Source: Nonlabens xiamenensis
GTDB lineage: Bacteria; Bacteroidota; Bacteroidia; Flavobacteriales; Flavobacteriaceae
Length of the DNA: 64,000 bases
NCBI RefSeq assembly: GCF_003865345.1
Contig: NZ_RMVE01000003.1
Span: 186,001 to 250,000, forward strand
Reading direction: 5' to 3'
Part shown: in pieces, positions 1 to 64,000 of the stretch
How positions within the stretch are numbered: position 1 is the stretch's first letter
Layout of the letters: each line of letters begins with the position of its first letter
Made by a program: the position numbers and the translations under genes
The notes under the pieces: generated by a model
Databases searched by the model: none
Seen by the model: only the letters and a program-made list of their open reading frames with translations
Told to the model about the DNA's origin: nothing

Positions 1-2718
1 TCCATCATCTGGATTAAATCCAAAAGCAGGAGTCAGAATATTAGAATTGATTATACTCTTTTTGGGGTTGTAAAGATTACGGTCATAATCATCAGACAAT
101 CTTATTCTTGCACCTTTGACGTTTTTAAAGGTATTGTCTTTTGTTTTATGATCATAAATAGAAATACCTTTTCCATTTTCTAAATCGTAAATGTCGTTAT
201 TCTGACCACCGATGATACGAATCTTGATACGATTTCTACCGTCACCCATGGCTTGAATAATATCATCATCATCAAGGGCATAAATCCAAATTTCGTCGGT
301 TTCCTCGGCCAAAAAAGTACGCTGGGAAACGATTTCGGCCTTCTCTCCCCCTTTATTCCTGTATATAGTCACCTTGGTTTTCCCGTCAGCTATGCGGTCA
401 ATGATGACAAAATCATCCTTGTCCGTTCCAGTCATGATGCCCAATTGCGCCAAATAATCGTAGTAGCGATCAGCGATATCTACCAATTTGTCCCTACGAG
501 CCTTCATACTAGTGATAATGGTTTGGGTAGTTGGGTGCGGGTAGATTTCTTCAGGCAGCTCTCTGAACGCCTCTTCAATCACTTCATCCGTTAGGTTTTC
601 CTGAATGTGCCGGGCTTGACTGAGCCAAATTTCTCGATCAGCTCCCTGTGCGATACTCCGGTCTAAATAAGCTGCAGCAGTATTGAACCATTTAACATTG
701 TCCAGGTCTTTATCATAGGTAGCAAATTGGTTAGTCAAGCCTACCATGACTCTCAGAGTGGCAAATATGGCTCCATCAAAATTAGAATAGGCCTGATCTC
801 TATCCCTGGGGATTGCTTTGAAGGTACTGTTACCTTCCTCGTCTTTAAATTGGGCCCAGCGCCATTGATCCTGGTGGCGGTCCCAGTCACCGATCAGCAT
901 ATCAAACATACGGGCACGAACGTAAAATGGCTGATCCACCTTGAATCGTTCATCCTCGCGCAATTTGGCAAATAAATCAGATGTTGACTCAATGTCTCCC
1001 GGTTTTCCAAAGCTGGCTAAATCATCATGATTTTCTTCTGGACGTTCTACCAACATGTAGAGTTCGTCACCATAATTCCTATTGTATTGTCCCAGCGCTT
1101 TTTGTTTGGGCAGGTAGTATATTTCTGGGTTGGTATGATAGACCCCAACAGCGTTACTTAATGTAGGTAATGTTGTGAAAGCATAAGGATGAGCAGCGGT
1201 ATAAAAATCAAAAAGCAAATCTTCGGCGGTAGTGTCCTCAAAACCTTCTGCCACATCATTTTCCTTAAACACCGTAGTTTGTAGGAATTGAACCGCACTT
1301 TTTTTCAAGGCCCTGAAATTATATTCCCTGCCTTGTTTATCGGTTACCCTCAATGATCTTGTTTGGTGACCACCACCAGCACGTTCCACAGTGAGACCTC
1401 CTTTCAATGTATCCAGTAAAGCTACTTTGGCGTTGATCTTGGTCCCGTATAAATCTCGGTATTTGGTTCCCCAAACGGATTCAAACACATCTCCCTTCTC
1501 TACTCTTTCTTGGTCGTATACACTCGCTTTCGCGAAAGCGGGATACTCTTCTGGCAAGCTTTCCATATCAAAGGACTCGGGCGTTTCAATCGCTTTGTGG
1601 GTAAATAAAAGTTTTTCTTTTCCTCCCTCAAAACCGTAGTACCGTACCCAACTACTTCCATCTTCCATAACGTCTAAACGTACAAACCCATTTCCTCCGT
1701 AGGAAAACAGACCGTCGTAACTTAAGGAGGCATAGCCTTTTTTAGAACCACTTCCGGAAACGATCTGACGAATTCCGTCATTCTCAATGTACTGTAAAGT
1801 ATGTTCATGACCGCTGGCGAAAATAAGTCTGCTGGCCGTAGAAGCCCGAGCCAGTGCCGTGATGCGATTCACCATCTCCTGATAACGCTTATTTTGCTTA
1901 TCCTGTGCACTTACTCCGCCACTGGTTCTGATCTGGGACACTAGCGAACCGAGAATAGGAACAGGAATACCTTCTTGTGAAGGATACAGATGCTTAACGG
2001 CGGCGTATTGACCTCCATGAATACCATTGGTGTACAACGGGTGATGCAAGGCAAAAACAATGGTTTTGTCCTGATTTTTTTTCAGCTCACCTTCTACTTC
2101 CAGAAAGAACTCTTCCCGGGTTTTTATTTCCTCACAATCATCATTAATGGTGGGGTGCTGGTTCCACTGGGCCAGGTACCACTGACTGTCCACAATTATA
2201 AGTTGAACCCGTTTGGAAAGGTCGATACTTTCTATGGGGCATCCTACTTTAGGCTTCCAGATGTCTTTATCATCCAGCGCTTTTTCAATGTATTCTTTTT
2301 CTCGCTCAACGTTATCCAACCCTTCATCGTACCAGTCGTGATTCCCGGGAATGAAAACCGTGGTACCGTTAAAGATTTTGGCCACTTCAATTTGGGCGTT
2401 GAGATGATTTTCTGCGATTGGTCGATAATCTGAATCTTTTTTAGGCATTCCATTCGGATAGATGTTGTCTCCCAAAAAAATTAAATGATCCTTTTCAGTA
2501 CTTTGGTTTTGCAGATAACTTTCTAGTGCTAATAAACCATCGCTTTTACCACCCATAGGGGATTTACCCACATCACCTATCAAATAAAATGTCTTGAGGA
2601 TTTTCTCCTGATCGGGGAAATCCTTCTGCTCGATACTCTCTTTGTATTGAGGTTTAAAACTGGCACAACCAGCGATAAAGAGGACGAAGAGTAATAAAAG
2701 AATGTTATTTTTATTCAT
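1..2718 (-). CDS. Metallophosphoesterase lipoprotein, C-terminus cut off by window edge
   Basis: The frame is open from the start codon at 2718 to the window edge, giving 906 codons with no stop, so the C-terminus is missing. A lipoprotein signal ends at a Cys in FIAGCAS. Calcineurin-like metallophosphoesterase motifs follow: GDVG, GDNIYP, GNHDWY, HHPLYT and GHEHT. The several hundred residues after the phosphatase domain contain stretches such as RARMFDMLIGDWDRH that resemble long Bacteroidetes metallophosphoesterases. In my recollection of that family a C-terminal outer-membrane barrel can follow, but that part is not visible here. It probably acts at the cell envelope on an unknown phosphoester. 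One iterated palindrome lies in frame and encodes AFAKA near residue 395. The phosphatase call is firm; substrate and C-terminal fold are not. Confidence 0.88.
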   Translation of the reverse strand, partial: MNKNNILLLLFVLFIAGCASFKPQYKESIEQKDFPDQEKILKTFYLIGDVGKSPMGGKSDGLLALESYLQNQSTEKDHLIFLGDNIYPNGMPKKDSDYRPIAENHLNAQIEVAKIFNGTTVFIPGNHDWYDEGLDNVEREKEYIEKALDDKDIWKPKVGCPIESIDLSKRVQLIIVDSQWYLAQWNQHPTINDDCEEIKTREEFFLEVEGELKKNQDKTIVFALHHPLYTNGIHGGQYAAVKHLYPSQEGIPVPILGSLVSQIRTSGGVSAQDKQNKRYQEMVNRITALARASTASRLIFASGHEHTLQYIENDGIRQIVSGSGSKKGYASLSYDGLFSYGGNGFVRLDVMEDGSSWVRYYGFEGGKEKLLFTHKAIETPESFDMESLPEEYPAFAKASVYDQERVEKGDVFESVWGTKYRDLYGTKINAKVALLDTLKGGLTVERAGGGHQTRSLRVTDKQGREYNFRALKKSAVQFLQTTVFKENDVAEGFEDTTAEDLLFDFYTAAHPYAFTTLPTLSNAVGVYHTNPEIYYLPKQKALGQYNRNYGDELYMLVERPEENHDDLASFGKPGDIESTSDLFAKLREDERFKVDQPFYVRARMFDMLIGDWDRHQDQWRWAQFKDEEGNSTFKAIPRDRDQAYSNFDGAIFATLRVMVGLTNQFATYDKDLDNVKWFNTAAAYLDRSIAQGADREIWLSQARHIQENLTDEVIEEAFRELPEEIYPHPTTQTIITSMKARRDKLVDIADRYYDYLAQLGIMTGTDKDDFVIIDRIADGKTKVTIYRNKGGEKAEIVSQRTFLAEETDEIWIYALDDDDIIQAMGDGRNRIKIRIIGGQNNDIYDLENGKGISIYDHKTKDNTFKNVKGARIRLSDDYDRNLYNPKKSIINSNILTPAFGFNPDDG
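1525..1540. repeat. Iterated palindrome copy 1 (perfect)
   Basis: CGCTTTCGCGAAAGCG lies inside the metallophosphoesterase gene and is read as AFAKA on the minus strand. Confidence 0.95.
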
Positions 2719-2736
2719 ATGTAGTTGAATACTTTT

Positions 2737-2744
2737 TATTTTAG
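2737..2744 (+). promoter_or_regulatory. Probable -7 box for the HD-PycTM gene
   Basis: TATTTTAG matches TAnnTTTG at 7 of 8 positions and ends 15 nt before the start codon at 2760. The surrounding 16 bases, TTATTTTAGCAGCAAA, recur upstream of the tlpA-like gene at 6409. Confidence 0.5.
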
Positions 2745-2759
2745 CAGCAAATCAAATAA

Positions 2760-3959
2760 ATGAGCGATATCTATAAAAAAGCTGATGATTTTGTATTAAA
2801 TCTGTTAAAAAACGAGCTTGATGATAAATATGTGTACCATAATTATACACATACAAAGCGTGTTGTTAAAAGTACACAGGAAATCATTGACAATTCTGAA
2901 ATCGATGTTAAAGAGCAAAAGGCGCTGATTTTGGCAGCCTGGCTGCACGATACCGGCTATATTGAAGGTGCGGAAGGACATGAAGAAAAGAGTGCCGAGA
3001 TAGCAGATTCATTCCTATCTGAACAAGGAGAAAATCAGGAATTAATTCAGCTGGTAAAGCAATTAATTTTAGCGACTAAATTCAACGATATACCCAAGGG
3101 AAAATTAGAGGAAATAATCCGAGATGCAGATGCCTCGCATTTTGCCAAAGATTATTATCAGGAGACCAGCGAACTTCTTAAGCAGGAATATAAATTAAGA
3201 GGTAAAGAATATACCAACAAAGAGTGGAGGAATGAAAATATCAAAGTTTTTACTGAAAAGCATCGTTATTACAGTGAGTATGCCATAAAAAACTGGAATA
3301 CGAACAAAAATGAGAACCTGCTCAAGTTGATCAAAAAGAAAAAGAAGAAAAAGAAGAAATATGACAAGGAAAAAATTAAGGTTGATCTAAAGAATCAAAG
3401 TCCAGAACGTGCCATTCAAACCTTGTTCCGTACAACCTTGAGAAACCACATCAAGTTAAGTGATATAGCAGATACCAAAGCGAACATCTTATTATCTGTC
3501 AATGCTATTATTATTTCGCTTGCCTTGGCCAATATAATCCCTAAATTGGATCAACTGTCTAACAGGCATTTGTTATGGCCTACCTTGGTGCTAATTCTCT
3601 TTTCTGTTGCCAGTATTATTTTATCCATCATGTCCACGAGACCTAATGTGACCAGTGGAGAATTCACGGATGAGCAAGTGGAAAAACGCGAAGTCAACCT
3701 TTTGTTCTTCGGAAATTTTCATAAAGTCCCTTTTAAAAGGTACCAAAAAGCTTTAATGGGTTTGATTGATAGCAAAGAAGAAGTCTATGAATCCTTGTTG
3801 AAAGATCTTTGGTTACTGGGGGTAGTCTTGAATAGAAAATATACTTTACTTAGATGGACCTATACCATTTTTATGGTTGGAATCATTACAAGTGTTTTGG
3901 CTTTCGTCATCGCATTTGCAACCACCGACTTTCAACAGATTACAGATGTAATTCCTTAA
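2760..3959 (+). CDS. HD-domain phosphohydrolase fused to a Pycsar-type membrane effector domain (PycTM)
   Basis: The N-terminal half (residues 20-180) is an HD metal-dependent phosphohydrolase: His27, the HD pair at 63-64 in AAWLHDTGY, and an Asp near 122 in IRDADAS. A run of nine lysines (192-200) forms the linker. Residues about 220-390 match the PycTM/DUF5706 type of membrane domain, with the hallmark LSDIADTKANILLSVNA followed by hydrophobic segments at about 243-262, 272-291 and 363-386. In Pycsar defence such domains respond to cyclic nucleotides, and HD domains can degrade nucleotides. No nucleotide cyclase lies next to it, so a defence role is inference. Its last 20 bases overlap the convergent GAF gene. 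Domain calls are confident; function is not. Confidence 0.85.
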   Translation: MSDIYKKADDFVLNLLKNELDDKYVYHNYTHTKRVVKSTQEIIDNSEIDVKEQKALILAAWLHDTGYIEGAEGHEEKSAEIADSFLSEQGENQELIQLVKQLILATKFNDIPKGKLEEIIRDADASHFAKDYYQETSELLKQEYKLRGKEYTNKEWRNENIKVFTEKHRYYSEYAIKNWNTNKNENLLKLIKKKKKKKKKYDKEKIKVDLKNQSPERAIQTLFRTTLRNHIKLSDIADTKANILLSVNAIIISLALANIIPKLDQLSNRHLLWPTLVLILFSVASIILSIMSTRPNVTSGEFTDEQVEKREVNLLFFGNFHKVPFKRYQKALMGLIDSKEEVYESLLKDLWLLGVVLNRKYTLLRWTYTIFMVGIITSVLAFVIAFATTDFQQITDVIP

Positions 3960-6321
3960 CGAGATCGTCGTATGATAAAGTACCTTTAGAAGACTCTGTG
4001 TTATAGAGTATGTTGACCCGAAGGGCTTTCAGCCCTACAACTCCTTGAACGTCCTCAAGTTCAAGATTTTCTACCTGAGCCCCCAACATTTTCTTATGTT
4101 GTAGGAAGTTGATATAACGCATATACTCACGTTCTGTCTCCTTATTGGTATAAATAATGGCAATTTTACCTTTTTGGGTAATGCGCTCATTGGTATTTTT
4201 GATATTCGCTTTATCAATTCGCTTCTTGATCACCTCGTATCTGGCATTGTAAGTTCCATCCACGTCAAACCTTTTCTCATCAATGCGATATCTAATGCTC
4301 AAAGTGTTATCAAATACCAATATCATGGACGCAGCCTCGATGACAGTCGGCAAGTCTTCCTGTATGGTATAAAATTGATTTTCCATCTCAATCATCGTCT
4401 GCAACTGCCACAACCTAAGATTGTACAGATAAACGATGTTGAATTCCATTTCATTGGCGATGCTGGGCCCTACATAGATGTTATGCTCCACCCCATCAGT
4501 TTTAAATCGTTCAAAGTAGTGTGGAAAAATTTGTTGCGCCTCCTTTTGACGTCTATCTATAGTGGTCGATAAGGCCTCATTAATAGATTGTACTGTTCTA
4601 TCGTAATTGTTTCTGTTGGCATAAATCACCCCAGATGTCGGATCTAAGTCCTGCTGATAGACGTAAACCATCTCCTTGATTTCTGGAGACAAGCCTACCA
4701 AATGTTTCATTATCGGGTTGATTTCTTCAGTAAGCAATTTGATGATTTCCCGTTCAGAATTGGCATCGATAAAGCCGTCTTCCAACTCTTTGTAATATTC
4801 TTCAACTCTATAGGAAATCTGATCGTAGATCGGTAGCGGCTCCACCTCTTTTGATTGTGCAAATATTTGGCTTACAATCTTCAACTGATTGATCAAGTCT
4901 TCCTTGATACTATTATTTCGCGCATCGCTACTCCCTACAATATCAATCTGACCGTAAAGCGGGTGAATATCTGGAAACCTTACATCTTTAAAAGTTTCAG
5001 TGGCTTTGTTTTTATTTCTGGCTTTGATGAGCCTTCTGGCTTCTCTCTCAAATTTCCACTGAACACTAGGATGGATAGAAGTACATTCTGTTTGAATCAG
5101 TGCCTTTATCCTATTTTCATTTTCTTGTTCCGTACGCACGAGAGCAGCCTTAATATAATTGGCGACCGCATCAATTTTCATGGCATTAAAACTATTCAAT
5201 GCAAATTTCTTTCTGCTCACGATTTCGAGCACTCCTATTAATTTAGTGCCTTTAGCGATCGGATAAAGTATGGCACTTTCAACCCCTTTCCGCTGTAGAT
5301 TGTCCGTTAAAAATTTATTCTCAATATCGGCTGCATAAGATGCCACGTCAGTAATAACTAATGGCTCGTAGTCTTCGATTAAATGTTTATAGCTATCGGC
5401 GCAAAGTGCATTTTCACAAGTCTTCTCATGACTTTCTCCCAAAATAAAACTTTCAGGATTGTTATATACCATTGTCTCAAATGTCCTGTCATAATTATCA
5501 AAAGCAGTAAAACCGACTCGCAATTGATCCAGATTGAACATATTCTTAAATATGGTTTCAATCTTTTTGGTTTGATCATTCTTGGTATTGTTGTAATCCA
5601 ATAGGATTGTTTTAAGGTCAGAAATTGCCTTATCCATGGTCACATCGGTGAAGGAGATGATACCGAATCCTTCAAAGGTATAAGCGTTTTCAGGAAAATA
5701 TTGTTTCCATAGGCTTTCGTTCTCTGGTTGACGCAGTAGATTTTTAATATCTGAATCCGTCAATAGTAGCTTCTGATCGTTGAGCAAAACATCAACAAAA
5801 TCTGCATTATATGTGATTCTATAGGTACGTAAGGCACCAGTAGCGTCTGGAATCTCGCAGAACATTGGCCTGGAGATGTCTATGATTTTACCGTAAAACT
5901 TATTGAGAATAATACCGCACTTCATGCGCAGGAGGTCAAACCCATCTTCCATTTTACGGATACTGAATTCAAAATCCGGACCTGCAGCATCAAGAATATT
6001 TTCTAATCTTTTGGTTTTATTAAAGAGGAGATCGGAAAATGGTACCGTCGCCGCCTTGATTTCGTTCATGGTCAGGGCTGCCGGAAATAAATCAGACAGC
6101 AGTACACTTACACTTTCCTCGTATTTAAAAATATCCTCAGGGAGAATACCATCTACTAAGGCTTCATGATCTTCTGCATACCTAAGCACTGATGATATAT
6201 ACAGCTTTTTGAAATTGCTTTTCTCGTATTCCAGGCGCTTTTCATACTGCTCTACTACCTTTTTGAAGGTCAGTACCACCTTCATGTCAACGGTATTGGT
6301 ATTTTGATTTGTGCCCTTCAT
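3940..6321 (-). CDS. GAF-domain protein of unknown function
   Basis: This 793-residue protein has no signal peptide or clear membrane segment, so it is probably cytoplasmic. A GAF-like ligand-binding domain is seen at about residues 255-395, with stretches such as GVESAILYPIAKGTKLIGVLEIVS. The flanking N-terminal (about 250 residues) and C-terminal (about 400 residues) regions are mostly helical, and I do not recognise an output domain (no kinase, GGDEF or HTH). It converges on and overlaps the HD-PycTM gene by 20 bp. A TATATTTA box ends only 4 nt before the ATG, so the transcript may be leaderless. A sensory or scaffold role is a guess from the GAF domain alone. Confidence 0.75.
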   Translation of the reverse strand: MKGTNQNTNTVDMKVVLTFKKVVEQYEKRLEYEKSNFKKLYISSVLRYAEDHEALVDGILPEDIFKYEESVSVLLSDLFPAALTMNEIKAATVPFSDLLFNKTKRLENILDAAGPDFEFSIRKMEDGFDLLRMKCGIILNKFYGKIIDISRPMFCEIPDATGALRTYRITYNADFVDVLLNDQKLLLTDSDIKNLLRQPENESLWKQYFPENAYTFEGFGIISFTDVTMDKAISDLKTILLDYNNTKNDQTKKIETIFKNMFNLDQLRVGFTAFDNYDRTFETMVYNNPESFILGESHEKTCENALCADSYKHLIEDYEPLVITDVASYAADIENKFLTDNLQRKGVESAILYPIAKGTKLIGVLEIVSRKKFALNSFNAMKIDAVANYIKAALVRTEQENENRIKALIQTECTSIHPSVQWKFEREARRLIKARNKNKATETFKDVRFPDIHPLYGQIDIVGSSDARNNSIKEDLINQLKIVSQIFAQSKEVEPLPIYDQISYRVEEYYKELEDGFIDANSEREIIKLLTEEINPIMKHLVGLSPEIKEMVYVYQQDLDPTSGVIYANRNNYDRTVQSINEALSTTIDRRQKEAQQIFPHYFERFKTDGVEHNIYVGPSIANEMEFNIVYLYNLRLWQLQTMIEMENQFYTIQEDLPTVIEAASMILVFDNTLSIRYRIDEKRFDVDGTYNARYEVIKKRIDKANIKNTNERITQKGKIAIIYTNKETEREYMRYINFLQHKKMLGAQVENLELEDVQGVVGLKALRVNILYNTESSKGTLSYDDLVKELHL

Positions 6322-6325
6322 ACTT

Positions 6326-6333
6326 TAAATATA
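6326..6333 (-). promoter_or_regulatory. -7-like box 4 nt from the start of the GAF gene
   Basis: On the minus strand TATATTTA is followed by AAGT and then the ATG. It matches TAnnTTTG at 7 of 8 positions. The spacing would put transcription start at or next to the start codon. Confidence 0.5.
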
Positions 6334-6409
6334 GGAATTTTCTTCCCTTAGATTTTTGAGCTGACTAGAATTTTGAAAAGTTTAACCCAAAAAAGCAGGC
6401 TAAAACCAT

Positions 6410-6417
6410 TATTTTAG
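6410..6417 (+). promoter_or_regulatory. Probable -7 box for the TlpA-like gene
   Basis: TATTTTAG lies 19 nt before the ATG at 6437, in the same 16-base context as the box at 2737. Confidence 0.45.
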
Positions 6418-6436
6418 CAGCAAAAGTACGTTTTTC

Positions 6437-7570
6437 ATGAAGTATATAATTGCTTTGCTATCTGTTTTGGTCATCAATTCTTGCCAAGACAAAACAACCG
6501 AAACCTCTTATCTGATTTCTGGAGAAGCCCCTGGGGTAGCCAATGGCTTGCGACTCTACTTAAATAAACTGGATGAAAATAGAAAAACAGTGGTGTTGGA
6601 CACAAGTATAGTCATGGATGAAAACTTCCATTTTGACAGCGCACCACGTACTGAAAATGAAGAATTGAGGTTTATTACCCTGGATGGTAGTAATTCCAAT
6701 CTGATCCTGTTAACAGCAAACGAGCCTATTAGACTTACCATAGAAAAAGACAGCCTGCACTACAGCCGCATTGAAGGAAGCCCAAGCAGTTCTGCATTGC
6801 AAGCCTTCAAACGAAAGCAAGCCGAGTATATGAAAAGGGTAAATGAATTCAACCAAGAACGAATTCAAGCCATGAAGAGTAAGGAGAACAACAAGGTGAT
6901 GGCTGCCAGTGCCAAATGGCAAGCTGCAGAGGAACATTTTGTAGAAAAATCAATGGAAATGATTAAAGCTAATCAACAAAATCTTGTTTCCATCATGATC
7001 TTGGGCGAACTCCTCAATGCTAAAATAATGGACGCCACAGAAGCCCGTGTTCAATTTGATGAAGTGAATCCAACTATCCAAAACACCAGTCTTGGTCAGA
7101 ACGTTAACGAATTCCTAAAGAAATCTGAATCGGTAGCAGTTGGATCCAAAGCACCTTATTTTGAAGGTAAAAATCCTGAGGGAAATATCTTGAAGTTACC
7201 AGAAGTTTTAGGTAAGGTCACCTTGATCGATTTTTGGGCCTCTTGGTGCGGTCCTTGTCGTCGTGAGAACCCGAATGTAGTGGCAGCTTATGAAAAATAC
7301 CACGACAAAGGCTTTAATATCATAAGTGTTTCATTGGATAGACCTAACAATGAATCTGCGTGGAAACAGGCCATAGAAAAAGATAAAATGACTTGGAATC
7401 ATATTTCTAGGCTCCAATATTTTGGCCCTATTGCCAAGTTGTATAACGTCAGTGCTATCCCAGCCACATTCTTGCTCGATGAAGATGGTGTGATCATAGA
7501 CACTAATTTGAGAGGCCAAGCTTTACATGAAAGACTCGAGGAGCTATTGGGAGACGCTAAAAAGTCATAA
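6437..7570 (+). CDS. TlpA-family thioredoxin-like lipoprotein with N-terminal DUF4369-type domain
   Basis: A lipoprotein signal ends at the Cys in VINSCQD, so the 377-residue protein is probably anchored in the periplasm. Residues about 25-125 resemble the DUF4369 beta domain common in Bacteroidetes (SGEAPGVANGLRLYL). A helical linker follows. The C-terminal AhpC/TlpA thioredoxin fold starts near residue 235 (VGSKAPYFEG) and carries the redox pair Cys271-Cys274 in WASWCGPC and a cis-proline at AIPATF. It is expected to act in periplasmic thiol-disulfide exchange. It is transcribed alone, divergent from the GAF gene. The partner protein is unknown. Confidence 0.92.
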   Translation: MKYIIALLSVLVINSCQDKTTETSYLISGEAPGVANGLRLYLNKLDENRKTVVLDTSIVMDENFHFDSAPRTENEELRFITLDGSNSNLILLTANEPIRLTIEKDSLHYSRIEGSPSSSALQAFKRKQAEYMKRVNEFNQERIQAMKSKENNKVMAASAKWQAAEEHFVEKSMEMIKANQQNLVSIMILGELLNAKIMDATEARVQFDEVNPTIQNTSLGQNVNEFLKKSESVAVGSKAPYFEGKNPEGNILKLPEVLGKVTLIDFWASWCGPCRRENPNVVAAYEKYHDKGFNIISVSLDRPNNESAWKQAIEKDKMTWNHISRLQYFGPIAKLYNVSAIPATFLLDEDGVIIDTNLRGQALHERLEELLGDAKKS

Positions 7571-7591
7571 CGCCCTCAACAGAGTAGACCG

Positions 7592-8227
7592 TTAGATTTT
7601 GCCTAACTTGATCAAAACAAAAAGTGCTATGATAGGCAGTAGTAAAGCAATCACTGTTATTGTATTGGTATAGATTAATTCATAATCATAAACGATGGTC
7701 ATCAAGTAGCCTGCGACAGCACCTCCAAAATGTGCATCGTGACCAATATTGTCATTGCGTTTCTTCATGCCGTAAATAGAATACACCAAATAACCGATTC
7801 CAAAAATATAGCCGGGTATTCCAAAATAGATTTGCATATTCGGATCCAAGAGTATTGCGCTGTATAAGATTCCTGAGACCGCTCCACTGGCTCCAAGCGC
7901 TGAATAGTGGTACTCATTTTTGTGAAATAAATAACTCAAAAAGTTACCACCCAACAAGCTCACTAGATAAATAATAATGAACTTGATATCACCCAGTGCT
8001 CGCACCACTTCGTCAGCAAAAAAGAACAAAGTGACCATATTAACAAAAAGGTGATTGATATCAACATGTAAGAATCCGCTGGTGAAAAACCTATATTGCT
8101 CACCTCGTTGTATTCCAGCGATGTTAAATAAGTATTTACCCCTAAAGGCATAGTCCTTAAATCCTTTGATGCTAATAATGATATTGGCCACGATCACGGC
8201 CACGGTGACAAGATCCAAACTGTACAT
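7592..8227 (-). CDS. Rhomboid-family intramembrane serine protease
   Basis: The 211-residue protein has six or more hydrophobic segments and the rhomboid catalytic dyad: Ser in GASGAVSG and His in HDAHFGG. The loop motif HVDINHLFVNM matches the H/N residues of rhomboid TM2. These enzymes cleave membrane proteins within the bilayer; the substrate here cannot be told. The gene is convergent with tlpA (21 bp apart) and divergent from the acyltransferase at 8276. Confidence 0.93.
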   Translation of the reverse strand: MYSLDLVTVAVIVANIIISIKGFKDYAFRGKYLFNIAGIQRGEQYRFFTSGFLHVDINHLFVNMVTLFFFADEVVRALGDIKFIIIYLVSLLGGNFLSYLFHKNEYHYSALGASGAVSGILYSAILLDPNMQIYFGIPGYIFGIGYLVYSIYGMKKRNDNIGHDAHFGGAVAGYLMTIVYDYELIYTNTITVIALLLPIIALFVLIKLGKI

Positions 8228-8253
8228 AGGTCATTTTGTTGCCGACAAGATAG

Positions 8254-8261
8254 TATATTTG
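8254..8261 (+). promoter_or_regulatory. -7 box (TAnnTTTG) of the acyltransferase gene
   Basis: TATATTTG is a perfect match, 14 nt before the ATG at 8276. No Shine-Dalgarno sequence lies between them. Confidence 0.7.
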
Positions 8262-8275
8262 CCTAAAAACACGAC

Positions 8276-9187
8276 ATGCAAGCCATTGCTTTTTATGCGC
8301 TATATCCCCTACTCTGGGTCCTTTCAAAGCTTCCCTTTTTTGTCGTCTATCGCATCAGCGATTTTTTCTATTTTATTCTTTGGTATATAGTAGGCTACCG
8401 CAAAGAGGTCATTAAGAATAATATACGAACTGCCTTTCCTACATATACAGAGCAACAAGTTCAGCGTACGGCCAAGGATAGCACCAAGCATTTTTGCGAC
8501 ATTTTTATAGAAATGATCAAATCCATGGGTATGAGTAAGAAGTCCATGAGGAAAAGATTTACCTGCAGCAATCCCGAATTGGTCAACGCTTTCGCGAAAG
8601 CGGAAAAACCTATCATCGCCATGTTTGGACATCAGGGAAGTTATGAATGGACCATGGTGTTGGATGAGGTCCTGGATTATCACGTCTATGCGATCTACAA
8701 ACCCCTTAAGAATAAATATTTTGACGCTTTGATCAGGAAGATTCGCAAGAAGTTTGGCAGCTCCATGGTAGCCATGAAACAGGCCACAGCGGTTATGAGC
8801 AAAAAAGTGCAGACAGAGGCAGCTCTCTTTGCCCTAGTGGCCGATCAATCTCCTAAGGCCTCGCGCGCCCAATTCTTTACCAACTTCTTTGATCAACCCA
8901 GCGCTGTATTCAAAGGAGCAGAAAAAATAGCTCGCGAATTTGATTGTGCGGTTGTCTTTTTGAAGATCTCCAAAGTGAAAAGGGGGTATTACTCCACGGA
9001 GTTCGAATTGATTACTGCCGATGGCTCAGCGACGGACGAGTGGTACATCACTGACCAATTTTTTGAGCTGCTTGAAACTCAAATCCGTAAACAACCACAG
9101 TACTATCTTTGGTCCCACAAACGCTGGAAAACCACTTTAGATAACGCTAGACGTGCCGTTGAGCTATCTCCTTCAATTCGCCAATAA
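8276..9187 (+). CDS. Lipid A biosynthesis acyltransferase (LpxL/HtrB family)
   Basis: This 303-residue protein starts with a hydrophobic anchor (LYPLLWVLSKLPFFVVYRI) and shows the family pattern of YRKEVIKNNIRTAFP, GHQGSYEW (in the position of the HxGNWE acyltransferase motif) and VADQSP. It is expected to transfer a secondary acyl chain to lipid A at the inner membrane. An iterated palindrome at 8587 encodes AFAKA at about residues 105-109, just before the catalytic His region. The 3' end overlaps the convergent glmM gene by 41 bp. The family is clear; chain specificity cannot be told. Confidence 0.92.
   Translation: MQAIAFYALYPLLWVLSKLPFFVVYRISDFFYFILWYIVGYRKEVIKNNIRTAFPTYTEQQVQRTAKDSTKHFCDIFIEMIKSMGMSKKSMRKRFTCSNPELVNAFAKAEKPIIAMFGHQGSYEWTMVLDEVLDYHVYAIYKPLKNKYFDALIRKIRKKFGSSMVAMKQATAVMSKKVQTEAALFALVADQSPKASRAQFFTNFFDQPSAVFKGAEKIAREFDCAVVFLKISKVKRGYYSTEFELITADGSATDEWYITDQFFELLETQIRKQPQYYLWSHKRWKTTLDNARRAVELSPSIRQ
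8587..8602. repeat. Iterated palindrome copy 2 (perfect)
   Basis: CGCTTTCGCGAAAGCG lies in frame in the acyltransferase gene and is read as AFAKA. Confidence 0.95.
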
Positions 9188-10541
9188 AACGATCAGCCAA
9201 TTGATCTGCCGCCTCTTGGCTTTTGGCTTCGGTATAGATTCGAATGATGGGTTCTGTATTAGATTTACGCATGTGTACCCACTCGGCGGCAAAGTTAATT
9301 TTGATACCGTCAATATCGGTTAAGTCTTCTTGGGCATATTTGTGGGCAATATCACTCAAAATCGCATCTACAGGCATGCCTTGAGTCAACTCGACTTTTT
9401 TCTTACCCATAAAATAACTAGGATAGCTGGCCCTCAACTGGCTTACGGGCATTTGCTTTTCCGTCAACAAAGACAGGAACATCGCCACACCTACTAATGC
9501 ATCCCTTCCATAATGTGAATCTGGATAGATAATACCTCCATTACCTTCCCCACCAATGACTGCGTTGACATCTTTCATTTTCTGGACTACATTGACTTCA
9601 CCGACTGCAGCGGCATAATAAGTTCCTCCGTGCTTTTCAGTCACATCCCTCAAAGCTCTGGAGGAGGACAAGTTAGAAACAGTATTCCCTTTTTGGTGAC
9701 CTAAAATATAATCAGCACAAGCTACCAATGTATATTCCTCGCCAAACATTTCTCCGGTCTCGTCCACAAAAGCCAAACGATCTACGTCAGGATCTACCGT
9801 GATACCAAAGTCGGCATTATGCGACCTAACTGCCTGACAGAGATCTCCCAAATGTTCTTTTAAAGGCTCTGGATTGTGTGGAAAATGTCCTGTGGGGTCA
9901 CAATACAATTCTACAACCTCTACCCCTAACGCACGACATAAGGACGGAATAGCTATGCCACCGGTACTATTCACTCCGTCAACAACTACTTTGAATCCAG
10001 CTTCTTTTATGGCCTGAATTTTAGTAACAGGCATATCCAGCACCATTTGTATGTGTTGATCAATATAATCTTCTATCTGATGTACATTTCCCAAAGCGTC
10101 CACTTCTACGTAATCAAAATCCTCCTTCTCTGCGGTATCCAAAATTTTCTGACCTTCGACACCATCCAAAAACTCACCTTTGTTGTTCAACAACTTCAGC
10201 GCATTCCATTGCTTGGGGTTGTGGCTCGCGGTAAGAATAATTCCGCCATCTGCTTGTTCATTGGGTACGGCCAGCTCCACGGTTGGCGTGGTACTTAGAC
10301 CAAGATCGACTACGTCGCAACCACAACCGATCAATGTGTTTTGGACCAATGACTGGATCATAGACCCACTGATTCTGGCATCACGACCGATAACTACCTT
10401 TGGCGCTGACTTCCCGGTAGCTTGCTTGATCCAAACCGCATAGGCGCTAGCAAATTTAACGGCATCAAGTGGTGTCAGGTTATCTCCTGGTTTTCCTCCT
10501 ATGGTTCCACGTATTCCAGAAATCGATTTTATGAGAGTCAT
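9147..10541 (-). CDS. glmM: Phosphoglucosamine mutase
   Basis: The 464-residue alpha-D-phosphohexomutase carries all four family motifs: phospho-serine loop TASHNP (Ser106), metal loop DPDVDR (Asp250, 252, 254), sugar loop GEGNGG and phosphate loop SNTEPIIRIY. It should convert glucosamine-6-P to glucosamine-1-P for peptidoglycan and LPS synthesis; a phosphomannomutase specificity cannot be fully excluded. The start is set at MTLIKSISG (10541). The in-frame upstream ATG at 10574 lies beyond the -7 box at 10564-10571 and so could not be in the mRNA. It is divergent from the ACP phosphodiesterase-like gene. Confidence 0.93.
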   Translation of the reverse strand: MTLIKSISGIRGTIGGKPGDNLTPLDAVKFASAYAVWIKQATGKSAPKVVIGRDARISGSMIQSLVQNTLIGCGCDVVDLGLSTTPTVELAVPNEQADGGIILTASHNPKQWNALKLLNNKGEFLDGVEGQKILDTAEKEDFDYVEVDALGNVHQIEDYIDQHIQMVLDMPVTKIQAIKEAGFKVVVDGVNSTGGIAIPSLCRALGVEVVELYCDPTGHFPHNPEPLKEHLGDLCQAVRSHNADFGITVDPDVDRLAFVDETGEMFGEEYTLVACADYILGHQKGNTVSNLSSSRALRDVTEKHGGTYYAAAVGEVNVVQKMKDVNAVIGGEGNGGIIYPDSHYGRDALVGVAMFLSLLTEKQMPVSQLRASYPSYFMGKKKVELTQGMPVDAILSDIAHKYAQEDLTDIDGIKINFAAEWVHMRKSNTEPIIRIYTEAKSQEAADQLADRFIGELKEIAQRHV

Positions 10542-10563
10542 TGAATAAAGGTTACATTTACGG

Positions 10564-10571
10564 CAAAGGTA
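10564..10571 (-). promoter_or_regulatory. -7 box of glmM
   Basis: TACCTTTG on the minus strand is a perfect match, 22 nt before the ATG at 10541. It decides the start codon. Confidence 0.7.
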
Positions 10572-10599
10572 CAAGTTTAGAGCAATTTCAAAGGCATTT

Positions 10600-11205
10600 A
10601 TGAATTATCTGGCCCATATATTTTTATCCGAAAAAGAGTCTCAGTTGCGTATAGGCAACTTTATTGCGGACTCCGTGCGTGGAAAAGATTTTTCTATGTT
10701 TCCAGAGCCCGTAGCCGAAGGTATTATTCTGCATAGATTGATCGACACTTATACAGATCAGCATCCTATTGTAAGACAAAGCAAGGATCTGATCAGGAGG
10801 GAATACGGGCATTGGAGCAGTGTGATTGTTGACATCTATTACGATCACTTTCTTGCCGCCAACTGGTCAACCTATCACTCCGAACCTCTTGAAAGTTATG
10901 TAGATAAATTTTATCAAGATCTGGTGGATCATTACGATATCTTGCCTGAACGGGTTCAAAACTTTCTACCGATCATGATGGAGCAGAATTGGTTAGTGAG
11001 CTACGCGAGTATTGAAGGCATTTCGCGTATATTCTACCAAATGAACCGGCGAACCAAAGGTAAAAGCGGTATGGATTTCGCCCCCATGGATTTGATTAAG
11101 TATTATGATCAACTACAACAACACTTCCATTTGTTTATGCAAGAATTGATAGCATACGTCAAACTTGAGCGTGCCGAATTGACAGAAAGACGGAACAAAT
11201 TCTAG
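10600..11205 (+). CDS. Acyl carrier protein phosphodiesterase family (AcpH/DUF479)
   Basis: The 201-residue protein opens with MNYLAHIFLS and has the HD-like pattern of AcpH: IGNFIADSVRG, LHRLIDTYTD and VDIYYDHFLA. E. coli AcpH removes the phosphopantetheine arm from holo-ACP; many members of this family are uncharacterised, so the activity is assigned by homology only. It is divergent from glmM (58 bp) and transcribed alone. Confidence 0.88.
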   Translation: MNYLAHIFLSEKESQLRIGNFIADSVRGKDFSMFPEPVAEGIILHRLIDTYTDQHPIVRQSKDLIRREYGHWSSVIVDIYYDHFLAANWSTYHSEPLESYVDKFYQDLVDHYDILPERVQNFLPIMMEQNWLVSYASIEGISRIFYQMNRRTKGKSGMDFAPMDLIKYYDQLQQHFHLFMQELIAYVKLERAELTERRNKF

Positions 11206-11298
11206 AAACGTAATACTCATGCTCACTGTGCGATAGCCAAGATTGTAGGAGTTGTTGGATAACTGTTACGTTCTTGCTTTAACTTCAAGTTAAACCAT

Positions 11299-11325
11299 AA
11301 AAAAATCGCCCCATTAGGGCGATTT
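11299..11325 (-). terminator. Intrinsic terminator of the OmpA-family gene
   Basis: A 9-bp stem (AAATCGCCC / GGGCGATTT) with a 5-nt loop is followed by a T run on the minus strand. It lies 25 bp after the stop. Confidence 0.85.
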
Positions 11326-11349
11326 CTTAACAAGTTAAAGATGTAAATC

Positions 11350-12456
11350 TTAATTGTTGATCAAACGGAATTCTGTCCGACGGTTAGCTCTATGCTCACG
11401 TTCAGTACAAGAAACACCATCTGCACATCTATTCTTTAATCTGGTTTCACCATAACCATTGGCTACAATTCTGGAAGCATTAATTCCTTTAGATATCAAG
11501 TAATTAGCTACCGCTTGTGCACGTCTTTCTGACAGGGCTTGGTTAGAGCTTTTAGAACCTCTGGAATCTGTATGTGAAGCTACCTCTACTTTAGAACCAG
11601 GAGTTTGATTTAGGGTAGTCAGCAATTTTGCATCAATCTCTGCCTTATCGGCTGCGGTTAATGTTGCACTACCTAAATTCCAGTTAATGGCAAGACCATT
11701 GTATTCTACCAATTTACAATCTACCTCACTCCAAACAGTCAGACCACCTTTAGAGACCAATTTCTCTCTAGAAACTGATTTGCTCGTCGATGGAACGATC
11801 TCTTCAGTGGTTGTAGCATCTGCACTTAATACTGTTTTAGTAATATTGGCATATTCAGCTGGTACTTCAATTTCTTCTACTCTTGCAGGCTCGTCAATAA
11901 CACGTACTGTATAGGTAGCAGTTTGCTCTGGTACTGGCGTACGCTCAAAGCTGGCATCATTAGCCAATGTGGTTACGGAAACAGTAGTAAACTCAGCTGG
12001 GTATCCTTTGTAACACCAGTAACGACAATCATCTGGATTAGAAGATGTACATTCCGCTGGTGGTACTGAACTCATTTCCCATTGCGCATAGGCTGGCTTA
12101 ACTTCAACGGTCTCGGTGGATTTACCGAACGTTGCAGGAGTGATACTAATGGTTGAACCTGCTTGCTTCTTAATATAAGTTCTGGTTTCCGTTTTATAGG
12201 TGGCAGGAATAACACGTAGTTTTTTGGAAGCTTCTTTTACCAAAACACGTTCAGTTACGGTTTCGTACTTGGCTGGTACAACTTGTAATTTTTTGTACGC
12301 CGGCGTTGCCTCAAGGGTAACTTCTTCATTCTCATAAACATCAGGCGTGGTACAACGCACATAGCATTTACCTGGCTCAGGGTTAGATGGTAAGTCTTGC
12401 GCTGTCGCAAAGCCAGTGGCGGCAAGGGCTATTAGGGATAAGATAATTTTTTTCAT
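11350..12456 (-). CDS. OmpA-family protein with degenerate beta repeats
   Basis: A Sec signal peptide (KKIILSLIALAATGFATAQ) is followed by about seven degenerate repeats of roughly 23 residues with the pattern (V/I)xPAxYxTxTxxVxVK. A Cys-rich insert (ECTSSNPDDCRYWC) lies in the middle. The last 110 residues are a peptidoglycan-binding OmpA domain (VEVASHTDSRGSKSSNQALSERRA, then GYGETRL and NRRTEF). It probably ties the outer membrane or a surface layer to peptidoglycan. No barrel is evident, so this is not a classic OmpA porin. It is a single gene with its own terminator. Confidence 0.9.
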   Translation of the reverse strand: MKKIILSLIALAATGFATAQDLPSNPEPGKCYVRCTTPDVYENEEVTLEATPAYKKLQVVPAKYETVTERVLVKEASKKLRVIPATYKTETRTYIKKQAGSTISITPATFGKSTETVEVKPAYAQWEMSSVPPAECTSSNPDDCRYWCYKGYPAEFTTVSVTTLANDASFERTPVPEQTATYTVRVIDEPARVEEIEVPAEYANITKTVLSADATTTEEIVPSTSKSVSREKLVSKGGLTVWSEVDCKLVEYNGLAINWNLGSATLTAADKAEIDAKLLTTLNQTPGSKVEVASHTDSRGSKSSNQALSERRAQAVANYLISKGINASRIVANGYGETRLKNRCADGVSCTEREHRANRRTEFRLINN

Positions 12457-12612
12457 TTGGATTGAATTTTGTTAGTTATTTTACAAGTCAAAGTTCCATA
12501 AAATTACCGCTATAGATGATAAAATAATAATAAAACCTATATTATTTATGTTAAAGCCCAATGGATAGAGGATTAAATTCTCAAAATTTCGATCATCTAC
12601 ACCACCTTAACA

Positions 12613-13620
12613 TCAGAAAGATCTTAAAATTTTATTCATTTGACGATGGAGACCCTCATCATAGTCTAAATGAGTGACTAACCTCAATTTCCCCTGCCCC
12701 ATATTACTGATAATAACCTGGTTGCTTTCCATATATTCCATGACCGCAGCTTCATCCTTTACTTCAAAAATCACGATGTTGGTTTCTACGGGCTCCACTT
12801 TTTCCACCCAAGAACAGCCTGCAAGAACTTCGGCCAGTTCAATAGCTCTCTGATGATCATCTTGAAGTCTTTCTATGTGATGGTCTAGTGCATACAATGC
12901 TGCGGCAGCAACATAGCCTACTTGACGCATCCCGCCGCCCAAGACCTTACGCACGCGCATTGCTTTATCCATCAATTCTTTTTTTCCGGTCAATACGGTA
13001 CCCAATGGCGCACCCATCCCTTTACTAAAGCAAACGGAAATGGTATCAAACATTCTTCCATATTCTTTTGGATCCTGACCTGTGGCTACTAAGGCATTCC
13101 ATAATCTGGCTCCATCCAGATGATATCCCAGTCCGTGCTTTTTACATACCGCATGAATTTCCTTGAGGTCCTCGATGGCATAACAGGCACCACCTCCTTT
13201 ATTTGTAGTATTCTCTACACACACCAAACTAGTCAGCGGACTATGATAAAAGTCGTGTGGGTTGATAGCTGCTTCAACTTGTGCTGCCGTAATCATTCCC
13301 CTATTCCCGTCCAGTAATTTGCAGGACACCCCACTATTAAAGGACACTCCCCCACCTTCATAATTATAGACATGGGCATATTTATCACAAATCAACTGTT
13401 CGCCTGGTTGGGTATGCATTTTAATAGCAGCTTGATTGGCCATACTCCCGGTAGGAAAAAACAGGGCTTCATCTGTACCAAAAAAATCAGCTACCCGGGC
13501 TTCTAATTCATTAACCGTCGGGTCCTCCTTATATACATCGTCGCCTACTTCTGCGCTGAACATTGCTTTCAACATGCCTTTGGTAGGTTTGGTTACGGTG
13601 TCACTACGTAGATCTATCAT
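12613..13620 (-). CDS. ltaE: Low-specificity L-threonine aldolase
   Basis: The 335-residue fold-type I PLP enzyme starts with MIDLRSDTVTKPT, typical of threonine aldolases. The PLP lysine is Lys200 in CFSKGMGAPLGT, and Asp169 in YHLDGARLWNA should contact the PLP nitrogen. It cleaves L-threonine or allo-threonine to glycine and acetaldehyde. It is divergent from prfB across a 168-bp region that holds an iterated palindrome. Confidence 0.94.
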   Translation of the reverse strand: MIDLRSDTVTKPTKGMLKAMFSAEVGDDVYKEDPTVNELEARVADFFGTDEALFFPTGSMANQAAIKMHTQPGEQLICDKYAHVYNYEGGGVSFNSGVSCKLLDGNRGMITAAQVEAAINPHDFYHSPLTSLVCVENTTNKGGGACYAIEDLKEIHAVCKKHGLGYHLDGARLWNALVATGQDPKEYGRMFDTISVCFSKGMGAPLGTVLTGKKELMDKAMRVRKVLGGGMRQVGYVAAAALYALDHHIERLQDDHQRAIELAEVLAGCSWVEKVEPVETNIVIFEVKDEAAVMEYMESNQVIISNMGQGKLRLVTHLDYDEGLHRQMNKILRSF

Positions 13621-13653
13621 TTGTAAGTAATTTATCGTGAATTATTTAGGGTT

Positions 13654-13669
13654 CGCTTTCGCGAAAGCG
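13654..13669. repeat. Iterated palindrome copy 3 (perfect, intergenic)
   Basis: CGCTTTCGCGAAAGCG lies between the divergent ltaE and prfB starts, 92 bp before the prfB -7 box. Confidence 0.95.
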
Positions 13670-13760
13670 GATCCTCCAGCAAGCTTCAAGGCAACAACCA
13701 TCACCAGTCTGCCTTAAATTTCATTCAAACATAGGCTTTAATCACCAAAGAAATTAATGA

Positions 13761-13768
13761 TACTTTTG
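13761..13768 (+). promoter_or_regulatory. -7 box of prfB
   Basis: TACTTTTG is a perfect TAnnTTTG match, 20 nt before the ATG at 13789. Confidence 0.7.
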
Positions 13769-13788
13769 CAATTGCCCAAAACAACACT

Positions 13789-14895
13789 ATGATAACTGCA
13801 GACCAGGTCAAAGAATTACAGGAACGCGTCAAACAGCTCAAGGATTATCTACAGATCGAGGCCAAAAAAATCGAGATTACCAATCTTGAAGAGAAAACTT
13901 TTGCCCCAGATTTCTGGAATACTCCCAAGGACGCAGAAGTCGTAATGAAGCAGTTAAGAAATAAAAAACAATGGACCATTGATTATGATACAGCGGTGAC
14001 CCTTGTGGAAGACCTTGAGGTCCTCTACGAATTTTACAAGGAAGATGAAGCTACCGAGGGAGATGTGACAGCAAAATTCCAAGCGGCTACCGATTTGATC
14101 GAGAAACTTGAGTTTAAAAACATGTTATCCAATGAAGGAGATGACATGAGTGCCGTGCTACAGATTACTGCCGGAGCTGGTGGTACGGAATCCTGCGACT
14201 GGGCTGAAATCCTGATGAGGATGTATATGATGTGGGCCGAAAAAAGCGGTTTCAAGGTGAAGGAACTCAACTTTCAGCCTGGAGACGTGGCTGGAATAAA
14301 GACCGTTACTTTAGAGATTGATGGAGATTATAGTTTTGGCTGGCTCAAAGGAGAGAATGGCGTCCATCGATTGGTCCGAATTTCCCCTTTCGATTCCAAT
14401 GCCAAAAGACATACCAGTTTTGCTTCGGTCTATGTTTATCCGCTCGCCGATGATTCTATCGAAATCGACATTAATCCAGCTGATATTTCCTGGGATTTTG
14501 CTCGCTCAAGTGGGGCTGGTGGTCAAAACGTGAATAAAGTGGAAACCAAAGCTATACTCACCCACCATCCTTCTGGTATCGTCATCCATAATTCTGAAAC
14601 GCGCTCGCAATTGGAAAACCGAGAGAAAGCAATGCAGATGTTGAAGTCCCAACTCTTTGAAATTGAATTGCAAAAACGCAATGCCGCCAGGGATGAAATT
14701 GAGGCCGGCAAGATGAAGATTGAATGGGGTTCACAAATTCGCAACTATGTACTACATCCGTATAAACTGATTAAAGATGTACGTACCGGGCACGAGACAG
14801 GGAATACGGATGCAGTACTGGATGGTGATCTGGATGCCTTTCTCAAAGCCTTTTTGATGGAACAAGGACAGGAAAAGCCCAGTGACCAGCTTTAA
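13789..14895 (+). CDS. prfB: Peptide chain release factor 2, without programmed frameshift
   Basis: The 368-residue class I release factor has the SPF tripeptide (RISPFDSNAKR) that makes RF2 read UGA and UAA, and the GGQ loop (SSGAGGQNVNKVET) that triggers peptide release. Many bacterial prfB genes carry an in-frame UGA near codon 26 for autoregulatory +1 frameshifting. Here the matching place reads TAT CTA CAG (YLQ) and the frame is continuous, so that control is absent. It has its own promoter. Confidence 0.96.
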   Translation: MITADQVKELQERVKQLKDYLQIEAKKIEITNLEEKTFAPDFWNTPKDAEVVMKQLRNKKQWTIDYDTAVTLVEDLEVLYEFYKEDEATEGDVTAKFQAATDLIEKLEFKNMLSNEGDDMSAVLQITAGAGGTESCDWAEILMRMYMMWAEKSGFKVKELNFQPGDVAGIKTVTLEIDGDYSFGWLKGENGVHRLVRISPFDSNAKRHTSFASVYVYPLADDSIEIDINPADISWDFARSSGAGGQNVNKVETKAILTHHPSGIVIHNSETRSQLENREKAMQMLKSQLFEIELQKRNAARDEIEAGKMKIEWGSQIRNYVLHPYKLIKDVRTGHETGNTDAVLDGDLDAFLKAFLMEQGQEKPSDQL

Positions 14896-14981
14896 AATTC
14901 TATACGTCTGCTTGTAGCACGATCTTAAATGACCGGCCAGGCTTTAACTTAACTTTAGCTAACCTTCTTTAAACCTGCTGG

Positions 14982-14989
14982 TAGTTTTG
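14982..14989 (+). promoter_or_regulatory. -7 box of the TonB-type receptor gene
   Basis: TAGTTTTG is a perfect match, 24 nt before the ATG at 15014. It overlaps the in-frame upstream start at 14987 and so excludes it. Confidence 0.65.
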
Positions 14990-15013
14990 CGGTCGAAAAG
15001 AAAAACGACTGTT

Positions 15014-17473
15014 ATGAAATTATGGATATGGAGTAGTATGCTCCTTTTGGGTTGTCTTGGATTCGCCCAACAAAAAGAATCCGCCAACTCTAGCATCCAA
15101 GTTACCGGAAAACTGATCGACCAATCTACTGAAGCTCCACTGGAGTTTGCCACCGTATCCTTTTTAAGTACAGATGATTCAGTTCCTCCACAAGGTGGGG
15201 TGACAGATCTTAATGGTAATTATAAGTTTAATATCTCACCAGGAACTTATAACGTACGATGGGAGTACATCACTTTTAAAAGCATCGTTCGCAACAATGT
15301 AACCCTCACCTCTGATAAGGATTTTGGTGTGATGATGATGGAATTGGATGTAGCCGAGCTTGATGCAGCCGTGGTCATTGCCGAAAAAACTACCGTAGAC
15401 ATAAGGTTAGACAAAAAAATCTACAATATTGGTAAGGACCTAACGGTTAGAGGAGGTAGTGCCAGCGATGTGCTGGACAACGTTCCATCCGTCTCCGTCG
15501 ATGTTGAGGGAAATGTAGCCCTGCGAGGAAATGACAATGTCACCATTTTAATTGATGGACGTCCCAGTGCCTTGGTAGGTTTTAATGGCGCAGAGGCCCT
15601 ACGGCAGATTCCTGCTGACGCTATAGAGAAAGTTGAGGTAATCACCTCTCCCAGTGCGAGATATGATGCAGAAGGAACCGCAGGTATCTTAAATATTATT
15701 TTACGTAAGCAACGCTTGCAAGGATTTAACGGATCAGTTCAATTGGACGCAGGTTATAATCCGCAGGCAGGTATTTCTCTCAACGGAAATTACCGCACAG
15801 ATTCCTGGAACTTTTTTACCAATACCGGGTTGAGATATAGGGAACGTCCTGGAAACGCCTCATCGAGCACCGAATATTTTTCTAGCAACGCTCAAAATGA
15901 CTTTGTTGATGAAGAACGGAATTTTGACCGTATTGGACGTAACCTATTTACCAGTTTAGGAGCAGAGTATTTTATTGACGAGCAATCCAGCATTGTCGGG
16001 AACGTTGTCTTTCGCTTAGGAAATGACGATGACCTGAATACCAATGTAATTGACAGGTTTGATGAAAACAGAAATTTGAATGAGCAAACGATCAGAACTG
16101 AACAAGAAGGGGAAGATGAAGAAGATATTCAGTTTTCTTTGGATTATCAAAACGACTTGGATGATAATGGACAAAAGTTAAAAGCCAGCTTGCAGTATTC
16201 TACCAGCATAGAGGAAGAGTTGGCCAATATCTTGGAAAGAGAAACTACCCAAAATGAGATCAACGATGTTGAGCGCTCCTTGTCCAAAGAAGACGAAAGA
16301 AATGCTTTACTCCAAGTGGATTATGAATTACCTGTGGGTGAAGACGAACAATGGGAAGCGGGTTACCGAGGGAGTTATCGGGATATCAGCAATTCATTTT
16401 TTCTAGAGGAAAGGTTGGTATTCCCCGACGGGCCATTGGTTCCAGATGCAGGTTTGAACAATACTTTTAATTATGACGAATTGGTCAATGCCTTTTACGG
16501 TCAATATGGTCGTGAGATCAATAAATTTTCTTTTTTAGCTGGTCTCCGTTACGAATATACCAATGTAGATATCAGTCAGGCTACCACAAATATTGTCGAT
16601 GAAAAGAATTACGGCAGCCTATTCCCTACCCTGAATTTGGGATATGAACTACAACAAGGTGAAAATATTACGTTGGGTTATAACCGTAGGGTACGACGAC
16701 CCAGGGGTAGATTTTTAAATCCATTCCCTAGCAGATCTAGTGAATCTAACGTATTTCAAGGTAATGTAGATTTGGATCCAACTTTTACCCATGCGTTGGA
16801 TATGGGGTATTTAAGAAGATGGAAGAAAATAACTCTCAGCACTTCTGTTTATTACAATCAAAGTGACGAGAATTGGGAATTCATTCAAGAGGAGTTGCAG
16901 GATGCGAATGGCGACCCAATACTAACAGATAACGGTGATCCTATTATCCGGCGTTTTCCAGTCAATTTATCCACTCAATACAGACTAGGCTACGAGTTTA
17001 CCTTAACTTATAGACCTTTTAAGTGGTGGACCATTAATTCTGATTTTAACTTGTTTAGAAATGAAACAGATGGAGATTTCAACAACCAAAGCTTTGATTT
17101 TGTCAATGTGAGTTATTTTGCCAGGCTTAATCAAAAGTTTGACTTACCAGCGGGAATTGATTTTCAGGCCAGGGTCAATTATAGAGGAGCTTCAGAGGAT
17201 GCTCAACGCACACAGAATGGCATAGCGACGGTCAATCTGGCTGCCAGTAAGGATCTTTTTGGTGATAAGGCTACCATTTCTATGAATGTAAGTGATTTAT
17301 TCAATAGCCGCAGACGTGAAAGCACTACCGTAACACCTCAATTTATTTCTGACAGTTCTTTCCAATGGCGTGAGCGTCAAATTAATATGAGTTTTATTTA
17401 CCGATTCAATCAGAAAAAGAGCCGTGAACGAGGTGAACGTGGGGATGACGATGATTTTGAATTTCAGGGTTAA
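15014..17473 (+). CDS. TonB-dependent receptor-like outer membrane protein
   Basis: The 819-residue protein (start at 15014) has a signal peptide (MKLWIWSSMLLLGCLGFAQQ), a carboxypeptidase-regulatory-like domain (VTGKLIDQSTEAPLEFATV), a plug region (LDNVPSVSVDVEGNVALRGN, IEKVEVITSPSARYDAEGTAGILNI broken here over two motifs) and a long barrel of the outer-membrane beta-barrel 3 type. Unusually for a receptor it ends in a charged tail (RGERGDDDDFEFQG) rather than an aromatic terminal strand. The substrate is unknown; no SusD partner is adjacent. A barrel protein follows 96 bp later. Confidence 0.88.
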   Translation: MKLWIWSSMLLLGCLGFAQQKESANSSIQVTGKLIDQSTEAPLEFATVSFLSTDDSVPPQGGVTDLNGNYKFNISPGTYNVRWEYITFKSIVRNNVTLTSDKDFGVMMMELDVAELDAAVVIAEKTTVDIRLDKKIYNIGKDLTVRGGSASDVLDNVPSVSVDVEGNVALRGNDNVTILIDGRPSALVGFNGAEALRQIPADAIEKVEVITSPSARYDAEGTAGILNIILRKQRLQGFNGSVQLDAGYNPQAGISLNGNYRTDSWNFFTNTGLRYRERPGNASSSTEYFSSNAQNDFVDEERNFDRIGRNLFTSLGAEYFIDEQSSIVGNVVFRLGNDDDLNTNVIDRFDENRNLNEQTIRTEQEGEDEEDIQFSLDYQNDLDDNGQKLKASLQYSTSIEEELANILERETTQNEINDVERSLSKEDERNALLQVDYELPVGEDEQWEAGYRGSYRDISNSFFLEERLVFPDGPLVPDAGLNNTFNYDELVNAFYGQYGREINKFSFLAGLRYEYTNVDISQATTNIVDEKNYGSLFPTLNLGYELQQGENITLGYNRRVRRPRGRFLNPFPSRSSESNVFQGNVDLDPTFTHALDMGYLRRWKKITLSTSVYYNQSDENWEFIQEELQDANGDPILTDNGDPIIRRFPVNLSTQYRLGYEFTLTYRPFKWWTINSDFNLFRNETDGDFNNQSFDFVNVSYFARLNQKFDLPAGIDFQARVNYRGASEDAQRTQNGIATVNLAASKDLFGDKATISMNVSDLFNSRRRESTTVTPQFISDSSFQWRERQINMSFIYRFNQKKSRERGERGDDDDFEFQG

Positions 17474-17569
17474 TTAGGATTTTTTAAGATAATCTGATAA
17501 TTATTAACACAAAATAAAAACAATTAACCAAGCCTAAAGCCAATATTTGCACCAAACATTTAACTAATT

Positions 17570-18067
17570 ATGAAAAAGCTATTATTGGTTTTGGCGATCG
17601 CTCTAGGAGCAGCCAGCTATTCAACTGCACAGGAAATTTCAGGTAACGCTTTAGGTATCCGTATCGGTGATGGGGATGGACTTGGTACTGAGCTTTCCTA
17701 TCAACGGGCCCTTGGTGGTAACAATCGCCTAGAATTGGATTTAGGTTATGAAGATGGAAGAAACTTCAATGCCTTTAAGTTGACCGGAATGTACCACTGG
17801 GTGTGGAACATCGACGGAGGCTTCAACTGGTATGCTGGTCCTGGTGGAGGATTTGCTGTCGTAAGCATTGATGATGATTTTCCTGGAAGACTTGATTCTG
17901 ATGACGACTCAGAAACCTCGGTATTTGTAGGTGGTCAGGTTGGTATTGAATATAATTTTGATATACCCTTGTTATTATCATTGGATGTAAGACCTGAATT
18001 CTATTTTGGAGAATTTAGGGATGGTAATGATATTGATATCGCCTTAGGTATCAGATATCAATTTTAA
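17570..18067 (+). CDS. Small outer membrane beta-barrel protein
   Basis: The 165-residue protein has a signal peptide (KKLLLVLAIALGAASYSTAQ), alternating amphipathic strands and a C-terminal Phe in GIRYQF, as in outer-membrane barrels of about 8 strands. It is acidic, with an Asp-rich loop (IDDDFPGRLDSDDDSE). No specific family is recognised. A partial -7 box (AATATTTG) lies at 17542-17549, and a strong terminator follows. Confidence 0.8.
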   Translation: MKKLLLVLAIALGAASYSTAQEISGNALGIRIGDGDGLGTELSYQRALGGNNRLELDLGYEDGRNFNAFKLTGMYHWVWNIDGGFNWYAGPGGGFAVVSIDDDFPGRLDSDDDSETSVFVGGQVGIEYNFDIPLLLSLDVRPEFYFGEFRDGNDIDIALGIRYQF

Positions 18068-18087
18068 GATCCTTAAATACAATATTC

Positions 18088-18119
18088 AAGCGATGTCAGA
18101 TAGGCATCGCTTTTTTTTT
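18088..18119 (+). terminator. Intrinsic terminator after the small barrel gene
   Basis: An 8-bp stem (AAGCGATG / CATCGCTT) with a 9-nt loop is followed by nine Ts. Confidence 0.88.
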
Positions 18120-18152
18120 GCCATATATTTTCACTTATTGTGATTGGTGCAT

Positions 18153-18177
18153 AAAAAAACCAGCCCTTGGGCTGGTT
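18153..18177 (-). terminator. Intrinsic terminator of the small membrane-protein gene
   Basis: The stem AACCAGCC / GGCTGGTT has a 4-nt loop. On the minus strand it is followed by a run of Ts. Confidence 0.85.
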
Positions 18178-18203
18178 AATTATATAATTCAACAGAATCT
18201 GTC

Positions 18204-18386
18204 TTAAGCGTTTAAGGCTTCTTTCTCTTTCAGCTTAGCTTCTTTTTTCATCTTTCTTTTTTCCAACGCCGCTCCAGTAATCCAATAAGGGATTGCAAAA
18301 GCCGTTAAAAAAATCATGAGCCAAAATCCTATGCCAAGGATTCCAAGAAATACCAAAAAGCCAAAATATTGATCAAATTCAAACAT
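18204..18386 (-). CDS. Small membrane protein of unknown function
   Basis: The 60-residue protein has a hydrophobic stretch at about residues 8-38 (one long or two short membrane segments) and a highly charged Lys/Glu tail (EKRKMKKEAKLKEKEALNA). The start is placed at the ATG at 18386. A TTG four codons upstream lies at the predicted transcription start and is less likely. It is a single gene bounded by its own promoter and terminator, which supports it being real. The function is unknown. Confidence 0.72.
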   Translation of the reverse strand: MFEFDQYFGFLVFLGILGIGFWLMIFLTAFAIPYWITGAALEKRKMKKEAKLKEKEALNA

Positions 18387-18405
18387 GGTGGTGTACAATT
18401 TTCAG

Positions 18406-18413
18406 CAAAGATA
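18406..18413 (-). promoter_or_regulatory. -7 box of the small membrane-protein gene
   Basis: TATCTTTG on the minus strand is a perfect TAnnTTTG match, 19 nt before the ATG at 18386. Confidence 0.65.
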
Positions 18414-18503
18414 AGGGCTTTGAACCAAAAATAAAATATACACTCACCATTTATCCACAAATTTATGTTGATTACATGGATGAACAATAATTTTGGGGAG
18501 TAT

Positions 18504-18519
18504 CGCTTTCGCGAAAGCG
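18504..18519. repeat. Iterated palindrome copy 4 (perfect, intergenic)
   Basis: CGCTTTCGCGAAAGCG lies in the divergent region before fumC, 54 bp before its -7 box. Confidence 0.95.
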
Positions 18520-18573
18520 CATACTATAACAATTTTATCTAAGGTGGTATTTTTTACAGAAGACGTAGGAGTT

Positions 18574-18581
18574 TATATTTG
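18574..18581 (+). promoter_or_regulatory. -7 box of fumC
   Basis: TATATTTG is a perfect match, 17 nt before the ATG at 18599. The leader is A-rich and lacks a Shine-Dalgarno sequence. Confidence 0.72.
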
Positions 18582-18598
18582 TACAAACAAAACAAACT

Positions 18599-19993
18599 AT
18601 GGATTTCAGGATAGAAAAAGATACCATGGGACCAGTAGAAGTTCCAGCAGACAAACTATGGGGAGCCCAAACCCAGCGATCACGCCTGAATTTCAAAATT
18701 GGCCCAGCCGCCAGCATGCCGTTGGAAATCGTATATGGTTTTGCCTACCTTAAAAAAGCGGCTGCACATACCAATCATGACTTAGGGGTATTGAGCGCTG
18801 AAAAACGAGATCTGATCTCCCAAGTCTGTGACGAAATCCTGGAAGGCAAACATGACGATCAATTCCCATTAGTGATCTGGCAAACCGGCTCTGGAACTCA
18901 ATCCAATATGAATGTCAACGAGGTCATCGCCAATCGCGCCCATCAAATCGCTGGAAAAACTATTGGAGAAGGTGAAAAAACTATACAACCCAACGATGAT
19001 GTCAATAAGTCACAATCATCAAACGACACTTTCCCGACGGGTATGCATATCGCCATCTATAAAATGATTGTAGAGGATACCATTCCGGGTATCAAACAAT
19101 TGCGCAATACACTTCATGAAAAGTCTTTGGAATTTACTGATGTAGTAAAAATCGGTCGTACCCACTTGATGGACGCTACGCCTTTGACCTTGGGTCAGGA
19201 GTTCAGCGGTTATGTTTCTCAACTTGATCATGGAATCATTGCCTTAGAAGCCACCTTATCTCACCTTAGTGAGCTGGCGCTGGGAGGAACAGCAGTAGGT
19301 ACTGGTCTGAATACCCCAAAAGGTTATGACGTCAAAGTAGCAAAATATATAGCTGACTTTACTGGATTAGCCTTTCAAACTGCTGAAAACAAATTCGAAG
19401 CTTTGGCTGCTCACGACGCTTTGGTCGAAACCCACGGTGCCTTAAAGCAATTGGCAGTTAGTATTAACAAAATCGCGCATGATATACGTATGCTGGCCAG
19501 CGGACCGCGTAGCGGGATTGGCGAACTCATTCTACCAGCCAATGAGCCTGGGAGCTCGATCATGCCAGGTAAAGTAAATCCTACCCAGGCCGAAGCCATT
19601 ACCATGGTTTGTGCCCGTGTGATGGGTAATGACACCACGGTTACAGTCGGTGGAATGCAAGGTCATTTTGAATTGAATGTATTCAAGCCTGTGATGGCAG
19701 CTGCCGTCCTGGAAAGCGCTAGATTACTGGGTGATGCCTGTAGAAGCTTTGATGAGAATTGTGCTGTAGGAATTACACCAAATCACGATAAGATCAAATC
19801 GCTGTTGGATAATTCCTTGATGTTGGTCACTGCTCTCAATACCAAAATTGGTTACTACAAAGCAGCTGAAATCGCCAATAAGGCCCATAATGAAGGAACA
19901 ACTCTAAAAGAAGCTGCCACATCATTAGGCTATCTAACCGCCGAAGAATTTGACGAATGGGTGCGCCCTGAGGATATGACAGGTCACCACTGA
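18599..19993 (+). CDS. fumC: Class II fumarate hydratase
   Basis: The 464-residue enzyme has the fumarase/aspartase signature [11 protein letters not shown] near residue 318, the N-terminal WGAQTQRS motif, [12 protein letters not shown] and [10 protein letters not shown]. It converts fumarate to malate in the TCA cycle without an iron-sulfur cluster. It has its own promoter and terminator. The length fits the family. Confidence 0.97.
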
Positions 19994-20017
19994 TGTAAAA
20001 GCATCCTATACAAGACT

Positions 20018-20046
20018 AGCCTCTATCGCATGATAGGGGCTTTTTT
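20018..20046 (+). terminator. Intrinsic terminator of fumC
   Basis: The stem AGCCTCTATC / GATAGGGGCT (one G-T pair) has a 4-nt loop and is followed by six Ts. Confidence 0.85.
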
Positions 20047-20258
20047 ATGGTTTTGTTATAGGTCTTGCCTGGCACAGGAAGTTTATCTAGGTTGGAACTG
20101 GTCAACTATTTTGTCTTTAATAGCCTTAGATGTAATCTTGATTATATGTTGGATAGGAGATTAAGGACTACCCATCACTTGTTTATAGCCCGTTCCACCA
20201 TTGCTGCGGAATGCTACGGTACAATTTACCCAACCTGTTGGAATAACCAGATGGATTT

Positions 20259-20478
20259 AATTTTGATAAGGAGGGTACCTGCTATTCCAACCAAACCAAC
20301 ATTTTCAATGCAGAAGTCTTGGGACATGCTGTGATGTTCAATATGAAGAAGAAGGCATGTGAAAAATTAGAGTGACACGCTGAATGCAAAAAATGCAAAA
20401 CAGTACGCCACTCTAAAAAAAATTGATCCTCAAAATAAGAAGGTTACTTATTGGCTAAATGACCTTATAAGACTTTGA
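20259..20478 (+). pseudogene. Decayed fragment of a protein gene, frameshifted
   Basis: Between fumC and the M49 peptidase gene about 440 bp lack an intact gene. From 20259 one frame reads NFDKEGTCYS...VLGHAVMFNMKKKACEKLE to a stop at 20373. From 20374 the neighbouring frame continues DTLNAKNAKQYATLKK...NDLIRL to a stop at 20476. The two pieces look like one C-terminal segment split by a single frameshift. I do not recognise the family; the KACEKLE stretch is weakly like a TPR helix. Further decayed coding may lie in 20065-20258. Confidence 0.45.
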
Positions 20479-20485
20479 GCGATGC

Positions 20486-22522
20486 TTAAGGTGTATTTGA
20501 GTTGGACAGAAAACCGTATGCCGTGGAATAATGTAACATTTGTTCGGCAAAGCTTCCCGGTTGTTCTATATTGAATGAACTTATCGTATCCGCTTTCATC
20601 ATTGGAACGATCATTGGGTTGACAAATCCGCGGTAAGCAGGAGTTTTAAATTTGCTGTTGCGATCAAGAACTTCTTTGTGGATGGCAGGATCGACTTTGA
20701 CGCCGTAATTCTCTACAAGATCCTGTGCTGCCTGAAAATCCCCTTCACTAGTAATGCGCTGGGTCTCTCTAAGTAATTGACCAAACAATTCTCTGAGTTT
20801 GTCATAATCTTTAATATCATAATAGGTTTTATCGTTTTTGGTCACCTTTTCTATCACATTTTGTTCCTTACCTTTTTCATAAACCCAGGCGCTTACCCAC
20901 TGTCGGTTTCGCATATGAGCCTCTTCTACCTCCTGACCTAATTCTAGCCTGGTCAACTGGGAGAGTAAACCATTTCTGATATAGCCATCATAAGCAGCCA
21001 TACCGTATTTTTTCCAATCTTCTACCAATCCCAATTCTTCCAATTTTGGATCCATCAGGTAGTAAAGACCGAATAAATCGGCACGTCCCTCTTCTATGGT
21101 AGACTTATAGCTACCCAAAGTTTCCTTGGGGGTTCCCACCCCAGGATTGATCTGACCACTGGCATGTCCGACTACCTCGTGTAATGCGGTGTGTAATTTA
21201 TCAGCTTTAGCACCGTATTTTTTTTCGAGTTCGACCTCAGTCTCATCATGCGCAAATTCCTCTAGTTTCCCAGAGCTCCCACCCTCTTCATAGGCAGCAA
21301 TGATATTTCCTAAGGAGACCGATTTACTACCATGAGCCGACCTGATCCAGACATTATTAGGAAGGTTGACACCAATTGGGGTTGCCGGACTGGCGTCACC
21401 AGCTTCTCCAGCTACATTTACTGTTTTATAACTGACTCCTGTTACCTTTGGCTTTTTATGTTCCTCCATTAAAGGCGAATTGTCCTCAAACCATTGGGCG
21501 TTTTCACTCAAGACATTCATTTTTCTTGACATGTCAAAATCTTTGATTTGAACAATGGTTTCATAGCTACCTTTATAAGCTATAGGATCATTGTATACTT
21601 CAATAAATCCATTGATCCAATCTACAGCTCCTTCCGTACTAGTGCTCCAGGCGATGGCATACTCATCCCAGGTTTCAAGGCTGCCTGTTTGATAATATTC
21701 AATCAATAAGCCTAAGGCTTTTGCTTGCTGCGGAGTTTCTGCAACAGATTGAGCTTTTTCTAGCCAAAAAATTATGCGATCTATAGCTTCACCATACAGC
21801 CCACCACTTTTGTAAACCTGATCAACCAATTTTCCATCTTTTTTGATCAATCTGGAATTTAGGCCTATTTCAACAGGTTCTTCTGCATCTACCGGCATGC
21901 TTTTATAATGGCGGTAAGCCTCTTCAGTAGTTACATCTGGACCATAAAAATTGACCGCACTGGCCAATACAATATCCTTGTCTTTATCCAGAACTACTTT
22001 CTTGGCATCCTCTTCGTTAAACATCACTTGCCAAACCTCATCTTCGATTTCTACGCCCGTAGCGTCCATCAATTGAACAAAATAGTCCCGACTGAATTCA
22101 GGTTTCATTTTGTCCATACTGTAGTGATGATGGATACCATTGGCAAACCAAATCCTATTCAGGTAGGTCTCAAAGGCCTTCCATGAATCTTCATCTTTGT
22201 CACCCTCATATTTTTGATAGATGGCTTCAAGTCCTTGTCTAATAGCGAGATTATGCCTATAGTTTTGGTCCCAGATGATATCACGACCACTCAAGCCTGC
22301 CTGGGTGAGATAATAGACCAGTTTTTGCTGTTGTAAGTTCAACTCTTCCCATCCTGGAATTTTGTATCTCAACACGCCTATGTCGGCAAATTCAGTGACC
22401 TGGTAGGAAAAATCATCGGACTGCTCAACTTCAGTACCTACAGGTTCAGGTTCCTGACCATCATTACAGGCAACTACTAATGATAAAGCTATAGCGCAAG
22501 CTAAATATTGGAAATATTTCAT
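20486..22522 (-). CDS. Peptidase family M49 (dipeptidyl-peptidase III-like) lipoprotein
   Basis: The 678-residue protein has a lipobox (SLVVACND). It carries the M49 zinc motif HExxGH as HEVVGH near residue 450, with the third ligand region EEGRADLFGL about 35 residues on. M49 enzymes remove dipeptides from peptide N-termini. Bacteroidetes members are often lipid-anchored and of this length, and are sometimes mislabelled. It is a single gene on the minus strand. Substrate preference is unknown. Confidence 0.9.
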   Translation of the reverse strand: MKYFQYLACAIALSLVVACNDGQEPEPVGTEVEQSDDFSYQVTEFADIGVLRYKIPGWEELNLQQQKLVYYLTQAGLSGRDIIWDQNYRHNLAIRQGLEAIYQKYEGDKDEDSWKAFETYLNRIWFANGIHHHYSMDKMKPEFSRDYFVQLMDATGVEIEDEVWQVMFNEEDAKKVVLDKDKDIVLASAVNFYGPDVTTEEAYRHYKSMPVDAEEPVEIGLNSRLIKKDGKLVDQVYKSGGLYGEAIDRIIFWLEKAQSVAETPQQAKALGLLIEYYQTGSLETWDEYAIAWSTSTEGAVDWINGFIEVYNDPIAYKGSYETIVQIKDFDMSRKMNVLSENAQWFEDNSPLMEEHKKPKVTGVSYKTVNVAGEAGDASPATPIGVNLPNNVWIRSAHGSKSVSLGNIIAAYEEGGSSGKLEEFAHDETEVELEKKYGAKADKLHTALHEVVGHASGQINPGVGTPKETLGSYKSTIEEGRADLFGLYYLMDPKLEELGLVEDWKKYGMAAYDGYIRNGLLSQLTRLELGQEVEEAHMRNRQWVSAWVYEKGKEQNVIEKVTKNDKTYYDIKDYDKLRELFGQLLRETQRITSEGDFQAAQDLVENYGVKVDPAIHKEVLDRNSKFKTPAYRGFVNPMIVPMMKADTISSFNIEQPGSFAEQMLHYSTAYGFLSNSNTP

Positions 22523-22720
22523 GAATATGTTGGTTTTATCTTGGGAGCGATTGAGGCTTCCAGCATTGCTCTCAAAAATACTAATTATTCTGCGTTACAA
22601 GAATACTTGATTCTTCCTACATTAAACAATAGTGTATAAATCATGTAAAAAATTGATTCACTTTTGTTCACGAATTGTGGTATTTTCTATTTCTTTGTTT
22701 TATTCCTACATTCAATAAAG

Positions 22721-24472
22721 ATGTTGCGTCTATTTCTTTTCTTCCTGTTCAGTATGATCTGCTCCTTTACTCAAGGGCAGGAGTCATTGGACAGCGTTTT
22801 GGTTTGGCTTGAACGCGGCGAGACCAAATTGGCCAAAACCTCCTTAGAAAAGTACGAGCTGAGTCAACTCCAAAAATCTTCACTGGGTCAATACCTGTTA
22901 GCCGAAGGGATCATCTTATACCGAGAAGACGAGCTAATTGAAGCCTATGAGCGATTACAGGAAGCCAAAGGACTTAAAGAACACCTCAGTACAGCACAGC
23001 TATACCTAATCAATGATTATATGATGCGAATAGCCAACGGTGCATCTGAATTCAGTACCTCTGCAGAATCGTTGGTTCAAGAAAACTGTAGTATTGCCAA
23101 GTTATTAGACGACCCCTCCATGAAAATCAAATGTATTTATGAATCATCTTATAAAGATATTGTAGGTGAAAATTATGAGTTGGCCTTACAGCTCAACTAC
23201 CAAATGCAGAAAATAGCGCTGGATAATGAATTGGAGGAAGAATTACTGGATATTGAAAATAATATAGGTACCCTACACTATTTTCAGGGCAGGTATGACT
23301 CTACCTTATATTATTTCGAACGTAATTTAGAACGCTGTCGTATTTTAAAAGATACATTAAGTATAGCCGAGCGATTGAACAATATGGCTATGTTACGCGC
23401 GGCCTTGGGACAACACGATCTGGCGATCAACAATATAACTGAAGCTGAAAACCTTAGCCGAGTAGTGTCAGACAAGCAATTCATCAGTTTATTAAAGAGA
23501 AATAAAGCTGATATTTTGGCCCAAGCGGGTAATTATCAGGAAGCCAGTAATTATTACTATGATCACCTGGCCATGAACGATACCCTCATGGCTGAAGAAA
23601 TTAGTAAGAATATCGCCGAACTGCAAACCAAGTATGACACGGCGGAGCAGGAACGACTCAATGCAGAATTAAGGGCAGTCAACTCTAAAAATGAATCCAG
23701 GATCTATCTTTTGATTTCGGTTTTAGCCCTGGCAGGAGTCTTGGTTGTTTTTTTCGTGCAAAACCACATTAAAACAAAGAATGTAATGGCAGCTCAACAA
23801 GTTGCCCAACAGGAAAAAGAGAAAAAACTTTTACTGGATCAGGAATTAGCCAGTATTGATGCCGTGATCGCTGGCCAGGAGCAAGAGCGCCTTCAGATCG
23901 CCAGTGACTTGCACGATGATCTTGGTAATTCGCTCACCACAATTCGATTACACCTGGAAGCAGCCTTGGATAAAAATCCGTCTCGGGAAGTCCAACCTCT
24001 TTCCCATGCATTACAAATGCTCCATCAAGTGTATACCAAAGTGCGCCGCCTAAGTCATACCCAACACAGTCGAGTGCTCAGCGAAGAAGGATGGTTAGAC
24101 AGCATTAAAGAATTGGCACACCAGATCAATCAAAGTCAACAACTAGAAGTAGAAGTCTTGCATCATGGACTGGAAGGTCGACTGGCACATAGCACAGAGT
24201 TAACTCTTTTCAGGGTCATCCAAGAATTGCTGAACAATATCATTAAACATTCAAAGGCTACAAACGCCAGTATCAGTATTACCGGCGGTCCTCAGTCATT
24301 GGATATTATGGTAGAAGACAATGGTCAAGGTTTTAATTATTCCACTGATTTCAAGAACGGTATGGGCTTATCTAGCATTAAAAAGAAGGTGGAAAGCCTA
24401 AATGGCAGGTTTTTTGTGGATAGTTCGCCAGGAAACGGCACCACTATCAACCTAGAAATACCAACCATATGA
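22721..24472 (+). CDS. TPR-containing sensor histidine kinase (HisKA_3 type)
   Basis: With the start at ATG 22721 (583 residues) the protein has a cleavable signal (LRLFLFFLFSMICSFTQGQ), a periplasmic helical region with TPR-like repeats (NNIGTLHYFQGRYDSTLYYF, AERLNNMAMLRAALGQHDLA) and a membrane segment (LLISVLALAGVLVVFFV). The cytoplasmic coiled coil is followed by the HisKA_3 phospho-His398 in ASDLHDDLGN and an HATPase_c domain (VIQELLNNIIKHSKA, VEDNGQGF, GMGLSSIKKKV). A TTG start at 22664 would bury the signal peptide. It overlaps the response regulator by 4 bp (ATGA), and so is very likely its cognate kinase. Confidence 0.93.
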   Translation: MLRLFLFFLFSMICSFTQGQESLDSVLVWLERGETKLAKTSLEKYELSQLQKSSLGQYLLAEGIILYREDELIEAYERLQEAKGLKEHLSTAQLYLINDYMMRIANGASEFSTSAESLVQENCSIAKLLDDPSMKIKCIYESSYKDIVGENYELALQLNYQMQKIALDNELEEELLDIENNIGTLHYFQGRYDSTLYYFERNLERCRILKDTLSIAERLNNMAMLRAALGQHDLAINNITEAENLSRVVSDKQFISLLKRNKADILAQAGNYQEASNYYYDHLAMNDTLMAEEISKNIAELQTKYDTAEQERLNAELRAVNSKNESRIYLLISVLALAGVLVVFFVQNHIKTKNVMAAQQVAQQEKEKKLLLDQELASIDAVIAGQEQERLQIASDLHDDLGNSLTTIRLHLEAALDKNPSREVQPLSHALQMLHQVYTKVRRLSHTQHSRVLSEEGWLDSIKELAHQINQSQQLEVEVLHHGLEGRLAHSTELTLFRVIQELLNNIIKHSKATNASISITGGPQSLDIMVEDNGQGFNYSTDFKNGMGLSSIKKKVESLNGRFFVDSSPGNGTTINLEIPTI

Positions 24473-25104
24473 TTGCAATCGCCATAGCCGACGATCACCT
24501 TGCCTTAAGTGAAGGCCTCGAATTATTTATTAACCAGCAAGATAGCATGCGTGTGTTATTTAAGGTAACCAACGGTAAGGAATTGCTCCACCAACTGGAA
24601 CAATCCCTACCTGATGTAGTACTGACCGATATCAACATGCCAGAAATCAACGGTGTTGAACTTTGTCGCCGCATAAAGACCGAAAAACCCCATATCAAAG
24701 TCATTGCCTTGAGTATGTTTGACAACCAGGGTGCCATTGACGATATGTCTGCAGCAGGCGCAGATGGATATGTTTTAAAAAGCAGCCCCTTGATCCAACT
24801 TAAACAAGCCATTTTGGAGGTCTGTGCAGGTCAATCCTATTTTGATCCTCAATTGGAATTTGAACTGAAGGAAATACGTACATTTAAGGAGCAAAAAAAC
24901 ATTCTTTCCCGCAGTGAAAGAGACATATTGGTTGCCATTGCCAAAGGCAAGACCAGTCAGGAGATTGCGGCAGATCGTGGTACAGCGGTCAGTACCGTTA
25001 ATAAACACAGAAAGAATATCATTAATAAATTGGGCCTGCAAGGCAAAAAAGAATTGATGGAATATGCCTTGGAACGCCACGGCCACACTAACTCCAACTC
25101 ATGA
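24469..25104 (+). CDS. LuxR/NarL-type response regulator
   Basis: The 211-residue protein has a receiver domain with the acidic pair in IADDH, phospho-acceptor Asp54 in VLTDINMP and the conserved Lys in GYVLKSS. It ends in a LuxR-type HTH (LSRSERDILVAIAKGKTSQEIA, TVNKHRKNIINKLG). It overlaps the kinase gene upstream and the esterase gene downstream by 4 bp each, so the three are translationally coupled. Its targets are unknown. Confidence 0.95.
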   Translation: MIAIAIADDHLALSEGLELFINQQDSMRVLFKVTNGKELLHQLEQSLPDVVLTDINMPEINGVELCRRIKTEKPHIKVIALSMFDNQGAIDDMSAAGADGYVLKSSPLIQLKQAILEVCAGQSYFDPQLEFELKEIRTFKEQKNILSRSERDILVAIAKGKTSQEIAADRGTAVSTVNKHRKNIINKLGLQGKKELMEYALERHGHTNSNS

Positions 25105-26039
25105 AGCATTTCCTCCTTCTTTTTCTATTCTTATGTGTTTTCAGCAGTTGCCAAAACAAGGCAAATAACAACAACACTTCTGAAGATTACTCTATCACAG
25201 TCTCTCCTGATGCGATACAACCAATTGCGCAGGATAGTATTGCCTACTTTGATGATTTTCCATCCGAATATGTGGACCAAAGAAATGTGGAGGTATGGCT
25301 TCCCAAAGGCTATCCGCAACCTAATCTGGACTACAAAGTGTTGTATATACACGATGGTCAAAATGTGCTCAATGCCAAAACAAGTTATACGGGAATCGCC
25401 TGGGAAGTAGATGAAAAACTGGATTCCTTGCTTCAAAAAAATGCAGTTGAGCCCACCATCGTCGTTGCGATTTGGAACAATGGTAAGAAAAGATTCAATG
25501 AATACATGCCCAAGTTTCCCGCTGAGGTTACGGAGTCCGCTTTCGCGAAAGCGGAATTAAAGCAATACTCAGGGTTTGACCGCTTGTACAGTGATGAATA
25601 CCTCAAATTTCTAACCCAAGAATTAAGGCCTTTTATCAATGACAATTTCCAGGTCTCAGAGAAAGCAGCAGATACAGCAATCATGGGAGCTTCAATGGGA
25701 GCACATATTTCACTGTATGCGATGATGAAATACCCAGACATATTTGGTAGGGCAGGATGTTTCAGTACACATTGGCCTATTCCAGAGTTAGGAGCGCCTT
25801 TTATGGAAGCTCTTCCAGCGGCCATCCCATCAGCAGAAACACATAAAATTTATTTTGATCACGGCACCAAGACACTGGACAAAGTATATGAACCTTACCA
25901 ACTAGAAGTCAATCAGATGTTTGCTAGAAAGGGATATGATTCCACCCGATTGATGTACCGAAAATTTGTAGGTCATGAACACAGTGAGAAATACTGGAAA
26001 CAACGCGTGCAACATGCCTTGGTTTTTCTCTTACAATAA
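25101..26039 (+). CDS. Esterase-family alpha/beta hydrolase lipoprotein
   Basis: The 312-residue protein has a lipobox (CVFSSCQN) and a putative-esterase (Esterase D/Fes-like) fold: YIHDGQNVL, nucleophile Ser198 in MGASMGAH, a likely acid in FDHGTKTLD and the base His in VGHEHSEKYW. The leaving group is unknown; Fes-like enzymes include siderophore and xylan esterases. A palindrome at 25538 encodes SAFAKAE at residues 146-152 in a variable stretch. It is coupled to a two-component system, which suggests it is a target or accessory of that signal. Confidence 0.88.
   Translation: MKHFLLLFLFLCVFSSCQNKANNNNTSEDYSITVSPDAIQPIAQDSIAYFDDFPSEYVDQRNVEVWLPKGYPQPNLDYKVLYIHDGQNVLNAKTSYTGIAWEVDEKLDSLLQKNAVEPTIVVAIWNNGKKRFNEYMPKFPAEVTESAFAKAELKQYSGFDRLYSDEYLKFLTQELRPFINDNFQVSEKAADTAIMGASMGAHISLYAMMKYPDIFGRAGCFSTHWPIPELGAPFMEALPAAIPSAETHKIYFDHGTKTLDKVYEPYQLEVNQMFARKGYDSTRLMYRKFVGHEHSEKYWKQRVQHALVFLLQ
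25538..25553. repeat. Iterated palindrome copy 5 (perfect; 28-base identity with copy 6)
   Basis: The core is CGCTTTCGCGAAAGCG in frame as AFAKA. Bases 25533-25560 are identical to 30799-30826 in the btuD-like gene. Confidence 0.95.
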
Positions 26040-26099
26040 GTAGGATGTTCAACTGTAGATTAGCCGACCTGTAGCATATTTACCGAAAATGGGTGTGTA

Positions 26100-28064
26100 C
26101 TATAGCCCTAACCTCACCCCCATTTTATAATTTCGCCCCCTGGTCTGAAAACCGGCTAGTTCCTGATAATCCTCATCCAAAATATTGCTGACCCCTAGGA
26201 ACAATTGTAAGTTTTTTACTGGCACCTTATAGGTGAAGTCAAGATCCACCAATTGAAATGCATCCAGTTCTACCTGTTGAGCCATAAAAGTGGTATTGTC
26301 AAAATAAGCGTCTGCTCGCTGGTGATTATACTGATATCGGAACCTTACACGCAATTGTTCCAGAAGATCATAACCCATACTCACATTCACCTTATGTTTG
26401 GGAATCCTAATCAACTGGGGAACATTGTCCCGCTCTGTAAAAGTATAATTAGCCATCATATCCCATCGGTCCCAAAGCTGAGCCTGCGCTGCAACTTCAA
26501 TACCTCTGGCGATAAGTTCTTCATCCACATTCTGGTATGCTGAGATGAAATTAGCTGGATCGATGGTTACAAACTGCACCAGTTGATTTTCTGAACGTCT
26601 GAATAAACTAACACTAATACTGGCCTGGTCGATGCTTGCCGATAGTCCAGCTTCCAGGGTTGCGTTCTCCTCGGGCTGTAAATCTTCGTTACCGAATTCC
26701 GCAGCATACAATTGAAACAGTGAAGGGACAATATAAGCAGTGCTGTAGCTAGCGTATAACTTATACACCTGATTTGTATTTTCCCACCTGAAAGAAGGGT
26801 TAAAATTATACACCCAGGTGGCATCATAATTACTATGCGCATTATATCTGGCGCCAGCATTTATATTCAAACCTGATCCGCTGATCCAAACCACATTAGC
26901 ATAGGGATCGTAGACTTGGGCGTTGGCTTGATCTTTATCGGCATTTTGCTCAAAGTCAGAACTACCAAACGGAATACTGAAATCTTCATATTGATCTGAT
27001 CGAAAGTTAAAACCTAGTATGGTTTTTAATTGCATCTGATCGGAGAGTTCAAAACTATATTTATGATAAAGATCCAGTGAGTATCCGTCTGCATTAAATA
27101 TGGAAGGAAAACTACTTCTCGTATCTCTACGTGTGTGAGTGCTTACATCAGTATAAACCAACTCAGCTTTTGCCGAGTATTTCCAATTCATATTTGTGCC
27201 CCATCGCCATTGCCGATTATAGGTTTCATTATCGGCATCAGCAAAGGCCCCCTGGTCAAAATGAGTAACAAATTCATCAAAAGACAAATAAGAATTAATC
27301 ATAAAATCCTTGTGGTTGTCATATCCGATCCGTCCCAATAGATTCACTCGGTTGAATGGATCGGAGTCAAATTCCTGGCCTCCGTCCTCGTTTCTTGCCG
27401 CACTGAGACCATCCACACTGGTATGGTTAAATCCCAATCCGTAGGTCAGCCCGTTTTTAGCTGCTCCTCTCATTTGAATCGAGTTATTGAATTCGTCAAT
27501 ACCATTGATAGCTCTTCCAGCTGCCTTATTTGTCCCCACAGAGGAAGATAAACTCCACTTGTTTCCGTCAGCGGGCGAATTCCGCAGCTTGATATTTACA
27601 ACAGCGGTACTGGCATTTGCCCCATACAAGGTGCTGGCTGCGCCTTTTAGTATTTCGATTTCTTCAATCTGCTCCAGATCAATCAACCTTAAGTCAAATT
27701 CGCTACTGATATTACTGGGATCGTTAACTTGGGCACCATTGATCAAAAAGGCGGTGTGCCGGGTACTCCCTCCCCTGACCAGATAGCCTAGATTTTGTCC
27801 TGCATTACTTCGCGCACCGTTGATTTCGATTCCAGCGTATTGGTTGAGCAAGTCAGCGAGGCTCGCGGAACTTTGACTCGCTATGACATCCCTAGTGATT
27901 TTAATCACTGGCTTCCCGCTGTCTTTTCTTTTCAGGTCAAATTTGGAAGAGGCCTGAACCACTACTTCTTCCAGAGCGGTAGGAATGGAATCCTTTTGTT
28001 GTTGAGCATAGCCGTAAAATGCTCCATAAAGTACCGCCAAAACTGCGATCAATTTTCTTTTCAT
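26100..28064 (-). CDS. btuB: TonB-dependent cobalamin receptor (BtuB-like)
   Basis: The 654-residue protein (start at MKRKLIAVLAVLYG, 28064) has a signal peptide, a TonB plug (KDSGKPVIKITRDVI, GYLVRGGSTRHTAFLINGAQV, IEEIEILKGAASTLYGANAS) and a barrel ending in MGVRLGL. A TonB box may be included in LEEVVVQA near the mature N-terminus. It is preceded by a cobalamin riboswitch on the same strand and is divergent from an ABC transporter of the BtuFCD type. Together these make vitamin B12 or a related corrinoid the likely substrate. The riboswitch makes the call much stronger than homology alone. Confidence 0.9.
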   Translation of the reverse strand: MKRKLIAVLAVLYGAFYGYAQQQKDSIPTALEEVVVQASSKFDLKRKDSGKPVIKITRDVIASQSSASLADLLNQYAGIEINGARSNAGQNLGYLVRGGSTRHTAFLINGAQVNDPSNISSEFDLRLIDLEQIEEIEILKGAASTLYGANASTAVVNIKLRNSPADGNKWSLSSSVGTNKAAGRAINGIDEFNNSIQMRGAAKNGLTYGLGFNHTSVDGLSAARNEDGGQEFDSDPFNRVNLLGRIGYDNHKDFMINSYLSFDEFVTHFDQGAFADADNETYNRQWRWGTNMNWKYSAKAELVYTDVSTHTRRDTRSSFPSIFNADGYSLDLYHKYSFELSDQMQLKTILGFNFRSDQYEDFSIPFGSSDFEQNADKDQANAQVYDPYANVVWISGSGLNINAGARYNAHSNYDATWVYNFNPSFRWENTNQVYKLYASYSTAYIVPSLFQLYAAEFGNEDLQPEENATLEAGLSASIDQASISVSLFRRSENQLVQFVTIDPANFISAYQNVDEELIARGIEVAAQAQLWDRWDMMANYTFTERDNVPQLIRIPKHKVNVSMGYDLLEQLRVRFRYQYNHQRADAYFDNTTFMAQQVELDAFQLVDLDFTYKVPVKNLQLFLGVSNILDEDYQELAGFQTRGRNYKMGVRLGL

Positions 28065-28202
28065 AGTCAGATTTAAAACCCGGAGCAAAAAATGGAAGGA
28101 AATTGTGGCCACATCATACTCATCAATCTACCTTGGAAAAAGGTATATTGCCTACCACAAAAACGCTTACATCCCTATCCCGGAGATGAACGATAATGTA
28201 TG

Positions 28203-28410
28203 AAAATAGGCAGGTCTCCTGACTTCAAAGTAGCTACGCCTTCCCGGAATTATACCAGTGACATCATGCATCTACTCTTTGGCTTATCCACCAAAGACCA
28301 CCTTTCAGGTAGTTTGTTTACAGTTGCGGGAACAGTTCTAGAATTACACTAGATTCCCTTTTAATCCCGATACACCATCATTCCAAGAGTAATCATCTTA
28401 AAATATGGCT
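28203..28410 (-). ncRNA. Cobalamin (adenosylcobalamin) riboswitch
   Basis: Read on the minus strand the segment has the conserved core in order: AAAAGGGAAT, GTGTAATTC, CTGTTCCCGCAACTGTAA, the B12 box variant GTCACTGG, CCGGGAAGGCG and AGTCAGGAGACCTGCC. The spacing fits the family. About 140 nt separate the aptamer from the btuB start codon and would hold the expression platform, whose mechanism I cannot decide. B12 binding should repress btuB. The 5' boundary is approximate. Confidence 0.93.
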
Positions 28411-28487
28411 TCATCGAAAACCTTTTTCCGCTGCGAATGTATTACAATAAAGATTTTGAAGGAGTAAATTTCTTAAAATTATTTTGC

Positions 28488-28507
28488 TTTCACTGGAACC
28501 AGTGAAA
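28488..28507. promoter_or_regulatory. Inverted repeat, candidate operator before btuFCD
   Basis: TTTCACTGG and CCAGTGAAA are perfect 9-bp inverted arms separated by AA. The repeat lies between the riboswitch and the btuF start, just downstream of a TATTTTG sequence. It is not followed by a T run, so an operator is more likely than a terminator. The regulator is unknown. Confidence 0.55.
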
Positions 28508-28555
28508 ATCCGATCATCTTATCATCCAACTTCCCATCATATCATTTGGATATGG

Positions 28556-28563
28556 TATTTTTG
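28556..28563 (+). promoter_or_regulatory. -7 box 4 nt from the btuF start
   Basis: TATTTTTG is a perfect TAnnTTTG match, followed by GGCC and then the ATG at 28568. This would give a leaderless or almost leaderless transcript. Confidence 0.5.
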
Positions 28564-28567
28564 GGCC

Positions 28568-29719
28568 ATGGTCAAAAGGCTATTGTATACCTTATTTTTA
28601 TTGTTGCTGATTTGCAGCTGCGTCGATCAGCCCAAAAAGCAAGGGCAACTTGATGTTGGTAAAACATCAAAATCTTCGGACATCAAGGTAAAGTATGCCA
28701 AGGGTTTTCAAATCCAATCTACCCAAACCGGTTACATCATCAATGTTAAAAACCCCTGGCCTGGCGCTGAAGACACTTATCAATACCACTTAAGATTTTC
28801 TGGTAGGAACTTGGTACCTGAACCTGACGTGTCTCAACCTATTGAAATACCCATCAATCGGCTGATCCTTACCTCTACTACACAAATACCGCCGCTGGTG
28901 ATGTTGAATGAATCAGCATCCTTGATCGGATTCCCCACGACCGATTATATCAGTTCGCCAGCCATTCGCCAACTCATTGAAGCTGGAAAAGTAGAGGAAC
29001 TGGGAGCCAATGAATCCATCAATGTTGAACGCAGTATCAGTTTACATCCGGATCTGGTGATGGGATTTGGTATTGACGGTAACAATCCCACTTACGACCA
29101 ACTGCAAAGAGCGGGAATACCAGTCTTGTATAATGGAGATTGGACAGAGTCACATCCTTTGGGAAAAGCAGAATGGATCAAGGTTTTTGGTGTGCTATTG
29201 GGTAAAGAGAAAGAAGCTCAACAGATTTTTGATCGAATAGAACGTGATTATTTAAATACGTTGAAAAAGGTAGAAAACTTAAACCAGCCGAAAGTATTGG
29301 TCGGCGCTAGCTGGAAAGAAATTTGGTACTTGCCTTACGGAAATTCATGGCAAGGAAAAATTTTAAAAGATGCTGGTGGTTCTTATGTTTATGCACAAAC
29401 TAAGGGGCAAGGTTCTCTGGCCTATAATATAGAGCGAGTGTTGACTGATGCTAGCAAGGCAGATTTTTGGATTGCACCAGGTCAATACACCAGTTACAGC
29501 AGCATGATACAGGATCAACCTGCCTATGCACAATTTCAGGCGTTTCAAGAAAAAAAGATCTATACTTTTGCGTTAAACAAAGGCGCCAGAGGTGGTATTA
29601 CTTATTATGAAGAAGCGCATATGAAACCCGATGTTGTGCTTAAAGACTTGGTAAAAATCTTACATCCAGAATTGGATTTAGATCACCAGTTATATTTCTT
29701 TCATCCTTTAGAACCATAA
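28568..29719 (+). CDS. btuF: Periplasmic corrinoid/iron-complex-binding lipoprotein of an ABC transporter
   Basis: The start is taken at ATG 28568 (383 residues), giving a lipoprotein signal (LLYTLFLLLLICSCVD). The body is a class III periplasmic binding protein (IGFPTTDYISSP, HPDLVMGF, GIPVLYNGDW, LVGASWKEIWYLPYG). It heads an operon with permease and ATPase genes (9 bp, then 1-bp overlap) and is divergent from the B12-riboswitch-controlled receptor, so corrinoid binding is the best guess. An iron-siderophore ligand remains possible, since the family covers both. Confidence 0.85.
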   Translation: MVKRLLYTLFLLLLICSCVDQPKKQGQLDVGKTSKSSDIKVKYAKGFQIQSTQTGYIINVKNPWPGAEDTYQYHLRFSGRNLVPEPDVSQPIEIPINRLILTSTTQIPPLVMLNESASLIGFPTTDYISSPAIRQLIEAGKVEELGANESINVERSISLHPDLVMGFGIDGNNPTYDQLQRAGIPVLYNGDWTESHPLGKAEWIKVFGVLLGKEKEAQQIFDRIERDYLNTLKKVENLNQPKVLVGASWKEIWYLPYGNSWQGKILKDAGGSYVYAQTKGQGSLAYNIERVLTDASKADFWIAPGQYTSYSSMIQDQPAYAQFQAFQEKKIYTFALNKGARGGITYYEEAHMKPDVVLKDLVKILHPELDLDHQLYFFHPLEP

Positions 29720-29728
29720 ACCAGAATC

Positions 29729-30736
29729 TTGAAGTCAGCACGAATTCTTTTACTGGTTTTACTTCTCTTGCTACTTTTTGTGGCTGATCTCTGTTTAGGT
29801 ACGGTGCAGATTCCTCTGGCTGATTTTTGGAACATTCTGTCTGGTCAGGCAAATGAAGTGGATGCCTCTACCCGATTCATCATCACGCAATTGAGGCTGC
29901 CACGAGCGATCATGGCCATTCTTACTGGCGCTGGTTTATCCATGGCTGGTTTACTGATGCAAACCCTTTTTAGGAACCCACTGGCTGGTCCTTTTGTTTT
30001 AGGTATTTCCAGCGGAGCCGGACTGGGTGTTGCTTTGGTCATCATGGGTGCTGGAATGATAGGTTTATCCAGTCTATCGGAAACCGGTATTATCGCTGCC
30101 AGCATTTTTGGTAGTTTAGGGGTGCTTATTTTAATTCTTCTTATTTCGGTTCGCATAAAGGATACGATGGGATTATTAATTATAGGTTTGATGATGGGAA
30201 GTTTGAGTAGTGCTATAGTGGGGATTCTTAGTTATTTCAGCAGTAGTGAGCAATTGAAGCGATATGTTTTTTGGTCCCTGGGAAGTCTTGGAGGTATGCA
30301 ATGGACTGAAATAGCCATATTAGCTGGAATAAGCATCATTGGATTAGGCTTGATTTTGTTGATTATTAAACCACTAAACGCACTATTACTGGGTGAATCC
30401 TATGCTTTGAGCCTAGGAATCAATTTAAAGCGTACCCGATGGATGATCATCCTGATCACAAGTTTGCTGGCGGGAGGAATAACAGCCTTTGCCGGTCCCA
30501 TTGCCTTTATTGGTTTAGCAGTACCACATTTATCCCGCTTGCTATTACCGACGGTAGACCACCGTATGTTAATACCCACAGCCTTGTTGATGGGTGCTTG
30601 TCTTTTGTTGGTCTGTGATTTGGTCAGTCAGTTGCCATTGACCAATTACTCTTTGCCCATCAATGCGGTAACCTCTCTATTAGGTGCTCCAGTGGTCATC
30701 TGGCTCATCATGAAAAAAAGAAACCTTCATTTCTAA
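29729..30736 (+). CDS. btuC: ABC transporter permease, FecCD/BtuC family
   Basis: The 335-residue protein has about ten hydrophobic segments. Family signatures are RLPRAIMAILTGAGLSMAGLLMQ (over two motifs), NPLAGPFVLGISSGAGLG and FAGPIAFIGLAVPHLSRLL. It begins with TTG, since no ATG precedes the first membrane segment. It should form the inner-membrane channel for the ligand brought by the upstream binding protein. Its stop overlaps the ATG of the ATPase gene by one base. Confidence 0.9.
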   Translation: MKSARILLLVLLLLLLFVADLCLGTVQIPLADFWNILSGQANEVDASTRFIITQLRLPRAIMAILTGAGLSMAGLLMQTLFRNPLAGPFVLGISSGAGLGVALVIMGAGMIGLSSLSETGIIAASIFGSLGVLILILLISVRIKDTMGLLIIGLMMGSLSSAIVGILSYFSSSEQLKRYVFWSLGSLGGMQWTEIAILAGISIIGLGLILLIIKPLNALLLGESYALSLGINLKRTRWMIILITSLLAGGITAFAGPIAFIGLAVPHLSRLLLPTVDHRMLIPTALLMGACLLLVCDLVSQLPLTNYSLPINAVTSLLGAPVVIWLIMKKRNLHF

Positions 30737-31497
30737 TGCTGACGATTGATAACATTCAGGTAGGTTACGGTTCTTGTGTGGTGGCAAGACATGAAGGTGA
30801 GTCCGCTTTCGCGAAAGCGGAATTAACTGCGATATTGGGAACCAACGGAGCGGGAAAATCCACCCTATTGAGATCTTTACATAATGGCAGCCATTTATTG
30901 AACGGAAATATAAGGCTGGAAGGTCTGGACATCAATAATTGGAATCCCACTGAAAGGTCTAGAAAGATTGCCGTTGTTTTAACTGAACGGCACTTCTCCT
31001 ACTTTCTAAAGGTGCGTGAGCTGCTAGAGTTAAGCCGGTCGCCCTACACTAATTTTTTGGGAAAGCTACAACCGCTGGATCACGAGCGCATTCATGCGGT
31101 GATGCAAAGTTTTGATCTGGAGTCCCTGTTTGACCGCCGATTGGGAACCTTGAGCGACGGACAATTACAGCGTGTTTTGATTGCTCGGGCGATGGTGCAG
31201 GATACAGAGTATTTATTGATGGACGAGCCTACCAGTCATCTGGACATCAACCACAAAGCGGATTTAATGTTTGAACTGCGGGAATATTGTCATGAAACAG
31301 GTCGAAGCATGATTTATGCCTCCCATGAAATACAGCTGGCCCTTGCCTTATCCGATAAAATCTTGACAATACATCAAGGACAGATCGATTTCTTTGAGCG
31401 CAAAGAATTGACAGCATCCGAAAAGTTGGAAAAAATGTTTCCTTCAGATTACCTGGCATTTCAGCGCGGTGATATCAAATTTAATTTCCCGAAATAA
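30736..31497 (+). CDS. btuD: ABC transporter ATPase, BtuD/FecE family
   Basis: The 253-residue protein has Walker A (GTNGAGKST, residues 35-43), a Q-loop region, the signature LSDGQ, Walker B (YLLMDEPTS) and a switch His (YASHEI). It energises import through the upstream permease. An iterated palindrome encodes ESAFAKAEL (residues 22-30) exactly in the poorly conserved stretch before Walker A, where length is close to normal. That shows the palindrome replaces rather than breaks sequence. Confidence 0.92.
   Translation: MLTIDNIQVGYGSCVVARHEGESAFAKAELTAILGTNGAGKSTLLRSLHNGSHLLNGNIRLEGLDINNWNPTERSRKIAVVLTERHFSYFLKVRELLELSRSPYTNFLGKLQPLDHERIHAVMQSFDLESLFDRRLGTLSDGQLQRVLIARAMVQDTEYLLMDEPTSHLDINHKADLMFELREYCHETGRSMIYASHEIQLALALSDKILTIHQGQIDFFERKELTASEKLEKMFPSDYLAFQRGDIKFNFPK
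30804..30819. repeat. Iterated palindrome copy 6 (perfect; 28-base identity with copy 5)
   Basis: The copy is in frame as AFAKA in the btuD-like gene. The identity with copy 5 covers 30799-30826. Confidence 0.95.
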
Positions 31498-31516
31498 AAG
31501 GATTGATTCGTTGGTC

Positions 31517-31560
31517 AAACGTATAACTTGAGTCGGACTTACGCTTAAAGTTATCGTTTT
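31517..31560. terminator. Possible weak terminator between btuD and pepD
   Basis: An imperfect stem (AAACGTATAACTT / AAGTTATCGTTT, one bulge) with a loop of about 18 nt ends in four Ts. It lies between convergent genes. Confidence 0.3.
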
Positions 31561-31570
31561 CAGACTGTCA

Positions 31571-33028
31571 TCAATTCGCTGGAATTTCTTCTAGTATTTC
31601 CAATAAAAATTTCCAGAATTTCTGGACGGAACTTATCTCTACATGCTCATCAGGACTGTGAGCACCTCTGATGTTTGGTCCAAAGGATATCATGTCCAAA
31701 CCTGGATAACGCTCTCCTAGAATACCACACTCTAAGCCGGCGTGACAAGCCACCACTCTGGGCTTTTCTTCAAACATTTCCTGGTATTTTCTTTTGGCCA
31801 GATCCAGTACTTCACTTTCTGCGTTGGGTTGCCATCCTGGATAATCGCCGCTTAGGCTTGTGGCCAAGCCAGCAAGATTCATCACTCCCAGGATACTACT
31901 GGCTAGGTCCTCCTTTGAAGAATCTACAGAGGACCTTGTCAAACAAGCGATTTTTAATTCAGGTCCATATAATTGAACCCTGGCCAAATTGTTTGAAGTC
32001 TCTACTAATCCGGGTATATCCGGACTCATTCGATAAACTCCGTTATGAATTCCCAAGAGAACAAAAACCAAATTACGACTCTCTCCGGCAGGCACTACTG
32101 TTCCACTTTCTCCCTCAGATAAATCAATTTTAAGCTGAGGTTCCAAGCTTCTGTATTCATTGTAAATAGCTTGTTTACAGCTTTCATAGGCTTCCAGCAG
32201 GATCTCAGATTCACTTTTTCTAAAAGCTATGGTTACCACAGCTTCTCTCGGAATGGCATTGCGCAAACTTCCTCCTTGGAATTCCCTGATGTGAACATCT
32301 CCTTTTTTCTGCATGGCATCCAGTAGGCGTGCAGCCATCTTATTGGCATTCCCTAACCCTTTGATAATATCCATGCCACTGTGGCCACCTTTCAATCCTT
32401 TGACGGTGATTTTTTTATAAATGTATTCCTGATCCAATTCCTGTAGCAAATAGGTATGGGTTGCGGTAATATCCACACCACCGGCACAACCTATATCGAT
32501 TTCGTCATCTTCTTCGGTATCCAGGTTCAATAATATGCTCGAGGTTAAAATGGTAGGATCCAATTCTTTGGCACCTGTCATTCCAGTTTCTTCATCAATG
32601 GTAAACAATGCTTCAATGGCAGGATGAGCAATGTCTGTGGAGGAAAGAATAGCCATGATGGCGGCTACACCTATACCATTATCGGCTCCCAATGTTGTTC
32701 CTTTGGCTTTGATAATATTTCCATCTACCTCCATTTGGATACCTTGGGAAAGAAAATCAAAATCTGTGTCGTTATTTTTTTGGTGCACCATGTCCAGGTG
32801 GGACTGAAGAATGACAGCTTTACGATCTTCCATACCTGGCGTTGCAGGTTTTTTGATAATTACGTTTCCGATCGTGTCTTCCAGCACCATAAGTTGGTGT
32901 TTCCTGGCAAAATCCATCATAAATCTCCTAACCCTTTCTTCTTTTTTGGAGGGCCTGGGCACTGCATTTAAATCGGCAAAATGATTCCATAATGCTTTAG
33001 GCTCCTGTGCTCGTACTTCTTGGGACAT
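31571..33028 (-). CDS. pepD: Aminoacyl-histidine dipeptidase (M20 family)
   Basis: The 485-residue protein has the M20 metal-site pattern: SHLDMVHQ, TLGADNGIG, TIDEETGMTGA and a C-terminal HAGLECG with GPNIRGAHSPDEHV. PepD (cytosolic non-specific dipeptidase) splits dipeptides such as carnosine and prefers His at the second position. The start at MSQEVRAQ (33028) is chosen because the in-frame ATG at 33049 overlaps the -7 box. No signal peptide is seen, which fits a cytoplasmic enzyme. Confidence 0.94.
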   Translation of the reverse strand: MSQEVRAQEPKALWNHFADLNAVPRPSKKEERVRRFMMDFARKHQLMVLEDTIGNVIIKKPATPGMEDRKAVILQSHLDMVHQKNNDTDFDFLSQGIQMEVDGNIIKAKGTTLGADNGIGVAAIMAILSSTDIAHPAIEALFTIDEETGMTGAKELDPTILTSSILLNLDTEEDDEIDIGCAGGVDITATHTYLLQELDQEYIYKKITVKGLKGGHSGMDIIKGLGNANKMAARLLDAMQKKGDVHIREFQGGSLRNAIPREAVVTIAFRKSESEILLEAYESCKQAIYNEYRSLEPQLKIDLSEGESGTVVPAGESRNLVFVLLGIHNGVYRMSPDIPGLVETSNNLARVQLYGPELKIACLTRSSVDSSKEDLASSILGVMNLAGLATSLSGDYPGWQPNAESEVLDLAKRKYQEMFEEKPRVVACHAGLECGILGERYPGLDMISFGPNIRGAHSPDEHVEISSVQKFWKFLLEILEEIPAN

Positions 33029-33046
33029 AAAAATTTTGATTTGTTG

Positions 33047-33054
33047 CAAAAGTA
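33047..33054 (-). promoter_or_regulatory. -7 box of pepD
   Basis: TACTTTTG on the minus strand is a perfect match, 18 nt before the ATG at 33028. It decides the start codon. Confidence 0.7.
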
Positions 33055-33224
33055 ATGTTCATCTGATGGTTTGATACTAAGTCTATATTAAAATATCCCT
33101 GTAGGAACAAGCCTTAAAGAAGTTTCCGTGCAGAAATTTTCCATTTCTTATGAATAATGAATTGTAGATGTTCCGGCTCGAACTTTTTTCTCCAATCAGC
33201 TGAACGATATGTAATTGTAGAGGA

Positions 33225-33905
33225 TTAGTACTTTTTTGTGCCACGCAGCATTTCGCGTTTTCCAGGAGGTCCTGGAAGCCGTTCTACCGCAAAACCTATT
33301 TCCTGTAAATTGCGCCTGACTTGTCCCGCAGCGCAATAGGTGGTCAAAATACCACCGGGCTTCAATGCTCGATAGGCCACCTCAAAAATAGGCAAGGTCC
33401 AGAGTTCCGGCTGGGTACGAGGGCCAAAAGCATCAAAGTAAATAATATCAAAAGTGTCTTGAAAATCTATATCTTGGAAGGTAGCTTGAATTTTGGTGAG
33501 CACGAATTTTTCTGTGATTGCTACCTTTTCACCCCAAGATGCCTGATGAACATTTTCATAGAGGATTTGATCTCCCAATAGCTCACCGTAGGTCATGGCT
33601 TTCATCTCTTCCTCAGAAATTGGAAAAGCTTCAATACCTGTATAGTGAATGGTTTGTGGTGTATCATATTGGGCAGTAAGCATAGCATTGAGTCCGGTAC
33701 CTAGCCCATATTCCAGTATGTGCAATTCCGACTTGTCTGAAGCTGATTCTGCCGCTAGTCGATTGATAAAATACGCTAAACCCTCTTGTATAAAAACATG
33801 AAGCGCCTCTTGCAAGGCGCCGTGTTTAGAATGATATTGCTCATTGAGCTGTGGCATATGAATGGTTTTGGAACCATCTGCCGTTGTTATGATTTCTCTT
33901 TTCAT
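33225..33905 (-). CDS. mnmD: tRNA 5-methylaminomethyl-2-thiouridine methyltransferase
   Basis: The 226-residue SAM-dependent methyltransferase has the AdoMet loop EYGLGTGLNAMLTA and the MnmD motif FDAFGPRTQPELWT, then YCAAGQVRRNL and the C-terminal GPPGKREMLRG. It matches the methyltransferase half of E. coli MnmC without the FAD oxidase domain, as in standalone MnmD. It would complete mnm5s2U34 of tRNA. Its ATG overlaps the stop of the DUF4920 gene by one base. Confidence 0.92.
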   Translation of the reverse strand: MKREIITTADGSKTIHMPQLNEQYHSKHGALQEALHVFIQEGLAYFINRLAAESASDKSELHILEYGLGTGLNAMLTAQYDTPQTIHYTGIEAFPISEEEMKAMTYGELLGDQILYENVHQASWGEKVAITEKFVLTKIQATFQDIDFQDTFDIIYFDAFGPRTQPELWTLPIFEVAYRALKPGGILTTYCAAGQVRRNLQEIGFAVERLPGPPGKREMLRGTKKY

Positions 33906-34459
33906 TAATCCTCCATCTCCGATTCTGGAACGTTCACATCAGGATTATCAAACTTTTCTACCAAAGCCCCGTTGGCCAAAAAACTTAAAGTTACTTTGTC
34001 TTTATCAATGGCATCAATTTCAGCCTGACTTTTACCAGCATCCTCGGCATAATGTTTTAATTCGTCTACCGGAGTTACTGATTTGTAAGCAACACCTTCC
34101 AGCACTACTTCCTTTCCCTGACCGTTTTTTGGTAAAAAGAAAGCATAGTCTTTAAACTTCACGAAAGCAGTGTCTTGGCCTACCGGTAACTTTACCCAGC
34201 AACCTTTATTAGGACATACGTCGGCGATAGTTCCTTTGACGGTCACTGAAAGTGTATCCCCTTCTTTCATCTGCGCGTATTTTGAAGCGAGTTCTGAACT
34301 GGTCATGGCTGGATCTGCCGACAATTCAGCCCCATAATTCATATAGGCTATTTCTTCTACCTGTTCATCGTTAATAGCAGGCATTTCTTCCTCTTTATTT
34401 TCTTCTTTACAAGAGGTAAGTAGGGTCATTACTAACAAAACTGATAATAAGCTTCTCAT
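33905..34459 (-). CDS. DUF4920-type lipoprotein
   Basis: With the start at MRSLLSVLL (34459) the protein has 184 residues and a lipobox (LLTSCKE). The core VTVKGTIADVCPNKGCWVKL...VKFKDYAFFLPK resembles DUF4920, an OB-like fold seen in Bacteroidetes with a conserved Cys pair (CPNKGC). The biochemical role is unknown; the Cys pair suggests metal or redox chemistry. It is translationally coupled to mnmD, with no evident functional link, and divergent from ilvE. Confidence 0.85.
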   Translation of the reverse strand: MRSLLSVLLVMTLLTSCKEENKEEEMPAINDEQVEEIAYMNYGAELSADPAMTSSELASKYAQMKEGDTLSVTVKGTIADVCPNKGCWVKLPVGQDTAFVKFKDYAFFLPKNGQGKEVVLEGVAYKSVTPVDELKHYAEDAGKSQAEIDAIDKDKVTLSFLANGALVEKFDNPDVNVPESEMED

Positions 34460-34477
34460 AGTTAATTGGTTTTGTGG

Positions 34478-34485
34478 CAAATTTA
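34478..34485 (-). promoter_or_regulatory. -7 box of the DUF4920-mnmD operon
   Basis: TAAATTTG on the minus strand is a perfect match, 18 nt before the ATG at 34459. Confidence 0.68.
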
Positions 34486-34521
34486 AGGATTTGTTCACTT
34501 TCAAGGCATGGCTCAATCGAG

Positions 34522-34529
34522 TATATTTG
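34522..34529 (+). promoter_or_regulatory. -7 box of ilvE
   Basis: TATATTTG is a perfect match, 18 nt before the ATG at 34548. Its box starts 36 bp after the end of the divergent DUF4920 box. Confidence 0.7.
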
Positions 34530-34547
34530 CAAAAACTTTAAAACAAC

Positions 34548-35609
34548 ATGACCAACACTCACGAAATCGTTATAGAAAAGGTGAAAACATCTAAAATCAA
34601 TAGCATCAACTTTGATCAATTGACCTTTGGAAAAACCTTTACAGACCATATGCTTGAATGCACCTGGCGTGATGGTGGGTGGCAAGAGGTACAAATTAAA
34701 CCTTATGGCCCTATACAAGTGGAGCCCAGTTGTAAGGTCTTTCACTATGGTCAAGCCATTTTTGAAGGAATGAAAGCTTTTAAAGATGCCTCAGGGGATG
34801 TCTTCCTGTTTAGACCTGAAGACAACTGGTTGCGTTTTAACGCCAGTGCCAAAAGATTGGCCATGCCTGAAGTACCAGAAGAGGTTTTTATGGATGGTTT
34901 GAAAAAGCTGATTCAATTGGACGAGCAATGGGTAAGGTATGGTGAAGGACTCTCTCTTTATTTGAGACCCTTTATGATCGCTAGTGAAAACGGCGTCGCA
35001 GCAGCTCCTGCTACAGAGTATAAATTTATGATCGTAATGTCACCGGCCTTTGCTTATTACACAGGAGACGTGAGAGTAGTTATTGCGTCTCAATTCTCTC
35101 GTGCAGCTGATGGTGGCGTAGGATATGCCAAAGCCGCAGGTAACTATGCTGCCAGTTTTTACCCAAATAATTTAGCCCTCGAGGAAGGTTACCAACAAAT
35201 CATATGGACTGACGCTGCCAGCCACCAATATCTGGAAGAAGCTGGAACCATGAATATTTTTGTTCGTTTTGGAGACACTTTGGTCACCGCGCCACATAAT
35301 GATAGAATTTTGAATGGAGTAACCCGAAGAAGTATCATCCAATTGGCCAAGGACCATGGTATTAAAATGGAAGAACGCCGCATTTCAGTTAGCGAATTGG
35401 TGGAAGGAGCCAAGGATGGTTCGCTGAAAGAAATTTTTGGTACAGGAACCGCAGCCGTTATTGTTCCAATCAAAGGTTTTAAATCAGAGGAATTTACCTG
35501 CGAACTGCCCGTATTGGATCAACCTTATGCCAAGACATTGAAAGAGGCTTTGAAGGATATTCAATACAATCGCGCTGATGATCCACATGGGTGGAGGATG
35601 AAAATCTAG
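34548..35609 (+). CDS. ilvE: Branched-chain amino acid aminotransferase
   Basis: The 353-residue fold-type IV PLP enzyme has Lys195 (GYAKAAGNYAASF) as the Schiff-base residue, with FHYGQAIFEGMKAF and EEAGTMNIFVRF. The extended length and these motifs fit the larger BCAT2-like subgroup. It interconverts Leu, Ile and Val with their keto acids. A hairpin (ATCTAGA / TCTAGAT, 35604-35621) spans the stop codon and may be a weak terminator. Confidence 0.96.
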   Translation: MTNTHEIVIEKVKTSKINSINFDQLTFGKTFTDHMLECTWRDGGWQEVQIKPYGPIQVEPSCKVFHYGQAIFEGMKAFKDASGDVFLFRPEDNWLRFNASAKRLAMPEVPEEVFMDGLKKLIQLDEQWVRYGEGLSLYLRPFMIASENGVAAAPATEYKFMIVMSPAFAYYTGDVRVVIASQFSRAADGGVGYAKAAGNYAASFYPNNLALEEGYQQIIWTDAASHQYLEEAGTMNIFVRFGDTLVTAPHNDRILNGVTRRSIIQLAKDHGIKMEERRISVSELVEGAKDGSLKEIFGTGTAAVIVPIKGFKSEEFTCELPVLDQPYAKTLKEALKDIQYNRADDPHGWRMKI

Positions 35610-35813
35610 AAAAGTCTAGATCTTTAAACTTGGTTGAAAATGGCTCACAAGGATTGATTATTCATCGAATTATCCCTCCTTCATTACCATCTCGATCATG
35701 TAATTTAGAGGATCACCTGTTTGGTACGTAAAAACAGTATGGTATAAGTTAGAAAATCAGATGGTTTGCTTCACGTGACAGAAACATTTTTGGGTCAGTT
35801 GTGATACCTAGAG

Positions 35814-35821
35814 TATATTTA
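35814..35821 (+). promoter_or_regulatory. -7-like box 4 nt from a GTG start
   Basis: TATATTTA (7 of 8) is followed by CGCA and then GTG at 35826. A TTG lies 24 bp upstream of the box start, close to the -33 element spacing. Confidence 0.5.
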
Positions 35822-35825
35822 CGCA

Positions 35826-38789
35826 GTGAGACTCATTTTATTGATAGCGGCTTTTTTTGTATTCCAGTTTGGCTTTGGACAAAATCAGGCCAATTGGTGG
35901 TTTTTTGGAAGTAACGCTGGATTGGATTTTAATTCAGGTGCTCCTGTAGCTACCGCAGTAGGGCAACTGAATACTATTGAGGGCTGTGCTGCCATATCTG
36001 ACGCTTGTGGTAATTTGCTGTTTTATACGGATGGAATAAGTATTTGGAATAGCAATCATACGATCATGCCTAACGGATTTGGTCTCCTAGGTAATCCGTC
36101 CAGCACACAGTCGGGTATCATTCTTCCGCTGCCAGAAAGCAACAACTTTTATTATGTGTTTACAGTCGATTTAAGAGGATCCAGCGGTTTAAATTATACG
36201 ATCGTAGACATGAATCTGGACAATGGCAACGGTGATGTAGTTCCAGGATCAAAAAATATCAATCTGCTGCCCAATTCAACAGAAAAGATATTTGCTGGCC
36301 AGGCTTCAGATGGTCGGGACGCCTGGATTGTAACCTTTGCCGAAGAAAACATAGGAAGTTTGAGTTTTAATCAATTTTACGCCTTTCGACTCACTCCCAA
36401 CGGTATTGACCTTTCCGCTACCGCCACTTCACGAAGCAATAACACTCGGACCACTGATGCCCGAGGCTATCTCAGGGTCTCACCCGATGGCAGTCATGTC
36501 GCCATGATGACACAAAATGAAGTCCAACTCAATAACCCTGATCAAGCTGGTTATGGCGCCTGGCTTTTCGATTTTGATTCACAAACTGGAATAGTTGACA
36601 ACCCGGTTCGATTGGAATTTCCATCAGGTTATCAGGCTTATGGAACCGAATTTTCTCCGAATTCGCAATTGGTATATGTAGATTTAAACCGCAGGGGCAG
36701 CGGACTTGTACCAGACGACCGGCTTTTATTGCAATATGAGCTCACCGCAGCTAACTTTCAGACGAATCCGATTACGATTTACGCCTCAGACCCTAGCGAT
36801 TCAAGTGATGATACCAATCGCGGTGCGTTACAGATAGGACCTGACAAAAAAATCTACTACGCCCGGGACCAGGAACCCTGGTTGGCTGTAATCAATAATC
36901 CCGATGAGGTGGGAGCCTTGGCAAATTTCCAATACGATGGTCTAGCTTTGGCACCTAACACCAATTGTAATGAAGGTCTCCCACCCTTTTATAACGCTTT
37001 TTTCAACCCCTCTTTTGCTGTGGAGGAAGGCTGTGCGATGTCTCCCAGTTCTTTTAGGGCAGACGAACTAGCTACTTGCGCCAATACCAGCGTTGTTTGG
37101 GATTTTGGAGATCCTACCAGCGGCACCTTAAATAGTTCGCAAAACATCTCCCCTACCCACATTTATCAAAACCCAGGAATCTATACCGTCCAATTGACCA
37201 TCACTACCCCCATGGAGACTTTTACTGCCTCCCGTGATATTCAAATTGTAAACACGCCGCAGTTAAATCCAGTAGTGGATCAACAAATCTGTGACGATTC
37301 TATGAATGATGGATTGATTCCGATTGATCTAAATATGATCCGTAGTCAGGCCTTGGGTAACCAAAATCCTACCGAATTTGAAGTCAGCCTGCATTTTAAT
37401 CAACAGGACGCGGACGCGGATTTTAATGCCTTATCTGATGGCAATTCTGTTCCGACGGGAACATACGTTTATCGAATAGATAGTCGCACATCTAATGGCT
37501 GCTATGTTACAAGTAGCTTTGACCTAGTTGTCCTTCCCTCGCCCAGTCCCACAGTGATTAACGATTTAGTACTTTGTGATGACTATTCTAATGACGGGAC
37601 AGAGGAATTTGATTTAAGCATGGCTGGTGATCAAGGTTTGGGCACTATGGATCCCGCTATCTTTGAGTATGACTTTTTTCCAAGTCGACAGGAGGCCTTG
37701 ATGGACCAGAACCAGCTGCCCGTTTTATTTGAAAATACCGCTAATCCGCAAGAGATTTTTGTCAGGTATCGCAATCGGCAATTCCCACAGTGCGAACTCA
37801 TCCAATCTTTCTTTCTCAGAGTGAGTCGACAGCCCGAAATTCCATTGCTTGATCGATTTACTATCTGTGACGATGATCAGCGGGACGGTGTAGAAAACTT
37901 TGACCTGGGAGTACTAGAAACACAGTTGATCAATAATCCTGCATCTCAAAATCTGAGCTTCCACCCCAGCCGAATTGATGCAGAAAATAATCAGAATCCG
38001 CTGCCATCTATCTATAATACCAGCTCTACTGAGATCTGGATAAGACTCGAGGAGCAAGATATTACCAATTGCCTGGACATTGCGCCTCTTGAGTTAGTGG
38101 TTTTTGAAAAGCCCACCGTAGATCTAGGTCCAGATCTCATAAAATGTGCGAGAGAAGAAATCATTCTCAGCGCTACACCTGGCTTTATCAATTATCGTTG
38201 GAGCACAGGTGAGAATACTGCCGATATTTCAGCGATTGCAGCAGGTACTTATACCGTAGAAGTAACCGATGCCAATGGCTGCACAGCTACTGATAGTATT
38301 GAGATTGAGCACTATGCACCCACCCAAATCAATGATGTCGAGGTGCGACAATTTACACTACGCGACAATCGCATTGAGGTCTTTGCCAGTGGCGAACCCG
38401 GCTTGGAATACAGCTTAGACAATTTCATCTATCAATCCAGCCCGGTATTTACAGATTTGTTGCCGGGATACTATACGATTTACGTGCGCGATACCAATGG
38501 TTGCGATGTGGTGGAAGCTCCTGCCACCATCATCGCCGCCCCAGCCTATTTTACGCCCAATCAAGATGGTTTTCATGATACCTGGCAAGTGACCGCCATC
38601 GAAACAGAGCCTGATGCTGAAATTTTTATTTTTGATCGTTTTGGAAAACTTCTTAAGCAGCTGAGTCCGCTGGGACCAGGTTGGGATGGTACCTATAATA
38701 ACAATCCCATGCCCAGCACTGACTATTGGTTTAGCGTGCGATTAAACGATGGCCGAAGCTTTAAAGGACATTTTAGTTTGAAACGATAG
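35826..38789 (+). CDS. Secreted surface protein with PKD-like domain and type B T9SS sorting signal
   Basis: The 987-residue protein starts at GTG and has a signal peptide (LILLIAAFFVFQFGFGQ). Residues about 25-400 resemble the beta-propeller-like N-terminal region of gliding-associated proteins (WWFFGSNAGLDF, DGISIWN). A PKD-like domain follows (HIYQNPGIYTVQLTI), then three repeats of about 95 residues opening with CDDxxxDG near residues 488, 582 and 679. The C-terminal type B T9SS domain (YFTPNQDGFHDTW, IFIFDRFGK, SDYWFSV-like TDYWFSV, GHFSLKR) targets it for export through the type IX system. The ligand is unknown. Confidence 0.9.
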   Translation: MRLILLIAAFFVFQFGFGQNQANWWFFGSNAGLDFNSGAPVATAVGQLNTIEGCAAISDACGNLLFYTDGISIWNSNHTIMPNGFGLLGNPSSTQSGIILPLPESNNFYYVFTVDLRGSSGLNYTIVDMNLDNGNGDVVPGSKNINLLPNSTEKIFAGQASDGRDAWIVTFAEENIGSLSFNQFYAFRLTPNGIDLSATATSRSNNTRTTDARGYLRVSPDGSHVAMMTQNEVQLNNPDQAGYGAWLFDFDSQTGIVDNPVRLEFPSGYQAYGTEFSPNSQLVYVDLNRRGSGLVPDDRLLLQYELTAANFQTNPITIYASDPSDSSDDTNRGALQIGPDKKIYYARDQEPWLAVINNPDEVGALANFQYDGLALAPNTNCNEGLPPFYNAFFNPSFAVEEGCAMSPSSFRADELATCANTSVVWDFGDPTSGTLNSSQNISPTHIYQNPGIYTVQLTITTPMETFTASRDIQIVNTPQLNPVVDQQICDDSMNDGLIPIDLNMIRSQALGNQNPTEFEVSLHFNQQDADADFNALSDGNSVPTGTYVYRIDSRTSNGCYVTSSFDLVVLPSPSPTVINDLVLCDDYSNDGTEEFDLSMAGDQGLGTMDPAIFEYDFFPSRQEALMDQNQLPVLFENTANPQEIFVRYRNRQFPQCELIQSFFLRVSRQPEIPLLDRFTICDDDQRDGVENFDLGVLETQLINNPASQNLSFHPSRIDAENNQNPLPSIYNTSSTEIWIRLEEQDITNCLDIAPLELVVFEKPTVDLGPDLIKCAREEIILSATPGFINYRWSTGENTADISAIAAGTYTVEVTDANGCTATDSIEIEHYAPTQINDVEVRQFTLRDNRIEVFASGEPGLEYSLDNFIYQSSPVFTDLLPGYYTIYVRDTNGCDVVEAPATIIAAPAYFTPNQDGFHDTWQVTAIETEPDAEIFIFDRFGKLLKQLSPLGPGWDGTYNNNPMPSTDYWFSVRLNDGRSFKGHFSLKR

Positions 38790-38877
38790 ATACCAGGCGC
38801 TAAGAATGGATCAAACACGTACAGCTTCTTTGTGAGTAACACCAGTTTTTTGGTTGAGTCCCCTTTGATTTTAACCT

Positions 38878-38893
38878 CTCTTTCGCGAAAGCG
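38878..38893. repeat. Iterated palindrome copy 7 (one mismatch, intergenic)
   Basis: CTCTTTCGCGAAAGCG differs at one base from the consensus. It lies 15 bp upstream of a TATTTTTA box (38909-38916) that precedes uvrB. Confidence 0.85.
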
Positions 38894-38922
38894 GAGACCC
38901 AAAAAGTCTATTTTTACACCAC

Positions 38923-40923
38923 ATGGATTTTAGAATTATTTCGGATTTTAAGCCCACGGGAGACCAGCCCGAGGCGATCCAAAGATTAGTAGAAGGCATC
39001 AAGGCCGATGAACGTTACCAAACCCTACTCGGAGTTACCGGAAGTGGTAAGACATTTACGGCCGCCAACGTGATTGAACGCACCCAGAAACCAACTTTGG
39101 TACTTTGCCATAACAAAACTTTGGCTGCACAACTCTATTCGGAATTCAAGGATTTTTTTCCGGAAAATGCGGTGGAATATTTTGTAAGTTATTACGATTA
39201 CTATCAACCAGAAGCCTTTATTCCTACCAGCGGAACTTACATCGAGAAAGATCTGTCAATCAATGAGGAGATTGAAAAGATGCGATTGAGCACCACCTCT
39301 TCTCTCTTGTCGGGAAGAAGGGACATTATAGTGGTAGCGTCCGTCTCCTGTTTGTACGGTATTGGAAATCCAGTCGAATTCCAAAAGAATGTAATACGAC
39401 TTCACCAAGATCAGGTGATTGCGAGAACCGCCCTACTGCAGAAATTAGTGCAATCGCTTTATTCCAGAACCACAGCCGACTTCAATCGAGGGAATTTTAG
39501 AATTAAGGGAGATACGCTGGATGTATTCCCCAGTTATGCAGATACAGCATTTAGGATTCATTTTTTTGGGGATGAGATTGAGGAAATAGAACGCTTTAAC
39601 CCCACAGATGGGAAAGTGATTGAAAAATTTAAACAAATTACGATCTATCCGGCCAATATGTTTGTGACCTCTCCAGATGTCTTGCAAAACGCCATTCATC
39701 AAATCCAGGAAGACCTAGTCAAACAAGTGGACTATTTTAAGGAAATCGGCAAACCGCTTGAAGCAAAAAGACTGCAAGAGCGCACAGAATTTGACTTGGA
39801 GATGATCCGAGAGCTGGGATATTGTTCAGGTATTGAAAACTACAGTAGATACTTAGATGGCAGGTTACCAGGTACTCGCCCATTCTGCTTGTTGGATTAT
39901 TTTCCCGATGATTATCTCATGATTATTGATGAAAGTCATGTAAGTGTTCCGCAAGTGGGCGCCATGTATGGCGGAGACCGGTCCAGAAAGGAAAACTTAG
40001 TAGATTATGGATTTAGGTTACCCGCAGCCATGGACAACCGACCTTTGAAGTTTGAAGAATTTGAAGCTCTTCAAAATCAGGTACTTTATGTGAGCGCTAC
40101 TCCAGCAGATTATGAGTTGGCTAAAAGTGAAGGTATCGTGGTCGAGCAAATCATACGACCTACCGGTTTATTGGATCCTATAGTAGAAGTACGTCCGAGC
40201 CAAAATCAGATCGATGATCTCGTAGAGGAAATCAGGATACGTGAGGAACGCGACGAGCGGGTATTGATCACGACGCTAACCAAGCGGATGGCAGAAGAAC
40301 TGACCAAATACTTGACCCGGATCAATGTGCGCTGCCGTTACATCCATAGTGATGTAGATACCCTGGAGCGCGTAGAAATCATGTCGGATTTAAGAAGAGG
40401 CTTGTTTGATGTATTAATTGGTGTGAATTTATTGCGCGAAGGATTAGACCTGCCTGAAGTATCCCTGGTGGCTATTTTGGATGCAGACAAGGAAGGTTTT
40501 TTAAGGAACAATCGCTCGTTGACCCAAACCATTGGTCGGGCGGCAAGAAACGTAAACGGACTGGCCATTTTATACGCCGATAAGATCACCGAAAGCATGC
40601 AAAAAACCATTGATCAGACCGAGTATCGCAGGTCTAAACAAATGGCGTACAATCAACAACACGGACTGGAACCAACAGCGATCAAGAAAAAACTCGAAAC
40701 GGCGCTTTATCGCAAGAATGCTGCTACTTATGCTATTGAAGAAACATTGAATCTCAAGGCGGCAGAAGAGGAAGCCGAATATCTATCCAAAAACGAACTC
40801 GAACAAAAAATCAGGGATACTCGTAAAAAAATGGAAAAGGCCGCCAAGGAACTTGACTTTATGGAAGCAGCGAGACTTCGGGACCAAATAAAAATGATGC
40901 AGGAAAAGGTCAAGGAAGCCTGA
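38923..40923 (+). CDS. uvrB: Excinuclease ABC subunit B
   Basis: The 666-residue helicase-like protein has Walker A (GVTGSGKT), the damage-verifying beta-hairpin (YYDYYQPEAF), Walker B with DESHVS, motifs VLITTLTKRMAEEL, NLLREGLDLPEV and QTIGRAARN, and a C-terminal UVR coiled coil that binds UvrC (LEQKIRDTRKKMEKAAKELDF). It verifies DNA damage in nucleotide excision repair. The length is standard. A palindrome copy sits right before its promoter region. Confidence 0.97.
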   Translation: MDFRIISDFKPTGDQPEAIQRLVEGIKADERYQTLLGVTGSGKTFTAANVIERTQKPTLVLCHNKTLAAQLYSEFKDFFPENAVEYFVSYYDYYQPEAFIPTSGTYIEKDLSINEEIEKMRLSTTSSLLSGRRDIIVVASVSCLYGIGNPVEFQKNVIRLHQDQVIARTALLQKLVQSLYSRTTADFNRGNFRIKGDTLDVFPSYADTAFRIHFFGDEIEEIERFNPTDGKVIEKFKQITIYPANMFVTSPDVLQNAIHQIQEDLVKQVDYFKEIGKPLEAKRLQERTEFDLEMIRELGYCSGIENYSRYLDGRLPGTRPFCLLDYFPDDYLMIIDESHVSVPQVGAMYGGDRSRKENLVDYGFRLPAAMDNRPLKFEEFEALQNQVLYVSATPADYELAKSEGIVVEQIIRPTGLLDPIVEVRPSQNQIDDLVEEIRIREERDERVLITTLTKRMAEELTKYLTRINVRCRYIHSDVDTLERVEIMSDLRRGLFDVLIGVNLLREGLDLPEVSLVAILDADKEGFLRNNRSLTQTIGRAARNVNGLAILYADKITESMQKTIDQTEYRRSKQMAYNQQHGLEPTAIKKKLETALYRKNAATYAIEETLNLKAAEEEAEYLSKNELEQKIRDTRKKMEKAAKELDFMEAARLRDQIKMMQEKVKEA

Positions 40924-41112
40924 GCAATTTACCACAATCCTTAGATGCGGAAGATCAACCATGCAGTTGAACGGCAACGACATATTAAAGAAATGCTAAT
41001 GATTGGATGAACAGTTGATAATACCGTCAACATGAATGTTTATGGTAATATTTGCTCAACTGGAATGATTATTGGCCTTTATTTTCCGTATTTTTAATCA
41101 AATTACCCCCTT

Positions 41113-42453
41113 ATGAAATATTGTTACTTACTTTTAATACTTTTTAGTTTTTCGGCTTTTGCTCAGGTAGGAATAAATACCGCAGACCCTACCGCAGACC
41201 TTGAAGTGATTGCCAACCCAACTCCTGGTGCAGGAGAATACAATGGTATAGTTATTCCCCGGGTGACCACTTTACCAACCGGCGCCGACTTACCCACAGC
41301 TGCCCAGAAAGGGCTGATTCTTTATCTAGAAAGCGGAACTGCAACAGAAGGTTTCTATTTTTTTAACGGTACCGTTTTTCAAAGCATTAATGACATAGCG
41401 GGAGGCACTGGTTTTTTTGAGGAAACAACTACCACTCCAGCCAGCTCAACAACAGTAAATGCGTATAGAACAGGTCGTACCGCTTTTGGAAATGATTCAA
41501 ATAACGCTGCAATAGTTACCATGGAAAATACGGCCACCAATGGGTCAGACAGGAGACTCTTGGATCTAGAGCAACGTAACACGGATGTTTCTGCAACGAG
41601 CAATACTACAACCATCAATTCCCGAAATTTTAGTACGCCTGGTGGCCAGAAAGCTGGAATTTTAATTGATGTGACCAACTCGGGTACGGGTAGCCATGTG
41701 GGTATTGAAAATAGCGTTTCTATTAATAATGGTAGTACCGCAGATAATTACGGGATACATAACATTGTGGATAGTAATTCCAATACCGCTGCCACAGTGT
41801 ATGGCATCAGATCCGTTACGGGAAATCCCACAAGTACAGGTATCAGGTATGGCGTGTATTCCGAGGTTATCAATGACGGATCCTCAAACGCCTACTCAGG
41901 CTACTTTAGAGGTGATCGATTTGCCATAAAAAACCAGGATGACACTGATGGTTATGAATTGCCGACCGTTGATGGAACAGCTAATCAAGTATTGACTACC
42001 GACGGTACTGGAACGGCATCTTGGCAGAATGCAGCTAAGTCAGTACCCGTACAATATGGCATGTTTCAAGGAGACTTTTATAACATGAACAGCATTGCCA
42101 CCTATTCTAATTTAGATGGGATACAAACTGTATTCGATCCTTCACAAATAGATCCGAATGGAATGCTTGAAATTAAGCTTTTCATCTACGTTACGGATTT
42201 TGCTCAACAAACGGATTTTGAACTCCAGGCAACTGACGTTAATGGAACGGTAAGCTTGCCTATACTTCATCCAGATCTAACTTATACTTTCCTCGCTCAG
42301 GGTGCAGCAGTAACCAGTGACTGGATCGATTACAACGCTGGTACAGGGGGATCAGGAATCGCCCAATTAATCCTAAGAGGCTTGATTGATGGTACGCCCA
42401 ATAACGATGCCCAGATCACCAATGTATACGTTTTAATCAGAGCGGACCAGTAA
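41113..42453 (+). CDS. Secreted tail-fibre-like surface protein of unknown function
   Basis: The 446-residue protein has a signal peptide (CYLLLILFSFSAFAQ) followed at once by VGINTADPTADLEV, a start typical of Bacteroidetes surface proteins that resemble phage tail fibres. The middle is Thr/Ser/Asn-rich with beta-helix-like repeats (NSRNFSTPGGQKAGILIDVTNSG). The C-terminal 120 residues (QYGMFQGDFYNMNS onward) look like a compact beta domain. No T9SS domain is visible. Function is unknown. A TATTTTTA box lies at 41089-41096. Confidence 0.75.
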   Translation: MKYCYLLLILFSFSAFAQVGINTADPTADLEVIANPTPGAGEYNGIVIPRVTTLPTGADLPTAAQKGLILYLESGTATEGFYFFNGTVFQSINDIAGGTGFFEETTTTPASSTTVNAYRTGRTAFGNDSNNAAIVTMENTATNGSDRRLLDLEQRNTDVSATSNTTTINSRNFSTPGGQKAGILIDVTNSGTGSHVGIENSVSINNGSTADNYGIHNIVDSNSNTAATVYGIRSVTGNPTSTGIRYGVYSEVINDGSSNAYSGYFRGDRFAIKNQDDTDGYELPTVDGTANQVLTTDGTGTASWQNAAKSVPVQYGMFQGDFYNMNSIATYSNLDGIQTVFDPSQIDPNGMLEIKLFIYVTDFAQQTDFELQATDVNGTVSLPILHPDLTYTFLAQGAAVTSDWIDYNAGTGGSGIAQLILRGLIDGTPNNDAQITNVYVLIRADQ

Positions 42454-42566
42454 TTGCTATTTAGCGAAAGCTTTTGATGCTAAATCTTGGTGGTAGACAA
42501 AGAATCATTTCGGTTTTATTCGATAGGCTTTATCACAGTTTTAGTAAGCATCCACACTTATAAATA

Positions 42567-42574
42567 TACCTTTG
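42567..42574 (+). promoter_or_regulatory. -7 box of the lipoprotein-MscS operon
   Basis: TACCTTTG is a perfect match, 17 nt before the ATG at 42592. It excludes in-frame starts upstream, such as TTG 42487. Confidence 0.68.
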
Positions 42575-42591
42575 TAAAAAATATGAGGTCG

Positions 42592-43506
42592 ATGAAGTAT
42601 TTGTGGTTAATGATTATTCTGTCCATAAGTTCCTGTAGCACCAACTCCAGTAAAGAGGATGAGGAGCCAATCACATCAACAGCGCCTTCCTTCAAAGATT
42701 GGGAAGATAGAAATCTTTCTAAAGAGTTTGAAGACTACTGGTATAGCGGTACATCAGAAATTTCAAGTTACGAACTGAGTCAAGCGAGATACGGAGAACT
42801 CAGAAGTGGAACGGCGGTCATGGTTTTTGTTACTGAACCTTTTGATATGGTTCAACAGGTTAAAGCCGATCAGGAAGATGGAAATGTTCAATCTGTTCTG
42901 AAGTTGAATGCCACACGTAATTTCAACACAGGGATTTATCCATATACGTTGATGAGCAGCACTTTCTATCCGCTAGAAAAGGATCAGAATGCGATTAAGA
43001 TAGCTGGCAGTATTCAAGAATGGTGTGGACATACTTATATGCAGTTGAACCAGCGTGATGATCGTTATCAAGCTGTTCTCCACTCCTATTTCCAAAGTGA
43101 GGGCAATCGCAATTTTGATATTGGCCTGACCATGACTGAAAATCAAATCCCGATACAATTAAGACTAGGACCTCAAAACATGCCTGTCGGCAGCTTTGAA
43201 ATGATTCCCAGTGTGGAGTTTTTGAGGCTGAAACATCATGAAGCAAGAGCGTATAGCGTTAATGCTCAATTGGATACGCTAGATGATGAATTTGTCTATA
43301 GCGTGAAGTTCCCAGCATTGAAACGGACCATTTCATTCAGGACCCAAAAAACTTTCCCTTTTAAAATTCTATCATGGAAGGACAACTATGAGGATGGTGG
43401 TTCTCCCATGGTTTCTAGTGGTACATTAAAGAAAACCATTAAAACAGATTATTGGAATAAAAATTCCAACGCAGATCAAATTCTTAGAAACAGCCTAGCA
43501 TTATGA
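42592..43506 (+). CDS. Conserved lipoprotein of unknown function
   Basis: With the start at ATG 42592 the protein has 304 residues and a lipobox (IILSISSCST). An ATG three codons upstream is also possible. Motifs such as YWYSGTSEISSYELSQARYGELRSGTA and IQEWCGHTYMQLN recall a conserved flavobacterial family that I remember being labelled as a Maf septum inhibitor in some databases. It lacks the Maf nucleotide-pyrophosphatase fold, so that name looks wrong. It overlaps the MscS gene by 4 bp (ATGA). Confidence 0.75.
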   Translation: MKYLWLMIILSISSCSTNSSKEDEEPITSTAPSFKDWEDRNLSKEFEDYWYSGTSEISSYELSQARYGELRSGTAVMVFVTEPFDMVQQVKADQEDGNVQSVLKLNATRNFNTGIYPYTLMSSTFYPLEKDQNAIKIAGSIQEWCGHTYMQLNQRDDRYQAVLHSYFQSEGNRNFDIGLTMTENQIPIQLRLGPQNMPVGSFEMIPSVEFLRLKHHEARAYSVNAQLDTLDDEFVYSVKFPALKRTISFRTQKTFPFKILSWKDNYEDGGSPMVSSGTLKKTIKTDYWNKNSNADQILRNSLAL

Positions 43507-44060
43507 CAAATTTCTTTTCCAAACCAGAGGTAATCCTGACCATTGCGTTATTGGTCTGTACCTTTATCGCCCATCGCATTATCATTTGGAGCGCCGCAAA
43601 GCTGTCGCGTAAGGTCTCCCGTTCAGAATTGCGAAAACAATACCTGAATCGTTATACGGGATATGTAATATGGACGATTTGCGCTATCGCTATTATTTTG
43701 GTTTGGGGCTTCACTACAGAAGGTTTTTGGGTAGCCTTGGGTTCGACTTTTGCAGTGATCGGTGTAGCGTTGTTTGCCAGCTGGAGTATCCTGAGCAATA
43801 TCACCGCCAGTTTTATATTATTCTTTTCCTTTCCTTACAAAATTGGGGACAGGGTGCGCATTCACGACAAAGATCTACCAGTTACAGCCACCATAAGCGA
43901 TATAAAAGGTTTTTATGTGCTCTTAGTGACCGATGAGGGCGAGATCATCACCTATCCCAACAATCTTCTGCTGCAAAAAGGTGTATCTATTTTGAACGAA
44001 TCCCAGGACTCTATTTTTGATCTGCCTGCCGAAGTAGAGGAAGTGGATCGAACTGTATAA
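43503..44060 (+). CDS. Small MscS-family mechanosensitive channel
   Basis: The 185-residue protein has three membrane segments (residues about 8-27, 52-70, 76-110), the last being the pore-lining TM3 (ALGSTFAVIGVALFASWSILSN). The MscS beta domain follows (FPYKIGDRVRIHD, ISDIKGFYVLLVTDEGEIITYPNNLLLQK). It is shorter than E. coli MscS because the C-terminal cage domain is lacking. It would release solutes on hypo-osmotic shock. It is coupled to the upstream lipoprotein gene. The stop codon lies within a triplicated 12-bp repeat. Confidence 0.88.
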   Translation: MTNFFSKPEVILTIALLVCTFIAHRIIIWSAAKLSRKVSRSELRKQYLNRYTGYVIWTICAIAIILVWGFTTEGFWVALGSTFAVIGVALFASWSILSNITASFILFFSFPYKIGDRVRIHDKDLPVTATISDIKGFYVLLVTDEGEIITYPNNLLLQKGVSILNESQDSIFDLPAEVEEVDRTV

Positions 44061-44084
44061 CGAACTGTATAACGAACTGTAAAA
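44049..44084 (+). repeat. Three tandem 12-bp repeats over the mscS stop codon
   Basis: CGAACTGTATAA occurs twice, followed by CGAACTGTAAAA. Being 12 nt long and in frame, each full unit reads R-T-V-stop, so the first two units both carry a TAA. Confidence 0.9.
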
Positions 44085-44103
44085 ATCCAGAAAAAAAAGT
44101 ATT

Positions 44104-44427
44104 ATGGACTTGAGCGACCAACTTAAAAATGCATTTCCCAATCACGAATTCAAAGAGGAAAAGCCCGAAGAGAAAAGTAACATCTGGTTACAGGAAGATC
44201 CCTTATTGTGCAAATTTGAAAAGCGCAAGGGCAAGGTGAACACGATCATCGCCGGCTACACTGGTGCGACTGCTGATTTTAAGACGCTGGCCAAAGAACT
44301 TAAAACAAGTTTAGGCGTAGGTGGGAGTTTTAAAAATGACCAAATCATTATCCAAGGCGACTACCGGGAGCGTATTATGGAGATGCTCAAGGAAAAAGGA
44401 TTTAAAGTCAAACGTGTGGGCGGCTGA
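44104..44427 (+). CDS. SUI1/eIF1-like translation factor (YciH family)
   Basis: The 107-residue protein carries the SUI1 fold: LCKFEKRKGKVNTIIAGYTG, LAKELKTSLGVGGS, IIIQGDYRERIMEMLKEKGFKVKRVGG. Bacterial members influence start-site fidelity in some studies, but the role here is not known. It lies 43 bp after the MscS gene and could be in the same transcript. Confidence 0.9.
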   Translation: MDLSDQLKNAFPNHEFKEEKPEEKSNIWLQEDPLLCKFEKRKGKVNTIIAGYTGATADFKTLAKELKTSLGVGGSFKNDQIIIQGDYRERIMEMLKEKGFKVKRVGG

Positions 44428-44730
44428 TCTTTGAAATAATTTTTCTTGATTGACTTCAATGATGATTGTAGCGCTTTCGCGAAAGCAGAATTTCACCACA
44501 AAGCTCAATGCCTGTTTAGTAATCGCAAATAGTCTTTACGCAGGAGAAATAAATGAAATAATAATTCTCAACTCGAGAGTTCAATGAGCCTGTAAGTCCA
44601 ATTTTCATTCAATTACTGCGCCAGCACATACGAGTATGCGCGACAAATCAATACCTGTATACCTATCTGCACATTCCAATAGGATCGAGTTTCAATCATC
44701 AATCCCTATCAATTCTGATTATTACAAAAA
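44428..44730. other. Intergenic stretch with one palindrome, otherwise empty
   Basis: Apart from the iterated palindrome copy at 44472 I see no gene, RNA or promoter with a clear match. The terminator of the S8 protease gene follows. Confidence 0.6.
44472..44487. repeat. Iterated palindrome copy 8 (one mismatch, intergenic)
   Basis: CGCTTTCGCGAAAGCA is followed by GAATT, similar to the right flank GGAATT of copies 5 and 6. Confidence 0.9.
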
Positions 44731-44767
44731 TGGGGTTATTCATTGTTTAGTTCAATGAATAACCCCA
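44726..44767 (-). terminator. Intrinsic terminator of the S8 protease gene
   Basis: A perfect 15-bp stem (TGGGGTTATTCATTG and its complement) with a 7-nt loop is followed by five Ts on the minus strand. Confidence 0.85.
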
Positions 44768-44895
44768 AATTTTGGCTACGATAGCTGATCTAATTAAACT
44801 ATCATAGGAGACTTCACGAAGGTTTTATAGTTTCCGCTAAATGACACATTTTGAAATGCCTTCATTAGAATAACCTCCATTGATAGTCAAGTGAA

Positions 44896-47811
44896 TTATT
44901 TCTTCACGAATCTCTTCACTACTGTTTCTCCATCCATCTCCAACCTAATCAAATATACACCAGTAGCAAGCGTAGAGATATCGATCTGCTTACTGAATTT
45001 ACCTTCGAATACAGTTTGTCCGGTCGTATCATAAATGCTTAAACTATTAATTTTTAAGTTATCCGTAACAATATTGATGTTATCAACCGCTGGATTGGGA
45101 TATAGAACGATCTGCTGCTGGATTTCAGATGTTCTTTGATCAGCGATTGCATCCTTTGGTTGTGCAGCATTAAAGTTTGGATCACCTAAAAGTACGACGG
45201 CATAATCTTCTACTTCTCCATATTCAACTCGGGAACATGGGCCATTGATTATATCATAATGCATAATCACCCTCATACGGGTACGACCATAGCCTATCTG
45301 TTGAGGAATGTTAAATGTGCCTATAACACGAGTTGACTCAGAAAAAGATCTTTCGTACACCAACTCTCCAGGATCATCAAAATCTCCGTCCCTGTTGTAA
45401 TCAATGTACACAGCATAATCCTCTGGAAATCTCTGACCAGACCATCCTGGTTGAATAGCAACACTTCTAGTTTCCAATGGACCTATTTCAGTAAACATGG
45501 ACTGAAAATCTGTAAAATTACTATAGCCACTATAATTCTCTGACGGTCCAGAATCATTCAATATATCAATGAAAGAGACTTGTTGAATCCATTCAAAAGT
45601 ATTATCTGGTTCAGCCAAACCTATCTCGCAATATCCATCTGGCTCGGGAATGGTTGCTGCTCCAATATTGATTACCACATTATCCAAACCAACCACGGCA
45701 CCAACGTCAAAGCGATTCCTGCTATAAACAAATCTCAACTCCATATCTCTACGGAAAAAAGGTTTCTGGAAATCAACACTCGCCGTTTCCCAACCAGAGC
45801 TTCCAAAAGAGCTCCATATCGGCTGCCAAAAATCATCACTTAATCTCATTTCCAACTTCAGGTAGCCTTTTCCATTGGGTCCTGCCATATTATAGGAGAA
45901 GGTAATATTACCGAGGCGCTCACTGCCCATATCTAAAATAGGCGTGAATAAATGAGCCTCGTGAGACCATCCATATACGTTTTCGTCAGGAACCACCAAG
46001 AAACCATCTCCTTGTTCAGCTTGCATTGGCAATACGACTCCGGCATTTGTAACTTCCTCACTATGCTTCCACTCCACAACATTTCCTATACCCCCTACAC
46101 TCCATGGCAGCACAGACTCTTGCTCAAATCTCTCATAATAAGGAAATTCTGTCCTGGTCACCTGAGGGATATCATCAACGGATATTACTGATTGAATACC
46201 AGTGATGATTAGTGAAAAATTTTGGATGTTATTTTGAATGCTTCCTTTATGGTTTATTGTAATTGTATAGATACCACTAGCATTATCAACATCTACTCTT
46301 TCATAATTATCTACTGTATTGTCGCCACGATCATTACTGGTTATGGAAGTAAGCTTCCAAGGAAGATATTCCGTTCCATTTTGAGATACTCTAATATCTA
46401 AATCATTTACCAGTACTGGAGTGGATGAATTGACATCATTCTGCGTTGGCCCAGGGACATCTGTCCATGAAATAGAGGCTATCAACTTATCAATATCATT
46501 AGAAGCCACTGTAATTGTATAGGATTGACCATTATAAAGTTCTATTTCATTAATAACCGCCGTTGAGCCACTTGCGGTGATAGTTTCTGCAGCCTTTTTT
46601 GAGTTGAGCAAACCCCAACCTGTAGTAGCATCTGGTCCTGGGCCGGCAACATCGTCTGCGGTGTGAAGCGCGAGACCTTTGAGCGTGGCGGCCCTCATAA
46701 AACTGTTGTTCAGGTTCTGATAATGCTGTTGCAACAGAATCAATGAACCGGCGACATTGGGGGCGGCCATAGAGGTACCAGATTTTAGACCGTAGGCACT
46801 ATCAGAAAAATCTAGTGCAGAATAAACAGATAAGCCATTACCTCCTATATCAGGTTTGATGCGTAAATCATCAGTTGGGCCTTCACTTGAAAAAGTAGCT
46901 CGTCTGATTAAAGATGTAGGATTTCCAAGGCTGTCTACCGATATATCAGCAAATGCTGCCACTACAAGATTATTTTTAGACACAGCCTCATTTAACAACT
47001 TGTCATATTCCGAATTACCGTTTAAAGGCATACTGTTAATATCGTCCCTGTTCCCATCATTTTGAGCTGATTTGACCGATAGATAATATGGAGCATTGTA
47101 CAAAACCTCATCCCATTCAAAAGCTCTCGTATTATATTGTCCAAATAGTTCGGCCGGAACGACAAAATCTATAGTGTTTCGTCCATAGCTATGATTGGAA
47201 ATCAAGAGGCCATTGGCTGCAGCTTGAGCGGCCTCCGCGATGTCATTGCTTGACGTATAAGCATCAATATGGGCATATGGCGCCATACCTTTTGCACTTG
47301 GATCTATTCCTGCGGCAGCAATGGTTCCCATGACATGATTAGCATGATAGGAAGAATAATTAAATGTATCTTGCTGGGTGACCCTGTCTGTACCTCCTGG
47401 CCCATCAAATTCCTGATGGGTCAACCTGGGACTTCCTACCTCCCAAACTCCAACAGTCATACCCTGACCATCCAGCTGTAGTCCAAGGCCACCTCCAGAA
47501 TTTATAAAATTGGTCCGCGTTGTGCGGGCTGCATTGACATTATCGTCGGTAAAATAAACTGGTCGCCCTTGCTCATCAAAATATTGGAGAACAGACACGG
47601 ATTGATTCCCTGTCTTGACTACCATGGGTATGTTATTTTCTTGGGCTTTGAGTTCAAGGTTCTGATAATCCTTGTTTTTCTCTTTTTGCAAAGCGCGTAA
47701 TTGAACCATATTTGACTTGGCTCTAATCTTAGCGATTTGTTGCTGATTTTGTGCATTTGAATAGCCCATACACATCAGAAATGCGATGATGGGGAAATAA
47801 ATCTGTTTCAT
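44896..47811 (-). CDS. Secreted S8 (subtilisin-like) peptidase with type A T9SS sorting signal
   Basis: The 971-residue protein has a signal peptide (IYFPIIAFLMCMGYSNAQ) and a subtilase domain with His156 (YHANHVMGT), oxyanion Asn206 (ISNHSYG) and Ser347 (SGTSMAAPNVAG). At the usual Asp position it has Glu124 (VGVWEVG). A PPC-like or CUB-like region follows, then a GEVED domain (YIDYNRDGDFDDPGELVYE, YGEVEDYAV) and a C-terminal type A T9SS domain (LYPNPAVDNINIV, LATGVYLIRLEMDG, VKRFVKK). It is exported and probably surface-attached. If Glu does not substitute for Asp, activity may be reduced. Confidence 0.92.
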   Translation of the reverse strand: MKQIYFPIIAFLMCMGYSNAQNQQQIAKIRAKSNMVQLRALQKEKNKDYQNLELKAQENNIPMVVKTGNQSVSVLQYFDEQGRPVYFTDDNVNAARTTRTNFINSGGGLGLQLDGQGMTVGVWEVGSPRLTHQEFDGPGGTDRVTQQDTFNYSSYHANHVMGTIAAAGIDPSAKGMAPYAHIDAYTSSNDIAEAAQAAANGLLISNHSYGRNTIDFVVPAELFGQYNTRAFEWDEVLYNAPYYLSVKSAQNDGNRDDINSMPLNGNSEYDKLLNEAVSKNNLVVAAFADISVDSLGNPTSLIRRATFSSEGPTDDLRIKPDIGGNGLSVYSALDFSDSAYGLKSGTSMAAPNVAGSLILLQQHYQNLNNSFMRAATLKGLALHTADDVAGPGPDATTGWGLLNSKKAAETITASGSTAVINEIELYNGQSYTITVASNDIDKLIASISWTDVPGPTQNDVNSSTPVLVNDLDIRVSQNGTEYLPWKLTSITSNDRGDNTVDNYERVDVDNASGIYTITINHKGSIQNNIQNFSLIITGIQSVISVDDIPQVTRTEFPYYERFEQESVLPWSVGGIGNVVEWKHSEEVTNAGVVLPMQAEQGDGFLVVPDENVYGWSHEAHLFTPILDMGSERLGNITFSYNMAGPNGKGYLKLEMRLSDDFWQPIWSSFGSSGWETASVDFQKPFFRRDMELRFVYSRNRFDVGAVVGLDNVVINIGAATIPEPDGYCEIGLAEPDNTFEWIQQVSFIDILNDSGPSENYSGYSNFTDFQSMFTEIGPLETRSVAIQPGWSGQRFPEDYAVYIDYNRDGDFDDPGELVYERSFSESTRVIGTFNIPQQIGYGRTRMRVIMHYDIINGPCSRVEYGEVEDYAVVLLGDPNFNAAQPKDAIADQRTSEIQQQIVLYPNPAVDNINIVTDNLKINSLSIYDTTGQTVFEGKFSKQIDISTLATGVYLIRLEMDGETVVKRFVKK

Positions 47812-48390
47812 AATTTAAGGGGTTTGATTTTTCAGGGGTTATGTAATGATGAAAACGGTTAAACTTTGTTGCAATAAAAGTGGAAACTATTGAACAAATC
47901 AAGAATGAATAATTTCCTATAAGCAATCCATCAAAATAAAGGGAGATATGCTGAAAAACCAAATTTTTTTAACATTTTTTTAAGTCTTTAAACCCTATCG
48001 TTTAACTATGGATTTCACCGTGATCACTGGACATAACGACTGTGGTGGCAAGAGATAAGAGAACAATTAAACTATTGGAGCGAAACAAGGTATTGAAAAT
48101 ATAGTATTGGAAATTGTAAAAATAAGTTAGTATTCAGTTGATCAACTCCACACAATGGAAATCATGGGTTGAAAGAAAATCTAATCTAATCGATGATCCA
48201 CGTTCTCATTGATAAAAGAGACTTAATTATTGGGGGGTATTTTCAACTGAACTATTTTAAGCCTCAGCATGAATTGGACGGTAAATGAAGGTGATCATGA
48301 AATATAGGTCTCCGTTTCAACATTTATTTAGTTCGCCAGGCACTGTAAAGACCTGTTCAATTACCAGAATTGTGAAAAGGTCTAAAACAA
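47812..48390. other. AT-rich intergenic stretch with no recognised gene
   Basis: About 580 bp upstream of the S8 protease gene hold its promoter region by position. No open frame of credible size, tRNA or repeat is seen. It could hold a small RNA or remnants, but nothing in the sequence supports that directly. Confidence 0.5.
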
Positions 48391-48420
48391 AAAAATCCCG
48401 TTTGAAAAAACGGGATTTTT
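48391..48420. terminator. Strong symmetric terminator (serves phhB on the minus strand)
   Basis: AAAAATCCCGTTT and its complement form a perfect 13-bp stem with a GAAA tetraloop. A and T runs on both sides allow termination in either direction. It lies 24 bp after the phhB stop. Confidence 0.88.
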
Positions 48421-48443
48421 AAATGTTAAAAATGGATCAATAA

Positions 48444-48731
48444 TTATTCATCACCCACTATATGCTCAATCGCATGAGCAAGTTTAAAATCTTTTTCTGT
48501 GAGTCCACCAGCATCATGTGTGCTTAAACTAATTTCTAGCGTAGCATAAGTATTATGCCAGTCTGGATGATGTTCCATCTTCTCAGCTTCAAGCGCGATA
48601 CGGGTCATTACAGAAAAACAATCCATAAAATTGTCAAATTCAAAAACTGTATGGATGGCATCATCATAGTGATCCCAACCTTCAAGATTCTCCAGATGTT
48701 TTTCAATCTGTGCGTCGGTCAGTTTGCTCAT
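48444..48731 (-). CDS. phhB: 4a-hydroxytetrahydrobiopterin dehydratase
   Basis: The 95-residue protein has the pterin-carbinolamine dehydratase motif EKMEHHPDWHNTYATLEI and the closing THDAGGLTEKDFKLAH. It recycles oxidised pterin for aromatic amino acid hydroxylases. It lies 5 bp after the CsbD gene on the same strand, so the two are likely cotranscribed. Confidence 0.94.
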   Translation of the reverse strand: MSKLTDAQIEKHLENLEGWDHYDDAIHTVFEFDNFMDCFSVMTRIALEAEKMEHHPDWHNTYATLEISLSTHDAGGLTEKDFKLAHAIEHIVGDE

Positions 48732-48736
48732 AAGGT

Positions 48737-48928
48737 TTATTTTGAGTCGCTGTCAAAGGCATTTTTAACCTTGCGTTTGGCCTCACCAAAACCTTCTTTG
48801 ATCTTTCCTTCTGCCTGTTCGGCTTTTCCTTCAGCTTCCGTACTGGAATCATTGGTGAGCTTTCCATACTCTTCTTTAGCTTTTCCTTTGGCTTGATCCC
48901 ATTTTCCTTCTAGTTCCTTGTCGCTCAT
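48737..48928 (-). CDS. CsbD-family stress protein
   Basis: The 63-residue hydrophilic protein starts MSDKELEGKWDQAKGKAKEEYGK (split here as two motifs) and continues with repeats of the EGKAEQAEGKIKEGFG type, as in CsbD. These small proteins are induced by general stress in other bacteria, and their activity is unknown. The ATG at 48928 is preferred over longer upstream frames. A TAAATTTA box (48955-48962) on this strand precedes it, next to palindrome copy 9. Confidence 0.9.
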   Translation of the reverse strand: MSDKELEGKWDQAKGKAKEEYGKLTNDSSTEAEGKAEQAEGKIKEGFGEAKRKVKNAFDSDSK

Positions 48929-48966
48929 AATTATTGTTTTTTTGATTATTACCCTAAATTTAAGAT

Positions 48967-48982
48967 CGCTTTCGCGAAAGCC
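48967..48982. repeat. Iterated palindrome copy 9 (one mismatch, intergenic)
   Basis: CGCTTTCGCGAAAGCC lies between the divergent csbD and barrel-protein genes, 4 bp from the csbD -7-like box. Confidence 0.9.
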
Positions 48983-49038
48983 AGCCCAACAAAATCCTAA
49001 TCCTACACTAAAGCTTTCCCAATACGCCAAAAGTCTGC

Positions 49039-49046
49039 TATCTTTA
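49039..49046 (+). promoter_or_regulatory. -7-like box 4 nt from the start of the barrel-protein gene
   Basis: TATCTTTA (7 of 8) is followed by TATC and then the ATG at 49051. Confidence 0.48.
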
Positions 49047-49050
49047 TATC

Positions 49051-49797
49051 ATGAAAAAAACATGGCTTTTACTGCTGCTTCCAGTCTGCTTGTGGGCGCA
49101 AAATGATTCTTTGGTCAATTCCAAATTCAAGGACGCTGTTCACTTGAGAGAGGTGCCCAGGCATAATTGGGTGATCGATTTGGGATTGACAGAAGCTACA
49201 GGAGACTATGCCGATATTGCCAGAACCGGACTGAACTTGGGTGCCGAATATGTGTATTATGTCAATAAAAATCTCGGTATTGGTGCTGCAGCTAGACACC
49301 AATACAATGAGTTTGCCTACCTGGATTTTCAAAATTCAGATACTGTGAATAGCACAGATAATAACTATTCGATGACCTCCGTCTCCATAGGCCCTAGTCT
49401 CAGCCTAACTAAAAAACGCTTTCAAATTGATTTTTTTGCCAGGTCTGGGGTGGCCTTCTTGAACAATCCAGATAATTTGGTAACTCAGCTCGGAGTTGGT
49501 AATACACAGGTTTTTGCAAGTGATCAGACAAGTTCCTCTGACGCGGCTGCGTTTTTGGAAGGTGGTATTAGGCTTAATTATTATTTTAGAAGAAGTGTCC
49601 AGGTATTTTTTGCCCCTCAATATTCCACCACCCTAGGGAAACCAATTACCTATACCATACGCGATAACGACTCAACTGCTCCCATCGTCCCCAATACATC
49701 TATTCGCATCAATGCTAGTAATCTATTACTCAATCTGGGAATCAAAATTGCCATTGGAAAAGAATATAGCAATGGTGAGTGCCGGATAGATGATTAA
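49051..49797 (+). CDS. Outer membrane beta-barrel protein
   Basis: The 248-residue protein has a short signal peptide (KTWLLLLLPVCLWAQ) and amphipathic strands through its length (WVIDLGLTEATGD, LGAEYVYYVNKNLGIGAAARHQY, FFAPQYSTTL, LLLNLGIKIAIG), matching generic outer-membrane barrel families. The terminal residues (CRIDD) are not a classic barrel end. No function can be assigned. A TATCTTTA box only 4 nt before the ATG suggests a leaderless message. Confidence 0.75.
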   Translation: MKKTWLLLLLPVCLWAQNDSLVNSKFKDAVHLREVPRHNWVIDLGLTEATGDYADIARTGLNLGAEYVYYVNKNLGIGAAARHQYNEFAYLDFQNSDTVNSTDNNYSMTSVSIGPSLSLTKKRFQIDFFARSGVAFLNNPDNLVTQLGVGNTQVFASDQTSSSDAAAFLEGGIRLNYYFRRSVQVFFAPQYSTTLGKPITYTIRDNDSTAPIVPNTSIRINASNLLLNLGIKIAIGKEYSNGECRIDD

Positions 49798-49844
49798 ACA
49801 CAGATTTTAACAAGTCCTTATCGGTTCGCTGTTTGTTTAGGTAT

Positions 49845-49852
49845 TAACTTTA
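49845..49852 (+). promoter_or_regulatory. Probable -7 box of the SRPBCC-SDR-photolyase operon
   Basis: TAACTTTA (7 of 8) ends 18 nt before the TTG start at 49871. Confidence 0.45.
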
Positions 49853-49870
49853 AAACTTAAACAAACAAAG

Positions 49871-50389
49871 TTGAAATTATACCAATTTTCTTCCCAACAA
49901 AATCTTCCTATTTCTGTTCCCGAAGCCTGGGAATTCCTTACTGATGCACGCAATTTAAAATTGCTTACTCCAGACGAATTAGAAATGGAGATTCAATATG
50001 GAACAGAGCGTGGGATGTATCCGGGCCAATTAATAGAATATAGCGTCAAGCCTCTACCCTTCTATCGCACCCATTGGGTCACTCATATCACCCAAGTAGA
50101 AAAAGAGCGTTTTTTTGTGGACGAACAAATGTATGGTCCCTACGCCACCTGGCACCACAAACATTTTATCAGCGCTATTCCTGGTGGAACACTCATGGAA
50201 GATTTGATCCACTATCGCTTACCTTTTGGGTGGTTGGGGAAATTGGGCGCTCCCATGGTCAGGAAAAAACTGGAAGAGATTTTTCGCTTTCGCGAAAGCG
50301 CACTCATACGCCATTTTGGGCAATTTCATGAATCTGATGCCGATACAAAACCTCAGGCATCGCATCTTAAACACGAAATTTTACAATAA
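49871..50389 (+). CDS. SRPBCC-family ligand-binding protein
   Basis: The 172-residue protein has a START/Bet v1-like fold: LPISVPEAWEFLTDARNLKLLTP at the N-terminus, a central strand set and the C-terminal helix LEEIFRFRESALIRHFG. The start is TTG (MKLYQF). The palindrome at 50285 encodes RFRES inside that C-terminal helix, where homologues usually have a similar R/Y-rich stretch. It heads a three-gene operon with an SDR enzyme and a photolyase; this neighbourhood is common in flavobacteria as I recall. The ligand is unknown. Confidence 0.82.
   Translation: MKLYQFSSQQNLPISVPEAWEFLTDARNLKLLTPDELEMEIQYGTERGMYPGQLIEYSVKPLPFYRTHWVTHITQVEKERFFVDEQMYGPYATWHHKHFISAIPGGTLMEDLIHYRLPFGWLGKLGAPMVRKKLEEIFRFRESALIRHFGQFHESDADTKPQASHLKHEILQ
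50285..50300. repeat. Iterated palindrome copy 10 (perfect)
   Basis: CGCTTTCGCGAAAGCG is in frame as RFRES in the SRPBCC gene. Confidence 0.95.
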
Positions 50390-50394
50390 ATCCT

Positions 50395-51093
50395 ATGTCA
50401 AAGAATATTTTACTCATCGGCGGAAGCCACGGAATCGGCAATGCCATCGTCCAACATATGCACCAAGATCACAACATTATTGTAGCCTCCAGGGAAAATG
50501 AAAACCTACCCGACGGTGTCAAGCACATCCAATTTGACGCGCTGAATGACGAGCTTGATACCAGCGAATTACCAGATTCCCTGGATGGATTTGTTTATTG
50601 TCCAGGTAGCATCAACTTGAAACCCTTCAAAATGCTGAAACAAGAGCAATTTGATGAAGACATGAATATCAACTTCTTTTCACTTATTAAAGTTACACGC
50701 AATGTTTTGCCTCTGCTAACTGCAGCGGGTAACAGTAGTATTGTCTATTTTTCTACTGTAGCCGTAGGAACGGGTATGCCTTTCCATACCAGCGTGGCTG
50801 CCGCCAAAGGAGCCATTGAAGGTTTTGCAAAAGCCTTGGCTGCCGAATATGCGCCTACGGTCAGAGTTAATGTGATTGCTCCTTCCCTGGTTGACACTCC
50901 ATTGGCGGGACGACTGTTGAACAGCGAAGACAAAAAACAGAAAATGGGAGACATGCATCCGCTGAAAAGAGTAGGAACTCCAGAGGATATTGCACAAGTA
51001 GCGTCTTTTTTACTTGAAAAAAACCAAGGCTGGATTACCGGTCAGGTAATTGGTGTTGATGGCGGTAAATCTACTTTAAATCTAGGCGCTTAA
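50395..51093 (+). CDS. Short-chain dehydrogenase/reductase with altered active site
   Basis: The 232-residue Rossmann protein has the cofactor loop GGSHGIG, Ser120 (IVYFSTVA), Lys138 and the C-terminal VDTPL and GQVIGVDGG motifs. The catalytic YxxxK is changed: the position four before Lys138 is Val134 (SVAAAK), so the usual catalytic Tyr is absent. It may use another residue or act without redox chemistry. It is in an operon between the SRPBCC gene and a photolyase (stop and start overlap by one base). Confidence 0.88.
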   Translation: MSKNILLIGGSHGIGNAIVQHMHQDHNIIVASRENENLPDGVKHIQFDALNDELDTSELPDSLDGFVYCPGSINLKPFKMLKQEQFDEDMNINFFSLIKVTRNVLPLLTAAGNSSIVYFSTVAVGTGMPFHTSVAAAKGAIEGFAKALAAEYAPTVRVNVIAPSLVDTPLAGRLLNSEDKKQKMGDMHPLKRVGTPEDIAQVASFLLEKNQGWITGQVIGVDGGKSTLNLGA

Positions 51094-52415
51094 TGGCTGA
51101 AGCAGTAAACGTTTTTTGGTTCAGAAGGGATTTGCGTCTGGATGATAATGTAGGTTTTTATGAAGCTTTAAAAGCCGATCTTCCAGTGTTGCCCATTTTT
51201 ATTTTTGACAAGGAAATACTGGACGAACTTCCAGAAGATGATGCTCGGGTAACTTTTATTTATGAAGAGTTGCAACGCATGAGAAAAACTTTACAGGACG
51301 ATCACGGGAGTTCGCTGGCTATGTATCATGGTAAACCAGCAACCATATGGAATCAACTGATGAATGATTATGATATTCAGGCAGTGTATACCAACAGGGA
51401 TTATGAGCCTTACGCCAAAGAGCGGGATGAAACCATTACTAAATTACTGGAAGATCAAAACATATCTTTTCACAGCTTTAAAGATCAGGTGATCTATGAA
51501 AAGGATGAAATCGTTAAAAACGATGGAGATCCTTATGTAGTTTACACACCTTATAACAACAAATGGTTAGAACATTTCCGGGAAGATTTTGGCTCGGGTG
51601 AGGACCAGAAGTTTTATTATACCAATGATGTATTGGGTAATCTGATTAAAAATCTGCGCCTACCCAATTTGACTTTGAGTGATATGGGATTCAGAAAATC
51701 CAGTATTGAGGTACCAGAATATAAAGTAACACCCACACTGATTGAGGAATATGAAGACACCCGTGATTACCCTGCCATTGATTACGGAACTTCAAGGTTA
51801 GGAGTTTATCTGCGCTTTGGAGTGGTGAGCGTTAGAAAAATGGTGCGTAAAGCAGATCATGCAAAAAATAAAACCTTTTTGAGCGAACTCATTTGGCGGG
51901 AATTTTTCATGCAGATTCTTTACCATTTTCCAGACACTAGAAAAAAAGCCTTTAAGTCCAAATACGATCGGATTGAATGGCGCAATAATGAAGACGAGTT
52001 TGACCGATGGAAAAACGGGCAGACGGGTTATAAAATGGTGGACGCAGGTATGCGTGAATTGAACGAAACTGGTTATATGCACAATAGAGTGCGCATGTTA
52101 GTGGCCAGTTTTTTATGTAAACACCTATTGATCGACTGGCGTTGGGGTGAAGCTTATTTTGCTGAAAAACTCTTGGATTATGAAATGTCCAGCAATGTGG
52201 GGAATTGGCAATGGGCAGCTGGTAGTGGTGTAGATGCTGCTCCTTACTTCAGGATTTTTAATCCTATCACCCAAAAAGATAAATTTGATAAGGATCGGGA
52301 GTACATCAACCAATACGTTCCAGAACACGATACCAGTGATTATCCAGACATGATGGTAGATCATAAAGAGGCACGTGAAAGATGTCTTAAAACCTATAAG
52401 GAAGCGGTGCAGTAA
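51093..52415 (+). CDS. phr: Deoxyribodipyrimidine photolyase (cryptochrome/photolyase family)
   Basis: The 440-residue protein has an N-terminal antenna Rossmann domain (VFWFRRDLRLDDN) and the FAD-binding helical domain: ELIWREFFMQILYHFP, TGYMHNRVRMLVASFLCKHLLIDWRWGE (two motifs), NVGNWQWAAGSGVDAAPYFRIFNP (two motifs). These are typical of class I CPD photolyases, which use blue light to split pyrimidine dimers. Third gene of its operon. Confidence 0.95.
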   Translation: MAEAVNVFWFRRDLRLDDNVGFYEALKADLPVLPIFIFDKEILDELPEDDARVTFIYEELQRMRKTLQDDHGSSLAMYHGKPATIWNQLMNDYDIQAVYTNRDYEPYAKERDETITKLLEDQNISFHSFKDQVIYEKDEIVKNDGDPYVVYTPYNNKWLEHFREDFGSGEDQKFYYTNDVLGNLIKNLRLPNLTLSDMGFRKSSIEVPEYKVTPTLIEEYEDTRDYPAIDYGTSRLGVYLRFGVVSVRKMVRKADHAKNKTFLSELIWREFFMQILYHFPDTRKKAFKSKYDRIEWRNNEDEFDRWKNGQTGYKMVDAGMRELNETGYMHNRVRMLVASFLCKHLLIDWRWGEAYFAEKLLDYEMSSNVGNWQWAAGSGVDAAPYFRIFNPITQKDKFDKDREYINQYVPEHDTSDYPDMMVDHKEARERCLKTYKEAVQ

Positions 52416-52418
52416 ATT

Positions 52419-52426
52419 TACCTTTG
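52419..52426 (+). promoter_or_regulatory. -7 box of the first of two lipoprotein genes
   Basis: TACCTTTG is a perfect match, 28 nt before the ATG at 52455, and starts 3 bp after the photolyase stop. Confidence 0.62.
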
Positions 52427-52454
52427 GTTGATAAACCACAAATCCTCCACTCCT

Positions 52455-53114
52455 ATGAAAAATTATTTTTTACCTGTTTGCCTGGCCTTGGCAACGATAT
52501 TAATGGGTTGTAAAAACAACCAGTCCGATCAGGAAATTGAACCCGAACAAGACATGGTCGATAGTCTTACCGTCAAAGCTCAAGACACCCAAGACCAACA
52601 AATCAGCAGTAATCCTAACAATAGCAGTGCGACACAATCAAACTCGGTTGAGGTTGATACAGGTCTCAATAGCTTTGATTTCAATCAGGCAATTCAACAC
52701 ATGGAATTAGATGGCCTAGAAGTAGGCATGGAAGCTAAAGATTTTCAGGAAATGAATATCAAAGCCAACCAAAATGTGGAAAAGAAGGAGCGAACAGATA
52801 GAAAAGGTGAATACCATGAAATTAGCAAGGGTGGTATTCCGATCGTTGAAGTTCACATGAATGGAGATCGAATCTCACAGATCCATTTGGTGAGCAAGCA
52901 ATCTACTCCCAATGATATGGTTGGTGTTGGAACAAATTATGCGAGCTTGAAGTTAGTTTACCCCAATAACCAAAGCTCGATCGGAAATTCGGCTAGCTCT
53001 GATAAAATCATGTTGTCGGATAGGATTCATCTACAAATGAGTGCGACAGCTAAAACTGGTACAGACTCCACTTTTCCAGAGGCTGCTGAAATTGAGCGAA
53101 TAATTATCCAATAA
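52455..53114 (+). CDS. Lipoprotein of unknown function (related to the next gene)
   Basis: With the start at MKNYFLPVCL (52455) the protein has 219 residues and a lipobox (ILMGCKN). A low-complexity Asp/Gln/Ser/Asn spacer (residues about 22-70) is followed by a compact domain: LEVGMEAKDF, then VHMNGDRISQIHLVS, TPNDMVGVGTNYASLKLVYP. The order of elements parallels the protein encoded at 53189, so the two are probably distant paralogues. The function is unknown. Confidence 0.72.
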   Translation: MKNYFLPVCLALATILMGCKNNQSDQEIEPEQDMVDSLTVKAQDTQDQQISSNPNNSSATQSNSVEVDTGLNSFDFNQAIQHMELDGLEVGMEAKDFQEMNIKANQNVEKKERTDRKGEYHEISKGGIPIVEVHMNGDRISQIHLVSKQSTPNDMVGVGTNYASLKLVYPNNQSSIGNSASSDKIMLSDRIHLQMSATAKTGTDSTFPEAAEIERIIIQ

Positions 53115-53166
53115 GGTTCGGGAAGTACTTTTTACGAGTGGAGGAGGTAGATTCTTGACGTTTTTT

Positions 53167-53174
53167 TAGTTTTG
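53167..53174 (+). promoter_or_regulatory. -7 box of the second lipoprotein gene
   Basis: TAGTTTTG is a perfect match, 14 nt before the GTG at 53189. Confidence 0.6.
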
Positions 53175-53188
53175 AAAAAATTAGATAC

Positions 53189-53755
53189 GTGAAAAATTTA
53201 ATCCTCTTAGTTGCTATCATTATCCTTAGTTCCAACTGCAAGCCTAAGGAATCAAACAAGATATCGGATGAGAGCAACGTTAAGGAATACCCAGTCAGTG
53301 ATGTTCTACTTGATCCATTTGATCCTACAATAGCACTTGAATCGCTGGGTTTGGAGGAACTCGATTTGGGTAAAAACTTACCCGATTTGGCCCTAATTAC
53401 TCCTGAGGGCACCGAATTAGAACGTTCAGTTTACAGAACCGAGCAAAGTAGTTTTGATGTGATTTACTATCGAGAAAATGGCCCTCACTTGATTAGATTC
53501 TATCCCGATATAGATCGCATGTTCATGATGACTTTTCTCGAACCAGAAGCAGTGCCAGATTCTATGATCAAGCCAGGAAATGTCTGGGCTGACCTTAAAA
53601 AAACCTATCCAGGTGTAGAAGTGGAAAAAGCTTATGATGGAAGGTTGGTAGTAAGAGTACCACAGTTGACTTTTGTTTTGGATGCAAAAAACATCGATCC
53701 TAAGGAAATTCCGCCAGGAACCAGAATTCAGGAGATAACAGCCCAGGGCCAGTAA
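53189..53755 (+). CDS. Lipoprotein of unknown function (related to the previous gene)
   Basis: The start codon is GTG. The 188-residue protein has a lipobox-like signal (AIIILSSNCKP). The domain pattern LEELDLGKNL, then IRFYPDIDRMFMMTF, PDSMIKPGNVWADLKKTYPGVEV mirrors the upstream lipoprotein: a short hydrophobic strand, then an M-(V/I)KPG-xx-(Y/W)AxLKxxYP segment. The function is unknown. It ends before a long inverted repeat shared with the convergent metalloprotease gene. Confidence 0.72.
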   Translation: MKNLILLVAIIILSSNCKPKESNKISDESNVKEYPVSDVLLDPFDPTIALESLGLEELDLGKNLPDLALITPEGTELERSVYRTEQSSFDVIYYRENGPHLIRFYPDIDRMFMMTFLEPEAVPDSMIKPGNVWADLKKTYPGVEVEKAYDGRLVVRVPQLTFVLDAKNIDPKEIPPGTRIQEITAQGQ

Positions 53756-53766
53756 CCCGAACTCAA

Positions 53767-53908
53767 TAAAAAAAGGCTGTCCGAGGTCATAAGCTTTAAT
53801 GTTGTCAAGTTTGAGCTTGTCAAAGACCTTTTGAAAATCCAGAAGTTAAAAACTTCGACAACTTCAGTTTGACATGATAAAGTTTCTTGTTGGACAGCCT
53901 CTTTTTTG
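53767..53908. repeat. Long imperfect inverted repeat between convergent genes
   Basis: AGGCTGTCC (53774-53782) and GGACAGCCT (53892-53900) are perfect outer arms flanked by A and T runs. Inside, the two halves remain partly complementary (AGCTTTAATGTTGTCAAG and the complement of CATGATAAAGTT). It could be a bidirectional terminator or a small MITE-like element. Confidence 0.6.
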
Positions 53909-53926
53909 CATCGCTATAAAGTATGC

Positions 53927-56362
53927 CTACTTTTCAGGTTCAAGGATGATATCAACCCTGGCCAATAGATCTTCGTAATGATATTTGTTGATCGTATTGG
54001 AAGTTCTACTGAAACTTCTCAACTGATTCTTCAAACGCTTCAGTTCACCACGTACCAATGCCCGGATATCGCTTTGTGAAACATTGAAACCTGCACGGTT
54101 TGAATCCCCAGTCATCAGATAGCCTAAACGCTCGACATAAGCGCGCTGCAAATTACGGGTATACAAATCCACATTTCTGTTATTGAATAAGCCAGTTCTC
54201 ATATCCACTAACATATTTAAAGCTGAATAATACTGGTCATTAAAAGTCTCGGCATTGATTAATCTACCGATACGATCAAAACTGAGCAAGTTATTCAAGT
54301 GACGTACCTGAAGCGAACGTACTTTTTCAAAATAGGCCTCATGATCGATGTTTTGCAATATACTTTTATCGATTAACCATGAAGGCGTGTCAAATAAATT
54401 GGCTTGTAGCCATTGTACAGAAGCCCGTTGGGTTTCAGCATCAACGTTGGAATATACCACACCTGACTGAGAAGGTTTTTTAAGGTTTTCATTGACTCCT
54501 CCTACATTAGTAACCACGTGGCCTACATATCTTGAATACACCCCTATGAGTTCGCTGTACAACTCTTCAAGATCATTATAATCATTGGTTTGGTCAGATG
54601 TCCATACGGGAAGGTTTTTGGCCACATACTTTAAATTTTTTAAAGCGTAGGTACTGGCTTTGATTGGGTCATTCCCAATGGCTTCTGTCTGCGACTGTGG
54701 GTCAAACCTGCTGCTCTGACGACCAAATTTGTATTTGGGGTCACCAGCTTTTTCTTCAATCCAGGAATTAAGGGTCGATACCTCTTCTTGTGCTGTATCT
54801 GCCTCAGGAATTACACGATAACCCCAATTCACCGCATAATGATCGTAAGGTCCCATCTGTCTTACAAACCGAATATTTTCGTCACCAGGTTGGGCGATGT
54901 AGTTGTACCTGGCATAATCCATCAAACTGGCAGCGATACCAAACTCTTGGGTAAATGCACCATTTCTGTAATCTTCCACGTCATAGGCATAACTGGCTGC
55001 CATATTGTGTGGAAAGCCCAAGGCGTGTCCTACCTCATGAGCGATTACCTGTCGCATCATTTCGCCAATTTCTTCTTGTGGGGTATCCAAAGTTCGCGCA
55101 CTGGGATTGGCGGCTGCAGTTTCTAATAAGTATCTGTTTCTGTACGACCTCAAGTGATTGTGGTACCAAATAATATCGCTCTCAATAATCTCCCCACTAC
55201 GTGGATCACTAACGCTGGGTCCTACTGCATTACGCGTGGTACTGGCCACATATCTCACTACACTATAGCGTATATCTTCAGGACTAAATTCTGGATCTTC
55301 TTCTGGTGTAGGAGCATCACGCGCAATAATAGCATTCTTAAAGCCTGCTGTTTCAAAAGGTCCCTGCCAATCCTCAATACCTTGTTTGATATAAGGTTTA
55401 AGGGATTCTGGGGTTCCTGGATCCAAGTAATAAACAATAGGTTTTACCGGTTCTGTCAATTCCCCTCGGGCATAGGCTTCAGGGTCCTTGGGTTCTAATC
55501 TCCATCGTCGTATATATGACTTTTCATCAGCTTTAAGTGCCTCACTGCTGTAATCGATTTGGTCAACGTTAAAGAAACCTACCCGTGGATCATACAATCT
55601 AGGCTGCATAGGTTCTTTGGGTAATAAGATCATGGATTGGTTCATCTGCAGGCTTATGGATCCTACCGAAGCGTTAGAAGGTGGCTCAGTAGCTGTGTAG
55701 GTCATGTCCTGTTTTACTTCGATATTTTCAGGGAAAGATTTGACGGAATGAATAAAACTCCGATCCCTATCCAGGCTGCGTACTTTGTAGGATCTTCTCA
55801 ATCGGGAATTAAGACCACTAATGGCTTGTACGTCCGAGGCAAAAAATTTGCTTACATCAATGACGGTAGCCGTAGAGTCCTTATCAAAAGCCAAAATATC
55901 AAAGGCATACAAAGTTGGCTCATAGTTATTCACTTTGACAGATTTGCTAATAGCCGCATTTTCATCCAGGGCCACTTCAGCATAAGACTTTACCTTGAGT
56001 AAAATTTTATCTTGAAAACGTTCCCAGGCTACAACTTGCTCATTTGTTTTACTACCCGCATTCATGTAGCCTCCCCCTAAATTGGAAGGAATCTGTGAGA
56101 TACGACTGACCCAAAGCATGTCCATACCCAACAAGCTATCTGGAATCTCGTAGTAATATTTATCTTTAACTTGATGCACCTTGAACACTCCCTCATCCGT
56201 CAAAGCATCCTTAGTGATGATTTTGGAATAGGGTTTAAACCGGTCATCTTTCTTTTCCTTTTCAATCGGAGACTTTACTGCAACAGCTTTTTTATTGCTG
56301 GCACAAGCAGTGATCAGTACGCAGATGACGACCAGCCAGCCAGTCCAATGGATTTTCTTCAT
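53927..56362 (-). CDS. Zinc-dependent metalloprotease lipoprotein (metzincin-like, DUF5117/DUF4953 type)
   Basis: With the start at MKKIHWTGW (56362) the protein has 811 residues and a lipobox (ICVLITACAS). An ATG two codons upstream is possible. The zinc motif HExxHxxGxxH appears as HEVGHALGFPHN near residues 441-452, followed by a Met-turn-like ASLMDYARYN. Before it comes a large N-terminal beta region, and after it a helical C-terminal region. These large Bacteroidetes proteins are annotated as zinc-dependent metalloproteases; their substrates are unknown. Confidence 0.9.
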   Translation of the reverse strand: MKKIHWTGWLVVICVLITACASNKKAVAVKSPIEKEKKDDRFKPYSKIITKDALTDEGVFKVHQVKDKYYYEIPDSLLGMDMLWVSRISQIPSNLGGGYMNAGSKTNEQVVAWERFQDKILLKVKSYAEVALDENAAISKSVKVNNYEPTLYAFDILAFDKDSTATVIDVSKFFASDVQAISGLNSRLRRSYKVRSLDRDRSFIHSVKSFPENIEVKQDMTYTATEPPSNASVGSISLQMNQSMILLPKEPMQPRLYDPRVGFFNVDQIDYSSEALKADEKSYIRRWRLEPKDPEAYARGELTEPVKPIVYYLDPGTPESLKPYIKQGIEDWQGPFETAGFKNAIIARDAPTPEEDPEFSPEDIRYSVVRYVASTTRNAVGPSVSDPRSGEIIESDIIWYHNHLRSYRNRYLLETAAANPSARTLDTPQEEIGEMMRQVIAHEVGHALGFPHNMAASYAYDVEDYRNGAFTQEFGIAASLMDYARYNYIAQPGDENIRFVRQMGPYDHYAVNWGYRVIPEADTAQEEVSTLNSWIEEKAGDPKYKFGRQSSRFDPQSQTEAIGNDPIKASTYALKNLKYVAKNLPVWTSDQTNDYNDLEELYSELIGVYSRYVGHVVTNVGGVNENLKKPSQSGVVYSNVDAETQRASVQWLQANLFDTPSWLIDKSILQNIDHEAYFEKVRSLQVRHLNNLLSFDRIGRLINAETFNDQYYSALNMLVDMRTGLFNNRNVDLYTRNLQRAYVERLGYLMTGDSNRAGFNVSQSDIRALVRGELKRLKNQLRSFSRTSNTINKYHYEDLLARVDIILEPEK

Positions 56363-56571
56363 GGGCATTTTTATTTTTTGTTTAAAAATCACAAGTTAAG
56401 GCCTGCAAGAGTAATTTCCCATTTTGGGGTATACAAATTAGGACGATTCGCACAAATATTGTGCTTGAAGTGAATTCCACCATCAGCTTTTGCGTCAAGC
56501 CTTACAAAAGGAAAGGGGAAACCACTATTGTCGACTTAGGTTTTATTATTGCCCATGTTGACAAAGTAGTT

Positions 56572-56579
56572 TAATTTTA
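56572..56579 (+). promoter_or_regulatory. -7-like box 5 nt from the relA/spoT start
   Basis: TAATTTTA (7 of 8) is followed by CTCAT and then the ATG at 56585. A TTG at 56549-56551 fits the -33 element. Confidence 0.48.
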
Positions 56580-56584
56580 CTCAT

Positions 56585-58786
56585 ATGACCGAGGTGCAAA
56601 TTGATAAGGAAAATAAGCTGATCGCAAAAGGTTACAAAGACCTCTTGAAGATCAGTTACCAGACCTTGACCGATACTGACAAGAAGTTGATACGCAAGGC
56701 TTTTGATATTGCTGTCGAGGCGCATGCTCCACAAAGACGTAAATCTGGAGAGGCTTATATTTTCCACCCTATCGCTGTCGCGAAAATCGTTGCCAAACAA
56801 ATAGGCCTGGATGCGACCGCCATTGCCGCTGCACTCCTACACGATGTGGTAGAAGATACCGCCTATACGCTCGCTGATATAGAACGTATATTCAATGAGA
56901 CCATCGCTCGTATTGTGGATGGTCTCACCAAAATTGCCCATTTAAAGAAAGAAGCAGACATTTCCCAGCAAGCAGAAAACTTCCGGAAAATGCTGCTGAC
57001 CCTGAACGACGACATCAGGGTGATAATTATTAAAATTGCTGACAGGCTGCACAACATGCAGACCATGGATAGCATGCCTGACTATAAACAAGTCAAAATT
57101 GCGAGTGAAACCCTCTATATCTACGCTCCTATCGCACACCGTTTGGGATTGTACAACATCAAGACTGAACTCGAGGATCTTGGATTAAAGTACACAGAGC
57201 CTGAAGTGTACAATGACATTCAGCAGTCCATTGCAGAAAGTAAAGAGCAGCAAAAGAAATATATTGCAGACTTTAGCGGAGTAATCGATGAAAGTCTTCA
57301 AAAAGAAGGGCTGGAATATCAAATTTCCGGTCGACCCAAATCCGTTTTTTCCATACGTCGTAAAATGCTCAAACAAGGCGTAAGCTTTGACGAAGTATAT
57401 GACAAATTTGCTATTCGTATAATTTTTAGAAGCGATCGTGCCAATGAAAAATTTCTGGCATGGAAAATTTATTCTGTGGTAACAGATCACTTTGTTCCTA
57501 ATCCTGTCCGCTTACGAGATTGGATCAGTTCGCCCAAATCTACCGGCTATGAAGCCCTACATATCACAGTAATGGGACCTGATGGCCGTTGGGTGGAAGT
57601 ACAAATCAGATCCGAGAGGATGCATGAAATCGCTGAAAAAGGCTATGCAGCGCACTATAAATATAAGCAAGGTGACAAGGAAGACGGTCTAGACGAGTGG
57701 CTTAATCGTTTACAAGATGCGTTGGAAAACCCTTCTGCCAGTGCAGTAGACTTTGTAGAGCAATTTAAACTCAACTTGTACAGCAAGGAGATATTTGTCT
57801 TTACACCTAAAGGCGAACTCAAATCTTTACCTAAAGGAGCTACGCCTTTGGACTTTGCTTTTGCCATCCACACCGAGATAGGTATGCAAACCAGAGGAGC
57901 CAGGGTCAATGGTAAACTGGTGCCGCTGAGTCATGAGCTCAAGAGCGGTGATCAGGTGGACATCATCACCTCTGAAAATCAAAAACCTACCAAAAACTGG
58001 CTGGATTACGCTACCACAGCCAGGGCCAGAGCCAAAATCAAAAGTGCCCTGAAGGAGGATCAAAAACTCATAGCTGAAGAAGGTAAGGTTGTACTGGCGA
58101 GGAAGTTGAAATCCCAGAAGATTAGTTTGGATCAGAACACCGTCAACCAAATGGTCAACTTTTTCAAATTAAAGACCAGTCACGATCTGTTCTACAGAGT
58201 GGGTACAGGGAATATCGATAATAAAGCGATTAAGGATTATGCCAATAGCCGTAGCAATGCCTTGTACAGCTTTATCAAAAACAAAATCCGCAAGCCGAAA
58301 GAAAATCCAGATATCAATAAGGAGGAAATTACCGAGACTTATGACGAGCTGGTTTTCGGAAAGGAAGGCACTACCCTGGATTATACGTTGTCAAAATGTT
58401 GTAATCCAATTCCGGGTGATCCAGTATTTGGTTTTACCACGGTAAGTGACGGGATCAAAGTGCATAAAAACAATTGCCCAAATGCCATTAGTCTCCAAAG
58501 TAAATTTGCCTATCGTATCATTAGCGCCAAATGGATTGATTCCTCGCAAAAAGAACACAAAGCCGATATCAAGCTCACTGGAATGGATCGAATGGGATTG
58601 GTACAGGAGGTTACACGTCTGATTTCAGAGAGTATGCACGTGGATATAAGAAATATATCCTTTGATAGCAACCACGGTGTATTTAAAGGAAATATAACGG
58701 TTGTAGTCCCTAATATCAATCTGCTGACCAAACTCATGCAGAATCTCAATAAAATAAACGGTATCGATAAAGTTACCAGATCATAA
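56585..58786 (+). CDS. Bifunctional (p)ppGpp synthetase/hydrolase
   Basis: The 733-residue RelA/SpoT homologue has an intact HD hydrolase domain (His61, His86-Asp87 in [10 protein letters not shown]), a synthetase domain ([33 protein letters not shown] over two motifs), a TGS domain ([21 protein letters not shown]) and a C-terminal ACT domain. Both catalytic domains look functional, as in Rel enzymes of bacteria with a single long homologue. It controls the stringent response. Fur and purA follow at 4 bp and 2 bp spacing and probably form one operon. Confidence 0.96.
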
Positions 58787-58790
58787 AATT

Positions 58791-59255
58791 ATGTCAGAAA
58801 TTATCAACACTTTGGAGAAGGAACAGGAAATAGTGCGTAATGTGTTTACCCAATTTCTAAACGAAAACAAGCACAGGAAAACACCTGAGCGCTATGCAAT
58901 TTTGGATGAAATTTATGCCAGTGAGGAGCACTTTGATGTGGAATCATTATACATCAAGATGAAAGAGCAAAATTATCGTGTAAGCCGCGCCACACTTTAC
59001 AATACGATCGAACTTTTATTAGAATGTAAGTTGGTGAGGAGACATCAATTTGGTCAAAATCAATCACATTATGAAAAATCGTATTTCGATCGTCAGCATG
59101 ACCATCTTATCCTTTCAGATACTAACGAAGTAATTGAGTTTTGCGACCCCAGAATAGAGTCAATAAAAAAGACTATTGAAGAGGTCTTTGATGTCAAGAT
59201 AACCAATCATTCTTTATATTTTTACGGGCTGAAAAACACAACTGAAAAACAGTAA
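58791..59255 (+). CDS. fur: Fur-family transcriptional regulator
   Basis: The 154-residue protein has a winged-helix domain ([26 protein letters not shown], read as several motifs; then [15 protein letters not shown]) and a dimerisation domain with the regulatory metal site HDHLI. It lacks the C-terminal CxxC zinc pairs found in some Fur and PerR proteins. Iron sensing is likely but the metal cannot be fixed from sequence. It lies between relA/spoT and purA. Confidence 0.93.
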
Positions 59256-59257
59256 CA

Positions 59258-60529
59258 ATGGCAGTAGATTTATTGCTCGGCCTTCAATGGGGCGATGAGG
59301 GAAAAGGTAAAATCGTTGACGTGCTTACCTCTAATTATGACATCATCGCAAGATTTCAGGGAGGGCCTAATGCAGGACACACTTTGGAATTTGATGGTAT
59401 TAAACACGTCCTGCGTACCATTCCTTCGGGTATCTTTCATGATCAGGCGGTTAATTTAATCGGTAATGGTGTAGTTATAGATCCAGTAGTATTTGTCCAG
59501 GAATTGGATGGTTTGGATCAATTTGATATAGATTACAAAAAGAAGTTGATTATTTCGCGTAAAGCGCACATCATACTTCCTACCCACAGGTTATTGGATG
59601 CAGCTTCTGAGACGTCAAAAGGAAAGGCCAAAATTGGATCTACGCTTAAAGGCATCGGACCTACTTATATGGATAAAACAGGTCGCAACGGTATTCGTAT
59701 CGGCGATTTGGAAATGGGAACCTGGAAAACCAAATACAGAAATCTGGCCAATAAACACGAGGAATTGATCAAATTCCACGATGTAGATATTCAATACAAC
59801 CTTCCCGAGATGGAAGAAGAGTTCTTCAAAGCGATCGATAGATTAAAAGAGCTTAGCTTCATAGATTCTGAGGAGTATCTACAACAAGCCCAAAAGAATG
59901 GAAAAAGTATTTTGGCAGAAGGGGCACAAGGATCATTACTTGATATAGATTTTGGAACTTATCCTTTTGTCACCTCTTCTAACACTACTGCTGCAGGAGC
60001 ATGCACTGGACTGGGAGTTTCACCCAGACAAATTGGTGAAGTTTACGGGATTTTTAAAGCTTACACTACACGTGTGGGTAGCGGACCTTTCCCCACCGAA
60101 CTCTTTAATGAAATAGGTGCCAAAATGGCCAAAGTAGGTCACGAATTTGGTGCAGTGACCGGAAGGCCGAGACGCTGCGGGTGGTTGGACCTGGTTGCGT
60201 TAAAATACACATGCCAAATCAATGGCGTGACTCAACTGATGATGATGAAAGGTGATGTTCTTTCTGGATTTGATAAGCTAAAGGTTTGTACCGCCTACAA
60301 ATACAAGGGTGAGAAAATTACTCACTTACCCTACAATATAGAGCCAGAGAACTTAACCCCTTTATACGCCGAATTTGATTGCTGGGAAGAAGACTTAACT
60401 GCAATGACCACGGCCTCAAAATTCCCGAAAGAGTTGAATGAATATATAGAGTTCTTGGAGAAAGAACTGGAGATTCCCATCAAAATTGTAAGTGTAGGAC
60501 CTGACCGCACCCAGACGATCCATCGCTAA
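59258..60529 (+). CDS. purA: Adenylosuccinate synthetase
   Basis: The 423-residue enzyme has the GTP-binding start GLQWGDEGKGKIVD, GGPNAGHT, the catalytic His in the same loop, GSTLKGIGPTYMDK and GRPRRCGW. It converts IMP and aspartate to adenylosuccinate with GTP. The ATG follows the fur stop by 2 bp. The end GPDRTQTIHR is standard. Confidence 0.97.
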   Translation: MAVDLLLGLQWGDEGKGKIVDVLTSNYDIIARFQGGPNAGHTLEFDGIKHVLRTIPSGIFHDQAVNLIGNGVVIDPVVFVQELDGLDQFDIDYKKKLIISRKAHIILPTHRLLDAASETSKGKAKIGSTLKGIGPTYMDKTGRNGIRIGDLEMGTWKTKYRNLANKHEELIKFHDVDIQYNLPEMEEEFFKAIDRLKELSFIDSEEYLQQAQKNGKSILAEGAQGSLLDIDFGTYPFVTSSNTTAAGACTGLGVSPRQIGEVYGIFKAYTTRVGSGPFPTELFNEIGAKMAKVGHEFGAVTGRPRRCGWLDLVALKYTCQINGVTQLMMMKGDVLSGFDKLKVCTAYKYKGEKITHLPYNIEPENLTPLYAEFDCWEEDLTAMTTASKFPKELNEYIEFLEKELEIPIKIVSVGPDRTQTIHR

Positions 60530-60643
60530 ATATAAATTCACCACCCATAGCTGTCAGCTTACCGATCTAAAAAGTAATGAGCTGTCGCGGTGTAAAGGTT
60601 GATTAACATCTCAAGATTTTACCTCCAATTCAACGACTGAATT

Positions 60644-61603
60644 ATGGCGCTCAAAAAGTATCTCAATATTTGTTTCAAAGGAATTCTTATGGGTGCAGCC
60701 GATGTTGTACCGGGAGTTTCTGGCGGAACGATTGCATTTATCACGGGTATTTATGAAGAATTGATCAAAGCCATTGATGGATTAGGTCCAGAAGTGCTGC
60801 GGGATTTTTTCAAATTAGGCGTAAAAAATACGTTTGTAAAATATAACCTTAGCTTCCTGCTCTCATTGGCATCAGGTATTCTGATAAGCATACTCAGTTT
60901 ATCCAAATTGATTACGTACTTGTTGCAGACAGCACCCGTACTGCTTTGGGCTTTCTTTTTTGGGTTGGTACTGGCCAGTGTTTGGTATATAGGCAAACAA
61001 ATTACGCGATGGAATTATTTGGTCATCATTGCCATACTTATCGGCTCTATTGCTTCCTATTACATTACAATCGCAGAGCCTCTGGGAAGTCCTGACAGCT
61101 GGTGGTACATCATCTTTTCTGGTTTTATTGCCATCATTGCCATGATATTACCTGGTGTCTCTGGTGCATTTTTGCTATTGCTGTTGGGTAGTTATGAAAG
61201 CGTTCTGGGCGCCGTAAGCGGACTGGTAGAAGCGGTGGCTGCTGGCGATTGGAATAAGGCTTGGGAATCTCTGGGAACGATCCTGTTATTTGCCGTGGGA
61301 TGTGTGGTAGGGCTTAAAGTGTTTTCGCGAATACTTACCTGGTTGTTTGAGCATTACAAAAATGTGACCCTGGGTTTGCTTACCGGGTTTATGATAGGTT
61401 CGTTAAATAAGCTGTGGCCTTGGAAAGAAGTGTTGGTATATCGCACCAATAGTCACGGTGAAGAAATACCATTTTTGGAACGCAGTATCCTGGCATCGGA
61501 TTTTGATGGAGACCCTCAAATTTTATGGGTCGTCCTGCTATCAATCAGCGGTTTTTTACTTATACTTATGTTAGAAAAATGGGCCAGTAAAAAACAATCA
61601 TAA
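60644..61603 (+). CDS. DUF368 polyprenyl-phosphate transporter family protein (PopT-like), copy 1
   Basis: The 319-residue membrane protein has the two family signatures: GAADVVPGVSGGTIAFITGIYEE near the N-terminus (two motifs) and MILPGVSGAFLLLLLGSYE in the middle, with about eight hydrophobic segments. DUF368 members have been reported as undecaprenyl-phosphate transporters (PopT) that return the lipid carrier across the membrane for wall synthesis. A single TAA separates it, in the same frame, from a second DUF368 gene. Confidence 0.9.
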   Translation: MALKKYLNICFKGILMGAADVVPGVSGGTIAFITGIYEELIKAIDGLGPEVLRDFFKLGVKNTFVKYNLSFLLSLASGILISILSLSKLITYLLQTAPVLLWAFFFGLVLASVWYIGKQITRWNYLVIIAILIGSIASYYITIAEPLGSPDSWWYIIFSGFIAIIAMILPGVSGAFLLLLLGSYESVLGAVSGLVEAVAAGDWNKAWESLGTILLFAVGCVVGLKVFSRILTWLFEHYKNVTLGLLTGFMIGSLNKLWPWKEVLVYRTNSHGEEIPFLERSILASDFDGDPQILWVVLLSISGFLLILMLEKWASKKQS

Positions 61604-62623
61604 TTGCGTCAAGCCACCAGAACATTCAGCGACAAATTCTTTCTCGTTCTTAAGGGAATCGCTATGGGTACCGCAAATAAGGTTCCTGGAATTAGCGGTG
61701 GCGTGGTGGCTTATGTAGCTGGATTTTACGAAGAATTCATCTACTCCTTACAAAAGCTCAACCTCAAGGCGCTCAAACTTCTGGTCAACGGTAGATTCAG
61801 GGTGTTTTTTGAATATATCAACGGGCGTTTTTTGTCCCTGTTAATCTTGGGAGAAACATTGAGTTATTTTACCGTCAGCATAGGCTTTGATGTACTAATC
61901 AGGTTTTATCCCATCCTTGTTTGGGCCTTGTTCTTTGGGATGATCCTGGGATCGATCTACTATATCTCCCGTAGTTATGGGGAATGGACCAGGCGCAATT
62001 TATTTTTGCTGGTTACAGGCGTGTTGGTAGGTGTAGGCACTTCCCTACTCGACCCTGCGACGCAAAATGAAAACTTGATGTTTGTGTTTTTTTGCGGGAT
62101 GGTCAGTATCTCAGGTATGACCTTACCAGGATTAAGTGGAAGTTTTATATTGATTCTTTTAGGCAATTACGTGCTTTTAATGGTAGATAGCATTAATGCT
62201 TTTTTTGATACCATGGTATGGATTGTACAAGGTGATTTTTCCTGGTGGAATGATACAGCGAATATGGATATGTTGCTTATTCTCATCGTTTTTGTGCTGG
62301 GATCAATAACAGGTCTGATCAGTTTATCACACTTGTTGGGCTGGACCATCAAACATTATCGCAATGAGACCAATGCCGTCATTATAGGTTTTATAACCGG
62401 TTCGTTGGGTGTAGTTTGGCCCTGGAAAAAGGAGGTTTTTAAAAAAACACTGGATGGAAGTATCAGCGTGGATGCCTCAGGAGCTCCTATTCTTGAAAAT
62501 TACAGCCGTTACTGGCCAGAAATTACAGATACCCACACTTGGATAGCCGTGGTCATGATTACCATAGGTTTTGCCAGTGTATATATTTTAGATCGTTATG
62601 GAAACAAAGCAAATCCCGTCTAG
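61604..62623 (+). CDS. DUF368 polyprenyl-phosphate transporter family protein (PopT-like), copy 2
   Basis: The 339-residue paralogue has the same signatures (GTANKVPGISGGVVAYVAGFYEE, read as two motifs; MTLPGLSGSFILILLGNYV). Its first usable codon is TTG at 61604, directly after the TAA of copy 1 and in the same frame. The next ATG would remove the first conserved segment. Translation by re-initiation at TTG or by stop-codon readthrough are both possible. Its 3' end overlaps aroE by 26 bp. Members may act as a heteromeric pair; that is inference. Confidence 0.88.
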   Translation: MRQATRTFSDKFFLVLKGIAMGTANKVPGISGGVVAYVAGFYEEFIYSLQKLNLKALKLLVNGRFRVFFEYINGRFLSLLILGETLSYFTVSIGFDVLIRFYPILVWALFFGMILGSIYYISRSYGEWTRRNLFLLVTGVLVGVGTSLLDPATQNENLMFVFFCGMVSISGMTLPGLSGSFILILLGNYVLLMVDSINAFFDTMVWIVQGDFSWWNDTANMDMLLILIVFVLGSITGLISLSHLLGWTIKHYRNETNAVIIGFITGSLGVVWPWKKEVFKKTLDGSISVDASGAPILENYSRYWPEITDTHTWIAVVMITIGFASVYILDRYGNKANPV

Positions 62624-63389
62624 TATATTCGGTCTGGTAGGCAAGCGTTTGGACTATAGTTTTTCGCGAGCCTACTTCTCAGAGAAATTTGAAAAACTTA
62701 AGCTGACTGACCATGAGTACCGCAATTTTGAAATGGATCGAGAATATTTGTTAAGCCGCTTTCGCGAAAGCGTGACCTACGACCCTCAAACCCGTACAAC
62801 AAACGGAAAGTCTGAAATTATCAGAGGGCTCAACGTTACTATTCCCTACAAAGAGGACATGTTGAAGGTGGTCGATCATATCAGCGAGGAAGCCAAAGCC
62901 ATCGGTGCCATCAATACAGTGGTCATCGAGGATAATATCTGGACCGGACACAACACGGATTGCTATGGTTTTGCCAAAAGCCTAGAAAATTTACCTCCTA
63001 TTCAGAAAAATGCACTCATTCTGGGAACAGGAGGAGCCTCTAAAGCAATTGCCTATACCCTAGAAGCCTTACAGATACCCTACCTTTTTGTGAGCAGGAA
63101 TCCGCAGGATGAATACATTATAAGTTACACCGCTTTAAACAAGGAGGTAATGCAGAGTGTAGGATTGATCGTTAACACAACGCCGCTTGGTGTGACGCCA
63201 GAGGTACATTTACGTCCAGAAATCCCTTATGAATGTTTAAATGAATCCCATCTGTTATACGATCTCGTGTACAATCCAGCCCAAACCATGTTCATGAAAT
63301 TGGGACAGCGACATGGTGCCCAAGTGACCAATGGATACCAAATGCTTGTGCATCAAGCAGAAAAAGCCTGGGAACTTTGGAACAACTAA
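62598..63389 (+). CDS. aroE: Shikimate dehydrogenase
   Basis: The 263-residue protein has a substrate site (DYSFSRAYFSEKF, NVTIPYKEDM with catalytic Lys), TDCYGF, the NADP loop LGTGGASKAIAYTLE, NTTPLG, and the end NGYQMLVHQAEKAWELW. It reduces 3-dehydroshikimate in aromatic synthesis. The palindrome at 62757 encodes RFRES at about residues 54-58. The stretch from there to IRGLNVT (about 20 residues) appears longer than the usual AroE loop. The start at 62598 overlaps the upstream gene. Confidence 0.94.
   Translation: METKQIPSSIFGLVGKRLDYSFSRAYFSEKFEKLKLTDHEYRNFEMDREYLLSRFRESVTYDPQTRTTNGKSEIIRGLNVTIPYKEDMLKVVDHISEEAKAIGAINTVVIEDNIWTGHNTDCYGFAKSLENLPPIQKNALILGTGGASKAIAYTLEALQIPYLFVSRNPQDEYIISYTALNKEVMQSVGLIVNTTPLGVTPEVHLRPEIPYECLNESHLLYDLVYNPAQTMFMKLGQRHGAQVTNGYQMLVHQAEKAWELWNN
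62757..62772. repeat. Iterated palindrome copy 11 (perfect)
   Basis: CGCTTTCGCGAAAGCG is in frame as RFRES within aroE. Confidence 0.95.
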
Positions 63390-63445
63390 ATGCCCGATAG
63401 ATTGTACTTCCTGCCGAATCTCTTTATCTTGCCATCCCATTAGAA

Positions 63446-64000
63446 ATGATTGATATGGAACAGAAGGACAACCTGCAGGATGCAGACGGAACAAAAGACA
63501 CCTTGGAAAATGCCATGGTAGAAGAATCACTACCCAAAAACCCTGAAACAGGTATGGAGACCGTTGCTGTTGATGGAAAGGATGAAGATGCGCTACGGGA
63601 AGGAACTAATAAACCGGCCGGGAGAAAGGAAGATGAATCCACAACACACGAGGATGCGATCGTAGAGGAGAAAACTACGGTTGAACAATCTGAAGATACC
63701 ATTGTTGACCTGGATGAGGACGAGGATGAAGATGAGGATCCGAATGACACCAGCGCCAATGAAATCCCTGAAAAAGATTACGATGCGATGGACATGCCCG
63801 AATTGATTAAAGAATTGAGGCATTTGATGCAAGAGTATCCGATCAATAGTTTCCGCAGTCAGGCCGAAGATATCAAGAAAGCTTTTGAAGCTGCTGATGC
63901 TGAAAACAAAAAAGAAGCCCAGGAAAAATTTCAGGAGGAGAATCCGCCGAGTGATGATCCATTGGCTCCCGAATTTGACTATAACAACCCGCTGGCATCA
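63446..64000 (+). CDS. DUF349-type protein, N-terminal part only
   Basis: An open frame of 185 codons runs off the right edge. The first 110 residues are very acidic and low-complexity (LDEDEDEDEDPND), as in flavobacterial DUF349 proteins. Then comes a helical segment (MPELIKELRHLMQEYP, FRSQAEDIKKAFEAAD) and FDYNNPLAS, matching the region before the first DUF349 repeat. The family is also suggested by its place after aroE. The DUF349 repeats themselves lie outside the window. An alternative start is the ATG at 63455. Confidence 0.75.
   Translation, partial: MIDMEQKDNLQDADGTKDTLENAMVEESLPKNPETGMETVAVDGKDEDALREGTNKPAGRKEDESTTHEDAIVEEKTTVEQSEDTIVDLDEDEDEDEDPNDTSANEIPEKDYDAMDMPELIKELRHLMQEYPINSFRSQAEDIKKAFEAADAENKKEAQEKFQEENPPSDDPLAPEFDYNNPLAS

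Follow-up and report, generated by a model that had tools for sequence, protein, structure and literature searches.

A strict palindrome of 14-16 bases is repeated hundreds of times per chromosome in a few marine bacteria: Nonlabens, Dokdonia and a relative from another genus (G496). It is tentatively proposed, with slightly less than even confidence, that this palindrome serves self-recognition in DNA uptake, in the manner of USS and DUS; the motif may be a tag for recognising own DNA. Among the options of the sequence-only reading (a counterpart of HIP1, or a DNA-uptake, segregation or nucleoid-protein site), an uptake-type signal fits best; it is favoured over a chromosome-organising site, which is possible and rather unlikely, and an origin by HIP1-like methylation is weakened. 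No paper assigning a function to the motif was found in the searches made.

Sites in the window

The window is the whole 64-kb stretch of DNA analysed. The eleven copies reported earlier were all recovered at the same positions and with the same mismatch states (8 perfect, 3 with one mismatch). There are no further copies at two mismatches, and 0 copies are expected from 100 dinucleotide shuffles. The copies had been described as lying within and between genes, which holds with one correction: the site at 1525 is inside an ORF, so that ORFs contain 6 of the 11 sites and the other 5 fall between ORFs.

Perfect 16-mers read as AFAKA are found (i) at 1525..1540, in a minus-strand ORF (1..2718) that is metallophosphoesterase-like by eye and extends past the left end of the window; (ii) at 8587..8602, in the lipid A acyltransferase gene (8276..9187); (iii) at 25538..25553, in an esterase ORF (25101..26039); (iv) at 30804..30819, in an ABC transporter ATPase ORF (30736..31497). 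The aligned position of the first is also occupied in N. antarcticus and N. tegetincola, and the second is conserved in the same two species; in other genera the second position bears different residues and is mostly gap-free. The third keeps its 14-mer core in genomes G310 and G302, and the fourth is conserved in G310 and G306. In the RFRES frame, perfect 16-mers are found at 50285..50300, in an ORF (49871..50389) whose polyketide cyclase-like match is below the Pfam cut-off, and at 62757..62772, in a shikimate dehydrogenase ORF (62598..63389). The former is conserved in N. antarcticus and G306.

Between genes, perfect copies lie at 13654..13669, between divergent ORFs for a beta-eliminating lyase (12613..13620) and a peptide release factor (13789..14895), and at 18504..18519, about 80 bp upstream of a fumarase ORF (18599); the latter is conserved in N. 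tegetincola. One-mismatch copies lie at 38878..38893, just upstream of uvrB (38923), and, with the mismatch at an outer base, at 44472..44487 between convergent ORFs and at 48967..48982 between divergent ORFs. The last keeps its 14-mer core in 3 of 4 aligned relatives. Where the first has its mismatch, upstream of uvrB, a perfect 14-mer is present in 21 other Nonlabens genomes. For the sites 13654..13669, 44472..44487 and 62757..62772, no alignment was possible among the relatives tried.

Copy number and lineage distribution

In the 3.68 Mb of the window's own Nonlabens genome (G000, 3,684,258 bases), the perfect 16-mer occurs 422 times and the 14-mer core GCTTTCGCGAAAGC 553 times; the reversed control gives 0 in both cases. 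All 23 Nonlabens genomes searched contain 288 to 857 copies each. One Dokdonia genome and G496 are motif-rich as well, and 391 of 397 sampled genomes of the family have 0 to 19 copies. Counts near expectation and copies confined to this region, named by the sequence-only reading as outcomes that would speak against it, did not occur: the motif is genome-wide and genus-wide.

Nonlabens, Dokdonia and G496 do not form one group in the GlmM tree. In motif-poor genera, clustered copies sit in a metal-efflux island; these are comparable to the peregrine DUS described in PMC3630211. Whether the motif serves uptake or the chromosome, gene flow that leaves the motif-rich lineages can be traced by it.

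A search for other iterated sequences covered 75 named loci, most of them of 21 kb, from genera other than Nonlabens and Dokdonia. More than 2 copies were not reached there by any mixed-base 12-mer palindrome, though rarer motifs are missed in windows this short. At locus L141, non-palindromic 12-mers are present 4-5 times.

Strictness of the consensus

In 464 kb of G000, 59 copies of the 16-mer are perfect; a further 21 deviate at one base, which in 16 of them is an outermost one, and 4 deviate at two. Over 1.21 Mb of Nonlabens DNA the values are 204 perfect and 69 one-mismatch copies, 51 of these 69 deviating at the outermost base; in the same 1.21 Mb, 273 of 280 occurrences of TTCGCGAA are within TTTCGCGAAA, with GC on both sides in 262 of the 273. 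The Nonlabens site is nearly all-or-none. Dokdonia has 96 perfect, 34 one-mismatch and 30 two-mismatch 16-mers. G496 is less strict, with 22, 29 (24 of them outer) and 30, respectively. A large excess of perfect over one-mismatch copies is seen in Nonlabens, less clearly in Dokdonia, and not for the 16-mer of G496. A strong consensus is presented by Redfield et al. (2006, PMC1626085), in their treatment of these sequences, as a puzzling attribute of USS/DUS, unlike regulatory sites.

An iterated palindrome whose one-base departures fall mostly on outer positions recalls HIP1, as outlined in a part of PMC4390886, and this half of the HIP1 parallel drawn earlier stands. The link with methylation, in which an orphan DNA methyltransferase and the repair coupled to it would create or maintain the sequence, is not supported: in Nonlabens, TCGCGA, TTCGCGAA and CGAAAGC stay close to background wherever the full site is not present, and 4 of the 8 motif-rich genomes lack a C5-methyltransferase, the one type searched for. 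Such an origin is improbable.

Spacing and placement

The claim that the spacing is more even than random was borne out in the window, one-sided sites being counted too (CV 0.45, P 0.011); the largest gap there is unremarkable against random (P 0.27). In 400 kb of contig C5 the CV is 0.53 vs. 0.98, with 0 of 4000 simulations as low, the largest gap is 12.9 kb vs. a random median of 26.7 kb, and 1 gap is below 1 kb vs. 10.5 expected. The CV is below random in 8 of 8 tested stretches (P 0.018 or less). With a site every 3.3-6 kb or so, the density falls below the near one per kb of USS/DUS. Site density in 5-kb bins is weakly correlated with GC (Spearman 0.38 in G000, 0.20 in G512).

In G310 and G496, every one of the 43 stretches of 20 kb that were sampled contains sites, with a variance below the mean. 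Confinement to ori or ter, as in the parS/matS class, was looked for in these 43 stretches of two chromosomes and not seen, a small site-free zone being possible. The 12-mers of G496 are as 476 forward to 482 reverse, counted by contig and not by replichore, and two-sided sites are palindromic; directional motifs such as Chi and KOPS are the comparison here.

Regular spacing also bears on the rather unlikely reading mentioned above, in which an abundant nucleoid, domain or segregation protein would organise the chromosome from one site every few kb, its complex covering about 50 bp. The few short gaps, the lack of very long gaps in the longest stretches, the presence of sites throughout both sampled chromosomes, at the low variance noted above, and the conservation in place all agree with it. 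Against it, there are almost no intermediates in Nonlabens, though more in Dokdonia and G496. With a reader of this kind, the motif would amount to a code that orders the chromosome by a rule of spacing.

According to gene calls from a simple home-made ORF scorer, 55 of 75, 65 of 111 and 48 of 59 sites are within genes vs. 67.5, 100.5 and 50.4 expected, and genic sites occur in all three frames, at widely varying distances from starts and stops. A perfect 14-mer is located 42-81 bp upstream of the uvrB start in 21 of 22 Nonlabens loci, as a regulatory operator would be. This promoter reading rests on uvrB and is not general, since most sites are genic, in all frames and at no set distance from gene ends; an operator is very improbable.

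Flanking tails and one-sided sites

The core is bordered by weak tails, G-poor outward, that reach about 18 bp from it. Two-sided sites have these flanks on both sides. Pairing covariation beyond the core is little (at 25 positions, uncorrected z lies between −1.7 and 2.9 and is highest at −1, −18 and −8), and an RNA or cruciform hairpin was rejected. Since the two-sided flanks show no clear pairing covariation, double-stranded DNA seems to be read, which would suit a chromosome-organising protein. Beyond composition, the flanks of different sites are unrelated.

A quarter of the Dokdonia sites are one-sided, with a tail on one side only; the palindrome may thus consist of two overlapping directional units. 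In Dokdonia the tail of one-sided sites reaches significance (P 4e-4), in G496 it does not (P 0.36); for the pooled sites P rises to 0.03 once repeat-associated sites are removed. Some Dokdonia one-sided sites come after another short repeat.

Conservation in place and origin

Sites are retained between species in 76 of 93 pairwise comparisons, vs. 241 of 9768 for random 14-mers. The comparisons, made as directed pairs among six genomes, lack independence. The G310/G302 pair accounts for 30 of the 93 (26 conserved); without it, 50 of 63 are retained.

In the acyltransferase alignment, 52 of the 66 sequences from other genera (Dokdonia left out) are gap-free around the site and 14 are gapped. 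Dokdonia, where distance alone had led one to expect the site, does not have it. In this one examined gene, the alignment shows an origin by substitution, not by insertion. A longer element that is homologous between sites and entered empty positions, as in REP/BIME, was seen neither in the flanks nor in this gene. If the motif were a small element, mobile or REP-like, this would explain the identical cores, the short repeat before some Dokdonia one-sided sites and the 28 identical bases common to two window sites; however, the flanks are otherwise unrelated and the tested gene is mostly gap-free, and this origin is the most improbable of all.

Phage contigs

Four phage contigs contain 3-6 sites each; they are a biased sample because they were found by the motif. 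By PHROGs, three of the four have head, tail or integrase genes, and one has an integrase gene. No site occurs in two related phages of Nonlabens for which no integrase is annotated. Site-bearing phage contigs, one of them with an integrase gene, are not obviously predicted by uptake and count in favour of a chromosome-organising site. They would also be expected if a defence system used the motif as a self-marker to spare resident DNA and some phages had acquired it; the scatter of Nonlabens, Dokdonia and G496 in the GlmM tree agrees with this, but the two site-free phages do not, and it is quite improbable.

Search for the reader protein

No reader protein was found among the candidates searched (ParB, C5-methyltransferase, PF00437, DUF5689). 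Each of 6 motif-rich genomes has a single ParB match, therefore no Noc-like paralogue, which speaks against a chromosome-organising protein, as does its absence from these candidates. The C5-methyltransferase was rejected on the distribution given above. The pilus/T2S ATPase (PF00437) is above cut-off in only 1 of 8 motif-rich genomes; judged by PF00437 alone, the type IV pilus machinery of USS/DUS systems is not shared by them. DUF5689, the domain of one R. anatipestifer competence protein, is in 8 of 8 motif-rich and also in 13 of 14 motif-poor genomes, and was rejected as specificity factor. In its tree, drawn from a fast-evolving and poorly aligned protein, the motif-rich lineages are not united and Nonlabens G302 is apart from five other Nonlabens.

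The uptake reading

Counted for uptake are strictness, spacing, retention, flanks, origin without insertion, the site-free phages, the Riemerella data and the island copies; counted against it are the lower density, the less strict G496 and Dokdonia, the pilus ATPase in 1 of 8 genomes, the distribution of DUF5689 and the one-sided tail statistics. For Riemerella columbina, which the authors of PMC7965970 assign to the family, that paper in part reports that own DNA competed, while two other DNAs in equal amount did not; some essential genes of R. anatipestifer are described, in a part of PMC8459023, as unlike known machinery.

We infer a receptor, uptake, spread of the sites by uptake and a two-unit reading, as follows. 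A surface or periplasmic receptor would read the 13-bp unit TTTCGCGAAAGCG together with a tail, A-rich and G-poor, that would continue the unit 3' for about 18 bp. Two units would overlap head to head, with TTTCGCGAAA common to both, giving the palindrome and recognition regardless of orientation. Site-bearing DNA would be preferentially taken up and recombined, and perfect sites would spread; they would be kept between genes and where proteins tolerate AFAKA, RFRES or LSRK. A second site on one fragment would add little, leading to even spacing of several kb. In this full form (a self-specific uptake sequence in Bacteroidota with a doubled 13-bp core and an A-rich tail, read by a pilus-free machine in three separate lineages) the proposal is made a little more cautiously than uptake as such. 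If true, it would be a further, pilus-free case of uptake sequences, in Bacteroidota, bearing on how such signals evolve, and the site would provide a 50-bp bait for finding the flavobacterial uptake receptor.

Comparison with known systems

The parS, Noc-binding and matS sites are strict palindromes of a length similar to the motif and are bound by protein dimers. Unlike them, the motif has hundreds of copies chromosome-wide, and there is no ParB paralogue. HIP1 of cyanobacteria is an 8-bp sequence with methyltransferase targets (PMC4390886, in part), whereas here there is neither sub-motif enrichment nor a common C5-methyltransferase.

The motif is like the USS of Haemophilus influenzae and other Pasteurellaceae in its strong core consensus, AT-rich 3' flank and regular spacing, and in its coding and non-coding copies, stable single sites and origin by mutation. 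The relevant sections of PMC1626085 describe USS/DUS as spaced more regularly than random, preferring non-coding DNA with many coding copies, and stable as single sites over very long times; they give 3' AT-rich motifs for USS and, as of 2006, uptake sequences in Pasteurellaceae and Neisseriaceae only. Unlike USS, the motif is a palindromic double unit in another phylum, spaced at 3-6 kb vs. about 1 kb, and the pilus ATPase is not common to the motif-rich genomes.

As with DUS of Neisseriaceae, portrayed in a part of PMC3630211, the motif would be a self-tag conserved within lineages, at permissive positions, with inverted pairs and stray copies elsewhere. DUS is treated without a flanking motif in the sections of PMC1626085 concerned, unlike the motif here. 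Single DUS in inverted pairs are non-overlapping but for one named arrangement, as far as the account in PMC3630211 goes, whereas the units proposed here would share 10 bp.

Copy number and taxonomic distribution

All 11 positions at which the sequence-only reading had placed the 16-bp palindrome are exact (chance expectation: none). Its iteration extends well beyond the window: the whole genome of Nonlabens xiamenensis (G000, 3.68 Mb) has 422 perfect 16-mers, and the 14-mer core GCTTTCGCGAAAGC occurs 553 times in it, with 0 for the reversed controls. The 14-mer count is 288-857 per genome in 23/23 Nonlabens. Among 397 sampled genomes of the family, 80 contain any 14-mer, six are motif-rich (four Nonlabens, G000 among them; the Dokdonia genome G512, 857; G496, from another flavobacterial genus, 408) and 391 are motif-poor (0-19 each). 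Phylum-wide, the 16-mer is present in 9/296 genomes and exceeds two copies in G000 only.

All three named Dokdonia loci are motif-rich. The remaining 75 named loci that are not from Nonlabens contain just one 14-mer between them, in L114 (Leeuwenhoekiella). The named GlmM closest to that of G000 is from Nonlabens antarcticus, at 82%, followed by that of N. tegetincola at 77%; the others among the 80 retained are at most 74%. In the GlmM tree, G512 is found with named Dokdonia and adjoins Leeuwenhoekiella, whose genome G454 is motif-poor (9 copies); Nonlabens and G496 are placed elsewhere. The motif-rich lineages look separate from each other on this tree, which is that of a single gene with 21 of 71 inner branches open, insufficient to settle the point. 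It must be added that G356 (genus g179) has 31 matches to TTTCGCGAAAGC (14 forward, 17 reverse) across many contigs and only 6 palindromic 14-mers: it is a decayed or incipient case of the motif.

Core and flanks

Within 464 kb of G000, the 16-mer occurs 59, 21, 4 and 3 times with 0, 1, 2 and 3 mismatches, respectively, and the outermost base is affected in 16 of the 21 one-mismatch copies. Dokdonia (96, 34, 30 and 34) and G496 (22, 29, 30 and 19) are looser. In 1.21 Mb of Nonlabens, TTCGCGAA falls within TTTCGCGAAA in 273/280 cases, with GC on both flanks of TTTCGCGAAA in 262 of these 273. The likeness to HIP1, the iterated palindrome of cyanobacteria, had also been put forward; a methylation origin of that kind is weakened, since TCGCGA and CGAAAGC outside the sites are no commoner in the same 1.21 Mb than in other genera (the frequencies are about equal). 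A related palindrome, CTTTTGCAAAAG, with a symmetric pair of changes relative to the motif, is present twice in 21 kb of a Dokdonia MAG (L098).

Base preferences in the flanks are weak: the roughly 18 bp 5' of the site are depleted of C (i.e., those 3' of it of G), and T is preferred at -3, -4, -7, -10 and -13. The same pattern is seen in 66 intergenic sites (Nonlabens and Dokdonia), where codons have no influence. The 5' and 3' flanks vary largely independently of each other, and an RNA or cruciform stem is therefore disfavoured.

Dokdonia and G496 together supply 249 TTTCGCGAAA sites that are bordered by GC on one or both sides and have sufficient flank; in 63 of them the GC is confined to a single side (42 and 21, respectively). 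In these one-sided sites, outward G amounts to 9.5% on the GC side vs. 16.3% on the other in Dokdonia (P = 4e-4), and to 17.8% vs. 21.0% in G496 (P = 0.36); for both pooled minus repeat-associated sites, the asymmetry has P = 0.03. The palindrome may consist of two overlapping directional units. Several one-sided sites of Dokdonia come directly after another short repeat (approximately CTTCGACTACGCTCAG or CCCGAAATAAATTCGGG), REP-like by eye.

Placement and spacing

Copies lie both in genes and between them, as the sequence-only reading had it: 55/75 sites are genic in G000, 65/111 in G512 and 48/59 in G496, where coding content alone would predict 67.5, 100.5 and 50.4. The genic deficit is clear in G000 and G512 and slight at most in G496. 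All three coding frames (AFAKA, RFRES and LSRK) occur, AFAKA being the most frequent in each of these genomes, and the distances from site to start and to stop vary widely.

At least one site is present in 43/43 sampled 20-kb stretches of G310 (Nonlabens) and G496, with a variance lower than the mean. The even spacing first noticed in the window is borne out in 8/8 stretches, where sites are more regular than random (P ≤0.018); the largest gap is shorter than random (P <0.05) in 5/8, the window, G313 and G306 being the exceptions. A chromosome-organising protein that reads the sites would account for this spacing as well as DNA uptake would, and for that reason stays a serious rival to an uptake reading. 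Transposase- and integrase-like ORFs (by eye) are present in the largest gap of G000, and the second and third apparently contain housekeeping genes.

Mobile DNA and phages

Stray copies of several motif-poor genera cluster in a metal-efflux island (CusA/CopA-like by eye; loci L174, L175, L181, L182 and L184), in genomes totalling only 4-8 motif copies. Three of these loci contain the motif twice, 933 bp apart, inside a 405-residue TolC-like ORF; in others it lies in a Fur-like ORF (by eye). Two related Nonlabens phages without annotated integrase have 0 sites in 35.7 kb each, even allowing two mismatches. Among 41 viral stretches, retrieved via the motif itself and thus biased toward its carriers, four viral contigs have 3-6 sites each; three bear portal, terminase, capsid, sheath, tape-measure or integrase genes (PHROGs) and the fourth was judged by eye. 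IMG/VR contig 3300040781_000495 (L051, L068, L071) has six perfect 16-mers in 28 kb of its 37 kb, some in portal-like and terminase genes.

Persistence and origin

When six Nonlabens segments are aligned pairwise (about 70% identity to G000), the 14-mer is fully retained at 76/93 sites vs. 241/9768 random 14-mers; the G310/G302 pair provides 30 of the 93 comparisons, and retention is 50/63 when it is excluded. Seven relatives were compared with the window: eight of its 11 sites can be aligned in one or more of them, the core being kept in 19/20 comparisons.

A perfect 14-mer precedes uvrB in 21/22 Nonlabens loci with a gene start (from 22/23 genomes, G309 giving none; L237 placed by arithmetic). 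In 20 of these it lies 42-44 bp before the start and in the remaining one at -81; G000 has there a variant differing by one base (38878). In six loci of other genera, it is found upstream only in G512, at -104. The site at 8587, in the lipid A acyltransferase gene, is alignable in 71/80 named loci: AFAKA is present in 2 Nonlabens loci, while the remaining 69, including 3 Dokdonia from which it is absent, have other residues (gap-free in 55, gapped in 14). Judged from these alignments, this site is one of substitution origin, followed by persistence.

Comparison with known systems

By text search, the 16-mer and 14-mer strings are absent from the open-licence papers searched, an earlier description elsewhere being possible; the same literature yielded nothing on iterated palindromes in flavobacteria or on palindromes or uptake sequences in the motif-rich genera. 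A term search of a HIP paper (PMC4390886) gave no mention of flavobacteria. Two papers matched TTTCGCGAAA together with palindromes, one on words absent from genomes and the other on honeybees.

A pilus ATPase common to motif-rich genomes was not found in the eight searched: G000:C12:16568-17587 is a strong T2SS/pilus ATPase match, and the seven others have no match above the cut-off. The DUF5689 protein tree formed no clade that ties the motif to a machine. Neither a ParB paralogue as reader nor a role confined to ori/ter is supported in the genomes examined. According to PMC7965970, the transformation of Riemerella columbina is competed by its own DNA but not by R. anatipestifer or E. coli DNA in the same quantity, and no convincing motif is identified there; some essential genes of R. 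anatipestifer are unlike known machinery (PMC8459023).

Uptake sequences, as described by Redfield et al. 2006 (PMC1626085), combine a strong core with an A-rich tail that points outward; they are evenly spaced, lie in coding and non-coding DNA alike, arise by substitution and persist for long, and a consensus this strong is described there as unlike regulatory sites. The motif is like them in core, tail, spacing, placement and persistence and, at the acyltransferase site, in substitution origin.
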